Shown here piece by piece: positions 1-64,000 of a stretch of 64,000 nt of DNA (within the stretch, counting starts at the first letter, position 1; every line of letters begins with the position of its first letter). The notes below the pieces were generated by a model, which worked only from the letters and a program-made list of their open reading frames with translations, was not told where the DNA came from and searched no databases. The stretch covers positions 310,001-374,000 of the forward strand of contig JAUIAP010000002.1 in assembly GCA_030425205.1 (NCBI GenBank), written 5' to 3'. Source of the DNA: Anaerolineae bacterium. GTDB lineage: Bacteria; Chloroflexota; Anaerolineae; Promineifilales; Promineifilaceae. Position numbers and translations under genes: made by a program.

Positions 1-1707
1 CTGGCACGTGTGCGCTTGGCGCAGATGACGGGGCAGCAAGCGCAGGGACAGTCCGACGCCGCCCGTATCACCTTCTCCGAAATGGAGAGTCTGCTTGACG
101 CCCAACGTTGGCCGGTGCAGTGGGTCGCCGCACAGCTACAGGCTGCCAGTTTGCAGCCATCCCCGCTCGCCACGTTGCAAGCTGCGCTCGCTGCGGCGCA
201 ACAGCTCGGACTGCCGACGCTCATCTACCGCGCGCATCAGCAGCTTGGACACGTCTATCTACACAATCATGATCCAGCCAACGCGCAACGTCATCTGACG
301 GCCGCCATCGACATCATCGAGAGTCTGCGTGGGACACTGGCCCATGAAATGGCTCTGACTGCCTTCTTGCGCGACAAGACGGGGGCATATGACGATCTGT
401 TGCAACTCTATCTCGCAAGCGGCGCAGAGGAAGAGGCATTTACGCTGGCAGAACGGGCAAAGTCACGCACGTTGGTCGATCTATTGACGGGTGTCATTGT
501 GCCGGCGGCAGCGTCAGATGAGCTGTTAAAATCGGCCGAAACCATCCAACTTGCCGCCCTGCAAGCCGACCTCAACGCAACCTACAATCAGTTTTTTGGC
601 AGCGACGAACCGCTGGCACAACTGCAAGCACGCGCCAAGCGACTTGAACAACAGATCGCGCAAATCAGATTACGAACCGAAGGCTCAAGACGCGTCAAAC
701 ATGCGGAACGTGTCGCTGAACGCTTTTCCAAAACGCCACTCGTTGCCTTTCACATTCTCAATGATGAAATTCTCGCCTTCGTTGCGTGGCAGGGGGAGCG
801 GCGCGTCGTGCGTCAGGTGGGCAGCGTCATCGTTGTCCGCCGCCTCTTGCAGCGTTTAGCGATGCAGTGGGATCGCTTTCGTGCAGGTACGCATTTTGCT
901 GAGCGTCATTTGCAACTGCTCGAACGTTCCGCCCGCAAAATTCTCCAAGACCTTTATGTCAATCTCGTTGCACCGCTCGCCGAACATCTACCCACAGATG
1001 GGGCATTGACAATTGTGCCGCACGGCTTGCTCCACCAAGTTCCCTTCCACGCCCTGCATGATGGGGCGACCTATCTGTTGGAAAAGTTTGAGATTGGCTA
1101 TGCGCCGAGCGTCACGGTGTGGGAACTGTGCCAGCAAAAGCCGCGTGTTGCAGGGCAGAATACGCTGGTAATTGGATCGGCCGATGATCTCATTCCGCTG
1201 GTCGCGGAGGAGGCAGCCCAGATCGGCGCGTTGCTTGATGCAACAGTGTTGCTCAATGAGGGGGCGACGATTCAGCAGGTGCGAGAGCGGATAGATTCGG
1301 CCGAAGTTGTTCATTTCGCCTGTCATGGACTTTTTCGCGCCGACAATCCGCTATTCTCCGCGCTCAAACTGCACGACGGTTGGCTGACTGCGGCCGATGT
1401 TATGCAATGCGATTTTTCCAACGCGCTGGTCACGCTCAGCGCGTGTGAGTCGGGACGCAGCACCGTTCTGCACGGCGATGAGGTGATCGGCTTGCCACGT
1501 GCATTTTTGAGCGCGGGCGCCGCAACGGTTGTCGTCAGTCTCTGGCTTGTTCCTGACGAAACAACGGGCGCGTTAATGCAGCAGTACTATCAGCAACTGC
1601 CGCGCACCAATCGCGCCGCCGCCCTGCGCAATGCCCAACTTGCACTAATGCAAACCCATCCTCACCCCTATTTTTGGGGTGCATTTGTGTCGATTGGACA
1701 GCGTTAA
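1..1707 (+). CDS. CHAT-domain (caspase-like) protein with TPR-like region, 5' end outside window
   Basis: The reading frame is open to the first base, so the gene begins upstream of the window; 568 codons are visible. The first ~150 residues are helical and Ala/Leu/Gln-rich, like TPR repeats (inference). The last ~330 residues are a CHAT domain: the motif HFACHG places the catalytic His at visible residue 442 and LSACESG places the catalytic Cys at residue 482, the caspase/separase-fold dyad. The end is typical (WGAFVSIGQR), so the C terminus is intact. CHAT proteases with TPR partners act as signalling or defence proteases (for example the gRAMP-associated TPR-CHAT), but stand-alone TPR-CHAT proteins are common in Chloroflexota and Cyanobacteria and mostly uncharacterised. 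No partner effector gene lies to its right. Confidence 0.85.
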   Translation: MARVRLAQMTGQQAQGQSDAARITFSEMESLLDAQRWPVQWVAAQLQAASLQPSPLATLQAALAAAQQLGLPTLIYRAHQQLGHVYLHNHDPANAQRHLTAAIDIIESLRGTLAHEMALTAFLRDKTGAYDDLLQLYLASGAEEEAFTLAERAKSRTLVDLLTGVIVPAAASDELLKSAETIQLAALQADLNATYNQFFGSDEPLAQLQARAKRLEQQIAQIRLRTEGSRRVKHAERVAERFSKTPLVAFHILNDEILAFVAWQGERRVVRQVGSVIVVRRLLQRLAMQWDRFRAGTHFAERHLQLLERSARKILQDLYVNLVAPLAEHLPTDGALTIVPHGLLHQVPFHALHDGATYLLEKFEIGYAPSVTVWELCQQKPRVAGQNTLVIGSADDLIPLVAEEAAQIGALLDATVLLNEGATIQQVRERIDSAEVVHFACHGLFRADNPLFSALKLHDGWLTAADVMQCDFSNALVTLSACESGRSTVLHGDEVIGLPRAFLSAGAATVVVSLWLVPDETTGALMQQYYQQLPRTNRAAALRNAQLALMQTHPHPYFWGAFVSIGQR

Positions 1708-2076
1708 ATCGGTAGTTCTACCACGAGGCTTCACCAAAATTCTATGGATATAGCCGCAGACCAACACGCGAAAAGTGTTCAAGCGGGTTGTTTGCAGTGC
1801 GTATCAATGCCCTTTGCATACCAATCTTTGTTTTTAACCATAGGTTTTCTATACAGTCCCTCGAAACCTCGTTGTCGTATTAGACTCATGACCGCAATGC
1901 AGAAACATTTCTACACTCAATACCAAAAAAATGTGTGGAATTCGCTCTATTAGTCAAAGATAAGAATATCGTAGTAGGAACCGAAAAAGGTACAGATTGG
2001 ATGTATTTTTTCAGGTATCAAGGTGCATCTATGGTATAGATATGGAACGAACCGTCATCAATCAAAAATAATCCCC
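1708..2076. other. Intergenic region, no gene supported
   Basis: This 369-bp spacer is more AT-rich than its neighbours. It contains a 69-codon open frame at 1744-1953 with no ribosome binding site and no recognisable protein character, which I do not accept as a gene. The promoter of the downstream subtilase gene should lie here; I could not fix hexamers with confidence. No repeat or TCGGCCGA motif was seen. Confidence 0.5.
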
Positions 2077-3348
2077 ATGAAACGATTTTTACTGCTTAGC
2101 CTCTTACTGCTCATTCTTGTCCCAACACTCGATGCAAGTGCAACGGGTCAAACTGATTTTGCCCCTAATCAGCTCGTTATCAAGGTGAAGCCACTGCTTG
2201 GCGATATCAATCTGATCCATGCCCTCTACGGCACAGACAATCACGTGCCACTCTACAATCGAATTGATACGTTCCTCGTGGACGTGCCGGCATTTTTGAA
2301 TATGGAGGTGGACGTCGTGCGCTTGGCCGCGACGATTTCGGCCGATCCAATGGTCGCCTATGCGGAGCCAAACTACACAAATAGTATGCCATATGATGGC
2401 AGCACAGATCGTATCTATGGTTGGGGTGGCAACGATTCGGCACCGATGCGGCAACAACATGTCGCTACTGATATTGCAAACGCACACGCCTATAGTCGTG
2501 GTGATGGCGTGATTGTGGCCGTATTGGACACGGGCGTTGATTTTTACCATCCAGAATTTGACGGTGTTCTGGATGTTATGAGCTATGACTTTGTTGATAA
2601 CGACCTGCTGCCGCAAGACGTGGCAAATGGGCGCGATGATGACGCAGACGGCTTGATTGATGAGGCATTCGGACACGGCACACATGTTGCTGGCGTGATT
2701 CGACAGGTGGCACCAGAATCGCTAATCATGGCATTGCGCGTCTTAGATTCAGACGGGCGTGGTGAAAATTTCGATGTTGCCAACGCGATTAGTTACGCCA
2801 TGTACAATGGTGCATCGGTGATCAACTTGAGTTTGGGCAGTCACCATGACTCAGCACTTTTGCGCGATGTCATCGAAGAGGCAACCTCGTTGGGTGTTGT
2901 TGTCGTTGCGGCAGCGGGTAATTTGAACAGTGATACCCCACAATATCCCGCCGCCTATTCATGTGCGATTGGCGTCGCTGCTGTTGGCGATTCCGATGTG
3001 AAATCGAGCTTCTCCAGCTACGGAGATTGGGTCGATATCGCCGCACCCGGCGAACAAATTTACAGCACCTTCCCCGATGGCAGCTACGCATGGTGGAGCG
3101 GCACGAGCATGGCGACCCCGCTCATCGCAGGGCAGGCCGCGTTGCTACTCGAACTCGATTTCTACATGAGTGTGGCAGAAATCGGTGAGCAGATCGCGTC
3201 TTCGTCAATCGATCTAAATCCACTCAACCCCGAATTTACCAATCAGCTTGGCGCGGGACGAATGGCAATTACAGAGAGCCTCAAACTGTTACAGTCGAGC
3301 GGGGCAACGCCAAAATCGCTGCACAATGGTTGCACCTACGCGGAATAA
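2077..3348 (+). CDS. Secreted subtilisin-like serine protease (peptidase S8)
   Basis: A 423-residue exported protease. Residues 1-23 form a signal peptide (MKRF followed by a run of leucines, cleavage near DASA). Residues ~25-105 look like an inhibitor/propeptide region. The catalytic triad is complete: Asp151 in VLDTGVD, His200 in GHGTHVAG and Ser344 in SGTSMATP; the oxyanion Asn lies in AAAGN. The open frame runs 18 codons further upstream, but the ATG at 2077 immediately precedes the signal peptide and is chosen. An Asp-rich loop (DNDLLPQDV..DDDADG) between Asp and His may bind calcium. A strong intrinsic terminator follows, so the gene is monocistronic. The natural substrate cannot be deduced. 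Confidence 0.93.
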   Translation: MKRFLLLSLLLLILVPTLDASATGQTDFAPNQLVIKVKPLLGDINLIHALYGTDNHVPLYNRIDTFLVDVPAFLNMEVDVVRLAATISADPMVAYAEPNYTNSMPYDGSTDRIYGWGGNDSAPMRQQHVATDIANAHAYSRGDGVIVAVLDTGVDFYHPEFDGVLDVMSYDFVDNDLLPQDVANGRDDDADGLIDEAFGHGTHVAGVIRQVAPESLIMALRVLDSDGRGENFDVANAISYAMYNGASVINLSLGSHHDSALLRDVIEEATSLGVVVVAAAGNLNSDTPQYPAAYSCAIGVAAVGDSDVKSSFSSYGDWVDIAAPGEQIYSTFPDGSYAWWSGTSMATPLIAGQAALLLELDFYMSVAEIGEQIASSSIDLNPLNPEFTNQLGAGRMAITESLKLLQSSGATPKSLHNGCTYAE

Positions 3349-3374
3349 TAAGCATTAGAACACAAACTTTTTAG

Positions 3375-3418
3375 GAGCGGGTTGATGACAACTATCATCA
3401 ACCCGCTCTTTGTTTGCT
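3375..3418 (+). terminator. Rho-independent terminator after subtilase gene
   Basis: GAGCGGGTTGATGA (3375-3388) pairs perfectly with TCATCAACCCGCTC (3395-3408), a 14-bp stem with a 6-nt loop, followed by a T-rich tract (3409-3422). Confidence 0.92.
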
Positions 3419-3452
3419 TTTCCCACACTATGATCCGTGCTATGCTTGACCT

Positions 3453-3746
3453 ATGATATTGGAACAGGCAGTCTTAGATGTGCGGTCTGGTCAAGTGACC
3501 GAATTTCTGTTGGCATTTGCGAATGCCGAGCCGATTATCGCCAGTATGGCTGGCTATCGTGGTCATACGCTGCATCGTTGCATCGAGTTGCCAAACCGTT
3601 TTCTACTGCTTGTCCAGTGGGAGAGGTTAGAAGATCATACGGTTGGGTTTCGGGAATCGGCCGAATATCAACAATGGCGCGCCCTGCTTCACCACTTCTA
3701 TGATCCATTCCCAACTGTTCATCACTACGAGCTGATGAGCGGTTAA
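3453..3746 (+). CDS. Antibiotic biosynthesis monooxygenase (ABM)-fold protein
   Basis: A 97-residue protein beginning MILEQAVLDV. It has the pattern of the small dimeric ferredoxin-like ABM family: N-terminal beta strand (ILEQAVLDVR), helix (EFLLAFANAEPIIASMAGY), strand ending in FLLLVQWERLEDH, and the characteristic FRESAEYQQWRALLHHFYDP segment. Family members include quinol monooxygenase YgiN and heme-degrading IsdG; which chemistry applies here is unknown. It lies between a terminator and the DUF6391 gene 11 bp downstream, so the two are probably cotranscribed. There is no link to the PKS/NRPS genes, which are on the other strand 1.6 kb away. Confidence 0.75.
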   Translation: MILEQAVLDVRSGQVTEFLLAFANAEPIIASMAGYRGHTLHRCIELPNRFLLLVQWERLEDHTVGFRESAEYQQWRALLHHFYDPFPTVHHYELMSG

Positions 3747-3757
3747 TCTCAACAAAT

Positions 3758-4330
3758 ATGCTCAATAAAACACTTAGTCGCATCCGCCGCAATCATGGGC
3801 TCGAACACGCGACAATCCACATGCTCAGTGCCAAACATCAAAACTTTAGCGCACAGGGCAATAGCAATCAGCGCGGCTTCTATCTCAACATCTACGGCGA
3901 TCACATCACAGAAGACCATATCGCCGCTGCCGTCAATGAGGCGTTCACGCGCATGAAGGCGGGCGAACACAATCTCGCCATTCACCCCAACTGCGGCACC
4001 GTTCTCCTCACGACGGCAACCATGACCACGATTGCCGCCCAAGCAGCCTTTAGCGTGGAACAGCTGCGCCAACAAACCGTGCGCAACGACAGAAATGTGT
4101 TGATCGGTGGCCTGCCGAGCGCAATTCTCGCCTCCGTCGTTGCCCTCATCATGTCGCGCCCAGTCGGACTGCATTTGCAAGAGAAGTACACGACCGAAGG
4201 GGATCTCGGCGCGATGGAGCTGCTCCAAATCAAACAGATTAAGCCCAACCTCATCACACGCATCTTTCAATTGCTCCTGACGGACGGCAAGAAAAAGCCA
4301 AAGTCGTTCTTTATCGAAACAACGAATTAG
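3758..4330 (+). CDS. DUF6391 family protein, putative membrane protein
   Basis: A 190-residue protein. The signature RRNHGLEHATIHML near residue 10, GFYLNIYGD around residue 43 and LAIHPNCGT around residue 73 match my recollection of the DUF6391 family of Cyanobacteria and Chloroflexota (HALEHAT ... AVHPRCGT). The conserved His, Glu and Cys residues could bind metal, but no function is established. Residues ~85-100 and ~120-137 (GGLPSAILASVVALIMS) are hydrophobic and may be membrane segments. It sits 11 bp after the ABM protein and 59 bp before holA. Confidence 0.65.
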   Translation: MLNKTLSRIRRNHGLEHATIHMLSAKHQNFSAQGNSNQRGFYLNIYGDHITEDHIAAAVNEAFTRMKAGEHNLAIHPNCGTVLLTTATMTTIAAQAAFSVEQLRQQTVRNDRNVLIGGLPSAILASVVALIMSRPVGLHLQEKYTTEGDLGAMELLQIKQIKPNLITRIFQLLLTDGKKKPKSFFIETTN

Positions 4331-4389
4331 CGAACAGATAGCGGTAAACAGCCCTCAATCCAAATCTGTTTACCGCGCCACCGCCTACT

Positions 4390-5343
4390 GTGTTTTACCT
4401 TTTTCACGGCGACGACAGCTACAGCAAAAAACAGACGCTCGACCAGTTGGTTGCCAAACAAGGCGACCCGCAGATGGTTGAACTCAACACCACCAAGCTC
4501 GACGGCAAAGGCTTGCACATGGATGAAATCATCCAAGCGTGCAACGCTATGCCGTTTCTGGCGCGTGTGCGTTTGGTGTTGGTCGATAACTATTTGGGGA
4601 ACAAACCAGATAAAAAAGATCTCGATGAGCTGGTGGGCTATCTGCCAGAGATGCCAGATTTTACGCGGCTGATTTTCTTGGAAAACAAGGCGATCTCCGC
4701 CAAAAACAAGTTGCATAAATTGGCACTGAGTGACAAGAAAGGGTATGTGAAACTGTTTGAAAAGCCAAAGGGCAACGACATCAATCGTTGGATTCGTCAG
4801 GCGGTAAAAGAGCGCGGGGGTGAAATCGCGCCACGTGCGATCGGGCTGTTGGCGATGAATGTCGGGAATGATTTACAGGCTTTGGAAAACGAGGTTGAAA
4901 AACTGACCCTCTATAAAGCGGGGGAGTTGATTCAAGCGGGAGATGTCGAGAAATTAGGGGTATTTTCGGCCGATGCCAATATCTTTGAACTCGTCGACGC
5001 GCTCGGAAGCCGCAACGGCAAGAAAGCGGTTACGCTGTTGCAACAAAGTCTCAGTGAAGGCGCGGAACCATTTCAGCTATTTGCCATGATTGTGCGCCAA
5101 TTCCGGCTCATCATTCAGGCGAAAGAGTGTGCCGAAAATGGTCTGCGCCCCGATGAGATTGCCAAAGTCGTCGGCATGCACCCATTCGTCGCAAAGAAGG
5201 TTCATAAACAGGCCCAGAGCTTTTCACTCGACCAGCTCAAACGCATTTACGACTATCTGCTCAACATCGATATCGATGCAAAAACGGGCAAAATGGAGAT
5301 CGACACCGCTCTCAATCTGCTCGTTACAAGTTTGGCAAACTAA
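4390..5343 (+). CDS. holA: DNA polymerase III subunit delta
   Basis: A 317-residue protein starting at GTG. The start MFYLFHGDDSY is the typical N terminus of HolA, followed by the AAA+-like region (LVLVDNYL, DFTRLIFLENKAISAKNKLHK) and the C-terminal collar domain (FQLFAMIVRQFRLIIQAKE, and LDQLKRIYDYLLNIDIDAKTG). Delta is the clamp-loader subunit that opens the beta sliding clamp. The length is normal. No strong Shine-Dalgarno sequence precedes the GTG; the start is fixed by conservation of the first strand. It ends 16 bp from the convergent PKS/NRPS gene, with no clear terminator between. Confidence 0.93.
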   Translation: MFYLFHGDDSYSKKQTLDQLVAKQGDPQMVELNTTKLDGKGLHMDEIIQACNAMPFLARVRLVLVDNYLGNKPDKKDLDELVGYLPEMPDFTRLIFLENKAISAKNKLHKLALSDKKGYVKLFEKPKGNDINRWIRQAVKERGGEIAPRAIGLLAMNVGNDLQALENEVEKLTLYKAGELIQAGDVEKLGVFSADANIFELVDALGSRNGKKAVTLLQQSLSEGAEPFQLFAMIVRQFRLIIQAKECAENGLRPDEIAKVVGMHPFVAKKVHKQAQSFSLDQLKRIYDYLLNIDIDAKTGKMEIDTALNLLVTSLAN

Positions 5344-5359
5344 TCCCGTCATGCGCTAA

Positions 5360-8300
5360 CTACGTCGTCGTTTCCAAGTTGCGCCGCAACTTTTCACCCA
5401 ACACTTCGACATGCGGCTTTTTCAAAAGCGTTGCATGTGTCCCCGTCACGTCTTCAAAATTGACTTGCCCCGTTGTCAGCTCACCCCATTTCGCGTGAAT
5501 CCCTTCATCGTAAAGCTGTAGATACTCCTCGCTCCGAAAAATCGTCATTGGGCCATGATACCCGTTTGAAATGACGTATTTTTCATACGCTTCTGCATGG
5601 GCTTGACGCATTTTGCTGATACGTTGCGCCTGTTTGCTACCAAAGCGATAGAGTAACTTACTCTCAAGCTGGATTTGTGTTTGCCACGCCAATGCGTGGA
5701 TCAAGCGACGGTCGCGCAAGTAGTACCACATCCGTTTTGCGCCATAGGTAATCGGATTTTCGCTGGGCGGTTCGTAATTTGGTGCAGGGCTATCGACAAT
5801 GGCCAAAAGCTCAATTTTCTCGCCCATGGCCTCTAGCTGCTTCGCCATTTCATAGGCGACAACTGCTCCCGCGCAATGTCCGCCAAGCAGGTATGGTCCA
5901 TGCGGTTGAATCTGTTTGATTTCGTCGATGTAAGCAGTTGCCATCTCTTCAATCGACGCTTGAATTTCACGCTCGTCGTTCAATCCGCGTGGTTGGATGC
6001 CATAGAAGGGGCGATCGGGGTCAAGATGGTCGCCCAATGCCTCAAAGGCGAGAATGCTTTCCATGTATGCGCCGACGTGGAAGAACGGCGTTTTGTGCCC
6101 TTTCGGCCGAATTGGAACCAACGCATTCCAATCTGGCTCCCACCCCTCATCGCGCAACATCTCTGCCAACTGTGCCACCGTCGGCGCAGAAAAGAGCGTC
6201 GCCAATGGCAACTTTTTGCCAAACTGGTCTTCGATCTGTTGGAACAGGCGCAATGCCATCAATGAGTGTCCCCCCATATCGAAGAAATCATCATGAATGC
6301 CAATCGCTGGTACTTTTAACACCTCAGCAATTAGCTCGGCCAGTTGGCGTTCGAGCGCATCACGTGGCGCACCCGCGTTGGTCTGTTTGCGCCCTCCTAT
6401 GCGTACGATTGGCACGGGTAGCACAGCGCGATTGATTTTGCCATTGGGCGTTGTCGGCAGTTCGGGCAGCATCACGTAGGCAGATGGCACCATATAATTT
6501 GGCACAAAGCGCCGCAGGAAGCCGCGCAGCTCTTCGGCCGATGGCTCGTTGCCACCTTTACGCAGGACGCAATAGGCAACGATTCGTTTATCGAGTTCCT
6601 CATCCTCACGAATCTGCACAACAGCCTGATCGATCGCCTCATGTGCGATCAAGCCCGCCTCAATCTCGCCCAACTCAATCCGCAAGCCGCGTAATTTGAC
6701 TTGGTGATCGATTCGGCCGATAAATTCGATCCCGCCCCACTTATTCCAGCGCACATAGTCACCCGTGCGGTAATAGCTTAGCTTGCTCCCCGCCTTTTGC
6801 GGGAGAGGGGCTTGGGGGGAAGGGTTTTGTACAAATTTTTCTTTTGTTAATTTCGGCCGATTCCAATACCCGCTGCCAACCTGCACCCCGCCAATCCACA
6901 ACTCCCCTTGCACCCCAACTGGCACAGGCACGCCACGCTCGTTCAACACCTGCATCTGCATGTTGCTGATCGGCTTTCCAATCGGTGTCGTAGCCATCCC
7001 CGCACGCTTGTCACGCGCATTCCATGCCAACACCATCACCGTCGTCTCCGATGGCCCATAGATGTTGTCAAGGCGCGTATTGGGCAACATGCGGAAAAAT
7101 TCATCGCGCAAATCTTCAGGAAACGTTTCGCCGCCCACACAGACAACTTTGAGCGTGCTTGCACACTTTTCTAAGGCCCGATTTTGCATCAACATTCGCA
7201 ACTGCGTCGGCACTAAGAAGGTGTTTGTCACCTTTTCCTGCTTCATAAGTTCAGTCAAATAGACGCTGTCTTTTTCACCGCCAGGCTTGGCGGCAACGAC
7301 GCGCCCACCACTGACGAGCGGGGTCAAAATTTCCCACGATGCCGCATCAAATCCAAAGGGTGCCTTGAGCAACATGCCATCTTTTTCGCCCAATCCATAG
7401 TGACGCGGATACCATTGAATAAAGTTCGCCAACGCGCGCTGCGAGAGCATCGCCCCTTTCGGCCGACCCGTTGAACCACTGGTGTAGATAATCAACGCGA
7501 TGTCATCCGCAGTCACCGTCTGCGTCAGCGGCTCCTCAGAACAGCTTTCGATCACGTCCCAATCCCGATCAATAAACAAGATATTGCGGGCATTTTCCTC
7601 TGGCTCCCCGCTCTCTTCGGGGGTGAGAGCTTCTTCTAACGCTTCCTGCGAAATCAATAACTTCGCATCGCTATCCTCAAGAATAAACGCAACGCGCTCC
7701 GCCGGATAGTCGGGTGCAAGCGGCACATAGGTCGCGCCTGCCTTCAAGACCCCTAAAACAGCGATCCCCATGTCGAGCGACCGTTCCAAAAATAACCCCA
7801 CGCGATCCCCGCGACCAACGCCCTGTTCGCGCAAATAGTGGGCCAACATGTTGGCACAGCGATCGAGCGTGCGATATGAAAGTTTGTCCGTTTCAAAGAC
7901 CCATGCCGTCGCATTTGGTGTGCGCCGCGCTTGCTCTGCAATCAGTTCATGCACCAATGCCGTTGGGTCGCTGTCAAATGCGGTGTCATTCCACTTGGCA
8001 ATTTGAGCCTGTTGCCGATTGCTCAACACGTTGAAATCACCCACCGCACGCTCTGGCACGCTGGCGATCTCACGCAGGAGCGTCTCAAAATGTTCGAGCC
8101 ATTGTGCAATCGTCTCTTCATCATACAGATCGCTGTTGTAGTCAAAATCAGCTTTAAGCGTTGTCCCTTCCTCGTATAGGTTTAGGAACATCTCCCAGTT
8201 GATCGCCTGTTTTGGCACTTCGCGGATCTCTGTTTCTAAGCCGACCAACGGCTTTGGCGGCAATTTGCGATCAAGATTAAAGACCGTTTCGACGAGTGGC

Positions 8301-11300
8301 GACCGGGAAGGATCACGTGGGATGTTGAGTTCGCGCACGAGCGTGCCAAACGTGACGGGCTGATGTTCTTGCGCGTCCAAAAAGCTGTTGCGTACATCAC
8401 TCAGCAGCGTATTGAAGGGGGTGTCGCTGGCAAAACGGCTGCGCAACGGCACAATGTTGACACAATGACCAACGAGATTATCCATCCCTGCCAACGCTTG
8501 CCCCGCCAGCGGAATGCCCACCACGATGTCGCTCTGATTGGTTAACCGATGCAGCAGCACATTGTAGGCGGTCAGCAGCAGGATAAACAGGCTCGATTTT
8601 TGGCGTTTCGCCGTTGCACGCACCGCCTCGATCACGTCCGCGTCAAATTCAAAATGAAACGACGTGCCGTTGTACGTCTTCTTGCTCGGACGTGGGCGAT
8701 CTGTCGGCAGGTCGAGAACGGGAGGCTGTTCGGCAAACTGCTCGCGCCAGTAGCTGACCGCCTCTGTTGATTTTTCGGCCGATTCCCATTTTACATAGTC
8801 ACGGTAGCGGTCGGCTGGCTCCCATTCAACCGGAACCCCCTCAACCAACGCATTGTAACTATCACGGATTTCGTCGATTATGATGACGGCCGACCATCCA
8901 TCATAGACGATGTGATGCGCCGTCCAGTGGAAGACGTGTTCCGTTTCGCTTATTTTATATAGCGTGGCGCGGACGAGCGGGCCATGCACCAAATCAAACG
9001 GCGTCCCGAGCGTTTTGGTCATCAGATGATCTAATTCTGCCTCTGGGCTGCCCATGTCAGTTAGGTCAACGAACGGGATGGAGATGTGGGCATGGCCGGT
9101 CTGGCCGTCTGGATCGGCCGATAATCGTTGCCATTCACCCGCTGGCGAAAAACGATGATGCAGTGCCGAATGACGCTGGATAACCGCCTGCGCTGATTGG
9201 CGCAAGAGTGCTGGGTGAAGCGAACCCCGCAGGCGGAGACTAAAAGACTCGTTATAGGGCAGCGATGCTTTCTCGTCCATCTGCGCTGCCAACCAAATTT
9301 CTTGTTGTGCCTCCGTCAGCGGCATTGGCTCCCGCACATCAGGTGGCGGCGCAGGCAAGAATCCCGCTGCCTGTAGCTCGATCACGCTCTGCTTAATCGC
9401 ATTCTTGATAAACGCAATGTCCGCATCTGTATGCTCAATCGAGAAGAAGCAATTTTGATGGAATGTAAAAACGTAGACTCCCTTTTCCAACAGGTGATAG
9501 AACAGCAAATCATAGAACTGAATGTCGCTTGCCACTTCAAACCGGAACCACGAACTGTAGTGGTTGATTTCGATTGGTACGGCCCGTTGCTTGAAAAAGC
9601 CGTTCATCTCGTTTGCAAACGCCGTCATTTTGTCGTTGACGCGCTGCTGGAGTCCCGAACCCTGCTGCTTGATATAGGTCAGAACCGCCTTTGCCGCCGC
9701 CATCGCCATTGGATGACGCACAAACGTCCCTGCAAAGAATGTCAGCGGTGCCTCTGGCACGCTCTCGTCGCCGTATTGCCAGAATCCGCCGTCGATGCCG
9801 TCCATAAACTTCGCCTTGCCCGCCACTGCACCGATTGGAATACCGCCACCGATGATCTTGCCGTAACAAAGCAGGTCGGGCTGTACGCCGTAGATCTCTT
9901 GCATCCCGCGCGGGTGGACACGGAAACCCGTAATCACCTCATCGAAGATAAGCGCGCACTCCGCTTCTGACGTAATTTTTCGTAGTTCTTGGATGAATAA
10001 TTTCGGCCGATTATTTGGATGCCGACTTTGCACCGTCTCAACCAAAACAGCTGCTAGTTCATCTTTATGTTCCCGAATAAAATCGAGCGAGGCTGGGTCG
10101 CCATACTCCAAAATATAGCTGTTCTTGACCGCATCTTTTGTGATGCCGGGTGCGGCTGGCAGCGTCGCCAGTTCACCACGCATCACCTGCGGACGCGCCA
10201 GCACCTCGTCAAACGTGCCGTGATAGTCACCGCTGAAGTAGACGATTTTCTCGCGCCCCGTTGCCGTCCGCGCCATGCGAATCGCCGCCATAATCGCTTC
10301 CGAACCGGTATTGCAAAAGCTCACACGTTCGACGTTCACCAGCTCCTGCAACATCCGCGACACTTCGCCCGCCGTCTTGCTTTGGGGGCCGATCTCGATC
10401 CCCTTATCAAGCTGCTCGCGCACCGCATCCGTCACAAAATCGGGGGAATGTCCCAAAAAGCTGACCCCGAACCCCATTGTGATATCAACATATTTGTTGC
10501 CATCGACATCCCAAACATACGCGCCCTTTGAACGCTCCGTCACAATTTGGTAGACCAGCTCTTTCCACGTTTGGCGGAATGCGGCAATCGTGCGCGGGTC
10601 GGCCTGCACATCTCGATATTGTTGGGCGTGAGTTTTTGATGTCGGCGTTTTTTTCGTCAGCCGCTGGGTCAAATCATCTAAATGCGCCTGCTGGAGCGGT
10701 GTCAAATCCCCATCTTTGCCCTTTTTGACCTCTTTATAGGGTCCAAAACGCTTGTTGCTCACGTTTTGCGTCGCCGTATAGTTTGGTGCTTTCGGCAGCT
10801 TGGATTTTGGCGCTGCAACTTTAGCGGTTGGCTTGCTCACGCTGGCATTTTGTGGGTTTGCAACTTGCACCTCGGGACTCGCAACTTGTGCCTGCTCAGT
10901 GGGAACGGGTTGCTGAAACGCCACAGGCTGTTGCTGCTGCATCATCATCTGCATCAACATCATCTGCTGCTGCATCATCATTTGCAACATCATCTGATTG
11001 TTATTGCCTTGCATTGGCATCTGCATCGGTTGCTGCGGCATCGGCATTTGTGGCATCTGCATCGGCTGATGCGTCATTTGTGGCTGCGGTGGGTGATAGC
11101 CGTTGCTCGACGCGCCATGACCATTCTCTGCCGCTGTCGCCACCATTGGCTGTGGCGCAGCCATTTTCTGTTGACTGCCAACGGCCACCTGTTGAGTGAC
11201 GACAGGTTCATCCGCAAACTGCTCGGCTGGCAACTTCTCTTCCAATAGCGTCGTCAGCGCATTTGGCGTGTCCACATCTTCGAGCAGCCGACGAAATTTG

Positions 11301-14284
11301 ACATTTACCTTAAACGTCTTTTTCAATAGCGTGCTCACTTGGGTCAGCGTCAGCGAATCGAAGCCGAGTTCGATAAAGGAGGTGTCGCCATCGGCCGAAA
11401 CCAGATCAATCCCGCTTAACTCATACAAAATTTCCGTTACATTCTCAAATATTTTATTACGTCGGTTACTCATAATCTGCTCCTGTGCGGCAGATGGTTG
11501 CAAGTTGCAGGTTGCAGGTTGCAAATCGTTCTGTACTACATTGAAAGTTGGTAAGTCGCTGGGCGCATGGTGTCCGTGCTGCTGGCTACCATTCGACTGA
11601 CTGTTCACCGCTTGCGGCGGGTCTACCCAATACCGTTTACGTTCAAAGGGATAGGTCGGCAACGCCAGCTTTTGGCGTGTTTCGTTCGCATAGAACGCTT
11701 CCCAGTTGAATGTACTGCCCGTTTGCCATAGTTTGCCAACTGCTTCTAACATTGCCTCTAACGCTGGATGCGCCTTTTTTGCGTGACCGAGCGAGTCGAT
11801 GAGAACGTGGTTTTGCTCCCGCTTGGCATGGCGTTGTGCTGCCGTCGATAGGTTCTTGCTGGGGCCGATCTCTAAAAATAGCTGATTTGGCTCGCGCATA
11901 GCGTGCGTGATCGCATCGCTGAATAGCACGGGTTGACGCAGTTGGCGCGTCCAGTATGCGGGAGAGGTGGCTTCTTCGGCCGATAATGGCCGCCCCGTCA
12001 CCGTCGAAATCAGCTCAATGGTCGGCGCGTGCATCGCCACGCTGGCGACGACTGCCCCGAATGGTTCTAAAATTGGCTGCATCATCTCGCTATGAAATGC
12101 GTGTGAGGTGTGCAGCTTGATCGGTTCAATATCTTCCGCTTCCAACCGTGCATCGAACTGCTCAATTGCCGCATAGCTGCCCGAAACGATAGAAATATCA
12201 GGCGCATTCGCCGCCGCCAACGCGACCCCATCCGTCAAGTAGGGGGCAACGCTCTCTTTGCTCATGCGTACCGCGCGCATCGCGCCGCCGGGCAAATCGC
12301 GCATCAACTGCGCCCGCTTCGCCAACACCAGCAGCGCATCTTCCAGCGAGAAGACCCCCGCCAAACATGCCGCTGCGAACTCACCAACGCTATGCCCGAT
12401 CATGCGATCTGGCACAATGCCCCAAGACATCCAAAGTTTTGCCAACGCATATTCGATTACAAAAATAGCGGGCTGGGCAATCCCAGTATTCTTGAGTTTT
12501 TCGGCCGCGCTTACGGTGTTCTCAACGGTCGTCGCACTGTCTGTTGGGTAGAGGATTTCTATCAGGCTTTCACCGAGCAATGGTTCTAAAATAGCTGAAC
12601 AGTGATCGACCGTCTCTTTGAAAATGGGTTCCGTTTGATAAAGCTCTAAGCCCATCTCTGGAAACTGTGAGCCCTGACCGGGAAACAGAAATGTGACGGG
12701 CCGCTCCCCTTGCAGGGTGCCTATTGCAACCTTGCCCCGCAACTTTTCGATGGCCTCCGCATGGGTCGCGGCGACGATGGATGTGCGGATGGGGTGATCA
12801 TTTCGGCCGAATCTCAGCGTCCACGCGACATCCGCCAAATCCCGCTCAGGATGCTTTTCCAACCATGCGGCCAACCCCTTGCACATTGTCGACAATGCCG
12901 ATTCGGTCTTGGCTGAGAGCGTCAGAAGTTGACACGGTCGTGATTGACTTGTGGGTTCTGGGAGGGGTGCCTCTTGCACAATGACATGCGCATTTGTGCC
13001 GCCAACCCCAAATGAGCTAACGCCAGCAATGCGCGGTTTCTCGTTGCGCTGCCAATCCATCAACTTGTCAACGACATAAAACGGGGTCGTTGCAAACTCA
13101 ATTTCGGGATTTTCCCGTTCAAAATGCAGAACGGGCGGCAACTTTTCGTGTTGCAGAGAGAGAACTGTTTTGATCAGCCCGGCAACGCCCGATGCCGCAT
13201 CCAAATGTCCGATGCTGCTTTTTGTTGCGCCGAGCGCGACAAACTGATTGCGTTCCGTTTGGCGGCGGAACGCCTTTGTCAATCCGGCCACCTCGATTGG
13301 GTCGCCTAATGGGGTCGCCGTGCCATGTGCTTCGATATAGCTAAAGTCGTCGGGTTCCACCCCTGCCAACGCTTGCGCCAACGCAATCACGTCTGACTGC
13401 CCCTGAATGCTCGGTGCGGTGTAGCTGGCCTTGTGTGCGCCGTCGTTGTTGAGTGCCGTGCCGCGAATGACGGCCAGCACGTTGTCCCCTTCTGTCAGCG
13501 CATCTTCGAGACGTTTTAGCACGACGCAGCCGACGCCGCTGCCAAAGACCGTTCCCGACGCGCCATCGCTAAATGGACGACAATGACCATCGGCCGATAA
13601 CATCCCGCCTTCCGTATGCACATAGCCACGCTCCTGTGGCAAGAAAATGGCAACACCCCCCGCCAACGCCGCGTCCGATTCATAATTCAACAGACTTTGA
13701 CAGGCCTGTGCCACCGCCACGAGTGAGGTTGAACACGCAGTTTGTACATTGATGCTTGGGCCGGTCAGGTTGAGCAGGTAGCTTGTGCGGGTTGGCAAAT
13801 AATCCTTCTCATTGCTGATCATGTTCAGAAATGAGTCGAGCGATTGTAAGCGGACAAACCCTTCCACCGCCTCTCGGTCGGGCGAGAGATTATAAAATAG
13901 ATAGCTGTTGATATAGCTACCGCAGAAAACCCCTACTTTGCCATCGTATTTTTCGGGGGCGAGGGCGGCGTTTTCCAGCGCAGTCCATGCCGTCTCAAAC
14001 CAGATGCGATGCTGTGGGTCGAGCGCACGTGCTTCGCGTGGCTTGATGCCAAAGAAGTCCGCGTCGAAAAGCTCCACGCCCGGAAGCACGCCGGCCGCCT
14101 TGACATAGTCGGGATCGTCGTTTAATTCGTCAAAGTCGGGTTCTAAGCGGCGCAGCGTCTCGTCATCGAGCCGCGAAATACCTTCTACACCGTTGATGAG
14201 ATTTTCCCAAAACTGGTCTAAATCGTTTGCGCCGGGAAAGCGCCCTGCCATACCTATGATTGCGATACTGTTTGCAATGTTCAT
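5360..14284 (-). CDS. Hybrid PKS-aminotransferase-NRPS megasynthase (KS-AT-ACP-AMT-C-A-PCP-TE)
   Basis: A 2,974-residue assembly-line enzyme; start chosen at ATG 14284 because the KS begins within ten residues (a TTG 12 codons earlier is the alternative). Domains: ketosynthase ~1-430 (Cys184 in TACSTS, His in EAHGT and GHLDA); acyltransferase ~530-830 (Ser632 in GHSVGE; HAFH motif indicates malonyl-CoA); ACP (Ser977 in GFDSL); Met/Gln-rich linker ~1030-1200; class III PLP aminotransferase ~1230-1640 (Lys1476 in YGKIIGGG); condensation ~1655-2085 (HHIVYDG at 1790); adenylation ~2110-2615 (hand-read code DAWFCGIVM, Leu-like); PCP (Ser2674 in GGHSL); thioesterase ~2745-2974 (Cys2804 in GGHCAG, His2950). 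No ketoreductase is present, so the beta-ketone should be transaminated, as in the McyE/iturin type. It follows the C-A-PCP gene by 44 bp. Confidence 0.93.
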   Translation of the reverse strand: MNIANSIAIIGMAGRFPGANDLDQFWENLINGVEGISRLDDETLRRLEPDFDELNDDPDYVKAAGVLPGVELFDADFFGIKPREARALDPQHRIWFETAWTALENAALAPEKYDGKVGVFCGSYINSYLFYNLSPDREAVEGFVRLQSLDSFLNMISNEKDYLPTRTSYLLNLTGPSINVQTACSTSLVAVAQACQSLLNYESDAALAGGVAIFLPQERGYVHTEGGMLSADGHCRPFSDGASGTVFGSGVGCVVLKRLEDALTEGDNVLAVIRGTALNNDGAHKASYTAPSIQGQSDVIALAQALAGVEPDDFSYIEAHGTATPLGDPIEVAGLTKAFRRQTERNQFVALGATKSSIGHLDAASGVAGLIKTVLSLQHEKLPPVLHFERENPEIEFATTPFYVVDKLMDWQRNEKPRIAGVSSFGVGGTNAHVIVQEAPLPEPTSQSRPCQLLTLSAKTESALSTMCKGLAAWLEKHPERDLADVAWTLRFGRNDHPIRTSIVAATHAEAIEKLRGKVAIGTLQGERPVTFLFPGQGSQFPEMGLELYQTEPIFKETVDHCSAILEPLLGESLIEILYPTDSATTVENTVSAAEKLKNTGIAQPAIFVIEYALAKLWMSWGIVPDRMIGHSVGEFAAACLAGVFSLEDALLVLAKRAQLMRDLPGGAMRAVRMSKESVAPYLTDGVALAAANAPDISIVSGSYAAIEQFDARLEAEDIEPIKLHTSHAFHSEMMQPILEPFGAVVASVAMHAPTIELISTVTGRPLSAEEATSPAYWTRQLRQPVLFSDAITHAMREPNQLFLEIGPSKNLSTAAQRHAKREQNHVLIDSLGHAKKAHPALEAMLEAVGKLWQTGSTFNWEAFYANETRQKLALPTYPFERKRYWVDPPQAVNSQSNGSQQHGHHAPSDLPTFNVVQNDLQPATCNLQPSAAQEQIMSNRRNKIFENVTEILYELSGIDLVSADGDTSFIELGFDSLTLTQVSTLLKKTFKVNVKFRRLLEDVDTPNALTTLLEEKLPAEQFADEPVVTQQVAVGSQQKMAAPQPMVATAAENGHGASSNGYHPPQPQMTHQPMQMPQMPMPQQPMQMPMQGNNNQMMLQMMMQQQMMLMQMMMQQQQPVAFQQPVPTEQAQVASPEVQVANPQNASVSKPTAKVAAPKSKLPKAPNYTATQNVSNKRFGPYKEVKKGKDGDLTPLQQAHLDDLTQRLTKKTPTSKTHAQQYRDVQADPRTIAAFRQTWKELVYQIVTERSKGAYVWDVDGNKYVDITMGFGVSFLGHSPDFVTDAVREQLDKGIEIGPQSKTAGEVSRMLQELVNVERVSFCNTGSEAIMAAIRMARTATGREKIVYFSGDYHGTFDEVLARPQVMRGELATLPAAPGITKDAVKNSYILEYGDPASLDFIREHKDELAAVLVETVQSRHPNNRPKLFIQELRKITSEAECALIFDEVITGFRVHPRGMQEIYGVQPDLLCYGKIIGGGIPIGAVAGKAKFMDGIDGGFWQYGDESVPEAPLTFFAGTFVRHPMAMAAAKAVLTYIKQQGSGLQQRVNDKMTAFANEMNGFFKQRAVPIEINHYSSWFRFEVASDIQFYDLLFYHLLEKGVYVFTFHQNCFFSIEHTDADIAFIKNAIKQSVIELQAAGFLPAPPPDVREPMPLTEAQQEIWLAAQMDEKASLPYNESFSLRLRGSLHPALLRQSAQAVIQRHSALHHRFSPAGEWQRLSADPDGQTGHAHISIPFVDLTDMGSPEAELDHLMTKTLGTPFDLVHGPLVRATLYKISETEHVFHWTAHHIVYDGWSAVIIIDEIRDSYNALVEGVPVEWEPADRYRDYVKWESAEKSTEAVSYWREQFAEQPPVLDLPTDRPRPSKKTYNGTSFHFEFDADVIEAVRATAKRQKSSLFILLLTAYNVLLHRLTNQSDIVVGIPLAGQALAGMDNLVGHCVNIVPLRSRFASDTPFNTLLSDVRNSFLDAQEHQPVTFGTLVRELNIPRDPSRSPLVETVFNLDRKLPPKPLVGLETEIREVPKQAINWEMFLNLYEEGTTLKADFDYNSDLYDEETIAQWLEHFETLLREIASVPERAVGDFNVLSNRQQAQIAKWNDTAFDSDPTALVHELIAEQARRTPNATAWVFETDKLSYRTLDRCANMLAHYLREQGVGRGDRVGLFLERSLDMGIAVLGVLKAGATYVPLAPDYPAERVAFILEDSDAKLLISQEALEEALTPEESGEPEENARNILFIDRDWDVIESCSEEPLTQTVTADDIALIIYTSGSTGRPKGAMLSQRALANFIQWYPRHYGLGEKDGMLLKAPFGFDAASWEILTPLVSGGRVVAAKPGGEKDSVYLTELMKQEKVTNTFLVPTQLRMLMQNRALEKCASTLKVVCVGGETFPEDLRDEFFRMLPNTRLDNIYGPSETTVMVLAWNARDKRAGMATTPIGKPISNMQMQVLNERGVPVPVGVQGELWIGGVQVGSGYWNRPKLTKEKFVQNPSPQAPLPQKAGSKLSYYRTGDYVRWNKWGGIEFIGRIDHQVKLRGLRIELGEIEAGLIAHEAIDQAVVQIREDEELDKRIVAYCVLRKGGNEPSAEELRGFLRRFVPNYMVPSAYVMLPELPTTPNGKINRAVLPVPIVRIGGRKQTNAGAPRDALERQLAELIAEVLKVPAIGIHDDFFDMGGHSLMALRLFQQIEDQFGKKLPLATLFSAPTVAQLAEMLRDEGWEPDWNALVPIRPKGHKTPFFHVGAYMESILAFEALGDHLDPDRPFYGIQPRGLNDEREIQASIEEMATAYIDEIKQIQPHGPYLLGGHCAGAVVAYEMAKQLEAMGEKIELLAIVDSPAPNYEPPSENPITYGAKRMWYYLRDRRLIHALAWQTQIQLESKLLYRFGSKQAQRISKMRQAHAEAYEKYVISNGYHGPMTIFRSEEYLQLYDEGIHAKWGELTTGQVNFEDVTGTHATLLKKPHVEVLGEKLRRNLETTT
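10905..11110 (-). repeat. Low-complexity Met/Gln-rich linker inside the PKS/NRPS gene
   Basis: Between the ACP and the aminotransferase the protein has a stretch composed almost only of Met, Gln, Pro and Asn (short units such as MPMPQQPMQ and QMMMQQQ). At DNA level these are CAT/CTG/TTG-rich imprecise triplet repeats. It is in frame and the domains on both sides are intact. Confidence 0.85.
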
Positions 14285-14328
14285 AATACTGTTAGACGGG
14301 CATCCACCCGTTCCTGTCAAAGAGCTGA

Positions 14329-17300
14329 CTAAAGAGTGCTCACCATTTTGCGCCGCCGTTGCAGGGCAGCCTGTCGTTTGGCGACCCGCTGTTGAACGGG
14401 CTGTGGCTCGTTCATCGGGCTGGAGCGGAATTTATTGGTCTGCTCAACATCTAAAAATTGTGCTAACTCAGAAATTGTGCGATGCTCAAAAATTTTGTGT
14501 ACGCCTAGCTTTGTGTGAAACCGATCGCGCAGTTGGCTGACGGCGCGCACGACCAAAAGTGAATCCCCACCTAGCTCGAAAAAGCTGTCGTGTATGCCAA
14601 TCTCATTGATCAGCAGAACGTTTTGCCAAACGTCGGCAATGGCGCGTTCCGTTTGGGTGCGTGGGGAGACGAGCGGCGTGTCGCTGATGGGGCGACTGTG
14701 GTCGGGCGAAGGCAAAGCGCGGCGGTTGATTTTGCCGTTGTTGGTGAGTGGGAATGCATCCAACATGACAAAGGCAGCGGGAACCATATAGTCGGGCAGT
14801 TTTGTTTTGGCGTGTTTGCGGAGAGCGGTTGGCGTAACTTCCTCGTTGGTAACGAGATAGGCGACGAGTTGCTTTTCGTCATTGGTAATTTTTCGCGCCA
14901 CAACGCACGCTGCCTGCACAGCCGCATGTTGGGCTAGAACTGCTTCGATTTCGCCTAGCTCGATGCGATAGCCGCGCACCTTCACCTGATGGTCAACGCG
15001 CCCGAAACAGGTCAATGTGCCATCAGGATTAAAGCGTGCCAGATCGCCCGTGCGATAAACGGTTCCGCTCGTTTGGATAAATTTTTCGGCCGATAATTTC
15101 GGCCGATTCAAGTAACCCTTGCTCACGCCAGCCCCGCCGATGCACAACTCCCCAATCGTTCCCGCTGGCACGGGATTGTATTGGCGGTCGAGGATGTGGA
15201 CTGTCGTGTTGGCGATGGGGCGGCCGATGGTGATCGGCTCGTTCGGGCAGACTTGCGCGACGGTTGACCAAATCGTGGTTTCGGTTGGGCCATACATGTT
15301 CCACAATTCAGCCCCACGCGCCAACAGCGCATCTGACAACTTGCGCGATAACGGCTCGCCGCCCGACAGAATGCGTAAATCGCGTTTGCCCTGCCAATCC
15401 GCCTCAATCAGCATACGCCACGTTGCAGGGGTCGCCTGTGCGAGCGTGATGTCACGTTGGATCATTAGCTTTGCAATCGCGTGTGGGCTGGTTGTTGTTG
15501 CGTCGTCGGCAATCGTTAGCTCTGCGCCACTGATAAGCGGCAGGAAAATTTCGAGTGCGGCAATGTCAAAGCTGATCGTGGTGAGCGCGAGCGTGCGGTC
15601 AGCGGCTGAAATACCCGGTTCAACGCGCATCGACATCAAAAAGTTTGCCAATGCCCGTTCTGGTAGTTGCACCCCTTTTGGTTTGCCCGTCGAGCCGCTT
15701 GTGTAGATGACGTAGGCGAGGTTGTTAGTCGCAATGAGGTCACTTGGCGGAAGCGCGTGGCCTGTCGTTGTGACATCCTCAATATGCAACACCTTTTGAT
15801 CGGTCAACGGTAGTTTTGCAGCGAGGGCGCGATTAATAACGATGATCGGCGCGGCCGAATCGTTGAGCATGTAGCTGAGACGGTCACGCGGGTAGGTGGG
15901 GTCGAGCGGGACGTATGCGCCGCCCGCCTTGAGAATGCCGAGCATGGCGATGGGTAGTTCGGCCGATCTTGCAACCGCCAGCCCAACCAACACATTTTCT
16001 CGCACACCCATTTCGCGTAGTGAAACTGCGAGTGCATCCGACCGCGCCGCTAGCTGCGCGTAGGTTACTGACTCATCCTGAAAACGAATCGCCACCTTGT
16101 CAGGCGCACGTCGCACCTGCTCTGCAATCATCGCAGCTACAGAGATAAACGCATCATTCCAGTAGTGTGTCGGATTGACCTGATTTTCTGACAGCCAGAC
16201 GCGATCTGGATTTGACAAGTATGGAATCTGCAACGCCGCGTGATTTGCAAACGTCGGAAAGGTGGTAAGCAGTGTGACCAGTTGCGCCAACATGCGCTCG
16301 GCGAGCGGTGTGGGATATTTGCCAAGCTCATGCTCCAGACGCAGCAACAGCCGCTCACCCCCATAGCCCAAAATGGTCAGGGGAAAGTTTGTCTGCCCGC
16401 GATAGCGAAAGCTACGATTGGACATCGCCATGCGCGCGTCGAGTGTCTCATTGTCGTAGACGACGAGGCTATCAAAAAGCGACGTTCCCGCTGGCAGTTC
16501 GCTCAAACTTTGCACACGAGGCAGTGGGGTATGTTCATGCGGCCGACTTGCAACCTGTTGCCGACGCAACGACTGCAAATAGTCAGTCAGCGTCGTGTCA
16601 GCATCGAGTTTCCCACGCATTGGCAGCGTGTTGATGAACAGCCCGACCATCTCTTTCGCATCTTGCGCCCAGTAGCGACAGGCGCGCGTGCTGGCAAAGA
16701 CGACATCGTTTTCACGGCTGTAATGGTGGAGTAGGATGGCCCATGCCGCCTGCAAGAGCGTATGCAGCGTGACGTTGTTTGCGCTGGCGAAATGTTCTAG
16801 TTCGCGTGTTTGAGCCGCTGTTAAATGGGTTTCAACTTCTCCCCATCGGCCGATTTTCTGCCCACCAAATGCCCCAAACGCAATCTCTGTTGGCGCGCTA
16901 AAGCCAGCCAGTTGCGTGCGCCAAAAGTCGTCGCTGTTTGCAAAGTCGCGCATCATGCGCCATGTCAGATAGCTGGAAAATGGGCGTGGCTGGACAAGTT
17001 CCGTCGCCTCATCCGCATAGACCGCAAAGAGGTCGCGCAGGACGATGGGAAACGAACGCCCGTCAAGCAGAATGTGATGAAACGTCCAAAGCACCGCAAA
17101 GTCGTCATCGGCCAATTGGAAGATGGCGAGACGCATCAGCGGAGGGGTCGCAAAGTCGAAGTCGGTCGTGCGATCTTGCTGGCGATAGCTGGCGATAGCT
17201 TTTTCAGGATTGGGATGGTTGCGGAGATCGCAATAGGTTTGGGGCAGTTCGGCCGATTCGACCGCACATTGACGCGGTTCATCGACCCCTTCCCAAATGA

Positions 17301-17478
17301 AGCGTGTGCGTAATATGGGATGGTGGGCAATGATGCGCTGCCATGCCCGTTGAAACATTTCAACGTCGAGCGACTCATGTAGGCGCATTTCGATCTGTTC
17401 GATATCGACGCCCGAGTGCGGGGCAGCTAGGGCATGAAACAACATCCCTTGCTGGAGTGGACTTAGCTTAATTGTCAT
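14329..17478 (-). CDS. Nonribosomal peptide synthetase module (C-A-PCP), predicted glycine-activating
   Basis: A 1,049-residue single module. It opens directly with a condensation domain (KLSPLQQGMLFHAL; active-site HHILLDG at ~132-138), then an adenylation domain ~455-960 (YTSGSTGKPKG, MYGPTETTIW) and a PCP with Ser973 in GGDSL. Aligning the A-domain core by eye to GrsA gives specificity residues D-I-L-Q-L-G-M-I-W, one change from the DILQLGLIW code recorded for glycine. The last ~40 residues are a basic helix (QRVAKRQAALQRRRKM), a plausible docking segment to the downstream PKS/NRPS. It is the first gene of the two-gene operon, so its C domain must take a substrate in trans or act as an acyl-starter; no loading module, PPTase or MbtH gene is nearby. 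Confidence 0.92.
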   Translation of the reverse strand: MTIKLSPLQQGMLFHALAAPHSGVDIEQIEMRLHESLDVEMFQRAWQRIIAHHPILRTRFIWEGVDEPRQCAVESAELPQTYCDLRNHPNPEKAIASYRQQDRTTDFDFATPPLMRLAIFQLADDDFAVLWTFHHILLDGRSFPIVLRDLFAVYADEATELVQPRPFSSYLTWRMMRDFANSDDFWRTQLAGFSAPTEIAFGAFGGQKIGRWGEVETHLTAAQTRELEHFASANNVTLHTLLQAAWAILLHHYSRENDVVFASTRACRYWAQDAKEMVGLFINTLPMRGKLDADTTLTDYLQSLRRQQVASRPHEHTPLPRVQSLSELPAGTSLFDSLVVYDNETLDARMAMSNRSFRYRGQTNFPLTILGYGGERLLLRLEHELGKYPTPLAERMLAQLVTLLTTFPTFANHAALQIPYLSNPDRVWLSENQVNPTHYWNDAFISVAAMIAEQVRRAPDKVAIRFQDESVTYAQLAARSDALAVSLREMGVRENVLVGLAVARSAELPIAMLGILKAGGAYVPLDPTYPRDRLSYMLNDSAAPIIVINRALAAKLPLTDQKVLHIEDVTTTGHALPPSDLIATNNLAYVIYTSGSTGKPKGVQLPERALANFLMSMRVEPGISAADRTLALTTISFDIAALEIFLPLISGAELTIADDATTTSPHAIAKLMIQRDITLAQATPATWRMLIEADWQGKRDLRILSGGEPLSRKLSDALLARGAELWNMYGPTETTIWSTVAQVCPNEPITIGRPIANTTVHILDRQYNPVPAGTIGELCIGGAGVSKGYLNRPKLSAEKFIQTSGTVYRTGDLARFNPDGTLTCFGRVDHQVKVRGYRIELGEIEAVLAQHAAVQAACVVARKITNDEKQLVAYLVTNEEVTPTALRKHAKTKLPDYMVPAAFVMLDAFPLTNNGKINRRALPSPDHSRPISDTPLVSPRTQTERAIADVWQNVLLINEIGIHDSFFELGGDSLLVVRAVSQLRDRFHTKLGVHKIFEHRTISELAQFLDVEQTNKFRSSPMNEPQPVQQRVAKRQAALQRRRKMVSTL

Positions 17479-18014
17479 ACAAATGGTTACGTCAGTGTTG
17501 CATAGTCCCCCACGAACCTACCGCTACGCCGACCCTCTACCAATAAATCTTCACGTTCAATGTGTGTAGTATGCCGTGTAAAACTTGCAAATAGCCTTGT
17601 GACAAGCTGTTGGGCGATAGTACTTTTGGGCTTACTATCACTACAACGAGACTTCAATGGACTGATTGAAGAGCCTGTGGTTAAAATAGGGCTACCGCCC
17701 CCGCTTCGCGTACAAAGGCTGGCACACAAAGTGCGTTGAAACGCACTGCAAACAACGCGCTTGAGCGCGTTTCGCGTATCAGCCTTCGGCTTTAGCCGTA
17801 GGATTTTGGCAAAGTCTCGTTGTAGTACTATTGCCAGCCGAAAATAGGTGGAAGGTCGTGGCGAGTGGACGCATTGCGCACCACGCCCCTCAATGTTGCT
17901 AAAATGATGCAATTTCTGTTACCAACTTCCCGTCTTGACACAGCTTGCGTTACAATCACACCCATTGCAAAAAGATAACTGTGCAACTTGCCCACGCAAC
18001 TTGCCCCATTCAAC
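17479..18014. other. Divergent intergenic region between NRPS and AOR genes
   Basis: A 536-bp spacer between divergently transcribed genes, so it must hold both promoters. Its middle third is the MITE-like element listed separately. A minus-strand open frame at 17487-17912 has random composition and crosses that element; I reject it. Near the AOR start the phrase CAACTTGC occurs twice within 20 bp (17982-17998). Confidence 0.6.
17640..17826. mobile_element. MITE-like element with 15-bp terminal inverted repeats
   Basis: ACTACAACGAGACTT (17640-17654) is repeated in perfect inverted form as AAGTCTCGTTGTAGT (17812-17826), bounding 187 bp with no coding capacity. Inside are tight hairpins: AGTGCGTT/AACGCACT (17730-17747, 2-nt loop), AACGCGC/GCGCGTT (17754-17771, TTGA loop) and AGCC-TTC-GGCT (17781-17791). 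Such a structure resembles a non-autonomous miniature element or a REP-type element. No clean target-site duplication was found, and other copies cannot be checked from this window. Confidence 0.5.
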
Positions 18015-19775
18015 ATGATTACCAGAAAGCATCTAGACATCAATTTGAATACGCGCGAAATTTCGGCCGAATCGATCTCAGGCGACCAGCTCGCCAAGGC
18101 GGGACGCTACCTGATCGCCAAGAAACTGGTTGAGATGAACGTCGCCACCGTCGATCCGCTCGGCGCGGAAAACCCCCTGATCTTTTCGGCCGGCCCCTTT
18201 GCTGGCACAACATTTTCCAATGCCAATCGCCTTAGCGTCGGTTGTAAGAGTCCGCTGACGGGCGGTATCAAGGAAGCGAATGCTGGGGGGACATTTGCCT
18301 ACGCGATGGGGCGGCAAGAGATTACGAGTCTGGTGCTGCATGGACAATCGGCCGATTGGACGATCATCCACTTCGCCAACAACGGCGACATCACCTTCCA
18401 CGATGCGGCCGACTATCTTGGCAAAGACAACTATACCGTTGCCGCGATGCTGCACGAAAAGTATGGCAAAAAGATCAGCCTCGCACTGTGTGGCCCAGTT
18501 GGAGAATATGAGGGACTGCTGGCAGGGATCGCCGTCAGTGACAACGATGATCGCCCCTCGCGCATGGCTGCACGCGGCGGTGTGGGCGCGGTGATGGGCA
18601 ATAAGAAGGTCAAGGCACTGGTGATGGAGTTGGACCGCATGCCGCCACTGATGGATAAGAAAAAGACGCTCGGTGCGGTACGCCAATATGCAAAATGGGT
18701 GCAGGAAAACGAGGCGATTCAGACGGTTTATAATCCAATCGGCACGATGGCGATGGGGGATTACACCAACCATATTGGCGGCATCCCCGTCAACAACTTC
18801 ACGCTTGGCTCAACGCCAGACAGTGAGGAGACGTTCAAAATGGGGGGTGACTTTATTCGTGACCTCAACATTTCGCGGGGTGGAAAGCACACCCATGCCT
18901 GTATGCCGGGCTGCATTATTCAGTGTAGCAACGTCTACTATGATGAAAATGGCGAGGAGCTGACCTCCCCCGTTGAGTATGAAACGCTGGCATTGCTCGG
19001 CACAAATTGCGGTTTGCGCCACCCAGACAATCTCGCTCGCATGAATCAATACTGCAATGAACTCGGCATCGACACTATCGAAACGGGGGCAATGATTGCC
19101 GTTTTGATGGATGCGGGCGTGGCTGAATTTGGGGACGTGGACTTTATGGAGCGCGTCTTTCAAGAGCTATTGGCGGGTTCCGAAGAGGGCAAGTTGTGGG
19201 CGCAGGGGACCTACCGCGTCGGCAAGCATTACGGCATTCATCGTATTCCGACCGTCAAAAAGCAGGCGATTAGTGCCTACGATCCGCGCGTGATTGAGGT
19301 GACGGGTCTTTCAATGATGATGTCGGCGCAGGGAGCCGACCATACAACGGGCAATGTGCCAAAGCTAAAGTCACGCGACAAAGATTTGGCAGAGCTGGCC
19401 GATATCAGCTTGGAAGCACAGATCGCATCGGCGGCTGTCGATTCGATTGGTATCTGCATTTTCGGCCGATCTGTCACCAATCCCAACATCGAATATGTCA
19501 CCGCAGCCATCAACGCTGCCGTTGGCTCCAATTTGGACCCCACCTTCTATCGTGAACTCGGTGTTGAAACGCTCCAACTGGAGCAAGAGTTTAACCGCGC
19601 CGCAGGTTTTACAGCGGCCGATGATGATCTGCCACAATTTTTCTATGATGAACCGCTAGCCCCTACGCAACAGACGGCGCGTTTCACTGGCAAGGATGTC
19701 GAAAATATGTACGATCGACTCGATGAGGTTGGGGTGCAGGGGATTCCAGCTGAGTTTGGCAAGTTAGGGTATTGA
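18015..19775 (+). CDS. Aldehyde ferredoxin oxidoreductase family protein (tungsten/molybdenum bis-pterin)
   Basis: A 586-residue oxidoreductase; ATG 18015 is preferred to a GTG nine codons earlier. N-terminal AOR domain signs: LIFSAGPFAGT, KSPLTGGIKEANAGG and RGGVGAVMGNKKVKAL. The 4Fe-4S ligands are Cys296, Cys300 and Cys304 (ACMPGCIIQC) and Cys481 (GICIFG). The first spacing is C-x3-C rather than the C-x2-C of Pyrococcus AOR, which I associate with an acetogen/sulfate-reducer-like subfamily (from memory). The family oxidises aldehydes to acids, reducing ferredoxin, using a tungstopterin cofactor. No ferredoxin, MoaD-like or tungstate-transport gene is adjacent, so the gene appears to stand alone; the downstream gene is 169 bp away behind a heptamer-repeat hairpin. 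Confidence 0.92.
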   Translation: MITRKHLDINLNTREISAESISGDQLAKAGRYLIAKKLVEMNVATVDPLGAENPLIFSAGPFAGTTFSNANRLSVGCKSPLTGGIKEANAGGTFAYAMGRQEITSLVLHGQSADWTIIHFANNGDITFHDAADYLGKDNYTVAAMLHEKYGKKISLALCGPVGEYEGLLAGIAVSDNDDRPSRMAARGGVGAVMGNKKVKALVMELDRMPPLMDKKKTLGAVRQYAKWVQENEAIQTVYNPIGTMAMGDYTNHIGGIPVNNFTLGSTPDSEETFKMGGDFIRDLNISRGGKHTHACMPGCIIQCSNVYYDENGEELTSPVEYETLALLGTNCGLRHPDNLARMNQYCNELGIDTIETGAMIAVLMDAGVAEFGDVDFMERVFQELLAGSEEGKLWAQGTYRVGKHYGIHRIPTVKKQAISAYDPRVIEVTGLSMMMSAQGADHTTGNVPKLKSRDKDLAELADISLEAQIASAAVDSIGICIFGRSVTNPNIEYVTAAINAAVGSNLDPTFYRELGVETLQLEQEFNRAAGFTAADDDLPQFFYDEPLAPTQQTARFTGKDVENMYDRLDEVGVQGIPAEFGKLGY

Positions 19776-19780
19776 GAGGG

Positions 19781-19849
19781 GCAAGTGGTAAGTGGAGAGT
19801 GGAGAGTAGGCATTCCTACTATCCGCTATTCACTACCCACTCACCACTT
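19781..19849. repeat. Heptamer-periodic inverted repeat (AAGTGGA/GAGTGGA type)
   Basis: After the AOR stop codon, GCAAGTGGTAAGTGGAGAGT continues into GGAGAGTAGG and then, after CATT, the roughly complementary CCTACT...CACTACCCACTCACCACTT. Units repeat every seven bases (AAGTGGA, GAGTGGA, GAGTAGG). The perfect inner stem is AGTAGG/CCTACT. It could act as a transcript end structure. Confidence 0.75.
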
Positions 19850-19944
19850 CTTCCCCAAATAAGACATAGGTAACTTTTCGGCCGAATTTACTACGATTTT
19901 GTAACCATGTCGGCTACACTGTGCAGACTATCTGATGAGCGGTC

Positions 19945-21123
19945 ATGCGTCTACGATTTATCCTGTTTCTCCTACTCGCAATTTTTCTTTACGCCTGTGC
20001 TACACAGGCGCGTCCACTCAAACCTGTCCGCCCCACACCCCTCCCAACTGAACCCTTTTCGCTTGTTGACCCCGATCCATTTCAGGTGACATTTGCCCAA
20101 ATTGAGGCCAACCCAAGTGCCTATCTTGGGCAACTGTTGCGCGTCGAGGCGAGTTATGTAGCGATAGAGCGCGAGGAGTGCTATCCCTTTCAGGGACCAC
20201 GCTTTAATTGGGGGTTGGTGGCCGACAACTTGCAAATGAGCGCACGTGGTTTTGAGCGAATCGTTGAGCTTGTGCCAGATGGCGTGCCGTTTACGGTTGA
20301 TGGCGTGTGGCGACAATATATTGGGCCGTCGGGTTGTGGCAAAGAGCCGCTTGCGCGGGTCGTCTACTATTTAGATGTGGCTGACATTGTGCAGCCAAAC
20401 CCGATTTCGAGAGTTTACGGCGAGGTGATTGCCGACGTGACTCCCCTTGCCCCCACAGTTTCACCGGATGGCGAGGTCATTGTGGAGGAGCCGACACCCA
20501 CATCCGACGTCATCATTGACATCGCAACATTGTCTCCCGACGACGACGGATATCCGAGCATCATTCCAACTTTAACCCCATCACCGAGTCTGCTGCCTTC
20601 CCCCACACAGCGCGTCATCCCGACAAATCCCGCGCCGCGCGCAACGGTAACCCCCTCATCCATCGACACATCAACGCCGACCTTGACGCCGACTGCAACA
20701 GACGAGAGAGAAGCGACGTCAACCATTCCCGTTGCGACGGATGAACCGAATGAAACGGCGACGCCAGATGGGGCACTGCCGCCAACGCCAACGTTGTTCT
20801 CACGCGGAACGGCCACGCCGACACCGGACGGGACCGTGACAGCAACAGCGACGGGAACCCCTAATGGCGAAACGGCAACACCAACTTTGACAGGCACACC
20901 GCCAACCGCAACCCCCACTCCGACGGGGACACTCACCGTGACGCCCGCAGAAAGCGCAACACCGACACCGCAGAATGGAGGCCTTGCGACGACCGTGCCG
21001 ACACCAGGTGGTTCATTGCCCCCCACAGCGACTCCGAACGGATACACGGGGCCAACTGAAACGCCAATGCCGACAAATACACCTGAGGGCTATCCGTTGA
21101 CAATGACAGCCGCAGCACCGTAA
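19945..21123 (+). CDS. Thr/Pro-rich lipoprotein
   Basis: A 392-residue predicted lipoprotein. Residues 1-18 are a type II signal sequence (hydrophobic core FILFLLLAIFL, lipobox LYAC with Cys18). Residues ~35-150 form a folded part with paired cysteines (EECYPFQGP and PSGCGKEP) and an OB-fold-like rhythm (GQLLRVEASYVAI), weakly suggestive only. From ~155 to the end the sequence is low-complexity, dominated by Thr, Pro, Ala and short TPTPT units, which probably spans the cell wall or is glycosylated (inference). It stops two bases before nudC starts, so the two are likely cotranscribed. Function unknown. Confidence 0.8.
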   Translation: MRLRFILFLLLAIFLYACATQARPLKPVRPTPLPTEPFSLVDPDPFQVTFAQIEANPSAYLGQLLRVEASYVAIEREECYPFQGPRFNWGLVADNLQMSARGFERIVELVPDGVPFTVDGVWRQYIGPSGCGKEPLARVVYYLDVADIVQPNPISRVYGEVIADVTPLAPTVSPDGEVIVEEPTPTSDVIIDIATLSPDDDGYPSIIPTLTPSPSLLPSPTQRVIPTNPAPRATVTPSSIDTSTPTLTPTATDEREATSTIPVATDEPNETATPDGALPPTPTLFSRGTATPTPDGTVTATATGTPNGETATPTLTGTPPTATPTPTGTLTVTPAESATPTPQNGGLATTVPTPGGSLPPTATPNGYTGPTETPMPTNTPEGYPLTMTAAAP

Positions 21124-21125
21124 TT

Positions 21126-21932
21126 ATGGAAACCGAGAGATTTTTGCTAGGGGAACGAATGCCAACGTCATTGAATCAAGCCTATTGGTTTGTATTTCAA
21201 GGAGAGCAATTGGTTCTAATCGATGGGGCTGTTCCCATTGCGCCGAGTGCGGAAGCGTTGGGTTTTGCACCGCTACGGATGCAGTATGTTGGCCTGCTAG
21301 ATGATATTGACGTGATTTCGGCCGAAATTTCCCCCGATGCCAATCTGCCAGAAAACGCCACCACCTCCACCGTGCGCGGACTGTTCAACCGCCTCGATGA
21401 AACACAATTCTGGGTTGCAGGTCGCGCCATCCAGCTTGTCGATTGGGATCGCACCCATCAATTTTGTGGACGCTGCGCTGCTCCGATGGAAACCAGCGAT
21501 CTCGAACACGTCAAAATTTGCCCCAACTGCAACAATCGCAGCTATCCGCGTCTTTGTCCCGCCGTCATCGTTGCCGTCACCAAAGGGGATCGCTTACTAC
21601 TCGCGCACAATGAGCGTCATCGTGAAGGGTTTTATACGGTTCTCGCTGGCTTTGTCGAAGCAGGGGAGTCGCTAGAGCAGACGGTCAAGCGCGAGATCAA
21701 AGAAGAGGTCGGGATCGATGTCAAAAATATCCAGTACTTTGGCAGTCAGCCTTGGCCGTTTCCTAATTCGTTGATGTTGGGATTCACAGCTGAGTGGGCG
21801 GGAGGCGATTTTGTCTATGAAGATGAGATCGAACACGCCGACTGGTATACGCCGGACGATATGCCGCCGTATCCACCCTCACCAAGTATCGCTTATAGTT
21901 TGATCGAAAATTTTCGCCAGTCTTATGCGTAG
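21126..21932 (+). CDS. nudC: NAD(+) diphosphatase (NADH pyrophosphatase), Nudix family
   Basis: A 268-residue protein with the NudC arrangement: an N-terminal NUDIX-like domain, a zinc ribbon (FCGRC ... ICPNCNN, four cysteines around residues 113-137), then the Nudix hydrolase domain with the full Nudix box (GFVEAGESLEQTVKREIKEE, Gly-x5-Glu-x7-Arg-Glu-x2-Glu-Glu) and the NudC-specific SQPWPFPNSLM motif soon after it. The SQPWPFP motif separates NudC from other Nudix enzymes. It hydrolyses NADH/NAD to NMN and AMP and removes NAD caps from RNA in E. coli. The start ATG follows the lipoprotein stop by two bases. Convergent with the DUF2071 gene nine bases away. Confidence 0.95.
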   Translation: METERFLLGERMPTSLNQAYWFVFQGEQLVLIDGAVPIAPSAEALGFAPLRMQYVGLLDDIDVISAEISPDANLPENATTSTVRGLFNRLDETQFWVAGRAIQLVDWDRTHQFCGRCAAPMETSDLEHVKICPNCNNRSYPRLCPAVIVAVTKGDRLLLAHNERHREGFYTVLAGFVEAGESLEQTVKREIKEEVGIDVKNIQYFGSQPWPFPNSLMLGFTAEWAGGDFVYEDEIEHADWYTPDDMPPYPPSPSIAYSLIENFRQSYA

Positions 21933-21941
21933 TGTTGGCAA

Positions 21942-22691
21942 CTAGCGCAGGGGAAAGACGTTGACGCGCACGCCTGCTGAATAGAGGGCGTGGTCATACG
22001 GGCGCGTGACGGCAGGGAACCCAGCTAGCTCAATCAATTCGGTCGTGTATTCTGACACTTCAACCGAACTCAGTTGATACGGTGTATGCCAAACGCGCCC
22101 CGACTTTAATCCCTTCTGCGTGTTCGCAAACAAGATATAGCGTTCCCCTAAAAAGAATTCGAGGGTGCCAATTTCGGCCGATTTTGCCGCAGACGTCGGC
22201 GCGTAGATAAACTTACCTTTTGCCGCTGCTCCCACTCGCTGCGTCGCATAATCAACCGTTCTCTCATCCCGTCGTGACGACATCTCTGCATGAAAATAGG
22301 GCAGCTTAAAAAACGTCCGCGCTACCCAAACGGCCAGTGGCTGATTGCAGTCAAGCGAGTAAAACCAAACGCCGGGCACGCCGTCTTGGTCGTAGACATA
22401 GGTGCGCAAGTTGGTTTCGAGAAAGAAGGAGAGTTTGGGAACTGGCGGCAGAAAGCGTGGGCGCACAAAGTTCATGTAAAACGGCACAATCCCCAAATAC
22501 GCTTTTCCATCAAACGTATCGACCGTTAATCCTGCGGGTAGCGTCGCCTGAATCACGGCAGGATCTATCTCCCAGTGTAAAAAGAGGAGATGCTCCCATG
22601 TTTGATACATGACGGTGGGCTGATTCGGCCGATTCGTTATGGTCGGGTAACCGATATTTCTTACGGCAAGTCGCTGTTCATCAGTTGGCAT
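21942..22691 (-). CDS. DUF2071 (YqjF-like) protein
   Basis: About 249 residues starting MPTDEQRLAVRN. It has the DUF2071/YqjF pattern: QTWEHLLFLHWEIDPAVIQATLPAGL, DGKAYLGIVPFYM, and GVWFYSLDCNQPLAVWVARTFFKLPY. The open frame continues 16 codons upstream, but that extension reads straight through the serA terminator hairpin, so ATG 22691 is chosen. The family is distantly related to acetoacetate decarboxylase-like folds, with no proven reaction. It lies downstream of serA on the same strand but is separated by a terminator, so it is not part of the serine operon proper. Confidence 0.85.
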   Translation of the reverse strand: MPTDEQRLAVRNIGYPTITNRPNQPTVMYQTWEHLLFLHWEIDPAVIQATLPAGLTVDTFDGKAYLGIVPFYMNFVRPRFLPPVPKLSFFLETNLRTYVYDQDGVPGVWFYSLDCNQPLAVWVARTFFKLPYFHAEMSSRRDERTVDYATQRVGAAAKGKFIYAPTSAAKSAEIGTLEFFLGERYILFANTQKGLKSGRVWHTPYQLSSVEVSEYTTELIELAGFPAVTRPYDHALYSAGVRVNVFPLR

Positions 22692-22706
22692 TTGGGGAGC
22701 ATAGCA

Positions 22707-22737
22707 GAGATTCCATTTTTTCAAAAAATGGAATCTC
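22707..22737 (-). terminator. Terminator hairpin after serA
   Basis: GAGATTCCATTTTTT (22707-22721) and AAAAAATGGAATCTC (22723-22737) are perfect inverted repeats around one base. The A/T-rich inner part would leave a short loop. It ends 10 bp after the serA stop codon on the minus strand. The classic trailing U-run is replaced by the T-rich stem, so efficiency is uncertain. Confidence 0.7.
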
Positions 22738-22747
22738 AAGCTTTACC

Positions 22748-24337
22748 CTAAAGCATCACCACTTTTGCCTTTGTCACTGCTGGAATCATCTCAATCGCTT
22801 GAATCAGTGGCGCGGGCGGCAGCGAATCGAGGTTGATAAAGCAGAGTGCCTCACCCCCCGCTGCGCTACGCCCCATGCGCCACTCGGCAATGTTGATGTT
22901 GTAGGCTGCAAGTAGCGTGCCGATTTGTCCGACAACGCCGGGAACATCCGTATTCCGCAACAGCAATACGACCCCTTCTGGCGTTCCTTCGACCAGATAG
23001 CGGCTCATCTTGACGATGCGCGGATATTTTCCGCCGATGACCGTTCCCGTGATGGTGTGCGGTTCGGGCGCACCGTAGTGAATACGGCAGGCAATTGTGT
23101 TGGGATAGTCAACGCCGCTCAGACCGCGCACCTGGGCCACCTTGATGCCAAGCTGGTTCGCCAAGATCGGCGCGTTGACGTAGTTGACCTCACCATCGAC
23201 GAGGGGTGAAATCATGCCCTTGAGAATGGAGGCGGCAATCGGCCGAACCAATCCCGCCACTTGCTCCCCAAACACGTCAATTTCGATGCGTTCGATCTTG
23301 TCCGTTGCAATGTGAAATTGCAATTGCCCTAGCTTTTCCGCCAAATTTAAATAGGGGCGGATCGTTGCAAAGCCAGAGCTAGAATCAAAAGGGACGTTCA
23401 CCGCATTCCGAATATCATCATCGCGCAATGCATCGATGAGCTGTTCCGCAATCTGAACGGAAACGTTGGTCTGCGCCTCACGGCTACTTGCGCCCAAATG
23501 GGGAACGTGTGTCACTTTTGAATGACCCAAAAGCGGGTTATCTGCGCTCGGTGGCTCTTGTTGATAGACGTCCAGCCCTGCGCCAGCGACCTTGCCGCTC
23601 TCAAGCGCGTCGAGCAATGCTTGCTCGTCGATCAATTTGCCGCGCGCTGCATTGACGATAATCACACCATCTTTCATCTGCGCGAATGCGTCAGCGTTGA
23701 GCATGTTGGCCGTCTCTTCGGTCACGGCAGTGTGCAATGTGATGTAGTCTGATTGAGCATATAGATCGTCCAAATCAACCAATGTCACGTTGAGCGCACG
23801 ACCGTCTTCTTCGCTAACATAGGGATCGTAGGCAACGACCGTCATCCCAAACGCTTGGGCGCGGGCGGCAACTAATCGGCCGATTTTCCCAAACCCAATC
23901 ACGCCCAACGTCTTGTTATAAAGCTCTTGCCCTGTAAACGCTGCGCGTTCCCATTCGCCGCGACCGACGCTTGCATGAGCGTGTGCCGTGTGCCGACTAA
24001 CCGCCAACATCAGCGTTAACGCCTGTTCGGCCGTCGCCATGCTGTTTGCGCCCGGTGTGTTCATGACGACCACGCCATTCTGCGTTGCAGCTTCTACGTC
24101 AATGTTGTCCACGCCGATGCCAGCGCGTCCAATTGCCTTGAGCTTTGTCCCTGCTTTAATCATCTCGGCACTTGGCCGCGTTCCACTGCGCACGATCCAG
24201 CCGTCATACTCTGGCAAGACGGCGATCAACTCTTCGTCGCTCTTTTTGAGCAACAGGTCATAGCTGAAGTCTGCCGCCGCGTCTAATACGTCGAGACCTT
24301 CTTGACCCAATTTGTCTGAAACTAAAATTTTGTACAT
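22748..24337 (-). CDS. serA: D-3-phosphoglycerate dehydrogenase
   Basis: A 529-residue long-form SerA. The Rossmann motif is GVIGFGKIGRLVAARA; catalytic Arg lies in NAARGKLIDE and the His in VPHLGASS. An intervening domain (~320-440) and a C-terminal ACT domain (VLLLRNTDVPGVVGQIGTLL ... MGRSAAGGEAL) follow, as in the Bacillus/mycobacterial type. It oxidises 3-phosphoglycerate to 3-phosphohydroxypyruvate, the first step of serine synthesis; the ACT domain suggests serine feedback. It is the last gene of the serB-like/aminotransferase/serA run. Its start codon touches a TAGTTGC heptamer array. Confidence 0.96.
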   Translation of the reverse strand: MYKILVSDKLGQEGLDVLDAAADFSYDLLLKKSDEELIAVLPEYDGWIVRSGTRPSAEMIKAGTKLKAIGRAGIGVDNIDVEAATQNGVVVMNTPGANSMATAEQALTLMLAVSRHTAHAHASVGRGEWERAAFTGQELYNKTLGVIGFGKIGRLVAARAQAFGMTVVAYDPYVSEEDGRALNVTLVDLDDLYAQSDYITLHTAVTEETANMLNADAFAQMKDGVIIVNAARGKLIDEQALLDALESGKVAGAGLDVYQQEPPSADNPLLGHSKVTHVPHLGASSREAQTNVSVQIAEQLIDALRDDDIRNAVNVPFDSSSGFATIRPYLNLAEKLGQLQFHIATDKIERIEIDVFGEQVAGLVRPIAASILKGMISPLVDGEVNYVNAPILANQLGIKVAQVRGLSGVDYPNTIACRIHYGAPEPHTITGTVIGGKYPRIVKMSRYLVEGTPEGVVLLLRNTDVPGVVGQIGTLLAAYNINIAEWRMGRSAAGGEALCFINLDSLPPAPLIQAIEMIPAVTKAKVVML

Positions 24338-24371
24338 AGTTGTTAGTTGCTAGTTGCTAGTTGCTAGTTAG
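24337..24371 (+). repeat. Heptamer array (TAGTTGC)n, left flank of four-helix-bundle gene
   Basis: Five consecutive 7-base units TAGTTGT, TAGTTGC, TAGTTGC, TAGTTGC, TAGTTAG between the serA start and the four-helix-bundle stop codon. The inverted counterpart is at 24806-24833. Confidence 0.9.
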
Positions 24372-24374
24372 CCA

Positions 24375-24782
24375 TTAGCGTTTTCGTTGTTGATTTGAGG
24401 CAGTGGTTAAGAGGCGGATTAACTCAGTTGCCAAGTTGATACGATGCTCGACAACTTCATCAGGAAGAGCGCGGCGATTACGATAGTACCAGCCGCGTGC
24501 TTCCCGTGTTGAGCCAAGTGCAATTCTCAAAAATCGCGCATAATCTTTACCATAGCCTCGGCCATAACCTTCTTCGATATTGGCAGAGGATGAGTCTGCA
24601 CTTCTTAATAGCTGAGAGATCAAATGTCGGGCGATAGGGTTCCTTTGCAAAGTTTCACAGTCATTCCATGCTAAATCTGCAAAGAACAAAGCCTTGCGAT
24701 AGGTAATAAAATCCCAGAGAGGATCAGATTTGATCACTGCTGGAACTTGCAATTCCCAATCAGCATAACTTTTCCATTCCAT
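24375..24782 (-). CDS. Four-helix bundle protein (23S rRNA intervening-sequence / S23 type)
   Basis: About 135 residues from ATG 24782 (TTG at 24800 is an alternative). Core signs of the TIGR02436/S23 family: YRKALFFADLAWNDCETL, QLLRSADSSSANIEEGYGRG, DYARFLRIALGSTREARGW and a final helix ENRINLATELIRLL-like segment. Family members are small basic bundles first found in rRNA intervening sequences; others occur as orphan genes, and a relative is the Avd protein of diversity-generating retroelements. Function of orphan copies is unknown. It sits inside the serine operon between the aminotransferase and serA and is bracketed by inverted heptamer arrays, which suggests insertion as a cassette (inference). 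Confidence 0.88.
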   Translation of the reverse strand: MEWKSYADWELQVPAVIKSDPLWDFITYRKALFFADLAWNDCETLQRNPIARHLISQLLRSADSSSANIEEGYGRGYGKDYARFLRIALGSTREARGWYYRNRRALPDEVVEHRINLATELIRLLTTASNQQRKR

Positions 24783-24805
24783 CGGAACCGCGCCCACCAA
24801 TTCTT

Positions 24806-24833
24806 ACTAGCGACTAGCAACTAGCCACTAGCA
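24806..24833 (-). repeat. Heptamer array (ACTAGCA)n, right flank of four-helix-bundle gene
   Basis: Four 7-base units ACTAGCG, ACTAGCA, ACTAGCC, ACTAGCA; on the minus strand these read TGCTAGT, the same family as the left array, so the two arrays are inverted. The TAG inside one unit (complement of 24821-24823) is the stop codon of the upstream aminotransferase gene. Confidence 0.88.
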
Positions 24834-25939
24834 CCTTCCCCCAAAAATTCATCAATTGCGGCAAATAGCTCTGCCAAATCACTTTCGTAAATATCGCCCA
24901 TATGCGAGATACGGAACGCTTTGTTTTTCAATTTTGCGCCGTAGCCATTTGAGAGAATCATCTCCTTTGTCCGCAAGAATTTGTTGAGTGCAGAGATGTC
25001 AATATCAAGTGTATTTGCGAAATTTGTGACGCATGGGCTGCTGTAGTCGGGATGACCATAAAGCTCGAATCCACGCTTGTTGCCTTCTGCGATCACGTAA
25101 TCGCGTTGGGCGATGTGGCGTGCAAAACGGTTGGCGATCCCTTCTTCTAGCATGCGATCAAGCTGCACGTCGAGTGCGTAGAGCATTGGCAACGGCGTCG
25201 TGTTTGGCGTTTGGTCGGTGTCGTAGCTCTTGGCAAGCGTTACGATGTCCCAATAGTAGCCGCGACCCTTGAGCGTCTTTGCCTTTTCCATCACGCGTTC
25301 GCTGACGGCACACATCGCCAAGCCGGGCGGCATGGCAAATGCTTTTTGGCTTGAGCAGAACGCCATGTCCAAATCCCAATCGTCAAAGCGCAGCTCTGCT
25401 CCGCTCAAACCGCTGACACTATCGACCAAGATCATAATGTCTTGCCCGTTTGGCAGGCTGCGAACGGCCGCTGCAATATCTTGAATAGGGTTGGTTACGC
25501 CCGTGCTCGTTTCGTTGTGGACAACGGCCAGCGCATCGTACTCACCCGTTTTGAGCTTTTCGATGATTGGTTCTGGCAGAACAGGTTGGCCCCACTCAAA
25601 TTCGAGAACATCATGATCCTTACCGACGGCGTCAGTAACTTTGACCCACTTTTCGCTAAATGCGCCGCTGGTGCAGTGCAGCACCTTCTTGTCGACGGCG
25701 CAGCGAATGGCTGCTTCCCAAAACCCTGAGCCTGTGCCACTCTGGAACAGCACACGCTGCTCGGTTAGGAATACTTGTTGTAGTTTGGGTTTAATTCGGC
25801 CGATTAGCTCCAACGCCTCTGGCATCCGATGGCCGATCATCCAGCCCGTTTGGGCTTCCAATATCTCTGGCAGAACCTCAACGGGTCCCGGCAAAAACAG
25901 CTTGATACGCTTCTGTGAATTTCGTACTGAGTCGCTCAT
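24821..25939 (-). CDS. Class V aminotransferase (serine-pyruvate / alanine-glyoxylate type), probable phosphoserine aminotransferase
   Basis: A 372-residue PLP enzyme. It opens KLFLPGPVEVLPEIL, has the substrate-loop region LFQSGTGSGFWEAAIR, the cofactor Asp in ILVDSVSGLSGAEL and the PLP lysine in CSSQKAFAMPPGLA. This is the SerC-substitute type seen with SerA in archaea and several bacterial phyla: by sequence an AGXT-like enzyme, by context the transaminase that converts 3-phosphohydroxypyruvate to phosphoserine (inference from neighbours). The start overlaps the 3' end of the serB-like gene by about 62 bp, implying coupling. The terminal codons run into a heptamer repeat that supplies the stop, so the native C terminus may have been altered. 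Confidence 0.88.
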   Translation of the reverse strand: MSDSVRNSQKRIKLFLPGPVEVLPEILEAQTGWMIGHRMPEALELIGRIKPKLQQVFLTEQRVLFQSGTGSGFWEAAIRCAVDKKVLHCTSGAFSEKWVKVTDAVGKDHDVLEFEWGQPVLPEPIIEKLKTGEYDALAVVHNETSTGVTNPIQDIAAAVRSLPNGQDIMILVDSVSGLSGAELRFDDWDLDMAFCSSQKAFAMPPGLAMCAVSERVMEKAKTLKGRGYYWDIVTLAKSYDTDQTPNTTPLPMLYALDVQLDRMLEEGIANRFARHIAQRDYVIAEGNKRGFELYGHPDYSSPCVTNFANTLDIDISALNKFLRTKEMILSNGYGAKLKNKAFRISHMGDIYESDLAELFAAIDEFLGEGASG

Positions 25940-26714
25940 TGTTAAAACTCATTGCTCCATTTTCAATTAAACTCGTTGCTTTTTGCACCAACGGCGCGAA
26001 CGCTGTCTGCGCCAATCGTCGCATTCCCGCAGGGCCACATGCTAACGCCAACAGGGGCGCAAGCGAGGCACTGTGTAGAAACACGGGTGCGTTTTCAAGG
26101 ACGGGACGGCGTGCTTCCACCCCGCCAAAACCGACAAACAGATCAACCGCACGGCTGGCGCGTAAATCGCTGCTGCCATCGCCAATCAACAGGGAACGCC
26201 CCTTTTGATCGCCCAAAAGCTCCTGTACGATTTGTGCCTTACCATCGCTGATTGTCAACGGCCCTTCATCAAAAGTTAAATAGCTGCGGTCGCTTTGACC
26301 GCGCCACCACTCCCCACTCAACTGATCATACTCAATTTTGACCGCACGAATGTTGGCGCGGTCTACGCCCAGAGAAATCCCAAACTCGGCGACAGGATCA
26401 TAAAGTCCACCACTAATGATGTAAATTTTCTGTCCCAAGTGTTGCAACGCCTTAATAATTTGTGGCGCATCCTCGACAGGGTTTTGTTTGTATGCTTGTC
26501 GGATTTCACGAATCTGTGATTGGGTGGGGGTAATTGCGGCAAGCCGCTTCGCATAGACATCTTCAAGACCGAGCTGCCCTTCCATCGCGGCCTTTGTTAA
26601 CCGCTCAATGTCGTCCTTTTTACCAGACGCTTCCGCCAAAATGTCGATTCCCTCTATCGTGCTGAGGGTTGAATCACAATCAAAAAAAATATGGTCATAC
26701 TGAGGCCAACGCAT
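25878..26714 (-). CDS. serB: HAD-family phosphatase, probable phosphoserine phosphatase
   Basis: A 278-residue HAD enzyme. Motif I is FFDCDSTLS (nucleophile Asp and acid/base Asp), motif II serine lies in IYIISGGLYD, and motif III/IV is LLIGDGSSDLRAS with Lys in ISDGKAQIV. The cap helix region (EGIDILAEASGKKDDIERLTKAAMEGQL) matches SerB. It would remove phosphate from phosphoserine, the last step of serine synthesis. The C terminus (~50 residues beyond the HAD fold) is longer than usual. First gene of the operon; upstream are heptamer hairpins. The symbol is assigned by motif plus context; relatives acting on other phosphomonoesters exist. Confidence 0.85.
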   Translation of the reverse strand: MRWPQYDHIFFDCDSTLSTIEGIDILAEASGKKDDIERLTKAAMEGQLGLEDVYAKRLAAITPTQSQIREIRQAYKQNPVEDAPQIIKALQHLGQKIYIISGGLYDPVAEFGISLGVDRANIRAVKIEYDQLSGEWWRGQSDRSYLTFDEGPLTISDGKAQIVQELLGDQKGRSLLIGDGSSDLRASRAVDLFVGFGGVEARRPVLENAPVFLHSASLAPLLALACGPAGMRRLAQTAFAPLVQKATSLIENGAMSFNNERLSTKFTEAYQAVFAGTR

Positions 26715-26729
26715 ACATCACCTTTTGGT

Positions 26730-26815
26730 GCGTAGTTGCTAGTTGCTGATTGCTAGCAAATCATGTCCAAACAGACGTTTTCTTACTAGCCGCTAGCCAC
26801 TATCAACTAGCCACT
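26730..26815. repeat. Inverted CTAG-heptamer repeat upstream of serB
   Basis: GTAGTTGCTAGTTGCT (from 26732) and, ~30 bp on, ACTAGCCGCTAGCCACTATC followed by AACTAGCCACT form an imperfect inverted pair made of 7-base units. Same family as the arrays at 24337 and 24806 and the hairpin at 57506-57579. Confidence 0.8.
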
Positions 26816-27102
26816 CGCGCTTCCGCGCGTCATCAAATTGTCAATTGCTTCTTGGGCGGCTTAACGTGGAAAATAGAAGTATAACGGTCAATTGCGCGGG
26901 GACATAGCGGATAAGAAAAAACTTACGTCAATTGACGCAAGTTTAACGAGATATTGGGTAGGGGCTATGCAACGCGCCATGATTTTGATGCAGCGTCGAT
27001 AACCGACACATCTGTTTCACCTGTTGTAATACCTCGTATCATGTGAGACGTGGGTTGTGGGTAAACTCGCTGCCTGCGGCGGCTCGTAAAATTTCTAAAT
27101 GA

Positions 27103-27132
27103 GTATTTTGTGGGCATTCGCCCACAAAATAC
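27103..27132. repeat. Perfect 13-bp hairpin
   Basis: GTATTTTGTGGGC / GCCCACAAAATAC with a 4-nt ATTC loop. No T-run on either side; role unknown. Confidence 0.8.
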
Positions 27133-27145
27133 CCATAAAATGATT

Positions 27146-27170
27146 ACCGCCGCACCGCAGGTGCGGCGGT
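27146..27170. repeat. Perfect GC-rich 11-bp hairpin
   Basis: ACCGCCGCACC / GGTGCGGCGGT with a 3-nt loop (GCA), 13 bp after the previous hairpin. Possibly a transcription end structure or part of a repeat element. Confidence 0.75.
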
Positions 27171-27425
27171 CAAGGCATTAAAAGGCTGAGTATAGGCGAG
27201 AATCGAAGGTATTTTCGGCCGAAACTCGCATTACACTTACATTCGTTGGATCGGATGCCGCATCGCGCAGACCCTATGGTATCCAACCTGCGGGAATTTC
27301 TCGGTAAGGCGCGACAAATATCTCATCTGTCCGTAAATCGTAAAATGTCGTTTGTGCATCACGCTCCAGCACGCGATAGAGTGCAATCCAATGGCCATCG
27401 CGAAATCATCTTGCGAGAAATGCAC

Positions 27426-27465
27426 CGCGGAGAGCGCAAAGATCGCATCCTCTGCGCTCTCCGCG
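27426..27465 (-). terminator. Hairpin downstream of LeuC-like gene
   Basis: CGCGGAGAGCGCA (27426-27438) pairs with TGCGCTCTCCGCG (27453-27465), 13 bp with a 14-nt loop, about 24 bp after the stop codon. There is no U-run, and the arms show the same 7-base rhythm as the other spacer repeats (GCGGAGA, GCGCAAA), so it may be a repeat serving as a 3' end. Confidence 0.6.
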
Positions 27466-27488
27466 CCCTTTGCGGTGAATCCCCCCTC

Positions 27489-28718
27489 CTACAAACGCGG
27501 ATCAACAATCTCCCCCACCAACGCACTCGCCGCCGCTACCGCAGGCGAACTCAAAAATATTTGCGAAGTTGGATGCCCCATGCGCCCCTTAAAATTGCGA
27601 TTCCCCGTACTCAAACAAACATCCCCTTCACCCAACGTCCCCATGTGCCGCCCCATGCACATCCCACAGCCCGGCGTTCCCAGCGTCGCCCCTGCCTCCA
27701 GCAAAATTTGCATCGTATCATCTGCCATCGCACGCAGCAGTTCGGGACGCGATGCGGGGGTCACAACAAGCCGCGTCTGTGGCGCAATCTGCTTGCCTCG
27801 CAAAATATCGGCCGCCACCCGCATATCTTCATACCGCCCATTCGTACACGTGCCTAAAAAGACGACATCGATCTTCTGACCCAAAACGTGCGACAAATCG
27901 ACGACATCATCGACATTATGCGGCACCGCTATTTGCGGTTCCAGCTCGTCCAAATCGATCTCGATTGTTTGCGCATAGACTGCATCTGCGTCAACCGTTA
28001 ACCAATCTGGCACGGCAAATCGCTCCGCAACCTCCCCATCTGGCGGAAAAATTCCCGCTTTGGCCCCCAACTCAATCGCCATGCTGCTAATCGTTTGCCG
28101 CTGATGGAGGGGCAGCCAATCCATCCCGTGATACTCAACCGCCGCATAGGTTGCACCCCCGATCCCCATCTCGCGGCATAGCTTGAGCGCAAAATCTTTT
28201 GCATCAACCCCTTCATGAAAACGTCCACGTGTCAGCACTCGAATCGTCTCCGGCACGCGAAACCACGTCTTGCCCGTCGCCCAACAGAGCGCAATGTCGG
28301 TGCTGCCCATTCCCGTGCCAAACGCACCGACCGCCCCATAGCTCGTGCTGTGCGAATCGCTGCCGATGATGATGCGTCCCGGTCGTGCCAGCTTTTCCTC
28401 GACCAGCACCTGATGGCAAATGCCACGACCAACTTCAAACAGGCGAATCCCCTGCTCGCGCGCAAATGCTCGAATCGCATTATGGCTGTTCGCCACCGCC
28501 ACGTTGCTTGCTGGCGCAACGTGATCCATCACCAATACAATTTGGTCAGGGTCATGCACGCGCTCCGCGCCCAACTGCCGCTTGAGAATGTTGATCATGC
28601 CCGGCGTCAACGAATCGTGCCCCATCGCAACATCGGGTTGCACGATAATGAGGTCATTCGGCCGAACAGCTTCCCCCACATTATTTGAAAGTATTTTTTC
28701 TGTCAGTGTTTGTGACAT
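27489..28718 (-). CDS. leuC: 3-isopropylmalate dehydratase large subunit family (aconitase superfamily, LeuC/HacA-like)
   Basis: A 409-residue protein of the archaeal-type LeuC/homoaconitase large-subunit length. The three cluster cysteines are visible: GTCTNGRYED and GTPGCGMCMG. Other family landmarks are the substrate-binding IIGSDSHSTSYGAVGAFGTGMGSTD-type region and GNRNFKGRMG near the end. It dehydrates/rehydrates 2-isopropylmalate (leucine) or homocitrate (lysine via alpha-aminoadipate). No small subunit (LeuD/HacB) gene is adjacent on either side, which is unusual; the partner must be elsewhere. Confidence is high for the family, moderate for leucine rather than lysine synthesis. Confidence 0.88.
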   Translation of the reverse strand: MSQTLTEKILSNNVGEAVRPNDLIIVQPDVAMGHDSLTPGMINILKRQLGAERVHDPDQIVLVMDHVAPASNVAVANSHNAIRAFAREQGIRLFEVGRGICHQVLVEEKLARPGRIIIGSDSHSTSYGAVGAFGTGMGSTDIALCWATGKTWFRVPETIRVLTRGRFHEGVDAKDFALKLCREMGIGGATYAAVEYHGMDWLPLHQRQTISSMAIELGAKAGIFPPDGEVAERFAVPDWLTVDADAVYAQTIEIDLDELEPQIAVPHNVDDVVDLSHVLGQKIDVVFLGTCTNGRYEDMRVAADILRGKQIAPQTRLVVTPASRPELLRAMADDTMQILLEAGATLGTPGCGMCMGRHMGTLGEGDVCLSTGNRNFKGRMGHPTSQIFLSSPAVAAASALVGEIVDPRL

Positions 28719-29053
28719 AGTTATGGCTTGGGCGGGTTTAGTCGCGCATTGAGAACATTCCGTTGACTCATTCGATCTTGGCTCTTTTGGATTTCGTGGG
28801 GTTGTTTGTTATTGCGTGTTGCGTATTGCGTAATGACCGCCGGGCACGCACCACGCACCACGCAATACGTGTTGATAACCCCTTGTTTCCTAAAGACCTC
28901 TGTGCAAGCATCGTTTCTTTCTTTCAGTTTTCAGCAAATATGCTGGCATTTTACATGTCAGAGTGTCCAGTGCAAAACTGTATTCAAACTATAGCTCCAT
29001 CAATTTTAGTAGAATCAAATGTGCTCTTTATTGCAGAGGTGTACAGTTCAGGT
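28719..29053. other. Intergenic region upstream of the M50-like gene
   Basis: An open frame starts at 28763 and joins the downstream gene in frame, but its first ~97 codons translate the heptamer repeat (28811-28869) and an unstructured stretch. I therefore treat 28719-29053 as a spacer holding the divergent promoters for leuC and the membrane protease gene. Confidence 0.6.
28811..28869. repeat. Heptamer-periodic inverted repeat (GCGTATT / ACGCACC type)
   Basis: ATTGCGTGTTGCGTATTGCG (from 28811) then, after ~14 bp, ACGCACCACGCACCACGCAA continuing TACG. Units GCGTGTT, GCGTATT, GCGTAAT repeat every 7 bases; the right arm is the rough complement. A sister copy lies at 48081-48153. Confidence 0.8.
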
Positions 29054-30244
29054 ATGCAAATTATTGAACCGTTTATTCGTGGCTACCAATATGTGCTTGA
29101 AGGAAACCCGATTGCGCTGATTTTTACGCTGTTATCGGCTTTCCAGCTATGGCGTGGTGTGAAGCAGGTCGGTGTTGTGCGACAGCGTTGGACAGAGTTT
29201 GTTGCCGACCCGCTAACCCGCTGGAAGCAACATGCTGCTCGTGAGATGGCGTTTTACGTTGCCATCCCGATCAGTATTTTTCTCCATGAATTAGGTCATG
29301 CAATCGTCGTCTGGGTGTTGGGTGGGTCGGTTGTGGCATTTGGCTACTTTTTCTTTTGGGGCTTTGTGCTGCCCGATCGCACATTTTTACCCAATCAGGA
29401 GTGGGTACTTTCGACGGCGGGGACATGGGGGAATTTGCTGTTTGCGGCCGTGGTATGGCTATGGCTGCGCGGCAATAAATCAGCCACGCTGCGCTACTTT
29501 GCCAAACAGACGCTTTCCTCACAAATCGTCTATGCCCTCATCTACTATCCTATCTTTACAGGTGTGTTTGGCTTTGGCGATTGGCGCACCATCTATGATT
29601 TTTCGGCAACGCCACTCTTGTCAGGCACATGGGCCGTGTTACACGCGCTGATGTTGTTGGGATATTGGCTGTTGCAGCGGCGCGGCTGGTTTGACGAGTT
29701 GGCGTTTGTGGATGCGGAATCGGCCGAAAAATACAACCAACTTGCCCAAGATGATTCACTTGAAGGTCGCTTGAAACGTATTCAAATTATGCTTGACGGG
29801 CGAGCGATCACCGATGGGCGCAGATTGGCGGTTGAAACGGCGCGTATGTTCCCACAATCGGCCGAAGCCCAACTGCTTACCGCCGTCTCTTTGAGCAACG
29901 GGGAAGAAGTCTCGCGCAACGCCGCACAACATGCCGAACGTGCGCTCGCGATGGGACTGCGCGAACCCGCATGGCAAGTTGTCGCCAACCATCTTGTTGG
30001 CAAATTTGCCAAACGTAGCGGCAAGGAGCAGGAAGCTTTGCACGCGCTTGAATCTGCCATTCGCATCGCCGAACGTGAAACGCCGCAACTCTCACAACTG
30101 CCCGCTTGTCTTTACGATTATGCGCTGTTGCTGCGTCAGATCGGGCGCAATGAGGAGGGCAAGGCGGCACTGGAGCGTGCGATCATGGCTTCTGGGGGGA
30201 AATCGGCCGAATTTTATCGTAGCGAAAGGGTGTTATTTGAATGA
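29054..30244 (+). CDS. M50-like membrane metalloprotease with C-terminal TPR-like region
   Basis: About 396 residues from ATG 29054. The zinc-site motif HELGH occupies residues 78-82 inside a hydrophobic segment (YVAIPISIFLHELGHAIVVWVLGG). Five or more hydrophobic segments follow to ~residue 235, then a soluble helical part (~245-396: ETARMFPQSAEAQLLTAVSL, HAERALAMGLREPAWQVVANHLVG, ESAIRIAER) with TPR spacing. A second metal ligand (the NPDG-like Asp of S2P proteases) is not obvious, so proteolysis is not certain. A start at 28763 would add a repeat-encoded N terminus and is rejected. The next gene overlaps by four bases (ATGA), so they form an operon. Confidence 0.75.
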   Translation: MQIIEPFIRGYQYVLEGNPIALIFTLLSAFQLWRGVKQVGVVRQRWTEFVADPLTRWKQHAAREMAFYVAIPISIFLHELGHAIVVWVLGGSVVAFGYFFFWGFVLPDRTFLPNQEWVLSTAGTWGNLLFAAVVWLWLRGNKSATLRYFAKQTLSSQIVYALIYYPIFTGVFGFGDWRTIYDFSATPLLSGTWAVLHALMLLGYWLLQRRGWFDELAFVDAESAEKYNQLAQDDSLEGRLKRIQIMLDGRAITDGRRLAVETARMFPQSAEAQLLTAVSLSNGEEVSRNAAQHAERALAMGLREPAWQVVANHLVGKFAKRSGKEQEALHALESAIRIAERETPQLSQLPACLYDYALLLRQIGRNEEGKAALERAIMASGGKSAEFYRSERVLFE

Positions 30245-31803
30245 GAACGTTGCTATTAATTTTCCTGCTACTGCTTGCCAGCGGCTGTGCGCGCGAGCCT
30301 AGCCCGGTCACGGTGACAGTGGCTTCAACGACGGCCACACCGACCATTCAACCTGCGCTTCCGCAGCCAACGCTAACCGTGCGCGCGACACCGACCACCG
30401 CCATCATCCCGACGATTTCGCCCACACCATTGCCCGCGGAACAGGTTGCATTAGAGCAGGTGGTGACGGGTCTGAATAATCGCGATGATGCTGGTTTAAC
30501 TGCGTTGGCAGCGGACCCATTTTTCTACGGCATCTATGGGGTTGACATTATGACAGCGACGCTAGAAACGGGCTTGCCGTATGAAATATCTACCTATTTG
30601 GCCGATAGCTACAGGGTACGTGAACTGGCAATTTCGGCCGATCCCTTCGCCTTCCTGCCACCCCGCATCGATCTCGAAAGCCTGAACCCCACCACAAACC
30701 CAACGGAAGTTATCTACTTAAGCAACGGATGGGGAGACGAGCAAACGGGACAGGCGTTGCTCTATTTCACGCGCAGCGAGGACGAATTACGCTGGCAGGG
30801 GATCATTGTTTCGTTTAACAACTTTGCGACTGTGCCTAACTATCCCATTGGGGAACTATCGGCCGAACAGCAGGCTGTCTTAACGACCGAGCGCAACCGC
30901 CAGCAGCAACTCGAACAGCTAGACGCACAATTTCCCTATGATCCTGATGGCGCACCCCGCCCATTCTTTAGCGTTAACCCCAGTGGCACACTCGCTGTGG
31001 GGCAATATGGTGCGCCACTGGAAGACGGCTCTACCCTCTCTCTCTACAACTTTGCGACGGATACCTATCAACCAATTGCGCTCCCTGAAACGGGTAACAG
31101 CGATTTCCCCGTTTGGCAAGCACGCTCTATTAGCGCAAACTGGCTCGATGATGAGCGCGTGTTGTTTGGGTATGTCGCTGATGCGAATGATGAGGGGCCA
31201 GTCGGCGGTCATCCCGCACTGCTCAATGTTACGACGGAGGAGGCAACGAGCCTCGACGCAGAGAGTATGATGTTCTGGCGATCAAATGCGTCTGTGACAA
31301 CCGATCAGGCGATGTTGTTCATTGCGGACGTGCAGCCGAGAATTTGGCGTGATGGCAATGTGACCATGCTTGAAACAGAAGGGTTCAATCTCACTGGGGT
31401 GATTTCGGCCGATGGCTCGCAAGTCGTCCTTGCAAAAAAGGTCAATGTCGATGCCAACTCAAATGGCGGTATCGCATGGGTCAGCCATGACCTGCAAACT
31501 GGGCAAGAAACCCAACTGCTTACCAGTGATGGCACAATCGCGGCTGGATTTGGGGAGGCGTTTATCAATGCGTCAGGAAGTTGGGTGGCGATCGACGTGA
31601 ACAGTGATCTTGCGGAGGAGTTAGGTGTTTGGGTCATTTCGGCCGATGGCACACAAAAAACCCATCTCGGCATTGGCACGCGCGCCCCGCTCTGGCTCGA
31701 TCATACGACGATCATTTTCACCGCAATCGTCAATGGAGCGCAACAAACGCACCTATTTGACGCCGCCACAGGGGAACGCTTCAGCGTCGCACCCTCGCAA
31801 TAA
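30241..31803 (+). CDS. Lipoprotein with Thr/Pro linker and beta-propeller-like domain
   Basis: A 520-residue predicted lipoprotein. Signal with lipobox ASGC (Cys16), then a Thr/Pro-rich stretch to ~residue 62, a helical segment (EQVVTGLNNRDDAGLTALAAD), then ~220-515 with recurring strands like FSVNPSGTLAVGQYG, VWQARSISANWLDDERVLFGYV, LTGVISADGSQVVLAKK, GVWVISADGTQKTHLG, resembling TolB/WD40-type blades. Four TCGGCCGA sites in this gene encode ISAD or LSAE tripeptides at similar blade positions. Translationally coupled to the M50-like gene (ATGA overlap), so it may be its substrate or partner at the membrane (inference). Confidence 0.75.
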   Translation: MRTLLLIFLLLLASGCAREPSPVTVTVASTTATPTIQPALPQPTLTVRATPTTAIIPTISPTPLPAEQVALEQVVTGLNNRDDAGLTALAADPFFYGIYGVDIMTATLETGLPYEISTYLADSYRVRELAISADPFAFLPPRIDLESLNPTTNPTEVIYLSNGWGDEQTGQALLYFTRSEDELRWQGIIVSFNNFATVPNYPIGELSAEQQAVLTTERNRQQQLEQLDAQFPYDPDGAPRPFFSVNPSGTLAVGQYGAPLEDGSTLSLYNFATDTYQPIALPETGNSDFPVWQARSISANWLDDERVLFGYVADANDEGPVGGHPALLNVTTEEATSLDAESMMFWRSNASVTTDQAMLFIADVQPRIWRDGNVTMLETEGFNLTGVISADGSQVVLAKKVNVDANSNGGIAWVSHDLQTGQETQLLTSDGTIAAGFGEAFINASGSWVAIDVNSDLAEELGVWVISADGTQKTHLGIGTRAPLWLDHTTIIFTAIVNGAQQTHLFDAATGERFSVAPSQ

Positions 31804-31849
31804 TCTGTGATTTAGCAAATCATCGTACAGGTATGTTTGCTGTTATATC

Positions 31850-32635
31850 CTATGCTGAGGCTCCCGCATAACTAACCAACCCGCGCCGCCAAAAGAGGCG
31901 TGCAACGATAAACAGTCCGACGGCGACCGCGAGGGCGAGGAGGGTATTGTTGGTGTCTAATCGGCCGATTAACCCCTGCGCTGGCACAGTCACCGCGAAG
32001 GCCACCGGCACAACAAACGTCAAGATGACGCGCAACCAGTTCGGATAGATTGTGACAGGCCAGCGACCTGCCACAAACAGCGCGTTGAAAATCTGAAAAA
32101 TGTTGTCGGCCCGAATGATCCAAAAGGCCGTTGTCGCCAAAATAATCCAAAAGCTGTAGACGATAACGACCCCTGCCACCAACATGCCGGCAAACAGCAA
32201 CCCATCCACGAAACGCACGTTGCCGCCTAACTGAAAAATCCCAACGCTAATCGTTGTGATTCCGAGCGCAATATCGATCAATTTCCACACCTCAACCCGC
32301 TGCACGCTCGACACAAATTGCGCGTCTACTGGTTTGAGCAATATAAAGTCAAAGTTCCCCGTGCGAATGTCCTGCGTAAATTTGCTGAGTGATGGGCTGA
32401 TCAAAAAGCGCAGCAGTCCACCCAACAATAGATGAACACCAACCAGCGCAACCAGCTCTGACGGCAACCATTCGGCTAACGCATCCGTATGCGAAAAGAC
32501 GACGACCAATCCGCCCAGCGCGACGAGTAGCGACAGCAGCGACTCAAAAATTTGGACAAAAAAGTTAGCACGATATTCAAGCTCGCCAAGAATGCCGAGC
32601 TTGAAGTAGAGAGAAAATAGGCGCAGATATGTCAT
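31850..32635 (-). CDS. ABC-2 family transporter permease (DUF990-like)
   Basis: A 261-residue membrane protein with about six hydrophobic segments. It begins YLRLFSLYFKLGILGELEYRANFFVQIFESLLSL and includes RTGNFDFILLKPVDAQFVSSV and IFQIFNALFVAGRWPVTIYP, typical of the PF06182/DUF990 permeases. These normally occur as two permeases plus an ATPase; here neither partner is adjacent. It starts 11 bp after the lon stop codon on the same strand, so it may be read from the lon transcript. Substrate unknown. Confidence 0.85.
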   Translation of the reverse strand: MTYLRLFSLYFKLGILGELEYRANFFVQIFESLLSLLVALGGLVVVFSHTDALAEWLPSELVALVGVHLLLGGLLRFLISPSLSKFTQDIRTGNFDFILLKPVDAQFVSSVQRVEVWKLIDIALGITTISVGIFQLGGNVRFVDGLLFAGMLVAGVVIVYSFWIILATTAFWIIRADNIFQIFNALFVAGRWPVTIYPNWLRVILTFVVPVAFAVTVPAQGLIGRLDTNNTLLALAVAVGLFIVARLFWRRGLVSYAGASA

Positions 32636-32646
32636 GCGTTGTGCGA

Positions 32647-35055
32647 TTAAGCTCGCACAGGTCGTCCCGGATTTGCTGGTTTATCAGGAATGATCCCAAA
32701 ACTGTCGTTCTCTTTTTGCAACAGTTCCCAGCCAAACGGCTTACCGATTGGTTCTAATAATGCCATCTCCAACACGTCATCGACGTGCGCAACGGGAACG
32801 AGTTTCAAATCGGCGCGCACCTGGTCGGGGAGTTCGGGAATGTCGCGGGCGTTGCCTTTGGGGAAGATCGCGGTTGAGATGCCAGCGCGCAGGGCGGCAA
32901 TCGTCTTTGCCTTGAGACCGCCGATGGGCAACACTTTGCCACGCAGCGTCACCTCGCCCGTCATCGCAATGTCGCGGCGCACGGGCCGATTGGTGAATGC
33001 TGAAATGATTGCCGTTGTGAGGGCGATACCAGCACTAGGCCCATCTTTTGGTTGTGCGCCAGCGGGGACGTGGATATGGATGTTGACGCGGTCGAACAGG
33101 TGAGGGTTGATGTGATATTGGCGAGCGTTGGCGCGGGCATAGGTTAACGCCGTGTGTGCCGACTCCTTCATTACGTCGCCCAATGAACCCGTCAAGGAGA
33201 GTTTGCCACTGCCTTCGCTCAGGCGGACTTCAATTGAAAGCGTGTCACTGCTCGGCCCGACGACTGCCAAACCTGTTACAACGCCCACCTCGCTCTCTTC
33301 CTCCGCAAGCCCATATTGAAAGCGTTCCATCCCCAAATGTTCTTCAACATCGTTGGGAGTGATGACAAATGGATCGGGTTCGCCACGGGCAATCCGCACG
33401 GCGACCTTGCGCACCATTGTGCCGATCTGTCGCTCAAATTGGCGCACGCCCGCTTCATAGGTGTAGTGGCGAATTAGTTTGCGTAGGGCGGCCTCTTCAA
33501 ATTCAATGTCATAATCGGCTACGCCGTGATCGCGCAACTGCTTGGGCAACAGATATTGCTGCGCGATTTGCACCTTTTCATCTTCGATATATCCCGTCAT
33601 CGTGATCGTTTCCATGCGGTCAAGGAGCGGGGCAGGAATCGTGCTGATCTCGTTGGAGGTGGTGATGAAGATGACTTGACTCAGGTCGAAGGGGAGTTCG
33701 AGATAGTGGTCGGTGAACTCGCTGTTTTGCTGTGGGTCGAGGACTTCAAGCAGGGCAGAGCTTGGATCACCACGCCAATCGCTGCCTACTTTGTCGATTT
33801 CATCTAAAACGATAACGGGGTTGCGTGTCTGCACATCGCGCAAGGCGCGCAAGATGCGTCCGGGCAACGCGCCAATATAGGTTCGCCGATGGCCGCGAAT
33901 TTCCGCTTCGTCGCGCACACCGCCTAGACTGATTCGCGCCATTTCGCGCCCCATCGCACGGGCAACCGACTGGGCGATACTCGTCTTGCCGACACCGGGA
34001 GGGCCGTTTAGATTGATGATCGCGCCGCGCATGTTGGAACCAGCCAGCTTGCGAACGGCGACATACTCGACAATGCGATCTTTAACATCGAGCAGGCCAT
34101 AGTGATCTTCATCCAGCACGGTGCGGACGTGATCCACATCGAGATTGTCTTCAGATAGTTTGCTCCATGGGAGTTCGATCAGCCATTCGAGATAGGTGCG
34201 GATGATGGCAGAATCGGCCGATTGTTCCCCCTGCCGCTCCAACCGCTCTGTCTCCTTCAATGCGCGCTTCTGCACCTGTTCTGGCATTTCGGCATCCAAA
34301 ATTTTACGCCGCATTTCATCCAAAACAGTTTCCGAGTCGTCGCCCAGCTCTTTGCGAATCACCTTCATCTGCTCGCGCAACAGATAGTCGCGCTGTGCCT
34401 TCTCCGCGCTGTCACGGGCATCGCTCTGGATTTGTGTGCGAATTTCGGCAATCTCAAGCTCTTGTTCCAAATAGCGCACCACGTGCGTCAGCCGATCTTC
34501 GCCATCTACCTTTTTGAGCAGCTCAATTTCCAAATCGAGCGGCATGTTGAGCAACCCCGCCATGTAGTCAGCCAGTCGGCCCGCCGTCGGTTTGGCGCGC
34601 AGATTGGCAAGCACCTGTCGGTTGACCTCACCCAGCATGTGGGCATACTCTTCGAGCAGCGCAATCGAATGCGCCATCAGCTTTGTCGGCCGTCCATCAC
34701 TCGCCTCGCCCATCTCCACGTAGCGCGTCACTAAATAGGGCAGCTCTTTGACAACGCCCGTTAGACGCACACGCCGCTTCAACTCAACCAACATCTGCAC
34801 CCCTTCTTGGGGCGCACGCATCAGATCGCGCACCGTGGCCAAAATGCCAACTGGCGCGAGGTCTTCCGTTTTTGGATTTTCTATTTCGGGGTCAAATTGA
34901 ACGAGAATCAGAATATCACTGTTGTGGTCGTAGGCGGCTTGTGCGGCTTTGAGCGACCGTTTTCGGCCGATTGAAATCGTCGTCACCCCACCGGGAAAAA
35001 CGGCTCCACCTCTTAATGGTACGGCTGGGACAGTTCGGCTGGCATTCGTATTCAC
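32647..35055 (-). CDS. lon: ATP-dependent protease Lon (LonA)
   Basis: An 802-residue LonA starting at GTG, with GGAG 12 bp upstream. The N domain runs ~10-200 (VPAVPLRGGAVFPGG). The AAA+ module has Walker A NGPPGVGKTS, Walker B VIVLDEIDKVG and the sensor region. The protease domain carries catalytic Ser674 in KDGPSAGIAL and the Lys in GGLKAKTIAAL. It degrades misfolded and regulatory proteins in the cytosol. The length and all motifs are normal. No HAIR/CIRCE element was recognised upstream. Confidence 0.97.
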   Translation of the reverse strand: MNTNASRTVPAVPLRGGAVFPGGVTTISIGRKRSLKAAQAAYDHNSDILILVQFDPEIENPKTEDLAPVGILATVRDLMRAPQEGVQMLVELKRRVRLTGVVKELPYLVTRYVEMGEASDGRPTKLMAHSIALLEEYAHMLGEVNRQVLANLRAKPTAGRLADYMAGLLNMPLDLEIELLKKVDGEDRLTHVVRYLEQELEIAEIRTQIQSDARDSAEKAQRDYLLREQMKVIRKELGDDSETVLDEMRRKILDAEMPEQVQKRALKETERLERQGEQSADSAIIRTYLEWLIELPWSKLSEDNLDVDHVRTVLDEDHYGLLDVKDRIVEYVAVRKLAGSNMRGAIINLNGPPGVGKTSIAQSVARAMGREMARISLGGVRDEAEIRGHRRTYIGALPGRILRALRDVQTRNPVIVLDEIDKVGSDWRGDPSSALLEVLDPQQNSEFTDHYLELPFDLSQVIFITTSNEISTIPAPLLDRMETITMTGYIEDEKVQIAQQYLLPKQLRDHGVADYDIEFEEAALRKLIRHYTYEAGVRQFERQIGTMVRKVAVRIARGEPDPFVITPNDVEEHLGMERFQYGLAEEESEVGVVTGLAVVGPSSDTLSIEVRLSEGSGKLSLTGSLGDVMKESAHTALTYARANARQYHINPHLFDRVNIHIHVPAGAQPKDGPSAGIALTTAIISAFTNRPVRRDIAMTGEVTLRGKVLPIGGLKAKTIAALRAGISTAIFPKGNARDIPELPDQVRADLKLVPVAHVDDVLEMALLEPIGKPFGWELLQKENDSFGIIPDKPANPGRPVRA

Positions 35056-35158
35056 GGGTTAATTACTCCCTATAATCTCTTCATTCAAACAAAGGGCAAT
35101 GATACCTTTCATTGTGCTTGTCAACAATGCTCTTTCAGGTGTTTAAACTAATTTCCCA

Positions 35159-36961
35159 TCACTCAGTTGGTAACACACGTGCCAACGCCTCAGCCCATAA
35201 ATAGTTTAACAACAGCTTGCCTGCGTCAGTGTGATGTAAGCCGTCATCTGCATACCACGTGCTGTTCTCTGTCTCGATGTTGCGACGAAACGGTGTGTAG
35301 AAATCGGGGCCGGGAATGAGTCGATAGCGGGCGTTGATGAGGTCTATTTCGCGCAGAATGTGTGCTTTTGTCGCCAGCGAACTGAACGCATCCTGTGATT
35401 CGTCGGTGTCTGGCATTCGCGCCAAAATGGGCGCACGCTCCAGCTCGATCAAAATTCGCACGACCCCGTCAATCCGTGCGCCATAATCGGCTAACGCTGT
35501 GCCAGTTTGCGTGATCGTTTCGGCCGATCCCAAGCTGTCATTTGTCCCCAGCGCGATGCCCCAATAGCGCAACCGCGCCTGATTTTCATCGAGCGACAGC
35601 GCATCATAGATGTCCGAATCGTCACGATCGAGGTCTAATACCCCTTCCGAATTTTTACCGATGACGCCAAATATAGTTGTCAATATATCGTCGTCAGTGC
35701 CGCGCAATGCTTTTAGCTGCCCTGCAAATCCGTCATCTCCCATAAACTCAAAGGCAACCGTCGTCAGAGAATCGCCATAGAGGCCAAACGAGTAGGGGTG
35801 ACCGCCGCCATCTCCCGTGACTTCAAAGAGGCGAATTTCGCGCACGGCAAAATCGCGCCCCTCCTCCTTGCTATGGTCGGTGATGCCATCGGTGACATAG
35901 AAGCGCATCCACGTGTACCCATTGTCCCCAGACACATCAAAGCGGTGGGTGCGCGTGCTGCGCTGATTGTTTTGGACACGAAAGACGGTCTGCCATTCCC
36001 CATCAATGCCGTCGGTGGAATCGGCCGAAACCTGAACTTCATAGTCACGTGGCGAACTGTCGTGAAAGCTCTCTTCATCTAATCGGGGATACCAATCTCC
36101 ATTCGTATAGAACTGAAAGATATAGCCGCCGTCCAAAATATCGCCCGTATCGATGGCGATAATGGCCGCCTCATCCAAATCGGAATCGGCCGTAAACGTC
36201 GCGGCTCCGCTGTTGACAATGCCGTTAAAGCCACATTGATAGTCGGTCAGAAACTCTTCTGGTTTTGTGGAACGATTGCCCGGCTGTTTATTGCAGTAGG
36301 ATTCTTCTAAATTTTGCAAATAGGCAGGTTTGCCCGCAAGCACATTCTTGTAGAGGGAGTCGGGCGGGGTCAAAAATTGGGGATCGATCGAATAGACGAT
36401 AAACGGCGCATAGCCCGTTTCGCCCGCATCCGTTATGACGAGCAGCTCGCCACTTCCGTCTTCAACATCGGGCACGATGGCGCGAATAAACGTGTCTGTC
36501 CATTCATCAACTTCTGCTTCTGCGCCCAATATGGTGACGCTGCCACGTGTTCGGCCGAATTGTGTCCCAAATATCCCGATCTCATAGCCGCTGACCCCTG
36601 ATTGATTGGCAATCTCAATTTGCACATCGCTATCTGGGAACGGGGTCGGTGTCTGGGTAGGGGTCATGACCGTCGTTGCGGTCGGCGTAACCGCAGGCAG
36701 CGTGTCCTCCGTTTCAGAAATCACACCTGTCGGCAGCGTTGTCGGCCGCACGGTCGGAATAACGATGGTCGGTGCACGGGTTGGAACGATGGTCGGTGTT
36801 GCGGTGGGGGCGGTCTGAAAGATGGAAGAGACGGTCGGTGCACTCTCTTGTCGCGGTGGTGGGCTGCTCACCTCCTGTGTCATCGATAACATCCCGCAGC
36901 CCGTCAAAATCACAAAACAGCCGAGCTGTAGAATTCGGCCGAAACGTTTGCCAATACTCAT
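35159..36961 (-). CDS. Lipoprotein with TIG/IPT domain and C-terminal SGNH (GDSL) esterase domain
   Basis: About 600 residues; ATG 36961 is preceded by GGAAG at a good distance, so it is chosen over a start 10 codons upstream. Lipobox LTGC gives Cys22. A Thr/Pro-rich linker runs to ~residue 100, then an IPT/TIG-like domain (GVSGYEIGIFGTQFG..GSVTILG), a middle beta-rich region (discoidin-like spacing, EVQVSADSTDG..WQTVFRVQNNQ) and a C-terminal SGNH hydrolase: GDSLT (Ser), GTNDS (Asn) and DDGLHHTDAG (Asp and His). It probably deacylates surface polysaccharide or a lipid outside the cell (inference). Monocistronic. Confidence 0.85.
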   Translation of the reverse strand: MSIGKRFGRILQLGCFVILTGCGMLSMTQEVSSPPPRQESAPTVSSIFQTAPTATPTIVPTRAPTIVIPTVRPTTLPTGVISETEDTLPAVTPTATTVMTPTQTPTPFPDSDVQIEIANQSGVSGYEIGIFGTQFGRTRGSVTILGAEAEVDEWTDTFIRAIVPDVEDGSGELLVITDAGETGYAPFIVYSIDPQFLTPPDSLYKNVLAGKPAYLQNLEESYCNKQPGNRSTKPEEFLTDYQCGFNGIVNSGAATFTADSDLDEAAIIAIDTGDILDGGYIFQFYTNGDWYPRLDEESFHDSSPRDYEVQVSADSTDGIDGEWQTVFRVQNNQRSTRTHRFDVSGDNGYTWMRFYVTDGITDHSKEEGRDFAVREIRLFEVTGDGGGHPYSFGLYGDSLTTVAFEFMGDDGFAGQLKALRGTDDDILTTIFGVIGKNSEGVLDLDRDDSDIYDALSLDENQARLRYWGIALGTNDSLGSAETITQTGTALADYGARIDGVVRILIELERAPILARMPDTDESQDAFSSLATKAHILREIDLINARYRLIPGPDFYTPFRRNIETENSTWYADDGLHHTDAGKLLLNYLWAEALARVLPTE

Positions 36962-37404
36962 GGATACTTCCTCTAAAATGAAACGTAACAATCCCTGCCA
37001 CTATAGAGAGGGCGACTGACGATGCTGCTTACATCACGCCATTTTTATGATAACTGTAACGTAAGGCTCCAAGGCCCCACGAAAATGAGGTGCAACGCCA
37101 AGACACTTTTCGTAAGGTAAAATCGGCCGAAATCTTACAAAAACAGTTTCTTTCGCGCCAAACTTCACACTAGATTTACGTGATGTTCACGCCCAGCCCT
37201 TGACAACGCGAAAATTGCTGCTTGTAATGCGTCTTCGCACTCCCTATAATGCGTCATGAAATATGATTGCAAAAGCGCAATCCCCCGTTAGCACGTTGAG
37301 CGGTGAGCCATGTTTTGATAAACCACGCAAGACATCTCAACAAACTAACATTTATGAAATGGCTTAACCGAAGTGCCGAAATTTATAGTAGTAAGGAGTT
37401 TGTG
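36962..37404. other. Divergent intergenic region with promoter
   Basis: 443 bp between the SGNH lipoprotein and the response regulator genes. It contains a TCGGCCGA motif at 37122 and a promoter at 37223-37251. An in-frame upward extension of the response regulator (to 37303) is ignored because the strong AAGGAG site at 37393 fits ATG 37405. Confidence 0.6.
37223..37251 (+). promoter_or_regulatory. Sigma-70-like promoter for the response regulator gene
   Basis: TTGTAA (37223-37228) and a perfect TATAAT (37246-37251) are separated by 17 bp. The transcript would have a ~145-nt leader before ATG 37405. Confidence 0.65.
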
Positions 37405-38136
37405 ATGCAACAGACTATTTTAGTTGTCGATGACGATGATCTTGTTGCGCTGACCGTACAGCGTGCGTTAAAGAAATTTGGATACCATGTGCTGGTCGCC
37501 AATAGTGGGCGGGACGGCATTCAAACCGCTCGTCGCTATCGCCCCGATCTCATTGTATTAGACGTGATCATGCCCGGAATTACTGGCTATCAAGTGTGCC
37601 GCGAGGTTCGCAACGATCCACTCTTGGAAGATACCCCAATTCTCTTCCTGACTGCTAAGGCCGAAGATGATGACAAAATCGAAGGCTTGATGGCGGGCGC
37701 AGATGATTATTTGACCAAGCCGTTTAATATGGAAGAGCTCCATTTGCGTGTGCGGGCGATTTTGCGTCGTATGGTTCGCAGTGAAGAGATTAGCTTTGAG
37801 ACCAATCCAAACGAGGTTGTCGTTGGCGAGGTTGTCTTAGACACGCGCACCTTCCAAATCACAACAGATAACGGTGTGGCACTGCTCACAAATGTCCAGT
37901 TTGATCTACTCTATCATCTCATGATCAACGCGGGCCAAATCTTCACCACCCAGCAGCTGTTGCAAGACGTTTGGAACTATCCACCAAATACGGGTAGCCC
38001 AGAGCTAGTGCGAGCACACATTCGCAACTTGCGCGAGAAAATTGAACCAATCCCCAGCAAGCCGCAATACGTTCGCACGATTCAGGGACATGGCTATACC
38101 TTTGCCGTGCCTGAACCTGCACTCGTTACCGCATAA
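37405..38136 (+). CDS. OmpR/PhoB-family response regulator
   Basis: A 243-residue protein; ATG 37405 follows AAGGAG by six bases. Receiver domain ~1-120: acidic pocket VVDDDD, phospho-acceptor Asp in LIVLDVIMPG, Thr in LFLTAKAEDD, Lys in LTKPFNMEEL. Winged-helix DNA-binding domain ~145-235 (LLTNVQFDLLYHLMINAG..TTQQLLQDVW, ending in VRTIQGHGYTF). It lies 101 bp upstream of a hybrid histidine kinase gene, likely its partner, separated by an inverted repeat. Confidence 0.93.
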   Translation: MQQTILVVDDDDLVALTVQRALKKFGYHVLVANSGRDGIQTARRYRPDLIVLDVIMPGITGYQVCREVRNDPLLEDTPILFLTAKAEDDDKIEGLMAGADDYLTKPFNMEELHLRVRAILRRMVRSEEISFETNPNEVVVGEVVLDTRTFQITTDNGVALLTNVQFDLLYHLMINAGQIFTTQQLLQDVWNYPPNTGSPELVRAHIRNLREKIEPIPSKPQYVRTIQGHGYTFAVPEPALVTA

Positions 38137-38142
38137 CTAACT

Positions 38143-38224
38143 CAGTAGGCAGTACGCCGTAAGCAGTAAATAGTGGACAGCCAATTGTTGCTGTCCACTG
38201 TTTACTGTTTGCCGTTTACTGTAC
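38143..38224. repeat. Heptamer-like inverted repeat between regulator and kinase genes
   Basis: The left arm ends GTAAATAGTGGACAGC (to 38181) and the right arm begins GCTGTCCACTGTTTAC (from 38190), with further imperfect CAGTAG/TACTGT units outside. It has a stem of about 16 bp with one mismatch. Seven-base periodicity is visible (CAGTAAA, TAGTGGA, CAGCCAA). It could be a terminator or attenuator between the two genes. Confidence 0.75.
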
Positions 38225-38237
38225 ACCAACGTCCTAC

Positions 38238-40355
38238 ATGCCCAATCTTGCAGCCACTCCAGTTGTACAACAGTTGACACACCAAAACGGCTCAGTCCCG
38301 CATATTCTCGTTGTCGATGATGAACCACTAATCGCGCAATCGATCGCCGATCTATTGACATTGGCAGGCGATTATCGCGTTTCAATTGCCAATGGCGGAC
38401 ACGATGCGCTAAAAAAACTTGAGCAGTCGCTCTTCCAATCCGATGCAGCCATCGACGTTGTTCTGCTCGACGTGACGATGCCACTTGTGACGGGTCTCGA
38501 TGTTCTCAAGTGGATTCGCGGCAACGAACGGCTGGCGAGTTTGCGCGTCATCATGCTGACGGGGGTGGACGACAAGCGAGATGTCATCTCGACTCTCCAA
38601 AAAGGGGCCGATGACTACCTCACCAAACCGTATCACCCGCAAGAGCTAAAGGCGCGGATTCAAACCGCCCTGCGCACCCAACAGCTTGAAAAAAACTTAG
38701 CACGCCAACAGCGACAGTTGGCGCATCTTAACACCATCACAAATGAGGTTGCCCGCGCCCGCGATCTCAATGAGCTACTTGTCGCCAGCGTCAAAGGATT
38801 GCAAGAGTTGCTCAATGCCGAAATGACCGCCATTTTTCTCCCAGACGAGACGCGCAAATGGATGGGCTGCAAATATCTCGCCACAAGCACCGATAATGGG
38901 GTAACAAAGCGGTCATTCCCTATTGTACCAATTGGAAAAGGGGTTGTCGGCCGCGCCTTTACTGACCGCCGCACCCATATCGCTGAAAGCACGATTGACG
39001 ACACACGCTTTGACAAACGCTTTGACGCGCCCGAAGGGTATGATGTGCGTTCGATCATCGCCGCGCCGATCTATCTGCGCGGCCATCCGTTTGGCGTGCT
39101 TGTGGCGATCAACAAGCAAGAATCGACCTTTGCAACGGCCGATGCCGATCTGTTTGCCTCGCTCTCTGGCACCATGAGTCAGGGGGTGGACAACTGGTTT
39201 TATCTCAAAAATTTAGAGCGCGGCAAAGAAGAGATTCAGGAAAGTCATAACACGCTACAAGCGATTATCGACGGCATTTTGCATCCGATCTATACGATTG
39301 ATAAAGAGTGGAAGGTTGTGTCGATCAATGCGACACAGCGCAAGCGCATTGCGGCCGAGACGGGCAAAACGACTGGTCGCCGTTGTTACGAGCTGTTTTT
39401 TGAGCGCACCGCTCCTTGTGATCACTGTCGAGCGGCCAAGTTGCAGCGCGGCAGTGCGGCTGCCCAGTGGACATTGCGCTGGGTTGGCGACGACTATGTG
39501 CCACGTGAGTGGGATGTGAATGCGTACTCGTTGCCGGGCAAGAGCAAGAAAACGGCCGATGCGGTCATTGTCTGGCAGGATCGCACAGAGGAGCGACGGC
39601 TAGAAAATTCACTCCATCAGGCGGCGAAACTCTCGGCTATCGGTCAGTTGGCGGCGGGTGTCGCGCATGAGATCAACAACCCCTTGACGGTGATTAAGAC
39701 GGGCGCGGAGATGTTGCAGGGGACAATTTCGGCCGATTCTGAAGATTATGAACTGGTCGAATGGATCGCCAACGCCAGCGACCGTGCGACCAAAGTGGTG
39801 CGCGGGTTGCTCGATTTTGCGCGGCAAAGTCGCTATGAATTTGAATACGGCAGCGTGACCCGTTCGCTTGAAGAGGCGATCGACCTCGTCTCCTACCAGC
39901 TTCGCAAGACTGAAATCGAAATCGTTGAGCAGTTTGAGCCAGACCTCCCCAACATTGTTGCCAGTTGGGAGCATCTCAAGTCCGTTTGGGTCAACATGTT
40001 GATGAACGCCCGCGACGCACTCGAAGAGCGCGAAGAAGGGCGCAAGATCACGCTGGTCGTGCGCGCTGCGCCGTCGGGCGATCATGTGCAAGTGCTCGTG
40101 CGCGACAACGGCTCTGGAATGGCGGAAGAGCAAATGGCACGCATTTTTGTGCCGTTTTTCACAACAAAAGATCCCGGCAAGGGCACGGGGTTGGGCTTGG
40201 CAACCTGCCATCGCATCATCGACCGACACGGCGGTGAAATCACGGTCAGCAGTAAAAAAGATACAGGGACTACCTTTATCATTCGACTTCCCTTGAGTGA
40301 GACGATGCACGCGCCGTTGAAGGATATTTCGGCCGAATACGAATCCGAGCTTTGA
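38238..40355 (+). CDS. Hybrid sensor histidine kinase (REC-GAF-PAS-HisKA-HATPase)
   Basis: A 705-residue cytosolic kinase without membrane segments. An N-terminal receiver domain (~15-135; Asp in VVLLDVTMPLV, Lys in LTKPYHPQEL) is followed by a GAF domain (~165-320; LLNAEMTAIFL, GKGVVGRAFTDRRTHI), a PAS region (~340-450; with CDHC cysteines) and the kinase core: His477 in GVAHEINNPL, N box MNARDAL, G boxes DNGSGM and GKGTGLGLA. The REC domain at the N terminus suggests it is itself controlled by another kinase. It is downstream of an OmpR-type regulator. Signal unknown. Confidence 0.93.
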   Translation: MPNLAATPVVQQLTHQNGSVPHILVVDDEPLIAQSIADLLTLAGDYRVSIANGGHDALKKLEQSLFQSDAAIDVVLLDVTMPLVTGLDVLKWIRGNERLASLRVIMLTGVDDKRDVISTLQKGADDYLTKPYHPQELKARIQTALRTQQLEKNLARQQRQLAHLNTITNEVARARDLNELLVASVKGLQELLNAEMTAIFLPDETRKWMGCKYLATSTDNGVTKRSFPIVPIGKGVVGRAFTDRRTHIAESTIDDTRFDKRFDAPEGYDVRSIIAAPIYLRGHPFGVLVAINKQESTFATADADLFASLSGTMSQGVDNWFYLKNLERGKEEIQESHNTLQAIIDGILHPIYTIDKEWKVVSINATQRKRIAAETGKTTGRRCYELFFERTAPCDHCRAAKLQRGSAAAQWTLRWVGDDYVPREWDVNAYSLPGKSKKTADAVIVWQDRTEERRLENSLHQAAKLSAIGQLAAGVAHEINNPLTVIKTGAEMLQGTISADSEDYELVEWIANASDRATKVVRGLLDFARQSRYEFEYGSVTRSLEEAIDLVSYQLRKTEIEIVEQFEPDLPNIVASWEHLKSVWVNMLMNARDALEEREEGRKITLVVRAAPSGDHVQVLVRDNGSGMAEEQMARIFVPFFTTKDPGKGTGLGLATCHRIIDRHGGEITVSSKKDTGTTFIIRLPLSETMHAPLKDISAEYESEL

Positions 40356-40408
40356 CGATAACAGTAGGCTAAGCCCCTCTCAGATTTAGAAAAGGTTGGT
40401 GACTTTAG

Positions 40409-40514
40409 GTTTTCGCCACCACGTTTGCATGTGGCGAAAACTTCGTGGCACGAACGAAAAAACCATTTGGCGTTCGTGCATAAACTGGACGACGGTCACT
40501 GGCTGTCCGTCGTC
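40409..40514. other. Three tandem hairpins upstream of the PucR regulator
   Basis: Hairpin 1: GTTTTCGCCAC (40409-40419)/GTGGCGAAAAC (40431-40441). Hairpin 2: GCACGAACG (40448-40456)/CGTTCGTGC (40471-40479). Hairpin 3: GACGACGG (40488-40495)/CCGTCGTC (40507-40514). All three stems are perfect, 8-11 bp. Hairpin 1 may end the kinase transcript; the row of three could also be a structured RNA. Confidence 0.75.
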
Positions 40515-40606
40515 TGTCCCCATCTCTATAATAGAAAATCACCCATCACCGAACAAAACTTGTATAATCTGACCGATAAAGTCTAACAAGACATAGGTAA
40601 ATATAG

Positions 40607-42244
40607 ATGAAAGATAAATCGAGGCTAGGAGATATCATCCGCATCGCGTTACCGCTTGAGACGGATGTTTACGCAACAGAAGAGGCATTGCGTCAAGAGG
40701 TGAACTGGGTTTCAGTGATTTGGACGCGCAATCGTGTTGCCTCCCAAATGGAAAAGGGCGATATCTTACTGTTGCCATGTGAAGTTCAGCAGCGGGCGAC
40801 GATACAGGAATTGCTAAAATTTGCAGAAAAGGCAGCGTCACTGTCTGCTGCGGCCGTCATTCTTTGTGACGAGATTCCGGAGGAGCTATTAAAGTGGGCT
40901 GAAAGTGCGTCTTTGCCGCTTATTCGGCTCAAAAACAGTTCGCTACGCGACGCGCACAAAGAGATTACCTCTCTCTTAATTGATCGCCAAAGTCAGATTA
41001 GTGAACGCGGCATGCAGTTATATCGCCAGCTTTCTGAGATGTCCCGCGAGGGGGATAGCTTGCAGAATATGGCGAATTTGATGGGCAAGCTGACTGGCAA
41101 AATCGTGGTCATTCAGGATAAGCGGCTGGAAATTCAGGCGCTCGCCTATCCTGCTGGTGCAATCACGCTTGATGAAGAGGCACTGCGCAATGCGCTGATG
41201 GACAAAGACAATCTTCCTGCCGTTCTGCGCAATCGTAAGGCAGCGGCGAAGGCGAACCGCACCCATTGGCAACATCTACTTTTCCCCCATCACAACGCGG
41301 CTAGATTGCTCAGTCCAATCATTTCAGGCGACCGTGCGCGCGGCTATCTTTCGATCGTCGGCGCGGCTGGCGAAATTGACCTGCTCGATACGACGACGGT
41401 AGAGCAAGGGGCGGCGGCATGTGCGCTTGAGATGGCGAAGGCCAAAGCGGTTAGTGAAGCGAAGAAAGCCCTACGAGGCAACTTTTTGGAAGGGCTGTTG
41501 GCTGGAACCATTCCCGACCGCGAAGTTGAGCGACTCGCCGCACGGCTCGATCATAACACCGAGCAGCCCCACGCTGTGCTTACCTTTCGCTGGCGCAACT
41601 CGACAAATATCTCGGTGCGCAGAATTGAGACAACGCTTAATTGGTTGCTCTCGACCCACAATCGGCCGACGCTCGTCCATATCTATGGTGACAGCCATAT
41701 CGTTGCGTTTTGCGCGTTGCAGGATGCGGAAGAGTCTATTCATGCGATTAAATTGGCGCGGCGACTGCGCGATCAACTTTCGGCCGATTATCCCAAAGAG
41801 AAGCTCAGTGCTGGCTTAAGCGGCATCATGACGACGCTGACCCAGTGGCCGCAAGGATATAAAGATGCGATGCAGGCGATGGAGGTTGGCGAACGCCTCA
41901 ATTTGCCCGAAGTTGTCGAATTCAACAGTTTGGGGATTTATCGTCTCTTGGGACAATTGGATGACATCGTCGCTGTGCGTGACTTCTGTGATGAGGTGAT
42001 CGGTCCGCTGGTCAAATATGACCGCGATCACCGCAGCAGTTTGGTGTTGACGATTGAGCAGTACTTCAACCATCATGGCAACGTCAGCCAAACGGCTGAA
42101 TCACTGTTTGTCCATCGCAACACGCTGCTCTATCGTCTCGACCGCATCCAAGATTTGACGGGTCACGATCTCAACCAATCAGACATGCGGCTTGCCCTCC
42201 ATCTCGCCCTTAAACTTTGGCAATTACGCCCTGAAAACAACTGA
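40607..42244 (+). CDS. PucR family transcriptional regulator
   Basis: A 545-residue regulator. N-terminal PucR domain ~1-125 (EEALRQEVNWVSVIWTRN, MEKGDILLLP, AAAVILCDEIPEELLKWAES), a GAF-like middle part (~160-280) and a C-terminal region with the PucR-type helix-turn-helix (~485-540: YFNHHGNVSQTAESLFVHRNTLLYRLDRIQDLTG). Family members control purine and other nitrogen-compound catabolism, but no such genes are adjacent; the nearest neighbours are pdhABC (convergent) and the kinase. The target regulon is therefore unknown. It is followed by a strong terminator. Confidence 0.92.
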   Translation: MKDKSRLGDIIRIALPLETDVYATEEALRQEVNWVSVIWTRNRVASQMEKGDILLLPCEVQQRATIQELLKFAEKAASLSAAAVILCDEIPEELLKWAESASLPLIRLKNSSLRDAHKEITSLLIDRQSQISERGMQLYRQLSEMSREGDSLQNMANLMGKLTGKIVVIQDKRLEIQALAYPAGAITLDEEALRNALMDKDNLPAVLRNRKAAAKANRTHWQHLLFPHHNAARLLSPIISGDRARGYLSIVGAAGEIDLLDTTTVEQGAAACALEMAKAKAVSEAKKALRGNFLEGLLAGTIPDREVERLAARLDHNTEQPHAVLTFRWRNSTNISVRRIETTLNWLLSTHNRPTLVHIYGDSHIVAFCALQDAEESIHAIKLARRLRDQLSADYPKEKLSAGLSGIMTTLTQWPQGYKDAMQAMEVGERLNLPEVVEFNSLGIYRLLGQLDDIVAVRDFCDEVIGPLVKYDRDHRSSLVLTIEQYFNHHGNVSQTAESLFVHRNTLLYRLDRIQDLTGHDLNQSDMRLALHLALKLWQLRPENN

Positions 42245-42265
42245 TAATCTTATCAGTCAGGGAAA

Positions 42266-42301
42266 CAAAAACGACGCAGAGAGCTGCGTCGTTTTTGTTT
42301 T
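42266..42301 (+). terminator. Rho-independent terminator after PucR gene
   Basis: AAAAACGACGCAG (42267-42279)/CTGCGTCGTTTTT (42284-42296), 13-bp stem, AGAG loop, T-rich tail. The A-run on the left also makes it usable for pdhC on the opposite strand. Confidence 0.92.
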
Positions 42302-42317
42302 GCTGGGCTAAGTTTTC

Positions 42318-43616
42318 TTAGACGAGCAACTTCATAGGCGTCTCCAGAATTGCCTTGAGGTGTTGTAGGAACTGGGCAACTTCGGCACCGTCAGTGACGC
42401 GATGATCGGCCGATAGTGTCACACGCATGATGTTGCGAATGACCATCGTCCCGTCACGCACGACGACCTCTTGTTTGGCGGAACCAACGGCCAAGATCGC
42501 TGCTTCTGGTGGGTTGATGATTGCCGTGAACTCATACACATCAAACGCGCCGAGATTGCTGACGGAGAAGGTACTACCCTGAATATCTTGCGCCTGCACC
42601 TTGCCGACACGGGCGCGACTGATGCGGTCTGCATTCTCACGCGCAACTTGCCCAATGCTCGATTTGTCGGTGTTGTGCTGCACGATGGTCAGCAATCCGC
42701 CCTCGACAGCCACTGCCGTCCCGACGTTGATCTGCTTGTTGTGGAGCAATTTGTCGCCACCCCAACTCGCGTTGATATTGGGATAACTGCGTAGGGCAAC
42801 GCCGCACGCCTTGACGATCAAATCGTTGACACTCGCCTTTTCACCATCTGGCATTGAAGCGTTGATCTGTTTCCGCAACGCCAGTGCGTCCGTCATGTCG
42901 ATGGCTGTGGTGACTTGGAAGTGTGGAACGGTCTGCTTGCTCTCTGTCATGCGGCGCGCAATCGCCTTGCGCAGACGGGTGAGCTCGACCACTTCCTGAT
43001 CGTCTGTTGCCTCGACAGGTGCGGCTGCTGCGGGTCGCGCAGCTGGTGCAGCTGGTGTAGCAGTTTCAGCTGTTGCCTGCTTCGCACCACCTGAGGCAAC
43101 GAACTTTTCGACGTCGGCCTTGACAATTCGGCCGCCGGGTCCTGTGCCGTTGATCTGCTTGAGATCGGCCGATTTATCTTTCGCAATCCGACGTGCAACA
43201 GGGGTGGCCTTGACCCCATCAGGGAACTCTTCGCCAACGGCTTCTCCGCTAGCAGGTTCTGGAGCTGCGTATTCGGCCGATTCTTCCGTTGTCTCTTCAG
43301 CAGGGGCCTCTTCTTCCGCCGGTTTGCTCGGCTTCGGCTTGCCTGCGCTGTCTGGCATAAGGTCGGAGAAGTCTTCCCCTTCCGCACCGATCACGCCCAA
43401 ATCTGCGCCGACGGGAATAATATCCCCTTCTTCGGTGAAGCGTGCTAACAGAACGCCTTCTGACCGTGCCTGTAACTCTTGCGTCACCTTGTCCGACTCA
43501 ATTTCGGCCAACACGTCGCCAATTGCAACCGCGTCGCCGACCTCTTTAAGCCAGACCCCCATCGTTCCTTCTTCCATATCGAAGCCAAGTGTTGGCATTT
43601 TTACCAATTCAGCCAT
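42318..43616 (-). CDS. pdhC: Pyruvate dehydrogenase E2, dihydrolipoamide acetyltransferase
   Basis: A 432-residue E2. One lipoyl domain ~1-80 (lipoyl Lys in IESDKVTQ), an acidic Glu/Ala/Pro linker, the peripheral-subunit-binding domain ~135-175 (KATPVARRIAKD..GTGPGGRIVKADV), an Ala/Pro linker and the catalytic domain with the active-site HRVTDGAEV motif near the end. It transfers the acetyl group to CoA in the pyruvate (or other 2-oxoacid) dehydrogenase complex. Its ATG overlaps the pdhB stop by one base (TAATG). No E3 (lpd) gene follows. Whether the substrate is pyruvate or a branched-chain oxoacid is not fixed by sequence alone. Confidence 0.92.
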   Translation of the reverse strand: MAELVKMPTLGFDMEEGTMGVWLKEVGDAVAIGDVLAEIESDKVTQELQARSEGVLLARFTEEGDIIPVGADLGVIGAEGEDFSDLMPDSAGKPKPSKPAEEEAPAEETTEESAEYAAPEPASGEAVGEEFPDGVKATPVARRIAKDKSADLKQINGTGPGGRIVKADVEKFVASGGAKQATAETATPAAPAARPAAAAPVEATDDQEVVELTRLRKAIARRMTESKQTVPHFQVTTAIDMTDALALRKQINASMPDGEKASVNDLIVKACGVALRSYPNINASWGGDKLLHNKQINVGTAVAVEGGLLTIVQHNTDKSSIGQVARENADRISRARVGKVQAQDIQGSTFSVSNLGAFDVYEFTAIINPPEAAILAVGSAKQEVVVRDGTMVIRNIMRVTLSADHRVTDGAEVAQFLQHLKAILETPMKLLV

Positions 43617-44596
43617 TACATCACCTCCCGCACTGCGTCGATTACCTGTTGCGCATTGGGTAGACCAGACTTTTCAAGCTGGCCTGCATATGGAGCAGGG
43701 GCTTGGGCAGCTCCGACGCGCAGAATTGGTGCGTCGATGTAGTCGAAGGCTTTCTCTTGCAAAAGCGCGACCACTTCTGAACCAATCCCGTAGGTCGTGT
43801 GTCCAAATTCGCAGACGACAGCGCGATTTGTTTTCTTAAATGATTCGACAAACTTTGTGTCATCGAGGGGTTGCAGTGAGCGCAAATCGACGATCTCACA
43901 CTCAATGCCATCTTTGCTCAACGCATCGGCCGCCTCAATGCACGTCCACAATCCTTCCCCATAGGTGATCAGCGTTACGTCGCTTCCTTCGCGTTTGATA
44001 TCGCTCTCACCCAATGGCACGATGTAATCTTCATCAGGAACCTCGCCGCGCACTTTTGGCGACGTGTAAAGTGGCACAGGTTCGATAAACATGACCGGCG
44101 CATCGTCGCGGATCGCAGCCTTGAGCAGCCCTTTTGCGTCATAGGGAGTCGCTGGGCAGACCACTTTTAGACCGGGAAAGTGTGCAAAAATGATATCTGG
44201 GGTGTGGCTGTGGGTCGCACCCAACTGCTTGCCGCCACCGCCGGGCGCACGAAATACGACGGGTGCAGTAAACTGCCCGTTGAACATGTAGCTGATTTTC
44301 GCCGCATGGTTGACGATCATATCGAAGGCGACAAATGCGAAGTTGATGGTCATGAATTCAGCAATGGGCCGTAGTCCAGCCATGGCCGCGCCCGTCGCCG
44401 CGCCCGCAATTGCCATCTCAGAAATCGGTGTATCTAACACGCGATCCTCGCCAAACTCTTCCAAAAAACCTTTCGTGACGGCATACGTACCGCCCCATGC
44501 TGCAACTTCTTCACCCATGATGAAGACATCCTTATCGCGGTGCATCTCTTCGCGCAGGGCTTCGGTGATTGCTTGTCTTAATGTTAACTTTGCCAT
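43616..44596 (-). CDS. pdhB: Pyruvate dehydrogenase E1 component, beta subunit
   Basis: About 326 residues from ATG 44596, which follows GGAGGGG; an in-frame start 27 codons upstream lies inside pdhA and is rejected. Typical E1-beta features: LRQAITEALREEM, FIMGEEVAAWGG, DTPISEMAIAGAATGAAM, PVVFRAPGGGGKQLGATHS and the C-terminal DAPILRVGAAQAPAPYAGQLE. With the alpha subunit it decarboxylates pyruvate using thiamine diphosphate. Spacing to pdhA is one base, to pdhC minus one, so the three are one tight operon. Confidence 0.93.
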   Translation of the reverse strand: MAKLTLRQAITEALREEMHRDKDVFIMGEEVAAWGGTYAVTKGFLEEFGEDRVLDTPISEMAIAGAATGAAMAGLRPIAEFMTINFAFVAFDMIVNHAAKISYMFNGQFTAPVVFRAPGGGGKQLGATHSHTPDIIFAHFPGLKVVCPATPYDAKGLLKAAIRDDAPVMFIEPVPLYTSPKVRGEVPDEDYIVPLGESDIKREGSDVTLITYGEGLWTCIEAADALSKDGIECEIVDLRSLQPLDDTKFVESFKKTNRAVVCEFGHTTYGIGSEVVALLQEKAFDYIDAPILRVGAAQAPAPYAGQLEKSGLPNAQQVIDAVREVM

Positions 44597-44597
44597 T

Positions 44598-45572
44598 TTA
44601 TGCCCCTCCTCCCTCTGGATAAATATGATCATAAAGCGAATCCAACGCGGGATCGGGTGACTCATTTGCAAACTCAACGGCTGCGTCTACCTCTTGCTGC
44701 ACGTCGTCTTGAATTGCCTTGAGATCGCTTTCACTCACGTCGAAGTTTTCGAGGAGGTGTCTTTGTAGATTGGCGATAGGATCATTGGTGCCGCGCCATT
44801 CGTCCAACTCTTCGCGAGTACGATATTTGGTGCGGTCGCCGATGCTGTGACCTTCATAACGATAGGTCATCATTTCAAGTAAACGGGGGCCATTGCCGGC
44901 GCGGATTTCGGCAAGTTCGGCCGATGTTGCCTCATAAACCGCCAAAATATCCTGTCCATCAACCTGCCGCGCTGGAATCTCATACCCAGCCGCCTTTTTC
45001 GTGATGCTGTCGACGGCCGACGCCTTGTCAATCACCGTCCCCATCCCGTATTTGTTGTTCTCTGTGACGAAGAGAACGGGGAGTCCCCAGACTTTTGCCA
45101 TATTTGCCGCTTCGTGGAAGTAGCCGATATTGGTCGCGCCTTCGCCAAAGTAGGTGAGTGAGGCGTTATCTGACTTGCGATATTTCTCCGCAAGCGCAAA
45201 ACCGACACCGAGTGGGATTTGTCCACCAACGATGCCATAGCCACCCCAAAACAGCTTGTCTTTGTCAGCAATGTGCATCGAGCCGCCGCGTCCACCGCTT
45301 GCGCCCGTCGCCTTGCCCATCAATTCCGCCATCACATACTTAGCATCAATGCCGCACGCCAGCGCATGGGCATGATCGCGGTACGCCGTGATGACGTGGT
45401 CGCCCTCTTGTCGCGCCATAATTGTGCCGACGGCGACAGCCTCCTGTCCGATGTAGAGGTGGAGAAACCCCTTAATTTTTCCTTCGAGTTGGTACAGTTC
45501 ATCGCAGCGCTCCTCAAAACGGCGAATCAAAACCATCATTCTGTACCACTCCAATAATGTACTTTTGTCCAT
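44598..45572 (-). CDS. pdhA: Pyruvate dehydrogenase E1 component, alpha subunit
   Basis: A 324-residue E1-alpha starting MDKSTLLEWYRMM, with AAGGAG five bases upstream. ThDP-binding motif: GGYGIVGGQIPLG followed by LTYFGEGATNIGYFHEAANMA and VTENNKYGMGT (the GDG...NN motif has GEG here, as in several E1-alpha proteins). The phosphorylation-loop-type segment YRYEGHSIGDRTKYRTREE is present. First gene of the pdhABC operon; the upstream spacer has repeated ACGATAA boxes that may regulate it. Confidence 0.93.
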   Translation of the reverse strand: MDKSTLLEWYRMMVLIRRFEERCDELYQLEGKIKGFLHLYIGQEAVAVGTIMARQEGDHVITAYRDHAHALACGIDAKYVMAELMGKATGASGGRGGSMHIADKDKLFWGGYGIVGGQIPLGVGFALAEKYRKSDNASLTYFGEGATNIGYFHEAANMAKVWGLPVLFVTENNKYGMGTVIDKASAVDSITKKAAGYEIPARQVDGQDILAVYEATSAELAEIRAGNGPRLLEMMTYRYEGHSIGDRTKYRTREELDEWRGTNDPIANLQRHLLENFDVSESDLKAIQDDVQQEVDAAVEFANESPDPALDSLYDHIYPEGGGA

Positions 45573-45581
45573 ATGAACTCC

Positions 45582-45687
45582 TTATCGTTAGAATCCTAGA
45601 AAATGTGTATCGGGATTGATACGTCCAGATACGACTTCTTATCGTGTGAAGTGGTGATTTATGTGCTAATCGTGGGGATATTATCGT
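45582..45687 (-). promoter_or_regulatory. Repeated ACGATAA boxes upstream of pdhA
   Basis: Reading the minus strand, ACGATAA occurs at complement 45681-45687, 45639-45645 and 45582-45588, with a variant ACGATTA at 45667-45673. GTATC-GGGATT-GATAC (45607-45622) is a small inverted repeat in between. These may be binding sites for a regulator of the operon; no -35/-10 pair was fixed. Confidence 0.4.
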
Positions 45688-45814
45688 GTATATAGCTCTC
45701 TTTAACCAGTTTAACAGGCAGATTGAAAACAGCGTAGGATGCGCTGCTGAATTAAATTAGATATTGATTTTGAATTGATTGGGCATGGACGTTCCTGTCG
45801 ATTTGATTCGGGGG

Positions 45815-47302
45815 CTAGTATACAGGTTTTTCGACAGGAATGTAGACATTAAATTCAGTTTGCTGAGATTGGGACGTGACGGTGATTTTGCCATGATGGG
45901 CAGCAACGATGGCGTGAACGATGGCGAGTCCAAGTCCACTGCCGGGATAGGGGGCCGCATTGGGGGCGCGATGAAATCGGCCGAAAATTCCCTCAACATC
46001 CGTGATCCCAATCCCCGTATCACGCACTTGCAGCATCCCATCGGCCGATAGTTCAACGGTGACCTGTCCACCCGCTGGCGTAAATTTAAGCGCGTTGTCT
46101 AATAAATTATCAAACACCTGCTGTAACTGTGCCGCATTTCCATTGACCCAAACGGAATGATCGGGCAATGAAAACCTGAAATCGATCTCCGCCTGTTCTG
46201 CCCGTGCCGCGATCAATTCAAAGCGCGAACGCAGCAATGCGGTCCAGTCTATTATTGTCATAGCGGGAGATTGCAGCGCGTTATCTAAGCGGGAGAGCGT
46301 CAGTAAATCTTCGCTGATGCGCTGTAAGTGGCGCACCTGCTGCTGTGCGGCTGCGGTGTGGTTGTCGGGCTGTCTAATCAGTTCGAGTCGGGTTCGTAGG
46401 GCGGTCAATGGCGTATGCAGTTCATGCGCTGCATCGGCGACAAACTGTTGCAACGTCGCAATCGTGCGCTCAACCTGATCGGCCATTTGGTTGAATGTCT
46501 GACCTAATTCGCCTAACTCGTCGCGTCGGACAATCGCCGTGCGCGTTGATAAATCGCCCGCCGCCATTTCACGTGCCGATTGGGTTAGCGATGTCAATGG
46601 GCGCGTCAAACGTGCGCTGGCAAACCAGCCGACCAATGCGGCCAGCAGGACGGCCACCAGACCAGCCACGCCGATTCCCCACGTAACACTTTGCAAAATG
46701 GTGCGACCATAGGCGAGGCCACTCGAAAGCTCAACCCGACCAACCGCTTGGCGCTGTAAGTTGTAAATGGGTGCGCTGGCGATCTGTGCAGAGCGGGGCG
46801 TTTCGGCCGAATCGCCCCCCACAAACGCCAATGGCCCGATGATTCCCTCGACCTCTTCTTCCTCGCCCAGCAGAGTCGTCTCCTGTGTAATGCTCCCCTG
46901 CGAATCTTCAAGCACCAGTAACGTCGTGCGTGAGTCTGTCCCAAAAGTCTGCCGCACTGATTGCAGTACGTCGTCTAACTGGACTTCAAACGTCGTTGAC
47001 GCGACCGCCTGATGGGATTGTGGCGAACCTGAATCGACCAATGGCTCCCCTGCCGCATCAAAAATGACTACGCGTGTCTGTGTTAAAAAGGAGAACACAT
47101 TGACTTGAGTCTGTAGTCGTTCCCTATCATCAATAAAATCGATTGCCACCTCGGCAATCGCCTTTGCGTTGCGTTCGACATATTGTTGCTCTTGCGCATC
47201 ATAGTAGGCACGCAGTGTTGCCAGCAGCACGATTGAAACAGCCAAAACCGCTATCAGGGCGATAGCGGCATAGGTGAGGGAGAGTTGTTTTCTGATCGAC
47301 AC
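45815..47302 (-). CDS. Membrane sensor histidine kinase (HAMP-HisKA-HATPase)
   Basis: A 495-residue kinase starting at GTG. TM1 ~10-30 (SLTYAAIALIAVLAVSIVLLA), an extracytoplasmic sensor ~35-200, TM2 ~205-228 (GIGVAGLVAVLLAALVGWF), HAMP ~228-282, HisKA with His293 in DAAHELHTPL, HATPase with N box DNLLDNALKF and G boxes DTGIGI and GSGLGLAIV. It is the third gene of a run with the OmpR-type regulator (48156-48854) and a small secreted protein in between, so kinase and regulator are a likely pair. Signal unknown. Confidence 0.93.
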   Translation of the reverse strand: MSIRKQLSLTYAAIALIAVLAVSIVLLATLRAYYDAQEQQYVERNAKAIAEVAIDFIDDRERLQTQVNVFSFLTQTRVVIFDAAGEPLVDSGSPQSHQAVASTTFEVQLDDVLQSVRQTFGTDSRTTLLVLEDSQGSITQETTLLGEEEEVEGIIGPLAFVGGDSAETPRSAQIASAPIYNLQRQAVGRVELSSGLAYGRTILQSVTWGIGVAGLVAVLLAALVGWFASARLTRPLTSLTQSAREMAAGDLSTRTAIVRRDELGELGQTFNQMADQVERTIATLQQFVADAAHELHTPLTALRTRLELIRQPDNHTAAAQQQVRHLQRISEDLLTLSRLDNALQSPAMTIIDWTALLRSRFELIAARAEQAEIDFRFSLPDHSVWVNGNAAQLQQVFDNLLDNALKFTPAGGQVTVELSADGMLQVRDTGIGITDVEGIFGRFHRAPNAAPYPGSGLGLAIVHAIVAAHHGKITVTSQSQQTEFNVYIPVEKPVY

Positions 47303-47321
47303 GATTAATACTAAACAGTGG

Positions 47322-47363
47322 GTCGGTGAGCGGGAAAGGTTGTTTTATTTCCCGCTCACCGAC
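47322..47363. other. Perfect 16-bp hairpin upstream of the kinase gene
   Basis: GTCGGTGAGCGGGAAA (47322-47337)/TTTCCCGCTCACCGAC (47348-47363), 10-nt loop, in the 67-bp gap between the secreted protein gene and the kinase gene. No U-run follows on the minus strand, so it looks more like an RNA stability or processing element that could set kinase levels below those of the upstream gene. Confidence 0.7.
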
Positions 47364-47369
47364 GACTAT

Positions 47370-47960
47370 CTACTTGATCGCTTCGTATACCAGTACATCT
47401 GCCACCAAAACGCCATCGTCAAACGTTCCCCATGCGCGGATATAGGTGTTGTCGGTGAGTTCATCGAGCGAGCCAGCAACGACGCTGCTTGGAATTGTGA
47501 CTGACCCTGCTGCTAACATCTCGGCCGTCACGTCAGGATGCTCTGTGATGTCAGCGTAGATGGTTGTTGCATCGGTGACGCGCAGCTGCACTTCGTCACC
47601 ACTGTGCGATGCGTTGATGGTGGTGACGGGTTCTGCGTCGTTGATGGCTTCGACACTGGCCTCGACTTCGATGGCACCTTCGCCAACGGTCAGCAGATCG
47701 CCAGCGCGGGCGACAAACAGACCAGCACGGTTGGGCGTTGTGTCTGGCAGTTCGTCTGCCCGTTCAAACGTCATTTCGACCGTGCCGCTCGTTGTCTCGC
47801 CATTGATATTCTCTTCAACGGCAATGATGATCGTCTTGTCGCCGCTGCCACTGATCGCTTGTGCGGCGACGGGTTGACCGTTAAAAAGGGCCGTGTAGAT
47901 GCCAAAGGCACTGATGGCGACGACAAAAACTGCAAGTGAAAGTGTGAATAATTTTCGCAT
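47370..47960 (-). CDS. Small secreted protein of unknown function
   Basis: A 196-residue protein; ATG is preceded by GGAGG. Signal peptide ~1-34 (KLFTLSLAVFVVAISAFGIYTALF, cleavage near VAAQA). The mature part is beta-rich and acidic with two similar halves: IIIAVEENINGETTSGTVEMTF and VQLRVTDATTIYADITEHPDV, then AWGTFDDGVLVADVLVYE. The last segment resembles DUF5666/OB-type repeats (TIYADI ... VRAWGTFDDGVLVA), a tentative reading. It lies between the response regulator and the kinase gene, so it may be a ligand or periplasmic modulator of the kinase (inference). Confidence 0.75.
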   Translation of the reverse strand: MRKLFTLSLAVFVVAISAFGIYTALFNGQPVAAQAISGSGDKTIIIAVEENINGETTSGTVEMTFERADELPDTTPNRAGLFVARAGDLLTVGEGAIEVEASVEAINDAEPVTTINASHSGDEVQLRVTDATTIYADITEHPDVTAEMLAAGSVTIPSSVVAGSLDELTDNTYIRAWGTFDDGVLVADVLVYEAIK

Positions 47961-48080
47961 GATAGTGAACCTCCGTGTTCTTAAAGTTTGCTGCGATGAT
48001 TTAAGTATAGGAGGGCGGAATTGCAGCGGGGTTGCGGGGTGGTTACGGAGTTGTAATCTTTGGTAACGGTTTGGGAGCGG

Positions 48081-48153
48081 ATTGCGACGGTGCGTATTGC
48101 GTGTTGCGTATTGCGTGGTGCGTATCCAGAGGTATTATGCTCCACGCAATATG
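48081..48153. repeat. Heptamer-periodic repeat (GCGTATT units) with short inverted arm
   Basis: GCGTATT, GCGTGTT, GCGTATT, GCGTGGT, GCGTATC follow each other every 7 bases (48092-48126), and CCACGCAATATG (48142-48153) gives the complementary arm. Sister of the copy at 28811-28869. Confidence 0.82.
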
Positions 48154-48155
48154 TC

Positions 48156-48854
48156 TTATCCCGCGTAGTCATTCAAGCGATAGCCAATTCCCGGCACTGT
48201 TAAAATGATCGTTGGCGCGCTCGGTTCAGGCTCGACTTTTTCGCGTAGTCGACGAATATGTACATTGACGGTACGTTCGTTTTCGACGCCATGCACATCG
48301 TCCCAGACGGCGGCGAGCAGTTGACGGCGCGAAAGGGCTTGTCCAGCATGTTTGGCGAGATAGACGAAGAGACGATATTCAGTGGGGGTTAGGTTGAGCG
48401 GGGTGTTGGCGCGGCGAATTTCGGCCGATTCCATATCTACCACCAAGTCGGCAACATGCAATAGATTACTCTCTCCGCTCGCCAGCTCCCCATAGGCGCG
48501 CCGCAAATTTGCCCGCACCCGCGCCACCAGTTCGCGCAAACTGTATGGCTTTGTCATGTAATCGTCTGCACCCATCTCCAGCCCCAGCACTTTGTCCAAC
48601 TCATCACGGCGTGCCGTCAACATCAAAACGGGCATTTTCATTCCTGCTTGGCGCAACTGACGGCAAACGTCAAACCCAGTTATATCGGGCAGGCGCACAT
48701 CAAGAATGATCATCTCTGGCGCGTGAATGCGTGCCGCGGTCAGACCATCCGCGCCGGTGCTGCGCCAGTGCACGCTATACCCTTCCTGAACCAAGCCGTC
48801 GCGCAGACTGCTGGCGACGGCAGGATCATCTTCAATCAATAGGAGTTCCGTCAT
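48156..48854 (-). CDS. OmpR-family response regulator
   Basis: About 232 residues from ATG 48854 (ACGGAG upstream); the longer frame is rejected because it overlaps the preceding gene. Receiver: LLIEDDPAVASSLRDGL, Asp in MIILDVRLPDI, Thr in LMLTARRDELD, Lys in MTKPYSLREL. DNA-binding wing: NLTPTEYRLFVYLAKHAGQALSRRQLL and VNVHIRRLREKVEPEP..VPGIGYRL. Its start overlaps the stop of the upstream secreted protein gene (ATGA), so it is translationally coupled to it. Probable partner of the kinase at 45815-47302. Confidence 0.93.
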   Translation of the reverse strand: MTELLLIEDDPAVASSLRDGLVQEGYSVHWRSTGADGLTAARIHAPEMIILDVRLPDITGFDVCRQLRQAGMKMPVLMLTARRDELDKVLGLEMGADDYMTKPYSLRELVARVRANLRRAYGELASGESNLLHVADLVVDMESAEIRRANTPLNLTPTEYRLFVYLAKHAGQALSRRQLLAAVWDDVHGVENERTVNVHIRRLREKVEPEPSAPTIILTVPGIGYRLNDYAG

Positions 48855-49210
48855 CGACTCCGTCTCCGTAACCACAGTGATAGGCAAAACAGCGTTAAGG
48901 CAAGCGTAGTGAGTAGCCAAAATGGTGTGACGTTAATTTCGGCCGATTCTCCCAACAGTTTAACTGCCGTCGGTGTTCCCTGCCCTCCCGCAAAATAAAA
49001 TCCATTCGAGAGTCTGAAACTCCCGCTCGTTAGCTGGCTTGTGGCGGGCTGTCCGAACGTGCCACGCACGTGGAAGTTCGTCGAGCTTGCCGTTGCACTG
49101 CTGACCACCACCGAGCGTTGCTTAACAAAGTTGGGAGATGATCCCTGAGCCGCGACAAGCCCAATGGGAACGATTGCGATTAGGAATAAAAATAGCACGA
49201 TGCGTTTCAT
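48851..49210 (-). CDS. Small exported protein with C-terminal membrane anchor and Arg cluster
   Basis: A 119-residue protein: signal peptide ~1-22 (KRIVLFLFLIAIVPIGLVAAQG), a Ser/Thr/Gly-rich middle with the phrase SSTNFHVRGTFGQPATSQLTSGSFRLSNGFY, then a C-terminal hydrophobic segment (FWLLTTLALTLFCLSLWL) ending in RRRSR. This tripartite layout matches substrates of sortase-like or exosortase-like systems, but no LPXTG or PEP motif is seen. The middle phrase resembles a repeat common in secreted Chloroflexota proteins (VRGTFGQP...TSG.F.L..GF, from memory). Overlaps the response regulator start by four bases. Confidence 0.75.
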   Translation of the reverse strand: MKRIVLFLFLIAIVPIGLVAAQGSSPNFVKQRSVVVSSATASSTNFHVRGTFGQPATSQLTSGSFRLSNGFYFAGGQGTPTAVKLLGESAEINVTPFWLLTTLALTLFCLSLWLRRRSR

Positions 49211-49219
49211 GATGGTCTC

Positions 49220-50683
49220 CTAATCGACATCGACGAAAACGGGGATCGTTCCATTTTCGACATCTATTTCGCCCGCGACCTTTCCGATCACAATGCCGTC
49301 ATCACTCGACCGACCCAGTGTACCATCGGCCGAAATTGCAATCTTATCCCCAATCTGAAAACTCGTTCCACGCGCAAGGCTCGACACGTTGACGGCGGGG
49401 GCTAATCCATTCGTGATGACGATAAAGTAGCCGTTGGGTGCAATTGTGCCGCTGGTGGGGTTGAAATCGACGTAGCTGCTGCCATCGTGGTCGGTGATAG
49501 TTTCAGCCGAAATCGCCTCCCCTGCCACCCCGACGACACCGTTACGATTTTCCGCGTCCACCTTTGCCAACCCCAACAATGCTTCTCCATTCTCTGGATT
49601 TTCTGCCACCCCGACTATCGCCACCAGATCACCGGGCGCAATCGTTGCTGTGCCTAAGTTGACAACGAGCGACTGCGTTCGCCCACCACGATCTATGACG
49701 TTGGATGCGCTGATCCCAGCCCCTAAGCCAAAGTAGGCATCATATTGACCACTTTTCCCCGTGACATACATTCCGCGATAGTTGGTACTATAAATCCTTG
49801 CGCCATAACCCGCCTGATTTGATGGGTCGGTTCCGCGTGCATAAAGCCCTTTGCCACCTTCAAAATAACCGCCCTCGTTGAAGAAGCTATAGCTGTCGGA
49901 CGTATCTCCACGTCCGTAAACTCCCACGCCTCGATTGCTCTGTCCATAAACTCCGGGCGCAAGAATGTTGTCATGGGTACGGTCTGCACCACTATAGCCA
50001 TATGCACCAATTCCGTTGGTGCTATAAAAATACCCCCCATACCCTTCATTGGGGTTGCTGCCTCCGTCAAATCCATAAACAGCGTACCCATTCTGGGTTT
50101 GCCCATAGATGGCACGTCCGTTGTTAGCAAGTCCATAGATAGCGTTACCCGTCGTCGATTGACCCGTAATTGCACCCCGGTTAAACGCAAACCCATCATT
50201 ATTCATGTGAACCTCAACGGTGTAGTTGTTGAATGTATCGCTACCCGTCGCCTTGATGATTGCGCCGGGTCGCAGGGAATGGGCATACGGGGCAGGCAAA
50301 ATTTCTTGACGTGGCGTGAGCAGTTCACCGCTGACATATTGTGCCATCCAAAGTTCTTCGCCGTTGAAATTGGAGGGGTCAATCGCCAATCTTGTCTCAA
50401 ACAGGCCATCGGTCACGCCGACGTTGAATGTGCCGCTGTCCCAGAGCAGCGTGCCGCCAGCGGCAGCGTTATAGAGGATAAAGCGCATGGGGTATGTGCC
50501 GTTGAGCGCGTTGTTACTCGGGTTGGTGAGGTAACCTTGATAGGAAACTGCACCGTCCACAGCCGCGTCAGGAGCGCGATTTTCGGCCGAAATTAAGCTC
50601 GGCCAGTAGGCGCCCAGCGCGCCTAGAAAAATCATTGCCGCCGTAATTGTCAAAATCTGAGGAAATAAACTATGCTGTTTCAT
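49220..50683 (-). CDS. Large secreted protein with Gly/Tyr-rich repeats
   Basis: A 487-residue exported protein (signal anchor ~8-32). The N-terminal part (VSYQGYLTNPSNNALNGTYPMRFILYN..LLWDSG..GVTDGLFETRLA..ILPAPYAHSLRPG) is a common module of bacterial surface proteins. Residues ~165-300 have repeated units of the type AIYG-x3-NG-x-AVYG, each ~10-15 residues long, typical of beta-helix/tail-fibre-like folds. The C-terminal part (DLVAIVGVAEN..LLGLAKVDAENRNGVVGVAGEA) resembles fibre tip/peptidase S74-adjacent sequences. Nine bases upstream of the small exported protein; probably cotranscribed with the two-component genes. Surface adhesion or sheath role is inference. Confidence 0.75.
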   Translation of the reverse strand: MKQHSLFPQILTITAAMIFLGALGAYWPSLISAENRAPDAAVDGAVSYQGYLTNPSNNALNGTYPMRFILYNAAAGGTLLWDSGTFNVGVTDGLFETRLAIDPSNFNGEELWMAQYVSGELLTPRQEILPAPYAHSLRPGAIIKATGSDTFNNYTVEVHMNNDGFAFNRGAITGQSTTGNAIYGLANNGRAIYGQTQNGYAVYGFDGGSNPNEGYGGYFYSTNGIGAYGYSGADRTHDNILAPGVYGQSNRGVGVYGRGDTSDSYSFFNEGGYFEGGKGLYARGTDPSNQAGYGARIYSTNYRGMYVTGKSGQYDAYFGLGAGISASNVIDRGGRTQSLVVNLGTATIAPGDLVAIVGVAENPENGEALLGLAKVDAENRNGVVGVAGEAISAETITDHDGSSYVDFNPTSGTIAPNGYFIVITNGLAPAVNVSSLARGTSFQIGDKIAISADGTLGRSSDDGIVIGKVAGEIDVENGTIPVFVDVD

Positions 50684-50728
50684 TGAATAGGCTCCATGTC
50701 TAAGGGATCGTGAATGGGTATATCCTTG

Positions 50729-52777
50729 TTAATCGTTCTCTAATTGTAGTTGCAATATCAATGCTGGTTCATAATTTGGATCAACTGTTAAACTTTGCCG
50801 AACAGCAACACGTGCGGCCGCGAGGTTATTTTGTTGGAAGTAGGCCGTGGCAAGACCGAGATAGTTATCGGCCGAAGCTGTCCAGCGCACCGCCTCCAAA
50901 AACGCAGCCTCTGCACCCGTCGCATCGCCCATTTGCAGCCGCGCCCAGCCCAAAATTCCAAAGGCGACCCCGTCTGTTGCATCCAGATCGAAGGCATGTT
51001 CCGCTTGTTCAATTGCCAATGGAAACGCCCCTGCCCGCAGCGCAACATCGGCATAACGTTGATAGGTCAGGCCAATAGTTGGTGCCAGTTCAATCGCCTG
51101 TGCATAGGCGGCATAGGCCGCACTGATTTTGGCGGGATCGTTGTTGAATGCCCATGTTGCGTAAAGTGTGCCGAGTTGGTGCAGAATTTGTGGGTCTGAT
51201 GGGCGCAACGATTGGGCGTGTAGGAGGTGGTTTTCGGCCGAAATATATTCCCCCAGCTGCATCTCTGTCACACCCAACGCCACCCAATAGGCCGCACGTT
51301 GCGGCTGCCAGCTTGTCGCCGTCGCATATTGCACCGCGGCCCCATGCCAATCCCCTTGCCCCACTAGGCGCGTCCCTCGCCAACTCGCCGCATCCGCAAG
51401 TAAAGGCTTCCCACTCACTTGCCACCCCAAGCCAAATACGACAAGCACCCCAAGCCCCACACCCCAATAACGCCACCTTTCAGACTCGCCTTGATGCTCA
51501 CGTGGTGCGAGATTGGCATCAATCAGCGCAGATAACAGCACGGCCATTAGCAACCAAAATAACGTTGCCGTCGCGGCCACTTCAAATAAGAAGAGATTCC
51601 CCGCTAGCTGGGCGCAGATACTGGCGATACATGCTTGTAGCGTGCGGTTTTGGGTTTTTCGCTGTTGCCACAAAATGGTTCCCACTAGCGCAATCAAAAG
51701 TCCCGTTGCGACAACGCCATAAGACAACGACCAATCGAGCAGCCAGTTATGCGCCCGATCGACGATCAGTCCGCGCCCCTGATAGTACACAAGCTCTGGT
51801 GGGTAGACGGCTGGAAAAATGAGTTCCAGCGTATCGCCCCCGTACCCCAACCATGGACTGCGCCACAACAGCCCTAAGGATGCACGCCAAATCGTCCAGC
51901 GGGCAGCAATCGAGCCGCCACTTGCAATTCCGCGCATCACCACCCCTAACGTTCCCAGCAGTGTCAAAAATCCTAAACCGAGACCTATCCACAAACGCAA
52001 CGCGCTCCCTCGCGCCTTTGAAAGGGTGGAGTGGGAGGGGAGGGTTGTCTTCAACCATGCGAATATTGCCAACCCCACTGCTAACGCAATCAATCCTGCC
52101 CGCGCTCGCGTCCCCACAATTACGGCGACCTCAACTACCACTAACCCGGCCCATCCCAACTGCGCTAGCCCGTTTCTGCGCTCCTCTTCATGATTTTCAC
52201 GGACGATCTCCGCCAACGTCAATGGAACCAACATGGCGAGATAGGCAGCAGTGAAGTTCGATCGGCCGATCGTCGTCGCAATCCCCGTGCGCGCATCGGT
52301 CAACACCGAAAGCGGCTGCCAGCCCGCCAGCTGCGCCAGCCCAAACAGTCCAATCGGCACGCCCGTCCACACGATCACCCGCAACAGCCGCATGCGCATC
52401 TCGCGCGACAATTGCATCGACATGATCAAGAATAGCAGCAAATAGACGAGCTGCGTCACAGCCCCACCTGCGCGTTCAAGGCTGCCAAACGTTGCAATAT
52501 ACCGATTGTCGCTCAGAAGTGTTGAGAGTGTGATGATGCAGGCCAATGTCAGGCACAGAAGCATCACGTTGCGTGGCAGAGGGTTGTCTGGCTTCCGCCC
52601 GACGGTCGCGCCAAGCCAGATTGCCCCTAAAAGAAAAACAAGCGTCCGTAGCAGCCAAATTTTCGACGCTTCAAACTGCTGCTCAACCCATAGATTAACC
52701 CATAGTGGCGTGAGGAATGCGATTAAGAGCCAAATTGTCTCTTGCCATTGCAGCGGTCGATCTTGTTGTTTCCCCAT
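50729..52777 (-). CDS. O-antigen ligase/polymerase-like membrane protein with C-terminal TPR
   Basis: A 682-residue protein. About ten to twelve membrane segments span ~12-440; the Wzy_C/O-antigen ligase core region includes SNFTAAYLAMLVPLTLAEIV and the loop with LGYGGDTLELIFPAVYPPEL..DRAHNWLLDWSLSYGV, where RAHN is the typical conserved motif. Residues ~475-680 are TPR repeats (WVALGVTEMQLGEYISAENHL, QILHQLGTLYATWAFN, FGILGWARLQMGDATGAEAAF). Such proteins join or polymerise surface glycans. It lies between the SGNH hydrolase and secreted protein genes, fitting a cell-envelope cluster. Confidence 0.88.
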   Translation of the reverse strand: MGKQQDRPLQWQETIWLLIAFLTPLWVNLWVEQQFEASKIWLLRTLVFLLGAIWLGATVGRKPDNPLPRNVMLLCLTLACIITLSTLLSDNRYIATFGSLERAGGAVTQLVYLLLFLIMSMQLSREMRMRLLRVIVWTGVPIGLFGLAQLAGWQPLSVLTDARTGIATTIGRSNFTAAYLAMLVPLTLAEIVRENHEEERRNGLAQLGWAGLVVVEVAVIVGTRARAGLIALAVGLAIFAWLKTTLPSHSTLSKARGSALRLWIGLGLGFLTLLGTLGVVMRGIASGGSIAARWTIWRASLGLLWRSPWLGYGGDTLELIFPAVYPPELVYYQGRGLIVDRAHNWLLDWSLSYGVVATGLLIALVGTILWQQRKTQNRTLQACIASICAQLAGNLFLFEVAATATLFWLLMAVLLSALIDANLAPREHQGESERWRYWGVGLGVLVVFGLGWQVSGKPLLADAASWRGTRLVGQGDWHGAAVQYATATSWQPQRAAYWVALGVTEMQLGEYISAENHLLHAQSLRPSDPQILHQLGTLYATWAFNNDPAKISAAYAAYAQAIELAPTIGLTYQRYADVALRAGAFPLAIEQAEHAFDLDATDGVAFGILGWARLQMGDATGAEAAFLEAVRWTASADNYLGLATAYFQQNNLAAARVAVRQSLTVDPNYEPALILQLQLEND

Positions 52778-52797
52778 TCATAGTTAGCGTCGTTGAG

Positions 52798-53520
52798 TCA
52801 ATGATATGCTTCAACCAAGCTGTTTGCCCACTGACGATAGCCATTAACACCGGGATGAAAGCCATCGCTTGAAAAAAATTGTCGCGTTGCAACCCCATTA
52901 AACGGCAGAAAGCGCACATCGCCAAGTGTCGCGGCAACTTCGGCCGAAACGCCATTCAGCACGCGACCACGCAGGGCCAACATCTGTCGCAAAGGCATTG
53001 GCAACGTGGGGAACTGTTGAAATGGTGGTACGGCCGAAAGCAAGACGGGCGCACGGTTGGTCGTCGCCCAAATTGCGGCGATCAACTCTGACAAGTCGCG
53101 TCCCCATTGACTGCGGCGGCGCAGTTGCAGTGCATCGTTTGCGCCCAATGCGATCACTATCAGGTCAAATTCGATGCCCGTCAAGAGGGGGACTAGCTCT
53201 TCTCGTGCCTCTGCCGCACGAATGCCGCTGCGGGCGACAATGTGATAGTGAATCGGCCGATTTAACTTCTCTGCCAATCCACGCGCCGTTATCACCCCTA
53301 AACTTTCATCGACCGACTCAACCCCAACCCCTGCCGCCGTCGATTCACCAAAAACGAGCAGCGTGAACGGCTTCCCATCCCCCGCAATCACGCCAGACCG
53401 CTCACCTGTCGCCTCTGGCAACTGTGGAATGGTGCGCCGCAACTTCATCCCCTGCACGGCACAAATTGGCAGCGTCACGAGCGATGTAAGACTCGCAAAT
53501 TGTGTCAATTGTTTAATCAT
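52798..53520 (-). CDS. SGNH/GDSL hydrolase
   Basis: A 240-residue esterase-like protein; GGGAG precedes the ATG. Block I is FGESTAAGVGVES (GES instead of GDS, Ser conserved), block III is IALGANDAL (Gly and Asn) and block V is DGFHPGVNGY (Asp and His). The N terminus (TQFASLTSLVTLPICAVQG) is weakly hydrophobic and may be a signal anchor. It is 20 bp upstream of the O-antigen-ligase-like gene, so a role in acyl modification of envelope glycans is plausible (inference). Confidence 0.88.
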   Translation of the reverse strand: MIKQLTQFASLTSLVTLPICAVQGMKLRRTIPQLPEATGERSGVIAGDGKPFTLLVFGESTAAGVGVESVDESLGVITARGLAEKLNRPIHYHIVARSGIRAAEAREELVPLLTGIEFDLIVIALGANDALQLRRRSQWGRDLSELIAAIWATTNRAPVLLSAVPPFQQFPTLPMPLRQMLALRGRVLNGVSAEVAATLGDVRFLPFNGVATRQFFSSDGFHPGVNGYRQWANSLVEAYH

Positions 53521-53678
53521 AAGCTCCCTTTTAACATAGACTTTTTGTGCAAAGGCAAATTTTAGCGCAGCCGCCCTGCATATTGTCCCTGCTTAAAACG
53601 AGTTCGCTGATTTTGTCGCCAAATTCACTTGGAAAAGCGGCCGTCCACTACAGTCCGGCCACCTGATCCCAATGATTA

Positions 53679-53722
53679 TGCGTGCATTGGGCGGCGAATG
53701 CCCCGCCTGATCAATGCACGCA
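53679..53722. terminator. Hairpin between ABC exporter operon and SGNH hydrolase gene
   Basis: TGCGTGCATTG (53679-53689)/CAATGCACGCA (53712-53722), 11 bp, with an inner GGCGG/CCGCC pairing. It lies 47 bp downstream of the exporter stop codon (minus strand). No clear U-run. Confidence 0.55.
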
Positions 53723-53768
53723 CTAAGTTCTATTGACATTTGAAGATAAGGGGCGAATTTGCAACAGC

Positions 53769-55592
53769 TTATGCCAACACTGCATCAGCCCCATAAACCT
53801 TGACCAACTCAACCTCACGCTCCTTGCGGAACTGCTTGGTGTACAGATCATAGTAATGTCCGCGTTCACGCAGCAACTCCCGGTGGGTGCCAATCTCGTC
53901 GATCTGCCCATCTTTCAACACGAGAATCCTGTCCGCATTCTTGATTGTGCTGAGACGATGCGCAATTACAAAGCTCGTGCGCCCCTGCATTAACGTTTCC
54001 ATTCCCTGTTGAATCAACGCCTCCGTCAATGTGTCCACCGAGCTGGTCGCCTCATCCATAATCAGAATGTCTGGGTCTGCCAAAATCGCCCGCGCCAAGC
54101 TGATCAACTGCTTCTGCCCAACAGAGAGCAACACGCCATCTTCACCGACTTGCGTCGTGTACTGATGCTCAAGGTCGTTGATAAAGCTGTCTGCGCCAGC
54201 CGTTTGCGCCGCCGCAATCACCTCATCATCGGTCGCGTCGAGTCGCCCATAGCGGATGTTGTCGAGAATCGAGCCGCTGAACAGGTAAGGCGTTTGCAGC
54301 ACCATGCCCAGCTTTGACTGGATGCCTTGCAGCGTCCACTCTTTGTAGTCGCGCCCTGCGATGCAGATGCGGCCATGTGTCGGTTCATAAAAGCGTGCGA
54401 CAAGGTTAACAATCGTGCTTTTTCCGGCTCCCGTTGGTCCAACCAGTGCGAGCGTTTCGCCGGGTCTGACGTGCAGGCTAAAGTCATGCAGCACGTCATT
54501 TTCGTTGTCGTAGGCGAAATGGACGTGGTCGAATACGATGTCGCCACGCAGCGACACAGGATCAACCGCGTTCGCACTATCGACGATTGTAGGTTCTGTG
54601 TCGAGCAGCGAAAAGACACGTTCGGCCGATGCTATCGCCTGCTGCATCGTTGCATAGACTGCCGCCAACTGTTGAATCGGCCATAACATAAATGTTACAT
54701 AGCCGACAAACGCCTGAATTTCACCGACAGACAGTTGCCCTAGTTCAACCTGCCAACCACCGACCCAAATGATCGCACCGACGCCCAGCGCAGCGATAAA
54801 CTGCACGACGGGCAAGAACAATGCAGACAGCCACATCGCCCGAAAACTCGACTCAAACATCGTCGTCGTCAAATCTTCAAAGCGGTCTAAATTGATATCT
54901 TCGCGCCCCAATGCCTTGACGACACGCGCACCGCTGATGCTCTCACTGTAGGCGCGTGTGATATTGCTGTTTGCTTTTCGGACGGTGCGATATTGCTGCA
55001 AAATCCGTCGTTTGAAATACCATGCTGCAACCAAGATCAGCGGTACGATTAGCGCCACCACGCTCGCCAGCTGCCAGTTCATCCAGAACATGAAGGCGAG
55101 CGAGGTTGAAATTGCCGCAGTACCCCACATCAAATCCAAAAAGCCCCACGAAACGAGGTCGCCCACGCGGGTCACGTCTGATGTCACACGCGCTTGTAAC
55201 CACCCCGTTGGTGTCTTGTCATAGTAGGCAAGTTGCAGCTTTTGTAAATGGGCAAACATCTCTTTGCGCAGGTCATACTGCACGCGATGCCCCAAATAGC
55301 CTGCGCTGATGATGAACAGAAAGACACAAAGTGCAAACGGAATCCAGACCAATCCATACTGGATCGAGGTCTCCGTCAGCCGCTGCATATCACCCGCCAT
55401 CAACCCTTCGTCGATCACGCGTGCCACCAGCACGTTGAAGTACGCCTCCAGCATCGACACAAACAAGATGCCCAATGCGAAGCCACCCATCATCTGCCAA
55501 TGGCGGAACCCGAGTTTTGCCGTGCGCCGTAGCGTCGAGACGTTTACTTGGGTTTCGAAATCTTCTTCTTCAAAAAACAGTTCTTCGTCCAT
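53769..55592 (-). CDS. ABC exporter half-transporter (subunit 2, catalytically complete Walker B)
   Basis: A 607-residue type IV ABC exporter half: membrane domain ~30-330 with six segments, nucleotide-binding domain ~355-595. Walker A is GPTGAGKST; the signature is LSVGQ instead of LSGGQ; Walker B is ILIMDEATS with the catalytic Glu. The changed signature is the mark of one half of a heterodimeric exporter, complementing the Asp-type Walker B of the other half just upstream. It is the second gene of the pair, 73 bp after the first. Related pairs (BmrCD, TM287/288, LmrCD) expel drugs or lipids; no peptidase C39 domain is present. The N-terminal Glu/Phe-rich segment (DEELFFEEEDFE) is unusual. 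Confidence 0.92.
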   Translation of the reverse strand: MDEELFFEEEDFETQVNVSTLRRTAKLGFRHWQMMGGFALGILFVSMLEAYFNVLVARVIDEGLMAGDMQRLTETSIQYGLVWIPFALCVFLFIISAGYLGHRVQYDLRKEMFAHLQKLQLAYYDKTPTGWLQARVTSDVTRVGDLVSWGFLDLMWGTAAISTSLAFMFWMNWQLASVVALIVPLILVAAWYFKRRILQQYRTVRKANSNITRAYSESISGARVVKALGREDINLDRFEDLTTTMFESSFRAMWLSALFLPVVQFIAALGVGAIIWVGGWQVELGQLSVGEIQAFVGYVTFMLWPIQQLAAVYATMQQAIASAERVFSLLDTEPTIVDSANAVDPVSLRGDIVFDHVHFAYDNENDVLHDFSLHVRPGETLALVGPTGAGKSTIVNLVARFYEPTHGRICIAGRDYKEWTLQGIQSKLGMVLQTPYLFSGSILDNIRYGRLDATDDEVIAAAQTAGADSFINDLEHQYTTQVGEDGVLLSVGQKQLISLARAILADPDILIMDEATSSVDTLTEALIQQGMETLMQGRTSFVIAHRLSTIKNADRILVLKDGQIDEIGTHRELLRERGHYYDLYTKQFRKEREVELVKVYGADAVLA

Positions 55593-55665
55593 AATTATGT
55601 CGAATGGACTCTCGTCCGTTCCTCCGAACTCTCAGGAACGTCAGTTCCTGCAAAATCATCTTTCA

Positions 55666-57498
55666 TCATGCAAAGACGAACTCACGGTTGTCTTCCGCGA
55701 TCTCCGCTTCTAAATCACTCTCGATGCTCGCCTGCAACTCGTAAATGCGGCGATAGGTTCCACCCCTTGCCAGCAACTCGTGATGCGTGCCGCGCTCAGT
55801 GATGCGCCCTTTGTCCATGACGAGAATTAGGTCGGCGTGCATCACCGATTGGATGCGATGGGCAATGATGAAGGTCGTGCGACTTTCAGCCGCGCCCAAC
55901 ATCGCCTCCCGAATCTGCGTCTCCGTTTCGGTGTCTACCGCGCTCGTCGAGTCGTCCATAATCAAAATGGCGGGTTGCTGCAAAATGGTACGTGCCAACG
56001 CGACACGCTGCTTTTGTCCACCTGACAAGGTGACCCCGCGCTCGCCCACGATGGTGTCATACCCATCAGGGAATCCGAGAATCACGTCATGCACAGCCGC
56101 TGCCTTCGCTGCCGCAAAGACTTCCTCGTCGGTCACAGCACGTCTTGCGCCATAAAGAATGTTCTCGCGAATCGTCGTCGCAAACAGGAACGCCTCCTGC
56201 ATCACGATACCGATCTGCTCGCGCAAGAAGTTGCGCGGATAGCGGTTGAGTTCCACGCCGTCAAGCGTGATACTGCCGCTCGTGTAGTCGTAGAAACGCG
56301 GCAGGAGGTTGACAAGTGTCGTCTTGCCTGAACCGGTTGAACCGAGCAGGGCGACTGTTTGCCCTGCGGTGAGCTCAAAACTGATGTCGTGCAGGACAGT
56401 CGTCTCTTCCCCAGCGTAGTTAAAGTTGAGTTTCTTGAATACGATGTCGCCGTTGAGCGTCGCGGGTGGGCGGATGCTTTTGGCGTTGGTGATTGGTTCA
56501 CGGCCCTGCTCGATGATGTCACGAATTCGGCCGAAACTGACAAGCGCCATGCTGATTTCCGATAAAAAGCGTCCTAAGTTGCGAATCGGCCAAATCAACT
56601 GGTTGACCAGCCCAATCGACACGATAAACAGCCCGACGCTGATTTCGCTATTTAAGGCCATCCGTGCGCCAAACCAGAGTGAAAAGACGATTTGCGCCCC
56701 GCACAGTAGATCGGTACTCGGCCAGTAGGCGGCGTGAGCGCGTGTCAGATTCTTACCCTTGAGATATTTTTCATAGTTCTCTGTCTCAAAGCGTTCGATC
56801 TCGTGTTCCGACCGTCCAAATGCGCGCACAACGCGCACGCCAGCCAACGCCTCTTGTAGCTGATTGGTCAGACGTGCCTCTTGTTCTTGAAATTTCTCAT
56901 ACCTACGTCCAATTACGCTGAAGAAGATGTAAGAAATGGCAAGCACAAACGGGATGACCGCGATCGAGAAAAACGCATAGCGCACGTTGATCCAAAGCAG
57001 CACACCAAAGTTGACGATGAATAGGGCGATAATTCGGCCGATTCCAATCGCCTGCTCCGCAAAGAGCTTGCGAATGGTGTCCACGTCTGATGTGGAGCGC
57101 GAGAGCAGTTCGCCCGTCTGCATTCTGTCGTGATAGGTGAACGACAAGCGTTGCAAATGGTCATACAAGAAGTCGCGCAGCCGTTTGACCACCCGCTCCG
57201 AGGCAAATGCCGCCCAGCGTCCGCTGATGGCCGAAAACAGCCCTTGCAGCAACGCCAGCACCACGATGCCAAGCGCATAGAATGGCAACTGCCCATAAAT
57301 GTTGTCGCTGGGCAGCACCTCATCGACGAATCGGCCGATTACCAAATACATGCCAGTATTCGCCAACGCCGCTAGCCCAACACCGAATAATGCGGCTGAA
57401 TACAGACCACGATAGCCTGTTAGCAGCAGCCAAAGACCCCTTGCCCGTTGTGGCACGGCAGTCTGTTTTAGGTTGAATGAATCGTTATCCTGTTGCAT
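55666..57498 (-). CDS. ABC exporter half-transporter (subunit 1, degenerate Walker B)
   Basis: A 610-residue half-transporter: membrane domain ~25-330, nucleotide-binding domain ~355-590. Walker A is GSTGSGKTT, the signature is a canonical LSGGQKQR, and Walker B is ILIMDDSTSAVD, where Asp replaces the catalytic Glu. Together with the next gene this gives one consensus and one degenerate ATP site, the usual heterodimer asymmetry. It is directly preceded by a CTAG-heptamer hairpin, two terminator-like hairpins and a 26-codon ORF, so expression may be attenuated (inference). Confidence 0.93.
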   Translation of the reverse strand: MQQDNDSFNLKQTAVPQRARGLWLLLTGYRGLYSAALFGVGLAALANTGMYLVIGRFVDEVLPSDNIYGQLPFYALGIVVLALLQGLFSAISGRWAAFASERVVKRLRDFLYDHLQRLSFTYHDRMQTGELLSRSTSDVDTIRKLFAEQAIGIGRIIALFIVNFGVLLWINVRYAFFSIAVIPFVLAISYIFFSVIGRRYEKFQEQEARLTNQLQEALAGVRVVRAFGRSEHEIERFETENYEKYLKGKNLTRAHAAYWPSTDLLCGAQIVFSLWFGARMALNSEISVGLFIVSIGLVNQLIWPIRNLGRFLSEISMALVSFGRIRDIIEQGREPITNAKSIRPPATLNGDIVFKKLNFNYAGEETTVLHDISFELTAGQTVALLGSTGSGKTTLVNLLPRFYDYTSGSITLDGVELNRYPRNFLREQIGIVMQEAFLFATTIRENILYGARRAVTDEEVFAAAKAAAVHDVILGFPDGYDTIVGERGVTLSGGQKQRVALARTILQQPAILIMDDSTSAVDTETETQIREAMLGAAESRTTFIIAHRIQSVMHADLILVMDKGRITERGTHHELLARGGTYRRIYELQASIESDLEAEIAEDNREFVFA

Positions 57499-57505
57499 GG
57501 TTTAC

Positions 57506-57579
57506 CAGTTGCTAGTGGCTAGTGGCTAGCGGCTAGTACGTCTCCGCACTAGCCACCAGCCACCAACGACTAGCCACTT
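57506..57579. repeat. Inverted CTAG-heptamer hairpin upstream of ABC exporter
   Basis: Left arm AGTTGCTAGTGGCTAGTGGC then TAGCGGCTAGTA; right arm CACTAGCCACCAGCCACCAA then CGACTAGCCACT. Units of seven bases (TAGTGGC, TAGCGGC) in an imperfect stem of ~32 bp with an ~8-nt loop, 8 bp upstream of the exporter start codon. Confidence 0.85.
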
Positions 57580-57588
57580 AAGAAATAA

Positions 57589-57615
57589 AAAAGGTCACGG
57601 GCGCACCCATGACCT
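57589..57615 (-). terminator. Terminator-like hairpin, copy 2 of a twin
   Basis: On the minus strand AGGTCATGGG-TGCG-CCCGTGACCT is followed by TTTTTTATT. One G-U pair. It duplicates the next hairpin (shared phrase TAAAAAAGGTCACGGGC on the plus strand). Confidence 0.8.
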
Positions 57616-57620
57616 ATGTA

Positions 57621-57655
57621 ATAAAAAAGGTCACGGGCAAATGCGCCGTGACCTT
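57621..57655 (-). terminator. Rho-independent terminator, copy 1 of a twin
   Basis: On the minus strand AAGGTCACGG (from 57655)/CCGTGACCTT with a GC-rich loop, followed by TTTTAT. Together with copy 2 it stands between the 26-codon ORF (and YjbQ further upstream) and the ABC exporter. Confidence 0.85.
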
Positions 57656-57686
57656 AGATTTACTCGTTACGAACGTTGTCGTTGAA

Positions 57687-57767
57687 TCAATCGGCCGATA
57701 GGCGCACCTCTCCTACGGTTGCTGCAAAACCACCATTGGGGACTCTGTAGAATTCGTAGTGCGTCAT
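57687..57767 (-). CDS. Candidate 26-residue peptide ORF upstream of ABC exporter
   Basis: An ATG at 57767 with GAGAGGA about 10 bases upstream opens a 26-codon frame: it begins MTHYEFYRVPNGG, continues FAATVGE and ends VRLSAD before TGA. Twin terminator hairpins follow 32 bp and 71 bp later, then the exporter genes. It could be a leader peptide in an attenuator, a small exported peptide (a Gly-Gly pair sits at 12-13), or a chance frame. The stop overlaps a TCGGCCGA motif, which by itself supplies SAD. No homologue is recognised. Confidence 0.35.
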   Translation of the reverse strand: MTHYEFYRVPNGGFAATVGEVRLSAD

Positions 57768-57924
57768 AAAACCGATTCCTCTCACTTGAAATTTGATTGG
57801 CTTTCAGAATAACATGCAGATCGGGATGTGTCAACCGTCAAATTAGATAATAGTCGAACTCAACAGAACGTTTACATTCTGACACGTGCGATTGGATGTT
57901 ACGGTCGCCCGCATTTGCAATCGT
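57768..57924. other. Spacer upstream of the 26-codon ORF
   Basis: AT-rich, with no hairpin or repeat seen. A promoter for the small ORF and exporter could lie here, but I cannot point to convincing hexamers. Confidence 0.4.
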
Positions 57925-58347
57925 TCAATCCCCCTGCAAGGTGACGATAATTCGCCGGCCGCGTGCGTGGTTGCGATGCTCACACAAGTAGATACCCTGC
58001 CATGTTCCCAGATTGAACGCGCCGTTCGTAATTGGAACTGTCAACGATGCCCCGATCAAGATCGCCTTGATGTGGGCGGGCATATCGTCGGGGCCTTCGT
58101 AAGTGTGTAGCAGATAGGGGGCGTTTTCGGGAGCCAAGACGTTGAAATGGGATTCAAGGTCGATTCGCACGGTCGGATCTGCATCTTCATTGATTGCAAG
58201 CGAGGCCGACGTATGTTGAATAAATAGGTGGGCAAGCCCAATCTGAAAACCCCGTAGCTCTGGCAACTGCGCCAAAATTTCGTCGGTGACCAGATGAAAG
58301 CCACGTGATTTGGGGGAGAGGGTCAGGGTTGTCTGATGATACGCCAT
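57925..58347 (-). CDS. YjbQ family protein (UPF0047, secondary thiamine-phosphate synthase type)
   Basis: A 140-residue protein with the whole UPF0047 pattern: LSPKSRGFHLVTDEI, GLAHLFIQHTSASLAINEDADP (conserved His, Thr-Ser and Asn-Glu), NAPYLLHTYEGPDDMPAHIKA, GASLTVPITNGAFNLGTWQGIYLCEHRNHARGRRI-type end. Members can form thiamine phosphate in vitro, but the physiological role is unsettled. Single gene, no recognisable ribosome binding site directly before the ATG. Confidence 0.93.
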   Translation of the reverse strand: MAYHQTTLTLSPKSRGFHLVTDEILAQLPELRGFQIGLAHLFIQHTSASLAINEDADPTVRIDLESHFNVLAPENAPYLLHTYEGPDDMPAHIKAILIGASLTVPITNGAFNLGTWQGIYLCEHRNHARGRRIIVTLQGD

Positions 58348-58389
58348 GGGAAGAAGGTGTGTGCAGTCACCTGCACACTATTTTTCTGT

Positions 58390-59727
58390 CTAATCTGAAC
58401 CGACAATCTTATAAACGACTCCGCCTATGTCCAACACGTAGAGTTCTCCACGTGCGTCTTCACCAAAGCTGGAGATCGAATATCCAGCATCGAGAACGAC
58501 CTGCATCTGATTGGGTTGGGTCGAAGACCAAATTGTGCCAGCGCAGAAATCGGCGAAGAAGTAGTTGCCGTCTAGGGCGGGCAGATCGGCACCGCGATAG
58601 ACGTAACCGCCCGTAATTGAACAGCCTTCGCTGTGGTCATATTCGAGAATAGGGGGAATCGCGTCGGGCAATAAATTTTCGCAATTGTTGATATAGCAGT
58701 GCGTGCCTTCATAGACGTTCCAGCCATAATTGCCGCCGCCAGTCGATTCGGCCGATTCAAAGCTAATCTCCTCCCACACATTCTGACCGACATCACCAAT
58801 GTACATATCGCCCGTTGCGCGGTCGAAACTAAACCGCCACGGATTGCGCCAACCATACGTCCAAACCTCGTCGGCCCCGGACGTGTCACCTACAAACGGA
58901 TTGTCGCTCGGAATGGCATAGGGGTCACCGTTGTCTACGTCGATGCGCAAAATGGAGCCGAGCAATGTCTGGGGATTTTGCCCATTGTTTTCAGGGTCTC
59001 CACCGCTGCCGCCGTCGCCAAGTCCGATATAGAGATAGCCGTCGTCGCCAAACTGAAGCTGTCCGCCATTATGATTGCGGAATGGCTGTGGCACAGTGAG
59101 CAAAACACGCTCTTTGTTCTCGTTGGCTGCGTTGCCATCACCACTAAATTCCGCAACGATCACGCTACCGCCCGCACCTGTGTAGTAGACAAAAAAGCGA
59201 TTGTTATTCGCATAGTCAGGATGAAAGGCGACGGAGAGCAATCCTTGTTCGCTGCCACTATCATCGACGCGGTCAGCTATATCCAAGAACGGCTCATCGA
59301 GGACGGTCCCATTTTCGATCACATAGATGCGACCTTGCGCCGCCACAGTGAACAAGCGGTCATCGCCCGCATGGGTGAGATAGACGAGCTTTTCTAGCCC
59401 ATCAGCAATCTCTGTTAATTGCAGCGATTGGGCGAGCACAGGGGATTCGTTGACGATGAGTGGCAGCGAGGTTGCAAATTCGGCCGATGGCGTGATCTCC
59501 ACCACGGCCTCCGTCGTTGGTTCCGGTGGTGATACTGTTGCTGTCGGTTCGGGTGTCGCGGCTTGTAAATCGGCCGATGTTGCAACAGGCTCGGACGTCG
59601 CTGCAACCTGCTCTGTCACAGTGGTTACAGTCGGTACATCCGTGACTGCCACAGGTTCAACTGGAGCATCTGCGCCGCCACAAGCGACGAGCAATAAAAC
59701 AAATAGGATTGGGATAAATCTATTCAT
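58390..59727 (-). CDS. PQQ-dependent sugar dehydrogenase-like lipoprotein
   Basis: About 445 residues from ATG 59727; the longer frame crosses the citrate synthase terminator and is rejected. Lipobox LVAC gives Cys14-15, then a Thr/Val/Pro/Glu-rich linker to ~100, then a six-bladed propeller of the soluble aldose/glucose-sorbosone dehydrogenase type: LVYLTHAGDDRLFTVAAQGRIYV, GLLSVAFHPDYANNNRFFVYYT, RNHNGGQLQFGDDGYLYIGLGDGG, WTYGWRNPWRFSFD and GDVGQNVWEEISF. Such enzymes oxidise aldoses using bound PQQ in the periplasm or outside the membrane. No PQQ biosynthesis genes are in the window. Four lipoproteins here share this lipobox plus Thr/Pro linker design. Confidence 0.9.
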   Translation of the reverse strand: MNRFIPILFVLLLVACGGADAPVEPVAVTDVPTVTTVTEQVAATSEPVATSADLQAATPEPTATVSPPEPTTEAVVEITPSAEFATSLPLIVNESPVLAQSLQLTEIADGLEKLVYLTHAGDDRLFTVAAQGRIYVIENGTVLDEPFLDIADRVDDSGSEQGLLSVAFHPDYANNNRFFVYYTGAGGSVIVAEFSGDGNAANENKERVLLTVPQPFRNHNGGQLQFGDDGYLYIGLGDGGSGGDPENNGQNPQTLLGSILRIDVDNGDPYAIPSDNPFVGDTSGADEVWTYGWRNPWRFSFDRATGDMYIGDVGQNVWEEISFESAESTGGGNYGWNVYEGTHCYINNCENLLPDAIPPILEYDHSEGCSITGGYVYRGADLPALDGNYFFADFCAGTIWSSTQPNQMQVVLDAGYSISSFGEDARGELYVLDIGGVVYKIVGSD

Positions 59728-59733
59728 AGGATG

Positions 59734-59764
59734 CAAAAAGCGGACGATTTCGTCCGCTTTTGAT
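59734..59764 (-). terminator. Rho-independent terminator after citrate synthase
   Basis: On the minus strand AAAAGCGGACG/CGTCCGCTTTT (59736-59746 with 59751-59761), AAAT loop, ending in TTTTTGC. It starts ~27 bp after the gltA stop. Confidence 0.9.
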
Positions 59765-59788
59765 AAATGTTGCAGGTAGATTGGTCGA

Positions 59789-60928
59789 TTAGTCGCGGTT
59801 GTCGAGCTCAACCCATGCCAGCTCTGTTTCGCCAACATAGGCAGCGGTCGGCCGAATCAGGCGGTTGTTCTCGAACTGCTCCAAAATGTGGGCGGTCCAA
59901 CCTGAAACACGTGACATGGCAAACGCACAAGTGAACTGATCGATCGGCAATCCAATCATGTAAAGGACGATTGACGAGTAGTAATCGACATTCGGATAGA
60001 GGTTGCGCTCAACGAAGTAATCATCCTGCGCAGCCAAATTCTCAATCGTTTCAGCGACGCCAAACCAGTGACTTTCGCTGCTGCTCGCCGACATTTTCTT
60101 CGCCAATGGGCCAAGAACTTTGCCGCGTGGGTCGGTTGCCTTGTAAACGCGATGGCCGATACCCATGATGCGGTTACCAGCAGCGCGATGTGCCTTATAC
60201 CACTTTTCAACGTCGCCACTTTCATATGCCTCGACAAACTGTTCCATCGCACGTTGGTTTGCACGACCATGTGCGTCACCTTTTAACGTACCGATGCCAC
60301 TTGTGATGGCAGAGTACATGTCAGAAATGGTTGCGAATGTCACGCGAGCAGAGAAGGTTGAGGCGTTGAAGCCGTGATCTGCGAGACAAACGAGATAGGC
60401 ATCCATCGCCGCTTCCGCCGCTTCATCTGGATCTTCGCCGTTGAGCATGTAGAGGAAGTTGCCAGCAATGCTGCCACCCTCACGCGGTGCAATTGGCTCT
60501 TTGCCCGTGCGAATGCGTTCCCATGCCGCAACAATCGTTGGAATAACGGCCGTTAAAGATTTTGATTGCCGCAACAAATTTTCGCGCGTCAACTCATCTG
60601 CATTTTCATCAACCGTACCGAGTGCGCTGACGGCTGTCCGTAACACTGCCATTGGGTGGGCATTGTGCGGCAACGTTTTGAGCATGTCGGCAACAACCTG
60701 CGGCATCGCCCGCATCTCCGCCAGCTCTGCCTTCAGTGCGTCCAACTCCGTCTGATTTGGCAACTTGCCATACCAAAGCAGATAGACAACTTCCTCAAAC
60801 CATGCCTTTACGCCGAGGTCGAGAATGTCATATCCACGATAGATCAACTCGCCATTCACGCCATCAACGCGGCTTAATGTTGTGTCCGCTACTACCACAC
60901 CTGCAAGACCTTGTGCTTTGTCTGCCAT
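59789..60928 (-). CDS. gltA: Citrate synthase
   Basis: A 379-residue type-I-like short citrate synthase. AAGGAG is well placed before the ATG. Catalytic residues: His in GIGTLKGDAHGRAN (first His), His in IMGIGHRVYKATDPRG, and Asp in PNVDYYSSIVLYMIG. The N terminus (GLAGVVVADTTLSRVDGVNGELIYRGYDI) is typical of the Bacillus/archaeal citrate/2-methylcitrate synthase branch, so 2-methylcitrate synthase activity cannot be excluded. Single gene with its own terminator and an operator-like palindrome 134 bp upstream. Confidence 0.95.
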   Translation of the reverse strand: MADKAQGLAGVVVADTTLSRVDGVNGELIYRGYDILDLGVKAWFEEVVYLLWYGKLPNQTELDALKAELAEMRAMPQVVADMLKTLPHNAHPMAVLRTAVSALGTVDENADELTRENLLRQSKSLTAVIPTIVAAWERIRTGKEPIAPREGGSIAGNFLYMLNGEDPDEAAEAAMDAYLVCLADHGFNASTFSARVTFATISDMYSAITSGIGTLKGDAHGRANQRAMEQFVEAYESGDVEKWYKAHRAAGNRIMGIGHRVYKATDPRGKVLGPLAKKMSASSSESHWFGVAETIENLAAQDDYFVERNLYPNVDYYSSIVLYMIGLPIDQFTCAFAMSRVSGWTAHILEQFENNRLIRPTAAYVGETELAWVELDNRD

Positions 60929-61061
60929 GTTCTATAAACTCCTTAAAAGTATTGCCTTTTGAATGAACTTAACGGTGATGTCTTGGTAATTTCTCACAGA
61001 AGGGGGAAAGGGGTGGACAGGCTCCACGATTCAACCGTCAAAGTTACGTTTTTATCTAGTA

Positions 61062-61078
61062 ACGCTTATTATAAGCGT
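61062..61078 (-). promoter_or_regulatory. Operator-like palindrome overlapping a TATAAT box upstream of gltA
   Basis: ACGCTTAT-T-ATAAGCGT is a perfect 17-base palindrome. Read on the minus strand its centre contains TATAAT (61073-61068), a perfect -10 box. A matching -35 box is weak. A repressor bound here would block gltA transcription (inference). Confidence 0.45.
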
Positions 61079-61160
61079 GCTTTATCAATTCTACCGTAGA
61101 ACTCTATTCATCATTGATAGTTTTAGCATTATTGGTGTGCCAATGACCCCTTAAAAGTAA

Positions 61161-61194
61161 AAAGCCCCCGATTAGGGGGTGGGGGCTTTCTCAG
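61161..61194 (-). terminator. Rho-independent terminator after GNAT gene
   Basis: AAAGCCCCC (61161-61169)/GGGGGCTTT (61181-61189); on the minus strand the stem is followed by TTACTTTT. Placed ~140 bp after the GNAT stop codon. Confidence 0.8.
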
Positions 61195-61330
61195 GGTCTT
61201 GCCGTTGGGGAAAGAGAAAAGAGGGAGGAGTTAATTGCTGATATTGTAGTGGTTCTTAGATCAATACGGAAGGGGAAAAAGTTATAGAAAAAGTTATAGA
61301 TCGGTGGCGTATTGGCTGAACGTCATGCTC

Positions 61331-61771
61331 TTAGACTCGCACAGTCGATTCTGGATAGCCATTAAAATCTGACCGCGACATAAACCGCTCAGGATTTGGG
61401 GATGTAACAAATCCAAACTGTTCATAAAGGGTATGGGCATCTTGCGTGAACAGTGTCCATCTGCGTAAACCTTGCAAACTGGGATGAGCTAAGATGTGCG
61501 CGATGAGTTGTTTGCCAAAGCCATTGCCCCGTTCGGCCGAAATCACAAACACGTCCGCCAAATAGGCAAACGTCGCCTGATCGGTAATCACCCGCGCAAA
61601 CGCAACCACCTTCTCCCCCCGCAACAGCGCAAAACAGAGCGAATTCTGCATCGACTGCCGCACCGTCGCCAATGGGATGTTGGGACTCCAATAGGCGTGG
61701 TGGGCAAGAAAATCATGGACTTGCAATACATCAATTTTTGATAGATCGGTAGTGAACTGTAGGTCAGACAT
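61331..61771 (-). CDS. GNAT family N-acetyltransferase
   Basis: A 146-residue acetyltransferase: N-terminal LSKIDVLQVHDFLAHHAYW, beta4 strand VVAFARVITD, the acetyl-CoA loop in VISAERGNGFGKQLIAHIL (the R-x2-G-x-G/A motif) and RRWTLFTQDAHTLYEQFGF near the end. This arrangement, with FVTSPNPERFM at the C terminus, is found in small GNATs that resemble arsinothricin/phosphinothricin-type and YjhA-like enzymes; substrate unknown. Single gene between a terminator and tRNA-Glu. Confidence 0.9.
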   Translation of the reverse strand: MSDLQFTTDLSKIDVLQVHDFLAHHAYWSPNIPLATVRQSMQNSLCFALLRGEKVVAFARVITDQATFAYLADVFVISAERGNGFGKQLIAHILAHPSLQGLRRWTLFTQDAHTLYEQFGFVTSPNPERFMSRSDFNGYPESTVRV

Positions 61772-61813
61772 GATGTGATATGGCTAACAGCGCGTGAGCC
61801 GTTCCGCTAAATG

Positions 61814-61843
61814 CAAAACCGACTCCCATGGGAGTCGGTTTTG
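61814..61843 (-). terminator. Terminator after tRNA-Glu
   Basis: A perfect 30-bp palindrome, CAAAACCGACTCCCA/TGGGAGTCGGTTTTG, six bases past the tRNA 3' end, with T-rich ends for either direction. Confidence 0.9.
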
Positions 61844-61849
61844 TTTCAT

Positions 61850-61921
61850 GCCCCGTACGAGACTCGAACTCGTGTTTTAGCCTTGAGAGGGCTACGTCCT
61901 AGGCCGCTAGACGAACGGGGC
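61850..61921 (-). tRNA. tRNA-Glu (anticodon CTC)
   Basis: On the minus strand the 72-nt sequence folds as a cloverleaf: acceptor GCCCCGT/ACGGGGC, D arm GTCTAGCGGCCTAGGAC, anticodon stem TAGCC/GGCTA with loop CTCTCAA (anticodon CTC, reading GAG), T arm ACGAG-TTCGAGT-CTCGT. The CCA end is not encoded. It is followed by a strong palindrome terminator. Confidence 0.95.
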
Positions 61922-62004
61922 GTAGAGCGACAGAAATTCTAACAAAGTGCAAGAAGCGTGTCAATAGAGTTGCCAACTTTGCCAGAATTGACGACGCTTG
62001 GAGG

Positions 62005-62727
62005 ATGCTTAATCTTAGCCGACAAAACGAGTTGCGCGAACAATATCGCCAGTTACAGAGTGGCTGGCGACCTGCGACAGAGGTGTACGCCGACTTGGTG
62101 CGCGACCAGTTGCAACCAGATAGCCGTGTATTAGATATTGGATGTGGGCGTGGGGGATTGGTTGAACAGCTAGCCCATCCGCTTGACCAGATTGTCGGAA
62201 TCGACCCCGATTGGCAATCGTTGCGCGAGCACCGGCTCGCATTGCCGCGCGTGGGTGGGTTGGGGGAGCTACCGTTTGCCGATGGTTCGTTTGAGGTGGC
62301 GTTTGCCAGTTGGGTGTTGGAGCATTGGGCGGAACCAGCACGGGATTTGAGGGAAATCGGCCGAATTCTCGCCCCCGGTGGCACATTCATCTTCATAACT
62401 CCCAATCTACGCCATCCCCTGATTCGCCTCAACGCAGCCCTCAATGCATTTAGCGATCTCCAAAAACCGCTCGTGTCGCAACTGTACGACCGCGCCGAAG
62501 ACGACACCTTTCCCGTTTACTATCGTGCCAACGACACCTCAACGCTTGCGCAGCTCGCCACAACCTGCAACCTGCGACTAACCACTTGTCTAACCATCGA
62601 AGACCCAACCTATCTCGCCTTCACACCCGCTCTATTTCGCCTCATGACGCAGCTCGAAAAGCGTCTTCCGTCGGCAATGCGCCTACATCTCGTTGGCGTA
62701 ATGCAGAAGAATAAAATGGTACAATAA
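62005..62727 (+). CDS. Class I SAM-dependent methyltransferase
   Basis: A 240-residue protein. Motif I is VLDIGCGRGGLVEQL, motif II GIDPDWQSL, motif III region LPFADGSFEVAFASWVLEHW, then EIGRILAPGGTFIFITPN, as in Methyltransf_11 (UbiE/COQ5-like) enzymes. Substrate not deducible. GGAGG lies unusually close to the ATG, so the true start could be slightly different. Residues encoded at 62560-62585 contain a short AACCTGC heptamer duplication (CNL/TTC region). Confidence 0.9.
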   Translation: MLNLSRQNELREQYRQLQSGWRPATEVYADLVRDQLQPDSRVLDIGCGRGGLVEQLAHPLDQIVGIDPDWQSLREHRLALPRVGGLGELPFADGSFEVAFASWVLEHWAEPARDLREIGRILAPGGTFIFITPNLRHPLIRLNAALNAFSDLQKPLVSQLYDRAEDDTFPVYYRANDTSTLAQLATTCNLRLTTCLTIEDPTYLAFTPALFRLMTQLEKRLPSAMRLHLVGVMQKNKMVQ

Positions 62728-62837
62728 GCCTAATGTGACACACGCTATTTTTGCGTCCCGTTCATTGACATCGTAAGGTGGCAAATCTACACTACGGAGC
62801 ATCACAGCAGAAGTTATCGATGATTTAAGGAATTTGC

Positions 62838-63509
62838 ATGGAATCCTCAGCTAGACTGTTGGTGCGTGTAGGCGCACAACCCGAAGAAGAATACATTTTA
62901 GAGCGTGAAGTGACCATTCTCGGTCGTGAGGCGATCAACGATTTGGTTATTGATGATGTCGAGGTGTCCCGTCGCCACACGCGCATATTACGCGAGGCGG
63001 AAGGGTTCTATGTTGAAGATCTAGGCAGCACCAACGGCACCTTTGTTAACGGTCAGCGTGTCACCTCACCGCTGCTGCTTTATCATGGGGACACCATCGA
63101 GATGGGCAAATCATCACGGCTCGTCTTTTTGGGTGCAAACCCATCGGAAGAGTTGACGCGCCCGATGACGGTCAGCGCACCACCTCCGCCAGCACAAAAA
63201 ACACGTGCGGCCGACTATGAACCGATCTATGAAGAGGCGTTTACGGAGTTGGACGAATCGGCCGAATATTATCAACCCCCATCGAGCCAAGCCCGCGATC
63301 TCGATGATGATGAAGAGGGGGGTCTGCAACGCTATCTGATCAGCTGCGGATGCCTGATTTTGCTCTTTCTCTTCCTGCTCGGCGCGTCCCTCTTTATTCT
63401 CGACCGCTTTGCACCAGACCTGCTCTACTGTGGGCCACTGCAAGGGTTCTGGGAAGCGATTTTGAACCCGCTTCTAAGCGCGACAGACCGCACCTTTGCC
63501 TGTCCATAG
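62838..63509 (+). CDS. FHA-domain membrane protein
   Basis: A 223-residue protein; AAGGA precedes ATG at good distance. FHA domain ~5-100 with the phosphothreonine-binding residues GRE (Arg), SRRHTRI (Ser, Arg, His) and GSTNGTFVNGQ. A Pro/acidic linker follows (~105-160), then one membrane segment (~168-192: YLISCGCLILLFLFLLGASLFIL) and a short outside tail with two Cys. It would bring phospho-Thr proteins to the membrane; no Ser/Thr kinase gene is in the window. Confidence 0.9.
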   Translation: MESSARLLVRVGAQPEEEYILEREVTILGREAINDLVIDDVEVSRRHTRILREAEGFYVEDLGSTNGTFVNGQRVTSPLLLYHGDTIEMGKSSRLVFLGANPSEELTRPMTVSAPPPPAQKTRAADYEPIYEEAFTELDESAEYYQPPSSQARDLDDDEEGGLQRYLISCGCLILLFLFLLGASLFILDRFAPDLLYCGPLQGFWEAILNPLLSATDRTFACP

Positions 63510-63618
63510 CTTGCGGCACAGACGTAAGTGATATGCGAAGACAGTAACGTTTCGATCTGTCTTCGCTTATGACAACTTTTTAAGCGACAGACAGAATTCA
63601 TGGTGCTAAACTTCCCGC

Positions 63619-64000
63619 ATGAAGCCAAAGTTACGCCCTGTTTCATTTCAAGCGGTTCACTGGCAAAATCGGCCGATGTGGATCATCGACGACCCCCTAC
63701 AACTTAGCCAACAACAGATGATATTGCCCTATGCGCTGGCCAAGATGGTGAGCGAGATGGATGGCACAAAAACGCTCGATGAGCTGCATCGGTTATTATC
63801 GGCCGAAGCAGACTCGCCGACACCGTTCACCACAGTCACCGACGCACTTGCCCAACTCGACGAAAACTTTCTACTCGAAAATGAATTCTCGCGGGCAAAG
63901 GTGGCTGGGATAAAACGTGCATGGCGCGAACAGGAATTTCGTCCCCCCATTTTTGCGGGACACAGCTATCCCGAAGACCCCGCCAAGCTCGACCGCTTTC
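63619..64000 (+). CDS. amrB: AmmeMemoRadiSam system protein B (MEMO1 family) with N-terminal PqqD-like domain, 3' end outside window
   Basis: 127 codons are visible from ATG 63619. The first ~105 residues (starting MKPKLRPVSF; MWIIDDPLQLSQQQMILP; LDEGKTLDELHRLLS-like segment; ALAQLDENFLLE) resemble the PqqD-like N-terminal extension of MEMO1 homologues in Chloroflexota. The frame then reads FRPPIFAGHSYPEDPAKLDRF, the typical beginning of the MEMO1 domain (GxxYPxDPxxL). AmrB works with AMMECR1 and a radical-SAM protein (AmrA, AmrS); reaction unknown. Rest of gene lies beyond the window. Confidence 0.75.
   Translation, partial: MKPKLRPVSFQAVHWQNRPMWIIDDPLQLSQQQMILPYALAKMVSEMDGTKTLDELHRLLSAEADSPTPFTTVTDALAQLDENFLLENEFSRAKVAGIKRAWREQEFRPPIFAGHSYPEDPAKLDRF

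What the first reader, a model, noticed from the sequence alone, without database searches (positions are those of the whole stretch)
532..63805. A highly iterated palindrome, TCGGCCGA, saturates the window (HIP1-like)
By manual count the 8-mer TCGGCCGA occurs about 84 times in 64 kb (for example 532, 1176, 2337, 3657, 4968, 15085 and 15100, 30632, 31403, 31639, 63797); about one copy is expected by chance. It is nearly always flanked by A or T (WTCGGCCGAW). It occurs in all reading frames, giving recurrent tripeptides SAD/SAE, IGR/FGR and RPI/RPK, and in spacers (19874, 27213, 37122). Cyanobacteria show the same phenomenon with HIP1 (GCGATCGC), linked there to a methyltransferase and mismatch repair; I know of no such report for this sequence in a Chloroflexota-like genome.
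Basis: partly seen in the sequence, partly recalled or inferred. Interest (0 to 1): 0.82.

Follow-up and report, generated by a model that had tools for sequence, protein, structure and literature searches.

The report
Palindrome dialects saturate a Chloroflexota family
The eight-letter palindrome TCGGCCGA occurs about once every 830 bases across this bacterial genome, and related genera carry the same six-letter core CGGCCG with different end letters; the copies are likely kept by a still unidentified protein that would favour complete copies when DNA is repaired, and the family would let the long-open question of why such palindromes exist be tested.

Summary
Confirmed: 84 copies of TCGGCCGA in 64 kb (1.2-2.8 expected), 81 with A/T on both sides; 9,414 in the 7.79-Mb genome against 27 of the reversed octamer. 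It is a highly iterated palindrome of the HIP kind outside cyanobacteria, and one dialect of a family-wide system: of 37 sampled family genomes, 20 iterate ACGGCCGT, 2 TCGGCCGA, 1 GCGGCCGC, 5 CGGCCG without flank rule; 5 are weak, 4 lack it. Fourteen sampled genomes of other orders show no enrichment. The force is strong: one-offs that a silent change would complete are depleted about 6- to 14-fold, complete sites exceed codon shuffling 6- to 17-fold. In this genome 354 of 395 SAD/SAE tripeptides are written TCGGCCGA, and these tripeptides are 2.6- to 3.2-fold in excess. HIP1 on two cyanobacterial plasmid stretches gives the same signature. The methyltransferase link is not supported: no cytosine methyltransferase family tested, nor DndC, Vsr or NotI, tracks the motif. 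The mechanism is inferred: site-directed biased repair is favoured; selection is not excluded.

The parts
532..63806 (.). The set of 84 TCGGCCGA sites. Start positions: 532,1177,1297,2338,3657,4966,6103,6534,6713,6853,7459,8775,9114,10003,11391,11976,12803,13590,15086,15099,15959,16846,17249,18063,18348,19462,19878,21318,22174,22625,23239,23876,25796,27215,28658,29720,29858,30203,30634,30859,31405,31639,31961,34214,34963,35520,36021,36551,36935,37123,39729,40329,41662,41780,42406,43165,43273,44917,45977,46041,46803,48421,48939,49326,50583,50868,51234,52262,52940,53253,54622,56527,57034,57331,57691,58748,59480,59570,59848,61533,62357,63258,63669,63799
   Evidence: exact count, positions, flanks, Markov expectations
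532..539 (.). first TCGGCCGA site, inside an ORF (10-1707 +, CHAT domain)
15086..15106 (.). closest pair of sites, 15086 and 15099 (13 bases apart), inside an NRPS ORF (14329-17478 -)
19878..19885 (.). intergenic site
27215..27222 (.). intergenic site
37123..37130 (.). intergenic site
34214..34221 (.). site inside the Lon protease ORF (32647-35055 -)
43165..43172 (.). site inside the 2-oxoacid dehydrogenase acyltransferase (E2) ORF 42318-43616 (-); this operon was one of the regions compared with G001 and G008
63799..63806 (.). last TCGGCCGA site of the window

Best explanation
TCGGCCGA is a highly iterated palindrome, the local dialect of a CGGCCG core iterated across a Chloroflexota family, and it is likely maintained by an unidentified protein that reads the CGGCCG dyad and would bias mismatch or heteroduplex repair toward the complete site. 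Shown: the counts, the genus-level flank dialects, the shortage of one-off sequences that a silent change would complete, the excess of the tripeptides that the site encodes, the evenness of the effect over genes in G001, and the lack of sites on two stretches that hold restriction-modification genes. Inferred: that the cause is a biased-conversion process acting on DNA everywhere rather than usefulness of each single site; that one protein lineage reads the core in all these genera; and that changes in its contacts with the outer bases produce the dialects.
For: (1) Strength and sharpness: ln-odds of complete site against synonymous one-off, relative to codon shuffling, are 4.5 in G000, 5.2 in G008, 3.6 in G001 (hexamer), 4.3 in the ACGGCCGT pool and 4.6 in G015, against -0.4 in the motif-free pool and -2.4 to 0.3 for four control palindromes in G000. 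(2) Independence of gene and frame: in G001, 71%, 78% and 71% of positions able to encode CGGCCG silently do so in the three frames (1,529 of 2,030), and the per-gene spread over 138 genes with 6 or more such positions is near binomial (sd 0.145 against about 0.133). (3) Not confined to genes: in G000 77 CGGCCG sites lie in 71 kb outside the called ORFs, in G001 168 in 54 kb. (4) It goes with altered protein sequence: in G000 SAE 230 seen/73 expected, SAD 165/64, RPK 30/9, while AAE is 60/101; in G008 SAE 124/31. (5) Turnover: of 22 G000 sites aligned to G008 only 8 are shared, but 6 of 7 where the tripeptide is identical. (6) The longest site-free stretch among the G000 pieces examined (7.57 kb) and one of the two longest in G008 (4.83 kb) hold methyltransferase genes of restriction-modification type, so some DNA that looks acquired is unpopulated. 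(7) Same core, different outer letters in related genera.
Against: No candidate gene was found. In G000 closely spaced pairs are rarer than random (gaps under 100 bp: 37 seen, 73 expected; 31 against 56 on contig C31 plus the window). A process that treats every site independently does not predict this; selection with diminishing returns would. G001 shows no such deficit (729 against 698). A uniform selection of about the same scaled strength would give the same one-off pattern, so bias and selection cannot be told apart from one genome per species. The other of G008's two longest gaps lies in an ordinary large ORF, so site-free stretches are not only acquired DNA, and the 7.57-kb stretch of G000 also covers a regulator, a hydrolase and part of a metabolic gene. 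Five of 37 family genomes show only weak bias (hexamer ln-odds 0.5-1.0).
Confidence: 0.45

Rival explanations
1. Methylation-directed route (Elhai 2015 for HIP1): a DNA methyltransferase modifies cytosine in CGGCCG and mismatch repair uses the modified strand, so that new or intact sites are fixed preferentially.
For: [quoted passage not shown] the same paper lists some HIP1 genomes without a CGATCG enzyme, passage). The core contains G-C as that model needs. G000 has 4 PF00145 (one with an in-frame stop), 5 PF01555 and 2 PF02086 matches. PF00145 is in 19 of 35 motif-rich but 0 of 4 motif-free genomes.
Against: No family of cytosine methyltransferase tracks the motif: PF00145 in 19 of 35 motif-rich genomes, PF01555 in 33 of 35, PF02086 in 30 of 35 and 4 of 4 motif-free ones. 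The m5C enzymes of G000 (4), G001 (3) and G008 (1) are not orthologous: the best cross-genome pair among them in the 60 pairs listed has 43.6% identity. G006 (94% complete, 25,568 CGGCCG) has none of the three families. Strength of hexamer bias does not differ with PF00145 (medians 1.45, n 19, and 1.16, n 13; p = 0.21). G000's best-scoring PF01555 gene lies on a site-free stretch. Vsr is in 8 of 56 genomes and in none of G000, G001, G008. Three Lake Biwa Chloroflexi drafts had the methylated motifs GANTC, TTAA and GCWGC only (PMC6329791, passages), but they are not known to belong to this family.
Confidence: 0.22
2. Direct selection: each site is useful, for example as a binding site of a nucleoid, segregation or self-recognition protein, and silent and tolerable amino-acid positions have been filled.
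For: Sites are more evenly spaced than random in G000. The scaled effect per site (ln-odds 4-5) is within the range of selection on codon usage in large populations (recalled). Dialects fit a co-evolving binding protein.
Against: G001 fills about 75% of silent opportunities at one site per 190 bp without any spacing effect, and nearly uniformly over genes. A function served by one site per kilobase would not need this.
Confidence: 0.22
3. DNA-uptake drive: the palindrome is a DNA uptake sequence with genus dialects, accumulating because DNA that carries it is taken up and recombined preferentially.
For: Neisseriaceae show lineage dialects around a constant core and thousands of copies (PMC3630211, abstract and passages). 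ComEC is present in 50 of 56 genomes of the order.
Against: In Haemophilus and Neisseria one-mismatch forms are themselves overrepresented (PMC1939737, passages). Here silent one-offs are about 6- to 14-fold depleted and core one-offs are near or below background. The motif is a palindrome. ComEC is equally present in the 4 motif-free genomes.
Confidence: 0.1
4. Composition or an assembly artefact.
For: None found.
Against: Markov expectations, reversed-motif control, control palindromes, independent genomes and codon shuffling.
Confidence: 0.01

Closest known systems
HIP1 (GCGATCGC) and alternate HIPs of cyanobacteria (Elhai 2015, PMC4390886)
   Same: Dominant palindromic octamer at about one per kilobase; extensions keep the dyad; deviations favour outer positions; present in all frames and spacers; same synonymous-one-off signature measured here on 50-kb stretches of Synechocystis pSYSM and Trichormus variabilis plasmid A.
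   Different: Other phylum, other core (CGGCCG instead of CGATCG). Several dialects within one family, with two outer-base rules inside one genus. None of the methyltransferase families tested is shared by all carriers.
DNA uptake sequence dialects of Neisseriaceae (PMC3630211)
   Same: Thousands of copies, constant core with lineage-specific outer bases, effect on encoded amino acids.
   Different: Palindromic; silent one-mismatch forms depleted, not in excess; no uptake data; competence gene comEC does not track it.
Dcm/Vsr-type methylation-coupled short-patch repair
   Same: Known (recalled) example of a repair enzyme that enriches its own target sequence.
   Different: Vsr in 8 of 56 genomes and not in G000, G001 or G008; in the core, transversion one-offs are reduced at least as much as transitions, whereas Vsr acts on T:G mismatches (recalled).
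EagI/NotI restriction-modification (CGGCCG and GCGGCCGC; specificities recalled)
   Same: Same core and one of the same octamers.
   Different: NotI-like endonuclease in only 4 of 56 genomes; restriction would be expected to deplete, not enrich, sites.

Membership tests
HIP (highly iterated palindrome) | One palindromic octamer dominates, 300-2700 per Mb and 55-228 times base-composition expectation (Elhai Table 2 passage) | tested here: met
   1,209 per Mb genome-wide; 600 in 460 kb against 8.5 from base composition, about 71-fold
HIP (highly iterated palindrome) | Extensions beyond the octamer preserve the dyad | tested here: met
   in G000 the first outer base is A or T in 97% and the second in 73% of half-sites, both strands
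HIP (highly iterated palindrome) | Deviations concentrate at first and last positions | tested here: met
   In G000 GCGGCCGA 97 and ACGGCCGA 60 against 25 and 17 expected (both strands), CCGGCCGA 13 against 15; inner one-offs 122 in all against 162. In G008 the outer one-offs are not in excess (51 against 61)
HIP (highly iterated palindrome) | Genome has a methyltransferase able to modify the motif | tested here: inconclusive
   Methyltransferase genes exist but specificities are unknown and no tested family is common to all carriers
HIP (highly iterated palindrome) | Same behaviour at silent positions as HIP1 | tested here: met
   ln-odds 3.3 and 3.2 for HIP1 on two plasmid stretches (26 and 23 coding sites), 3.6-5.2 here
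HIP1 proper | Sequence GCGATCGC in a cyanobacterium | tested here: not met
   Core is CGGCCG; nearest named relatives are Chloroflexi MAGs
DNA uptake sequence | One-mismatch forms overrepresented (passages of PMC1939737) | tested here: not met
   Silent one-offs 29 against 166 (G000), 8 against 93 (G008), 144 against 850 (G001, hexamer). All octamer one-offs: 292 against 219 in G000, the excess at the outer position; 107 against 172 in G008. Non-silent ones are in excess in G000 and the A pool, not in G008, G001 or G015
DNA uptake sequence | Lineage dialects around a constant core | tested here: met
   ACGGCCGT, TCGGCCGA, GCGGCCGC and flank-free forms
DNA uptake sequence | Sequence-dependent uptake through a receptor such as ComP | not testable with these tools
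   No uptake data; comEC in 50 of 56 genomes; ComP not searched
Phosphorothioation (Dnd) target | DndC present in carriers | tested here: not met
   5 of 56 genomes over the cut-off; not in G001 or G008, and only a sub-threshold match in G000
NotI/EagI restriction-modification | NotI-family endonuclease in carriers | tested here: not met
   4 of 56 genomes
Dcm/Vsr repair | Vsr present in carriers | tested here: not met
   8 of 56 genomes

The most novel reading that the evidence does not exclude
A whole bacterial family carries a self-propagating sequence-conversion system: one protein lineage reads the dyad CGG-CCG, its contacts with the outer bases define genus dialects (A, T, G or none), and repair biased toward the complete site has filled about 1% (G000) to 3% (G001) of the genome with sites and rewritten part of the proteome, without any DNA methylation.
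Probability: 0.3. Interest if true: 0.92.

Novelty: new variant of a known kind. Interest (0 to 1): 0.76.

Why it matters
HIP1 has, as far as I know, no agreed function, and most HIP1 cyanobacteria share the same palindrome. This family gives a natural experiment: 28 of 37 sampled genomes carry the same core at high bias, with four outer-base rules (A, T, G, none), two of them inside one genus, and 4 relatives that lack it. Any proposed reader protein must co-vary with the dialect. It also shows that a short DNA motif can go with reshaped proteins: Ser-Ala-Asp and Ser-Ala-Glu are 2.6- and 3.2-fold in excess in the window genome.

Tried and rejected
Composition: rejected. Simple 'one-offs drained into sites' mass balance: looked right on the first 93 kb of G001. 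It failed for all hexamer one-offs with a model built after masking the sites (ratios 1.07 in G000, 0.97 in G008, 0.85 in G001) and was replaced by the synonymous/non-synonymous split. m5C methyltransferase shared by carriers: rejected. A Dcm-like enzyme is shared by G001, G024 and G061 at 66-71% identity, all without a flank rule, but by my recollection of Dcm it is of the CCWGG type, and G024 shows only weak bias. N4/N6 and D12 methyltransferases: no tracking. Dnd, NotI, Vsr, ComEC: see membership tests. Position conservation in rpoC: 34 genomes aligned, 31 of them without G021, G028 and G033 used for the counts; only moderate (0.43 against 0.30 between genera; 1,459 shared pairs against 1,010 in the null). 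Literature: in the listed rows of 10 searches (lists were capped, e.g. 20 of 167 papers) I saw no paper on an iterated CGGCCG palindrome in Chloroflexota. The library lacks most subscription papers; a 2018 NAR paper on HIP1 selection (recalled) was not in the rows listed.

G000 has 7.7% estimated contamination. Main samples were 460 kb of G000, 325 kb of G001 and 220 kb of G008; the other family genomes had about 4-55 kb each. ORFs were called mechanically. In one search, 3 of 63 rows (masked sequence) were skipped. One search kept 37 of 41 family genomes; G003, G005, G030 and G067 had under 6 kb of ORFs.


Full report
THE OBSERVATION. TCGGCCGA occurs 84 times in the window, where 1.2 (composition) to 2.8 (order-3 Markov) are expected; the next palindromic octamer has 7 copies. 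Both outside neighbours are A or T in 81 of 84 cases. In the whole genome (G000, 7,787,621 bases in 108 contigs; the window is contig 31, 310001-374000) there are 9,414 copies and only 27 of the reversed octamer. In 460 kb sampled, the site has 600 copies (1,304 per Mb). Flank preferences extend to A/T at the first (97%) and second (73%) outer base. The window's genes that I looked at are ordinary: CHAT, subtilase, NRPS, aldehyde ferredoxin oxidoreductase, Lon, a 2-oxoacid dehydrogenase operon, histidine kinases, an ABC transporter (18 ORFs).

A FAMILY-WIDE CORE WITH DIALECTS. Among 58 relatives, TCGGCCGA is abundant in G008 (7,668) and raised in G001 (1,326, reversed control 2). The hexamer core tells more: CGGCCG is present 13,891 times in G000 and 21,019 times in the 4.1-Mb genome of its genus-mate G001. 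In samples of about 4 to 490 kb, CGGCCG exceeds a masked order-2 model about two-fold or more in 35 of the 39 family genomes that were also searched for methyltransferases. The outer letter differs: T in G000 and G008 (80-86%), G in G015 (95-98%), A in a large group (about 54-100%; only 38% in 5 kb of G030), none in G001, G006 and G061. A stricter per-genome measure, the ln-odds of complete site against silent one-off relative to codon shuffling, sorts 37 genomes into ACGGCCGT (20; 3.1-6.1), TCGGCCGA (2; 4.55 and 5.05), GCGGCCGC (1; 4.8), hexamer without flank rule (5: G001, G006, G026, G033, G061; 1.8-3.6), weak (5: G004, G020, G024, G031, G059; 0.5-1.0) and none (4: G010, G012, G021, G028) (some samples are only 6-10 kb, and G010 gives 2.1 for the A form on few counts). 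Fourteen usable genomes of other orders in the same class show no enrichment (0-1.3). In a second family of the same order two usable samples give 1.9 (20 kb) and 5.0 (5 kb), so the limit of the system within the order is open. On an rpoC tree of 34 genomes G000 and G008 are sisters and the A dialect is spread over most of the rest, so A is probably ancestral (inference). G001 could not be placed on that tree because its rpoC is incomplete. The closest named records to one window gene are Chloroflexi bacterium and Ardenticatenaceae bacterium MAGs (72-75% identity). They too carry 48-57 CGGCCG in 16-19 kb.

HOW STRONG THE FORCE IS. In G001, 1,529 of the 2,030 peptide positions that can encode CGGCCG silently do so, 71-78% in each frame, against 236 sites expected from codon shuffling; in G012 the figure is 1 of 140. 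Silent one-offs are depleted: 29 against 166 in G000, 8 against 93 in G008, 144 against 850 in G001, 22 against 192 in the A pool, 2 against 28 in G015. In the motif-free pool they are 249 against 216. Four other palindromes in G000 show nothing of the kind. Non-silent octamer one-offs are in excess in G000 (240 against 138) and in the A pool (219 against 137), as expected where a protein forbids completion, but not in G008 (85 against 82) or G015 (11 against 16), and for the hexamer in G001 they are fewer than expected (1,047 against 1,489). Amino acids are not always respected: in G000 SAE is 230 against 73 expected, SAD 165/64, IGR 78/39, FGR 62/31, RPK 30/9, and AAE 60/101; 354 of 395 SAD/SAE are spelled TCGGCCGA. 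In G001, where the outer bases do not matter, the same tripeptides are at 0.9 to 1.8 times expectation (FGR 44/25, SAD 59/42, SAE 35/28). DNA outside the called ORFs is enriched too, though less than genes (1.08 against 2.0 CGGCCG per kb in G000).

SPACING, TURNOVER, NEW DNA. In G000 gaps below 100 bp are half as frequent as expected (37 against 73). G001 shows no deficit (729 against 698) and G008 a slight one (35 against 46). Among aligned orthologues, 8 of 22 G000 sites recur in G008, but 6 of 7 where the tripeptide is identical. Serines encoded inside sites are conserved in relatives in 21 of 51 cases against 602 of 1,185 other serines (four comparisons pooled; small sample, weak difference). 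In G001 the per-gene saturation is almost binomial; of the genes with 4 or more possible positions one falls below p = 0.001, a 3,957-residue repetitive protein. The longest site-free stretch in the G000 pieces examined, 7.57 kb, holds a methyltransferase gene of restriction-modification type among other genes. One of the two longest in G008 (4.8 kb) holds an apparently split methyltransferase gene; the other (5.0 kb) lies in a large ordinary ORF.

NO SHARED METHYLTRANSFERASE. Elhai's survey of cyanobacteria found a matching methyltransferase in the genomes with highly overrepresented sequences and proposed methylation-directed mismatch repair (PMC4390886; outline, passages, and sections 2.5.3, 2.6 and 3.4 read). 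Here PF00145 is found in 19 of 35 motif-rich and 0 of 4 motif-free family genomes, PF01555 in 33 and 2, and PF02086 in 30 and 4. G006, 94% complete and with 25,568 CGGCCG, has none of the three. The m5C enzymes of G000, G001 and G008 are not orthologues. Hexamer bias does not differ with PF00145 (p = 0.21). DndC (5 of 56 over the cut-off), NotI-type endonuclease (4 of 56) and Vsr (8 of 56) are sporadic, and ComEC is general (50 of 56). This does not exclude an unrecognised modifying enzyme, several unrelated enzymes, or a gene missing from draft genomes.

READING. The thing meets the HIP features that could be decided, save that the matching methyltransferase stays open and that the outer-position excess of one-offs is seen in G000 but not G008. 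HIP1 on two cyanobacterial plasmid stretches gives the same signature with the same script (ln-odds 3.3 and 3.2). The most economical mechanism is a bias attached to the sequence itself and acting all over the chromosome, about equally in genes and frames, strong enough to fill most silent positions and some replacement positions, slow enough that some newly arrived DNA is empty. Biased repair of heteroduplexes by a protein that reads the dyad fits. Direct selection for a binding site fits the even spacing in G000 but not the flank-free saturation in G001. A DNA-uptake drive fits the dialects (as in Neisseriaceae, PMC3630211, passages) but not the shortage of one-offs, which are in excess in true uptake sequences (PMC1939737, passages). 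The step from pattern to protein is inference.

Noticed in passing
G001, G000 and G008 samples (loci L038-L097, window): Other hexamer palindromes are strongly avoided: median observed/expected of 64 palindromes 0.11 in G001, 0.36 in G000, 0.60 in G008.
   Followed up: partly
G000, G001, G008 samples: GGCC outside CGGCCG is depleted (0.51, 0.36, 0.67 of expectation), e.g. TGGCCA 66 against 404 on both strands in G000.
   Followed up: partly
G012 (loci L115, L140): A family member in which CGGCCG is nearly absent (1 in 17 kb against 13.5 expected; 447 in 4 Mb), as if actively avoided.
   Followed up: no
flanks of TCGGCCGA in G000: G-rich 5' flank from -6 to -18, with G at -7 in 51% of half-sites; not seen to this extent in G001. 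May reflect codon frame; unexplained.
   Followed up: no
loci L224-L227 (G030, G029, G015, G016): NotI-like endonuclease genes in four genomes; in G016 an N4/N6 methyltransferase gene lies beside and overlaps it.
   Followed up: partly
L057:110-3402: Restriction-modification-like locus in G000: an ORF of 784 aa followed by a PF01555 methyltransferase, free of TCGGCCGA.
   Followed up: partly
L094 (G001 contig 25): ORF of 3,957 residues made of repeated surface-protein-like units; the only gene of the G001 sample whose site saturation (22 of 55) is below p = 0.001.
   Followed up: no
window 5360-17478 (-): Two adjoining large ORFs (2,986 and 1,049 aa); the second is an NRPS module (condensation, adenylation, carrier). 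The first was not searched.
   Followed up: no
G015 sample (L098, L129, L033): GCGGCCGC dialect extends to pyrimidine at the next outer base (C 68%, T 24%), so the outer rule has at least two bases there as in G000.
   Followed up: no
L016 (G000 contig 44): One of the four m5C methyltransferase genes of G000 has an in-frame stop; described only.
   Followed up: no
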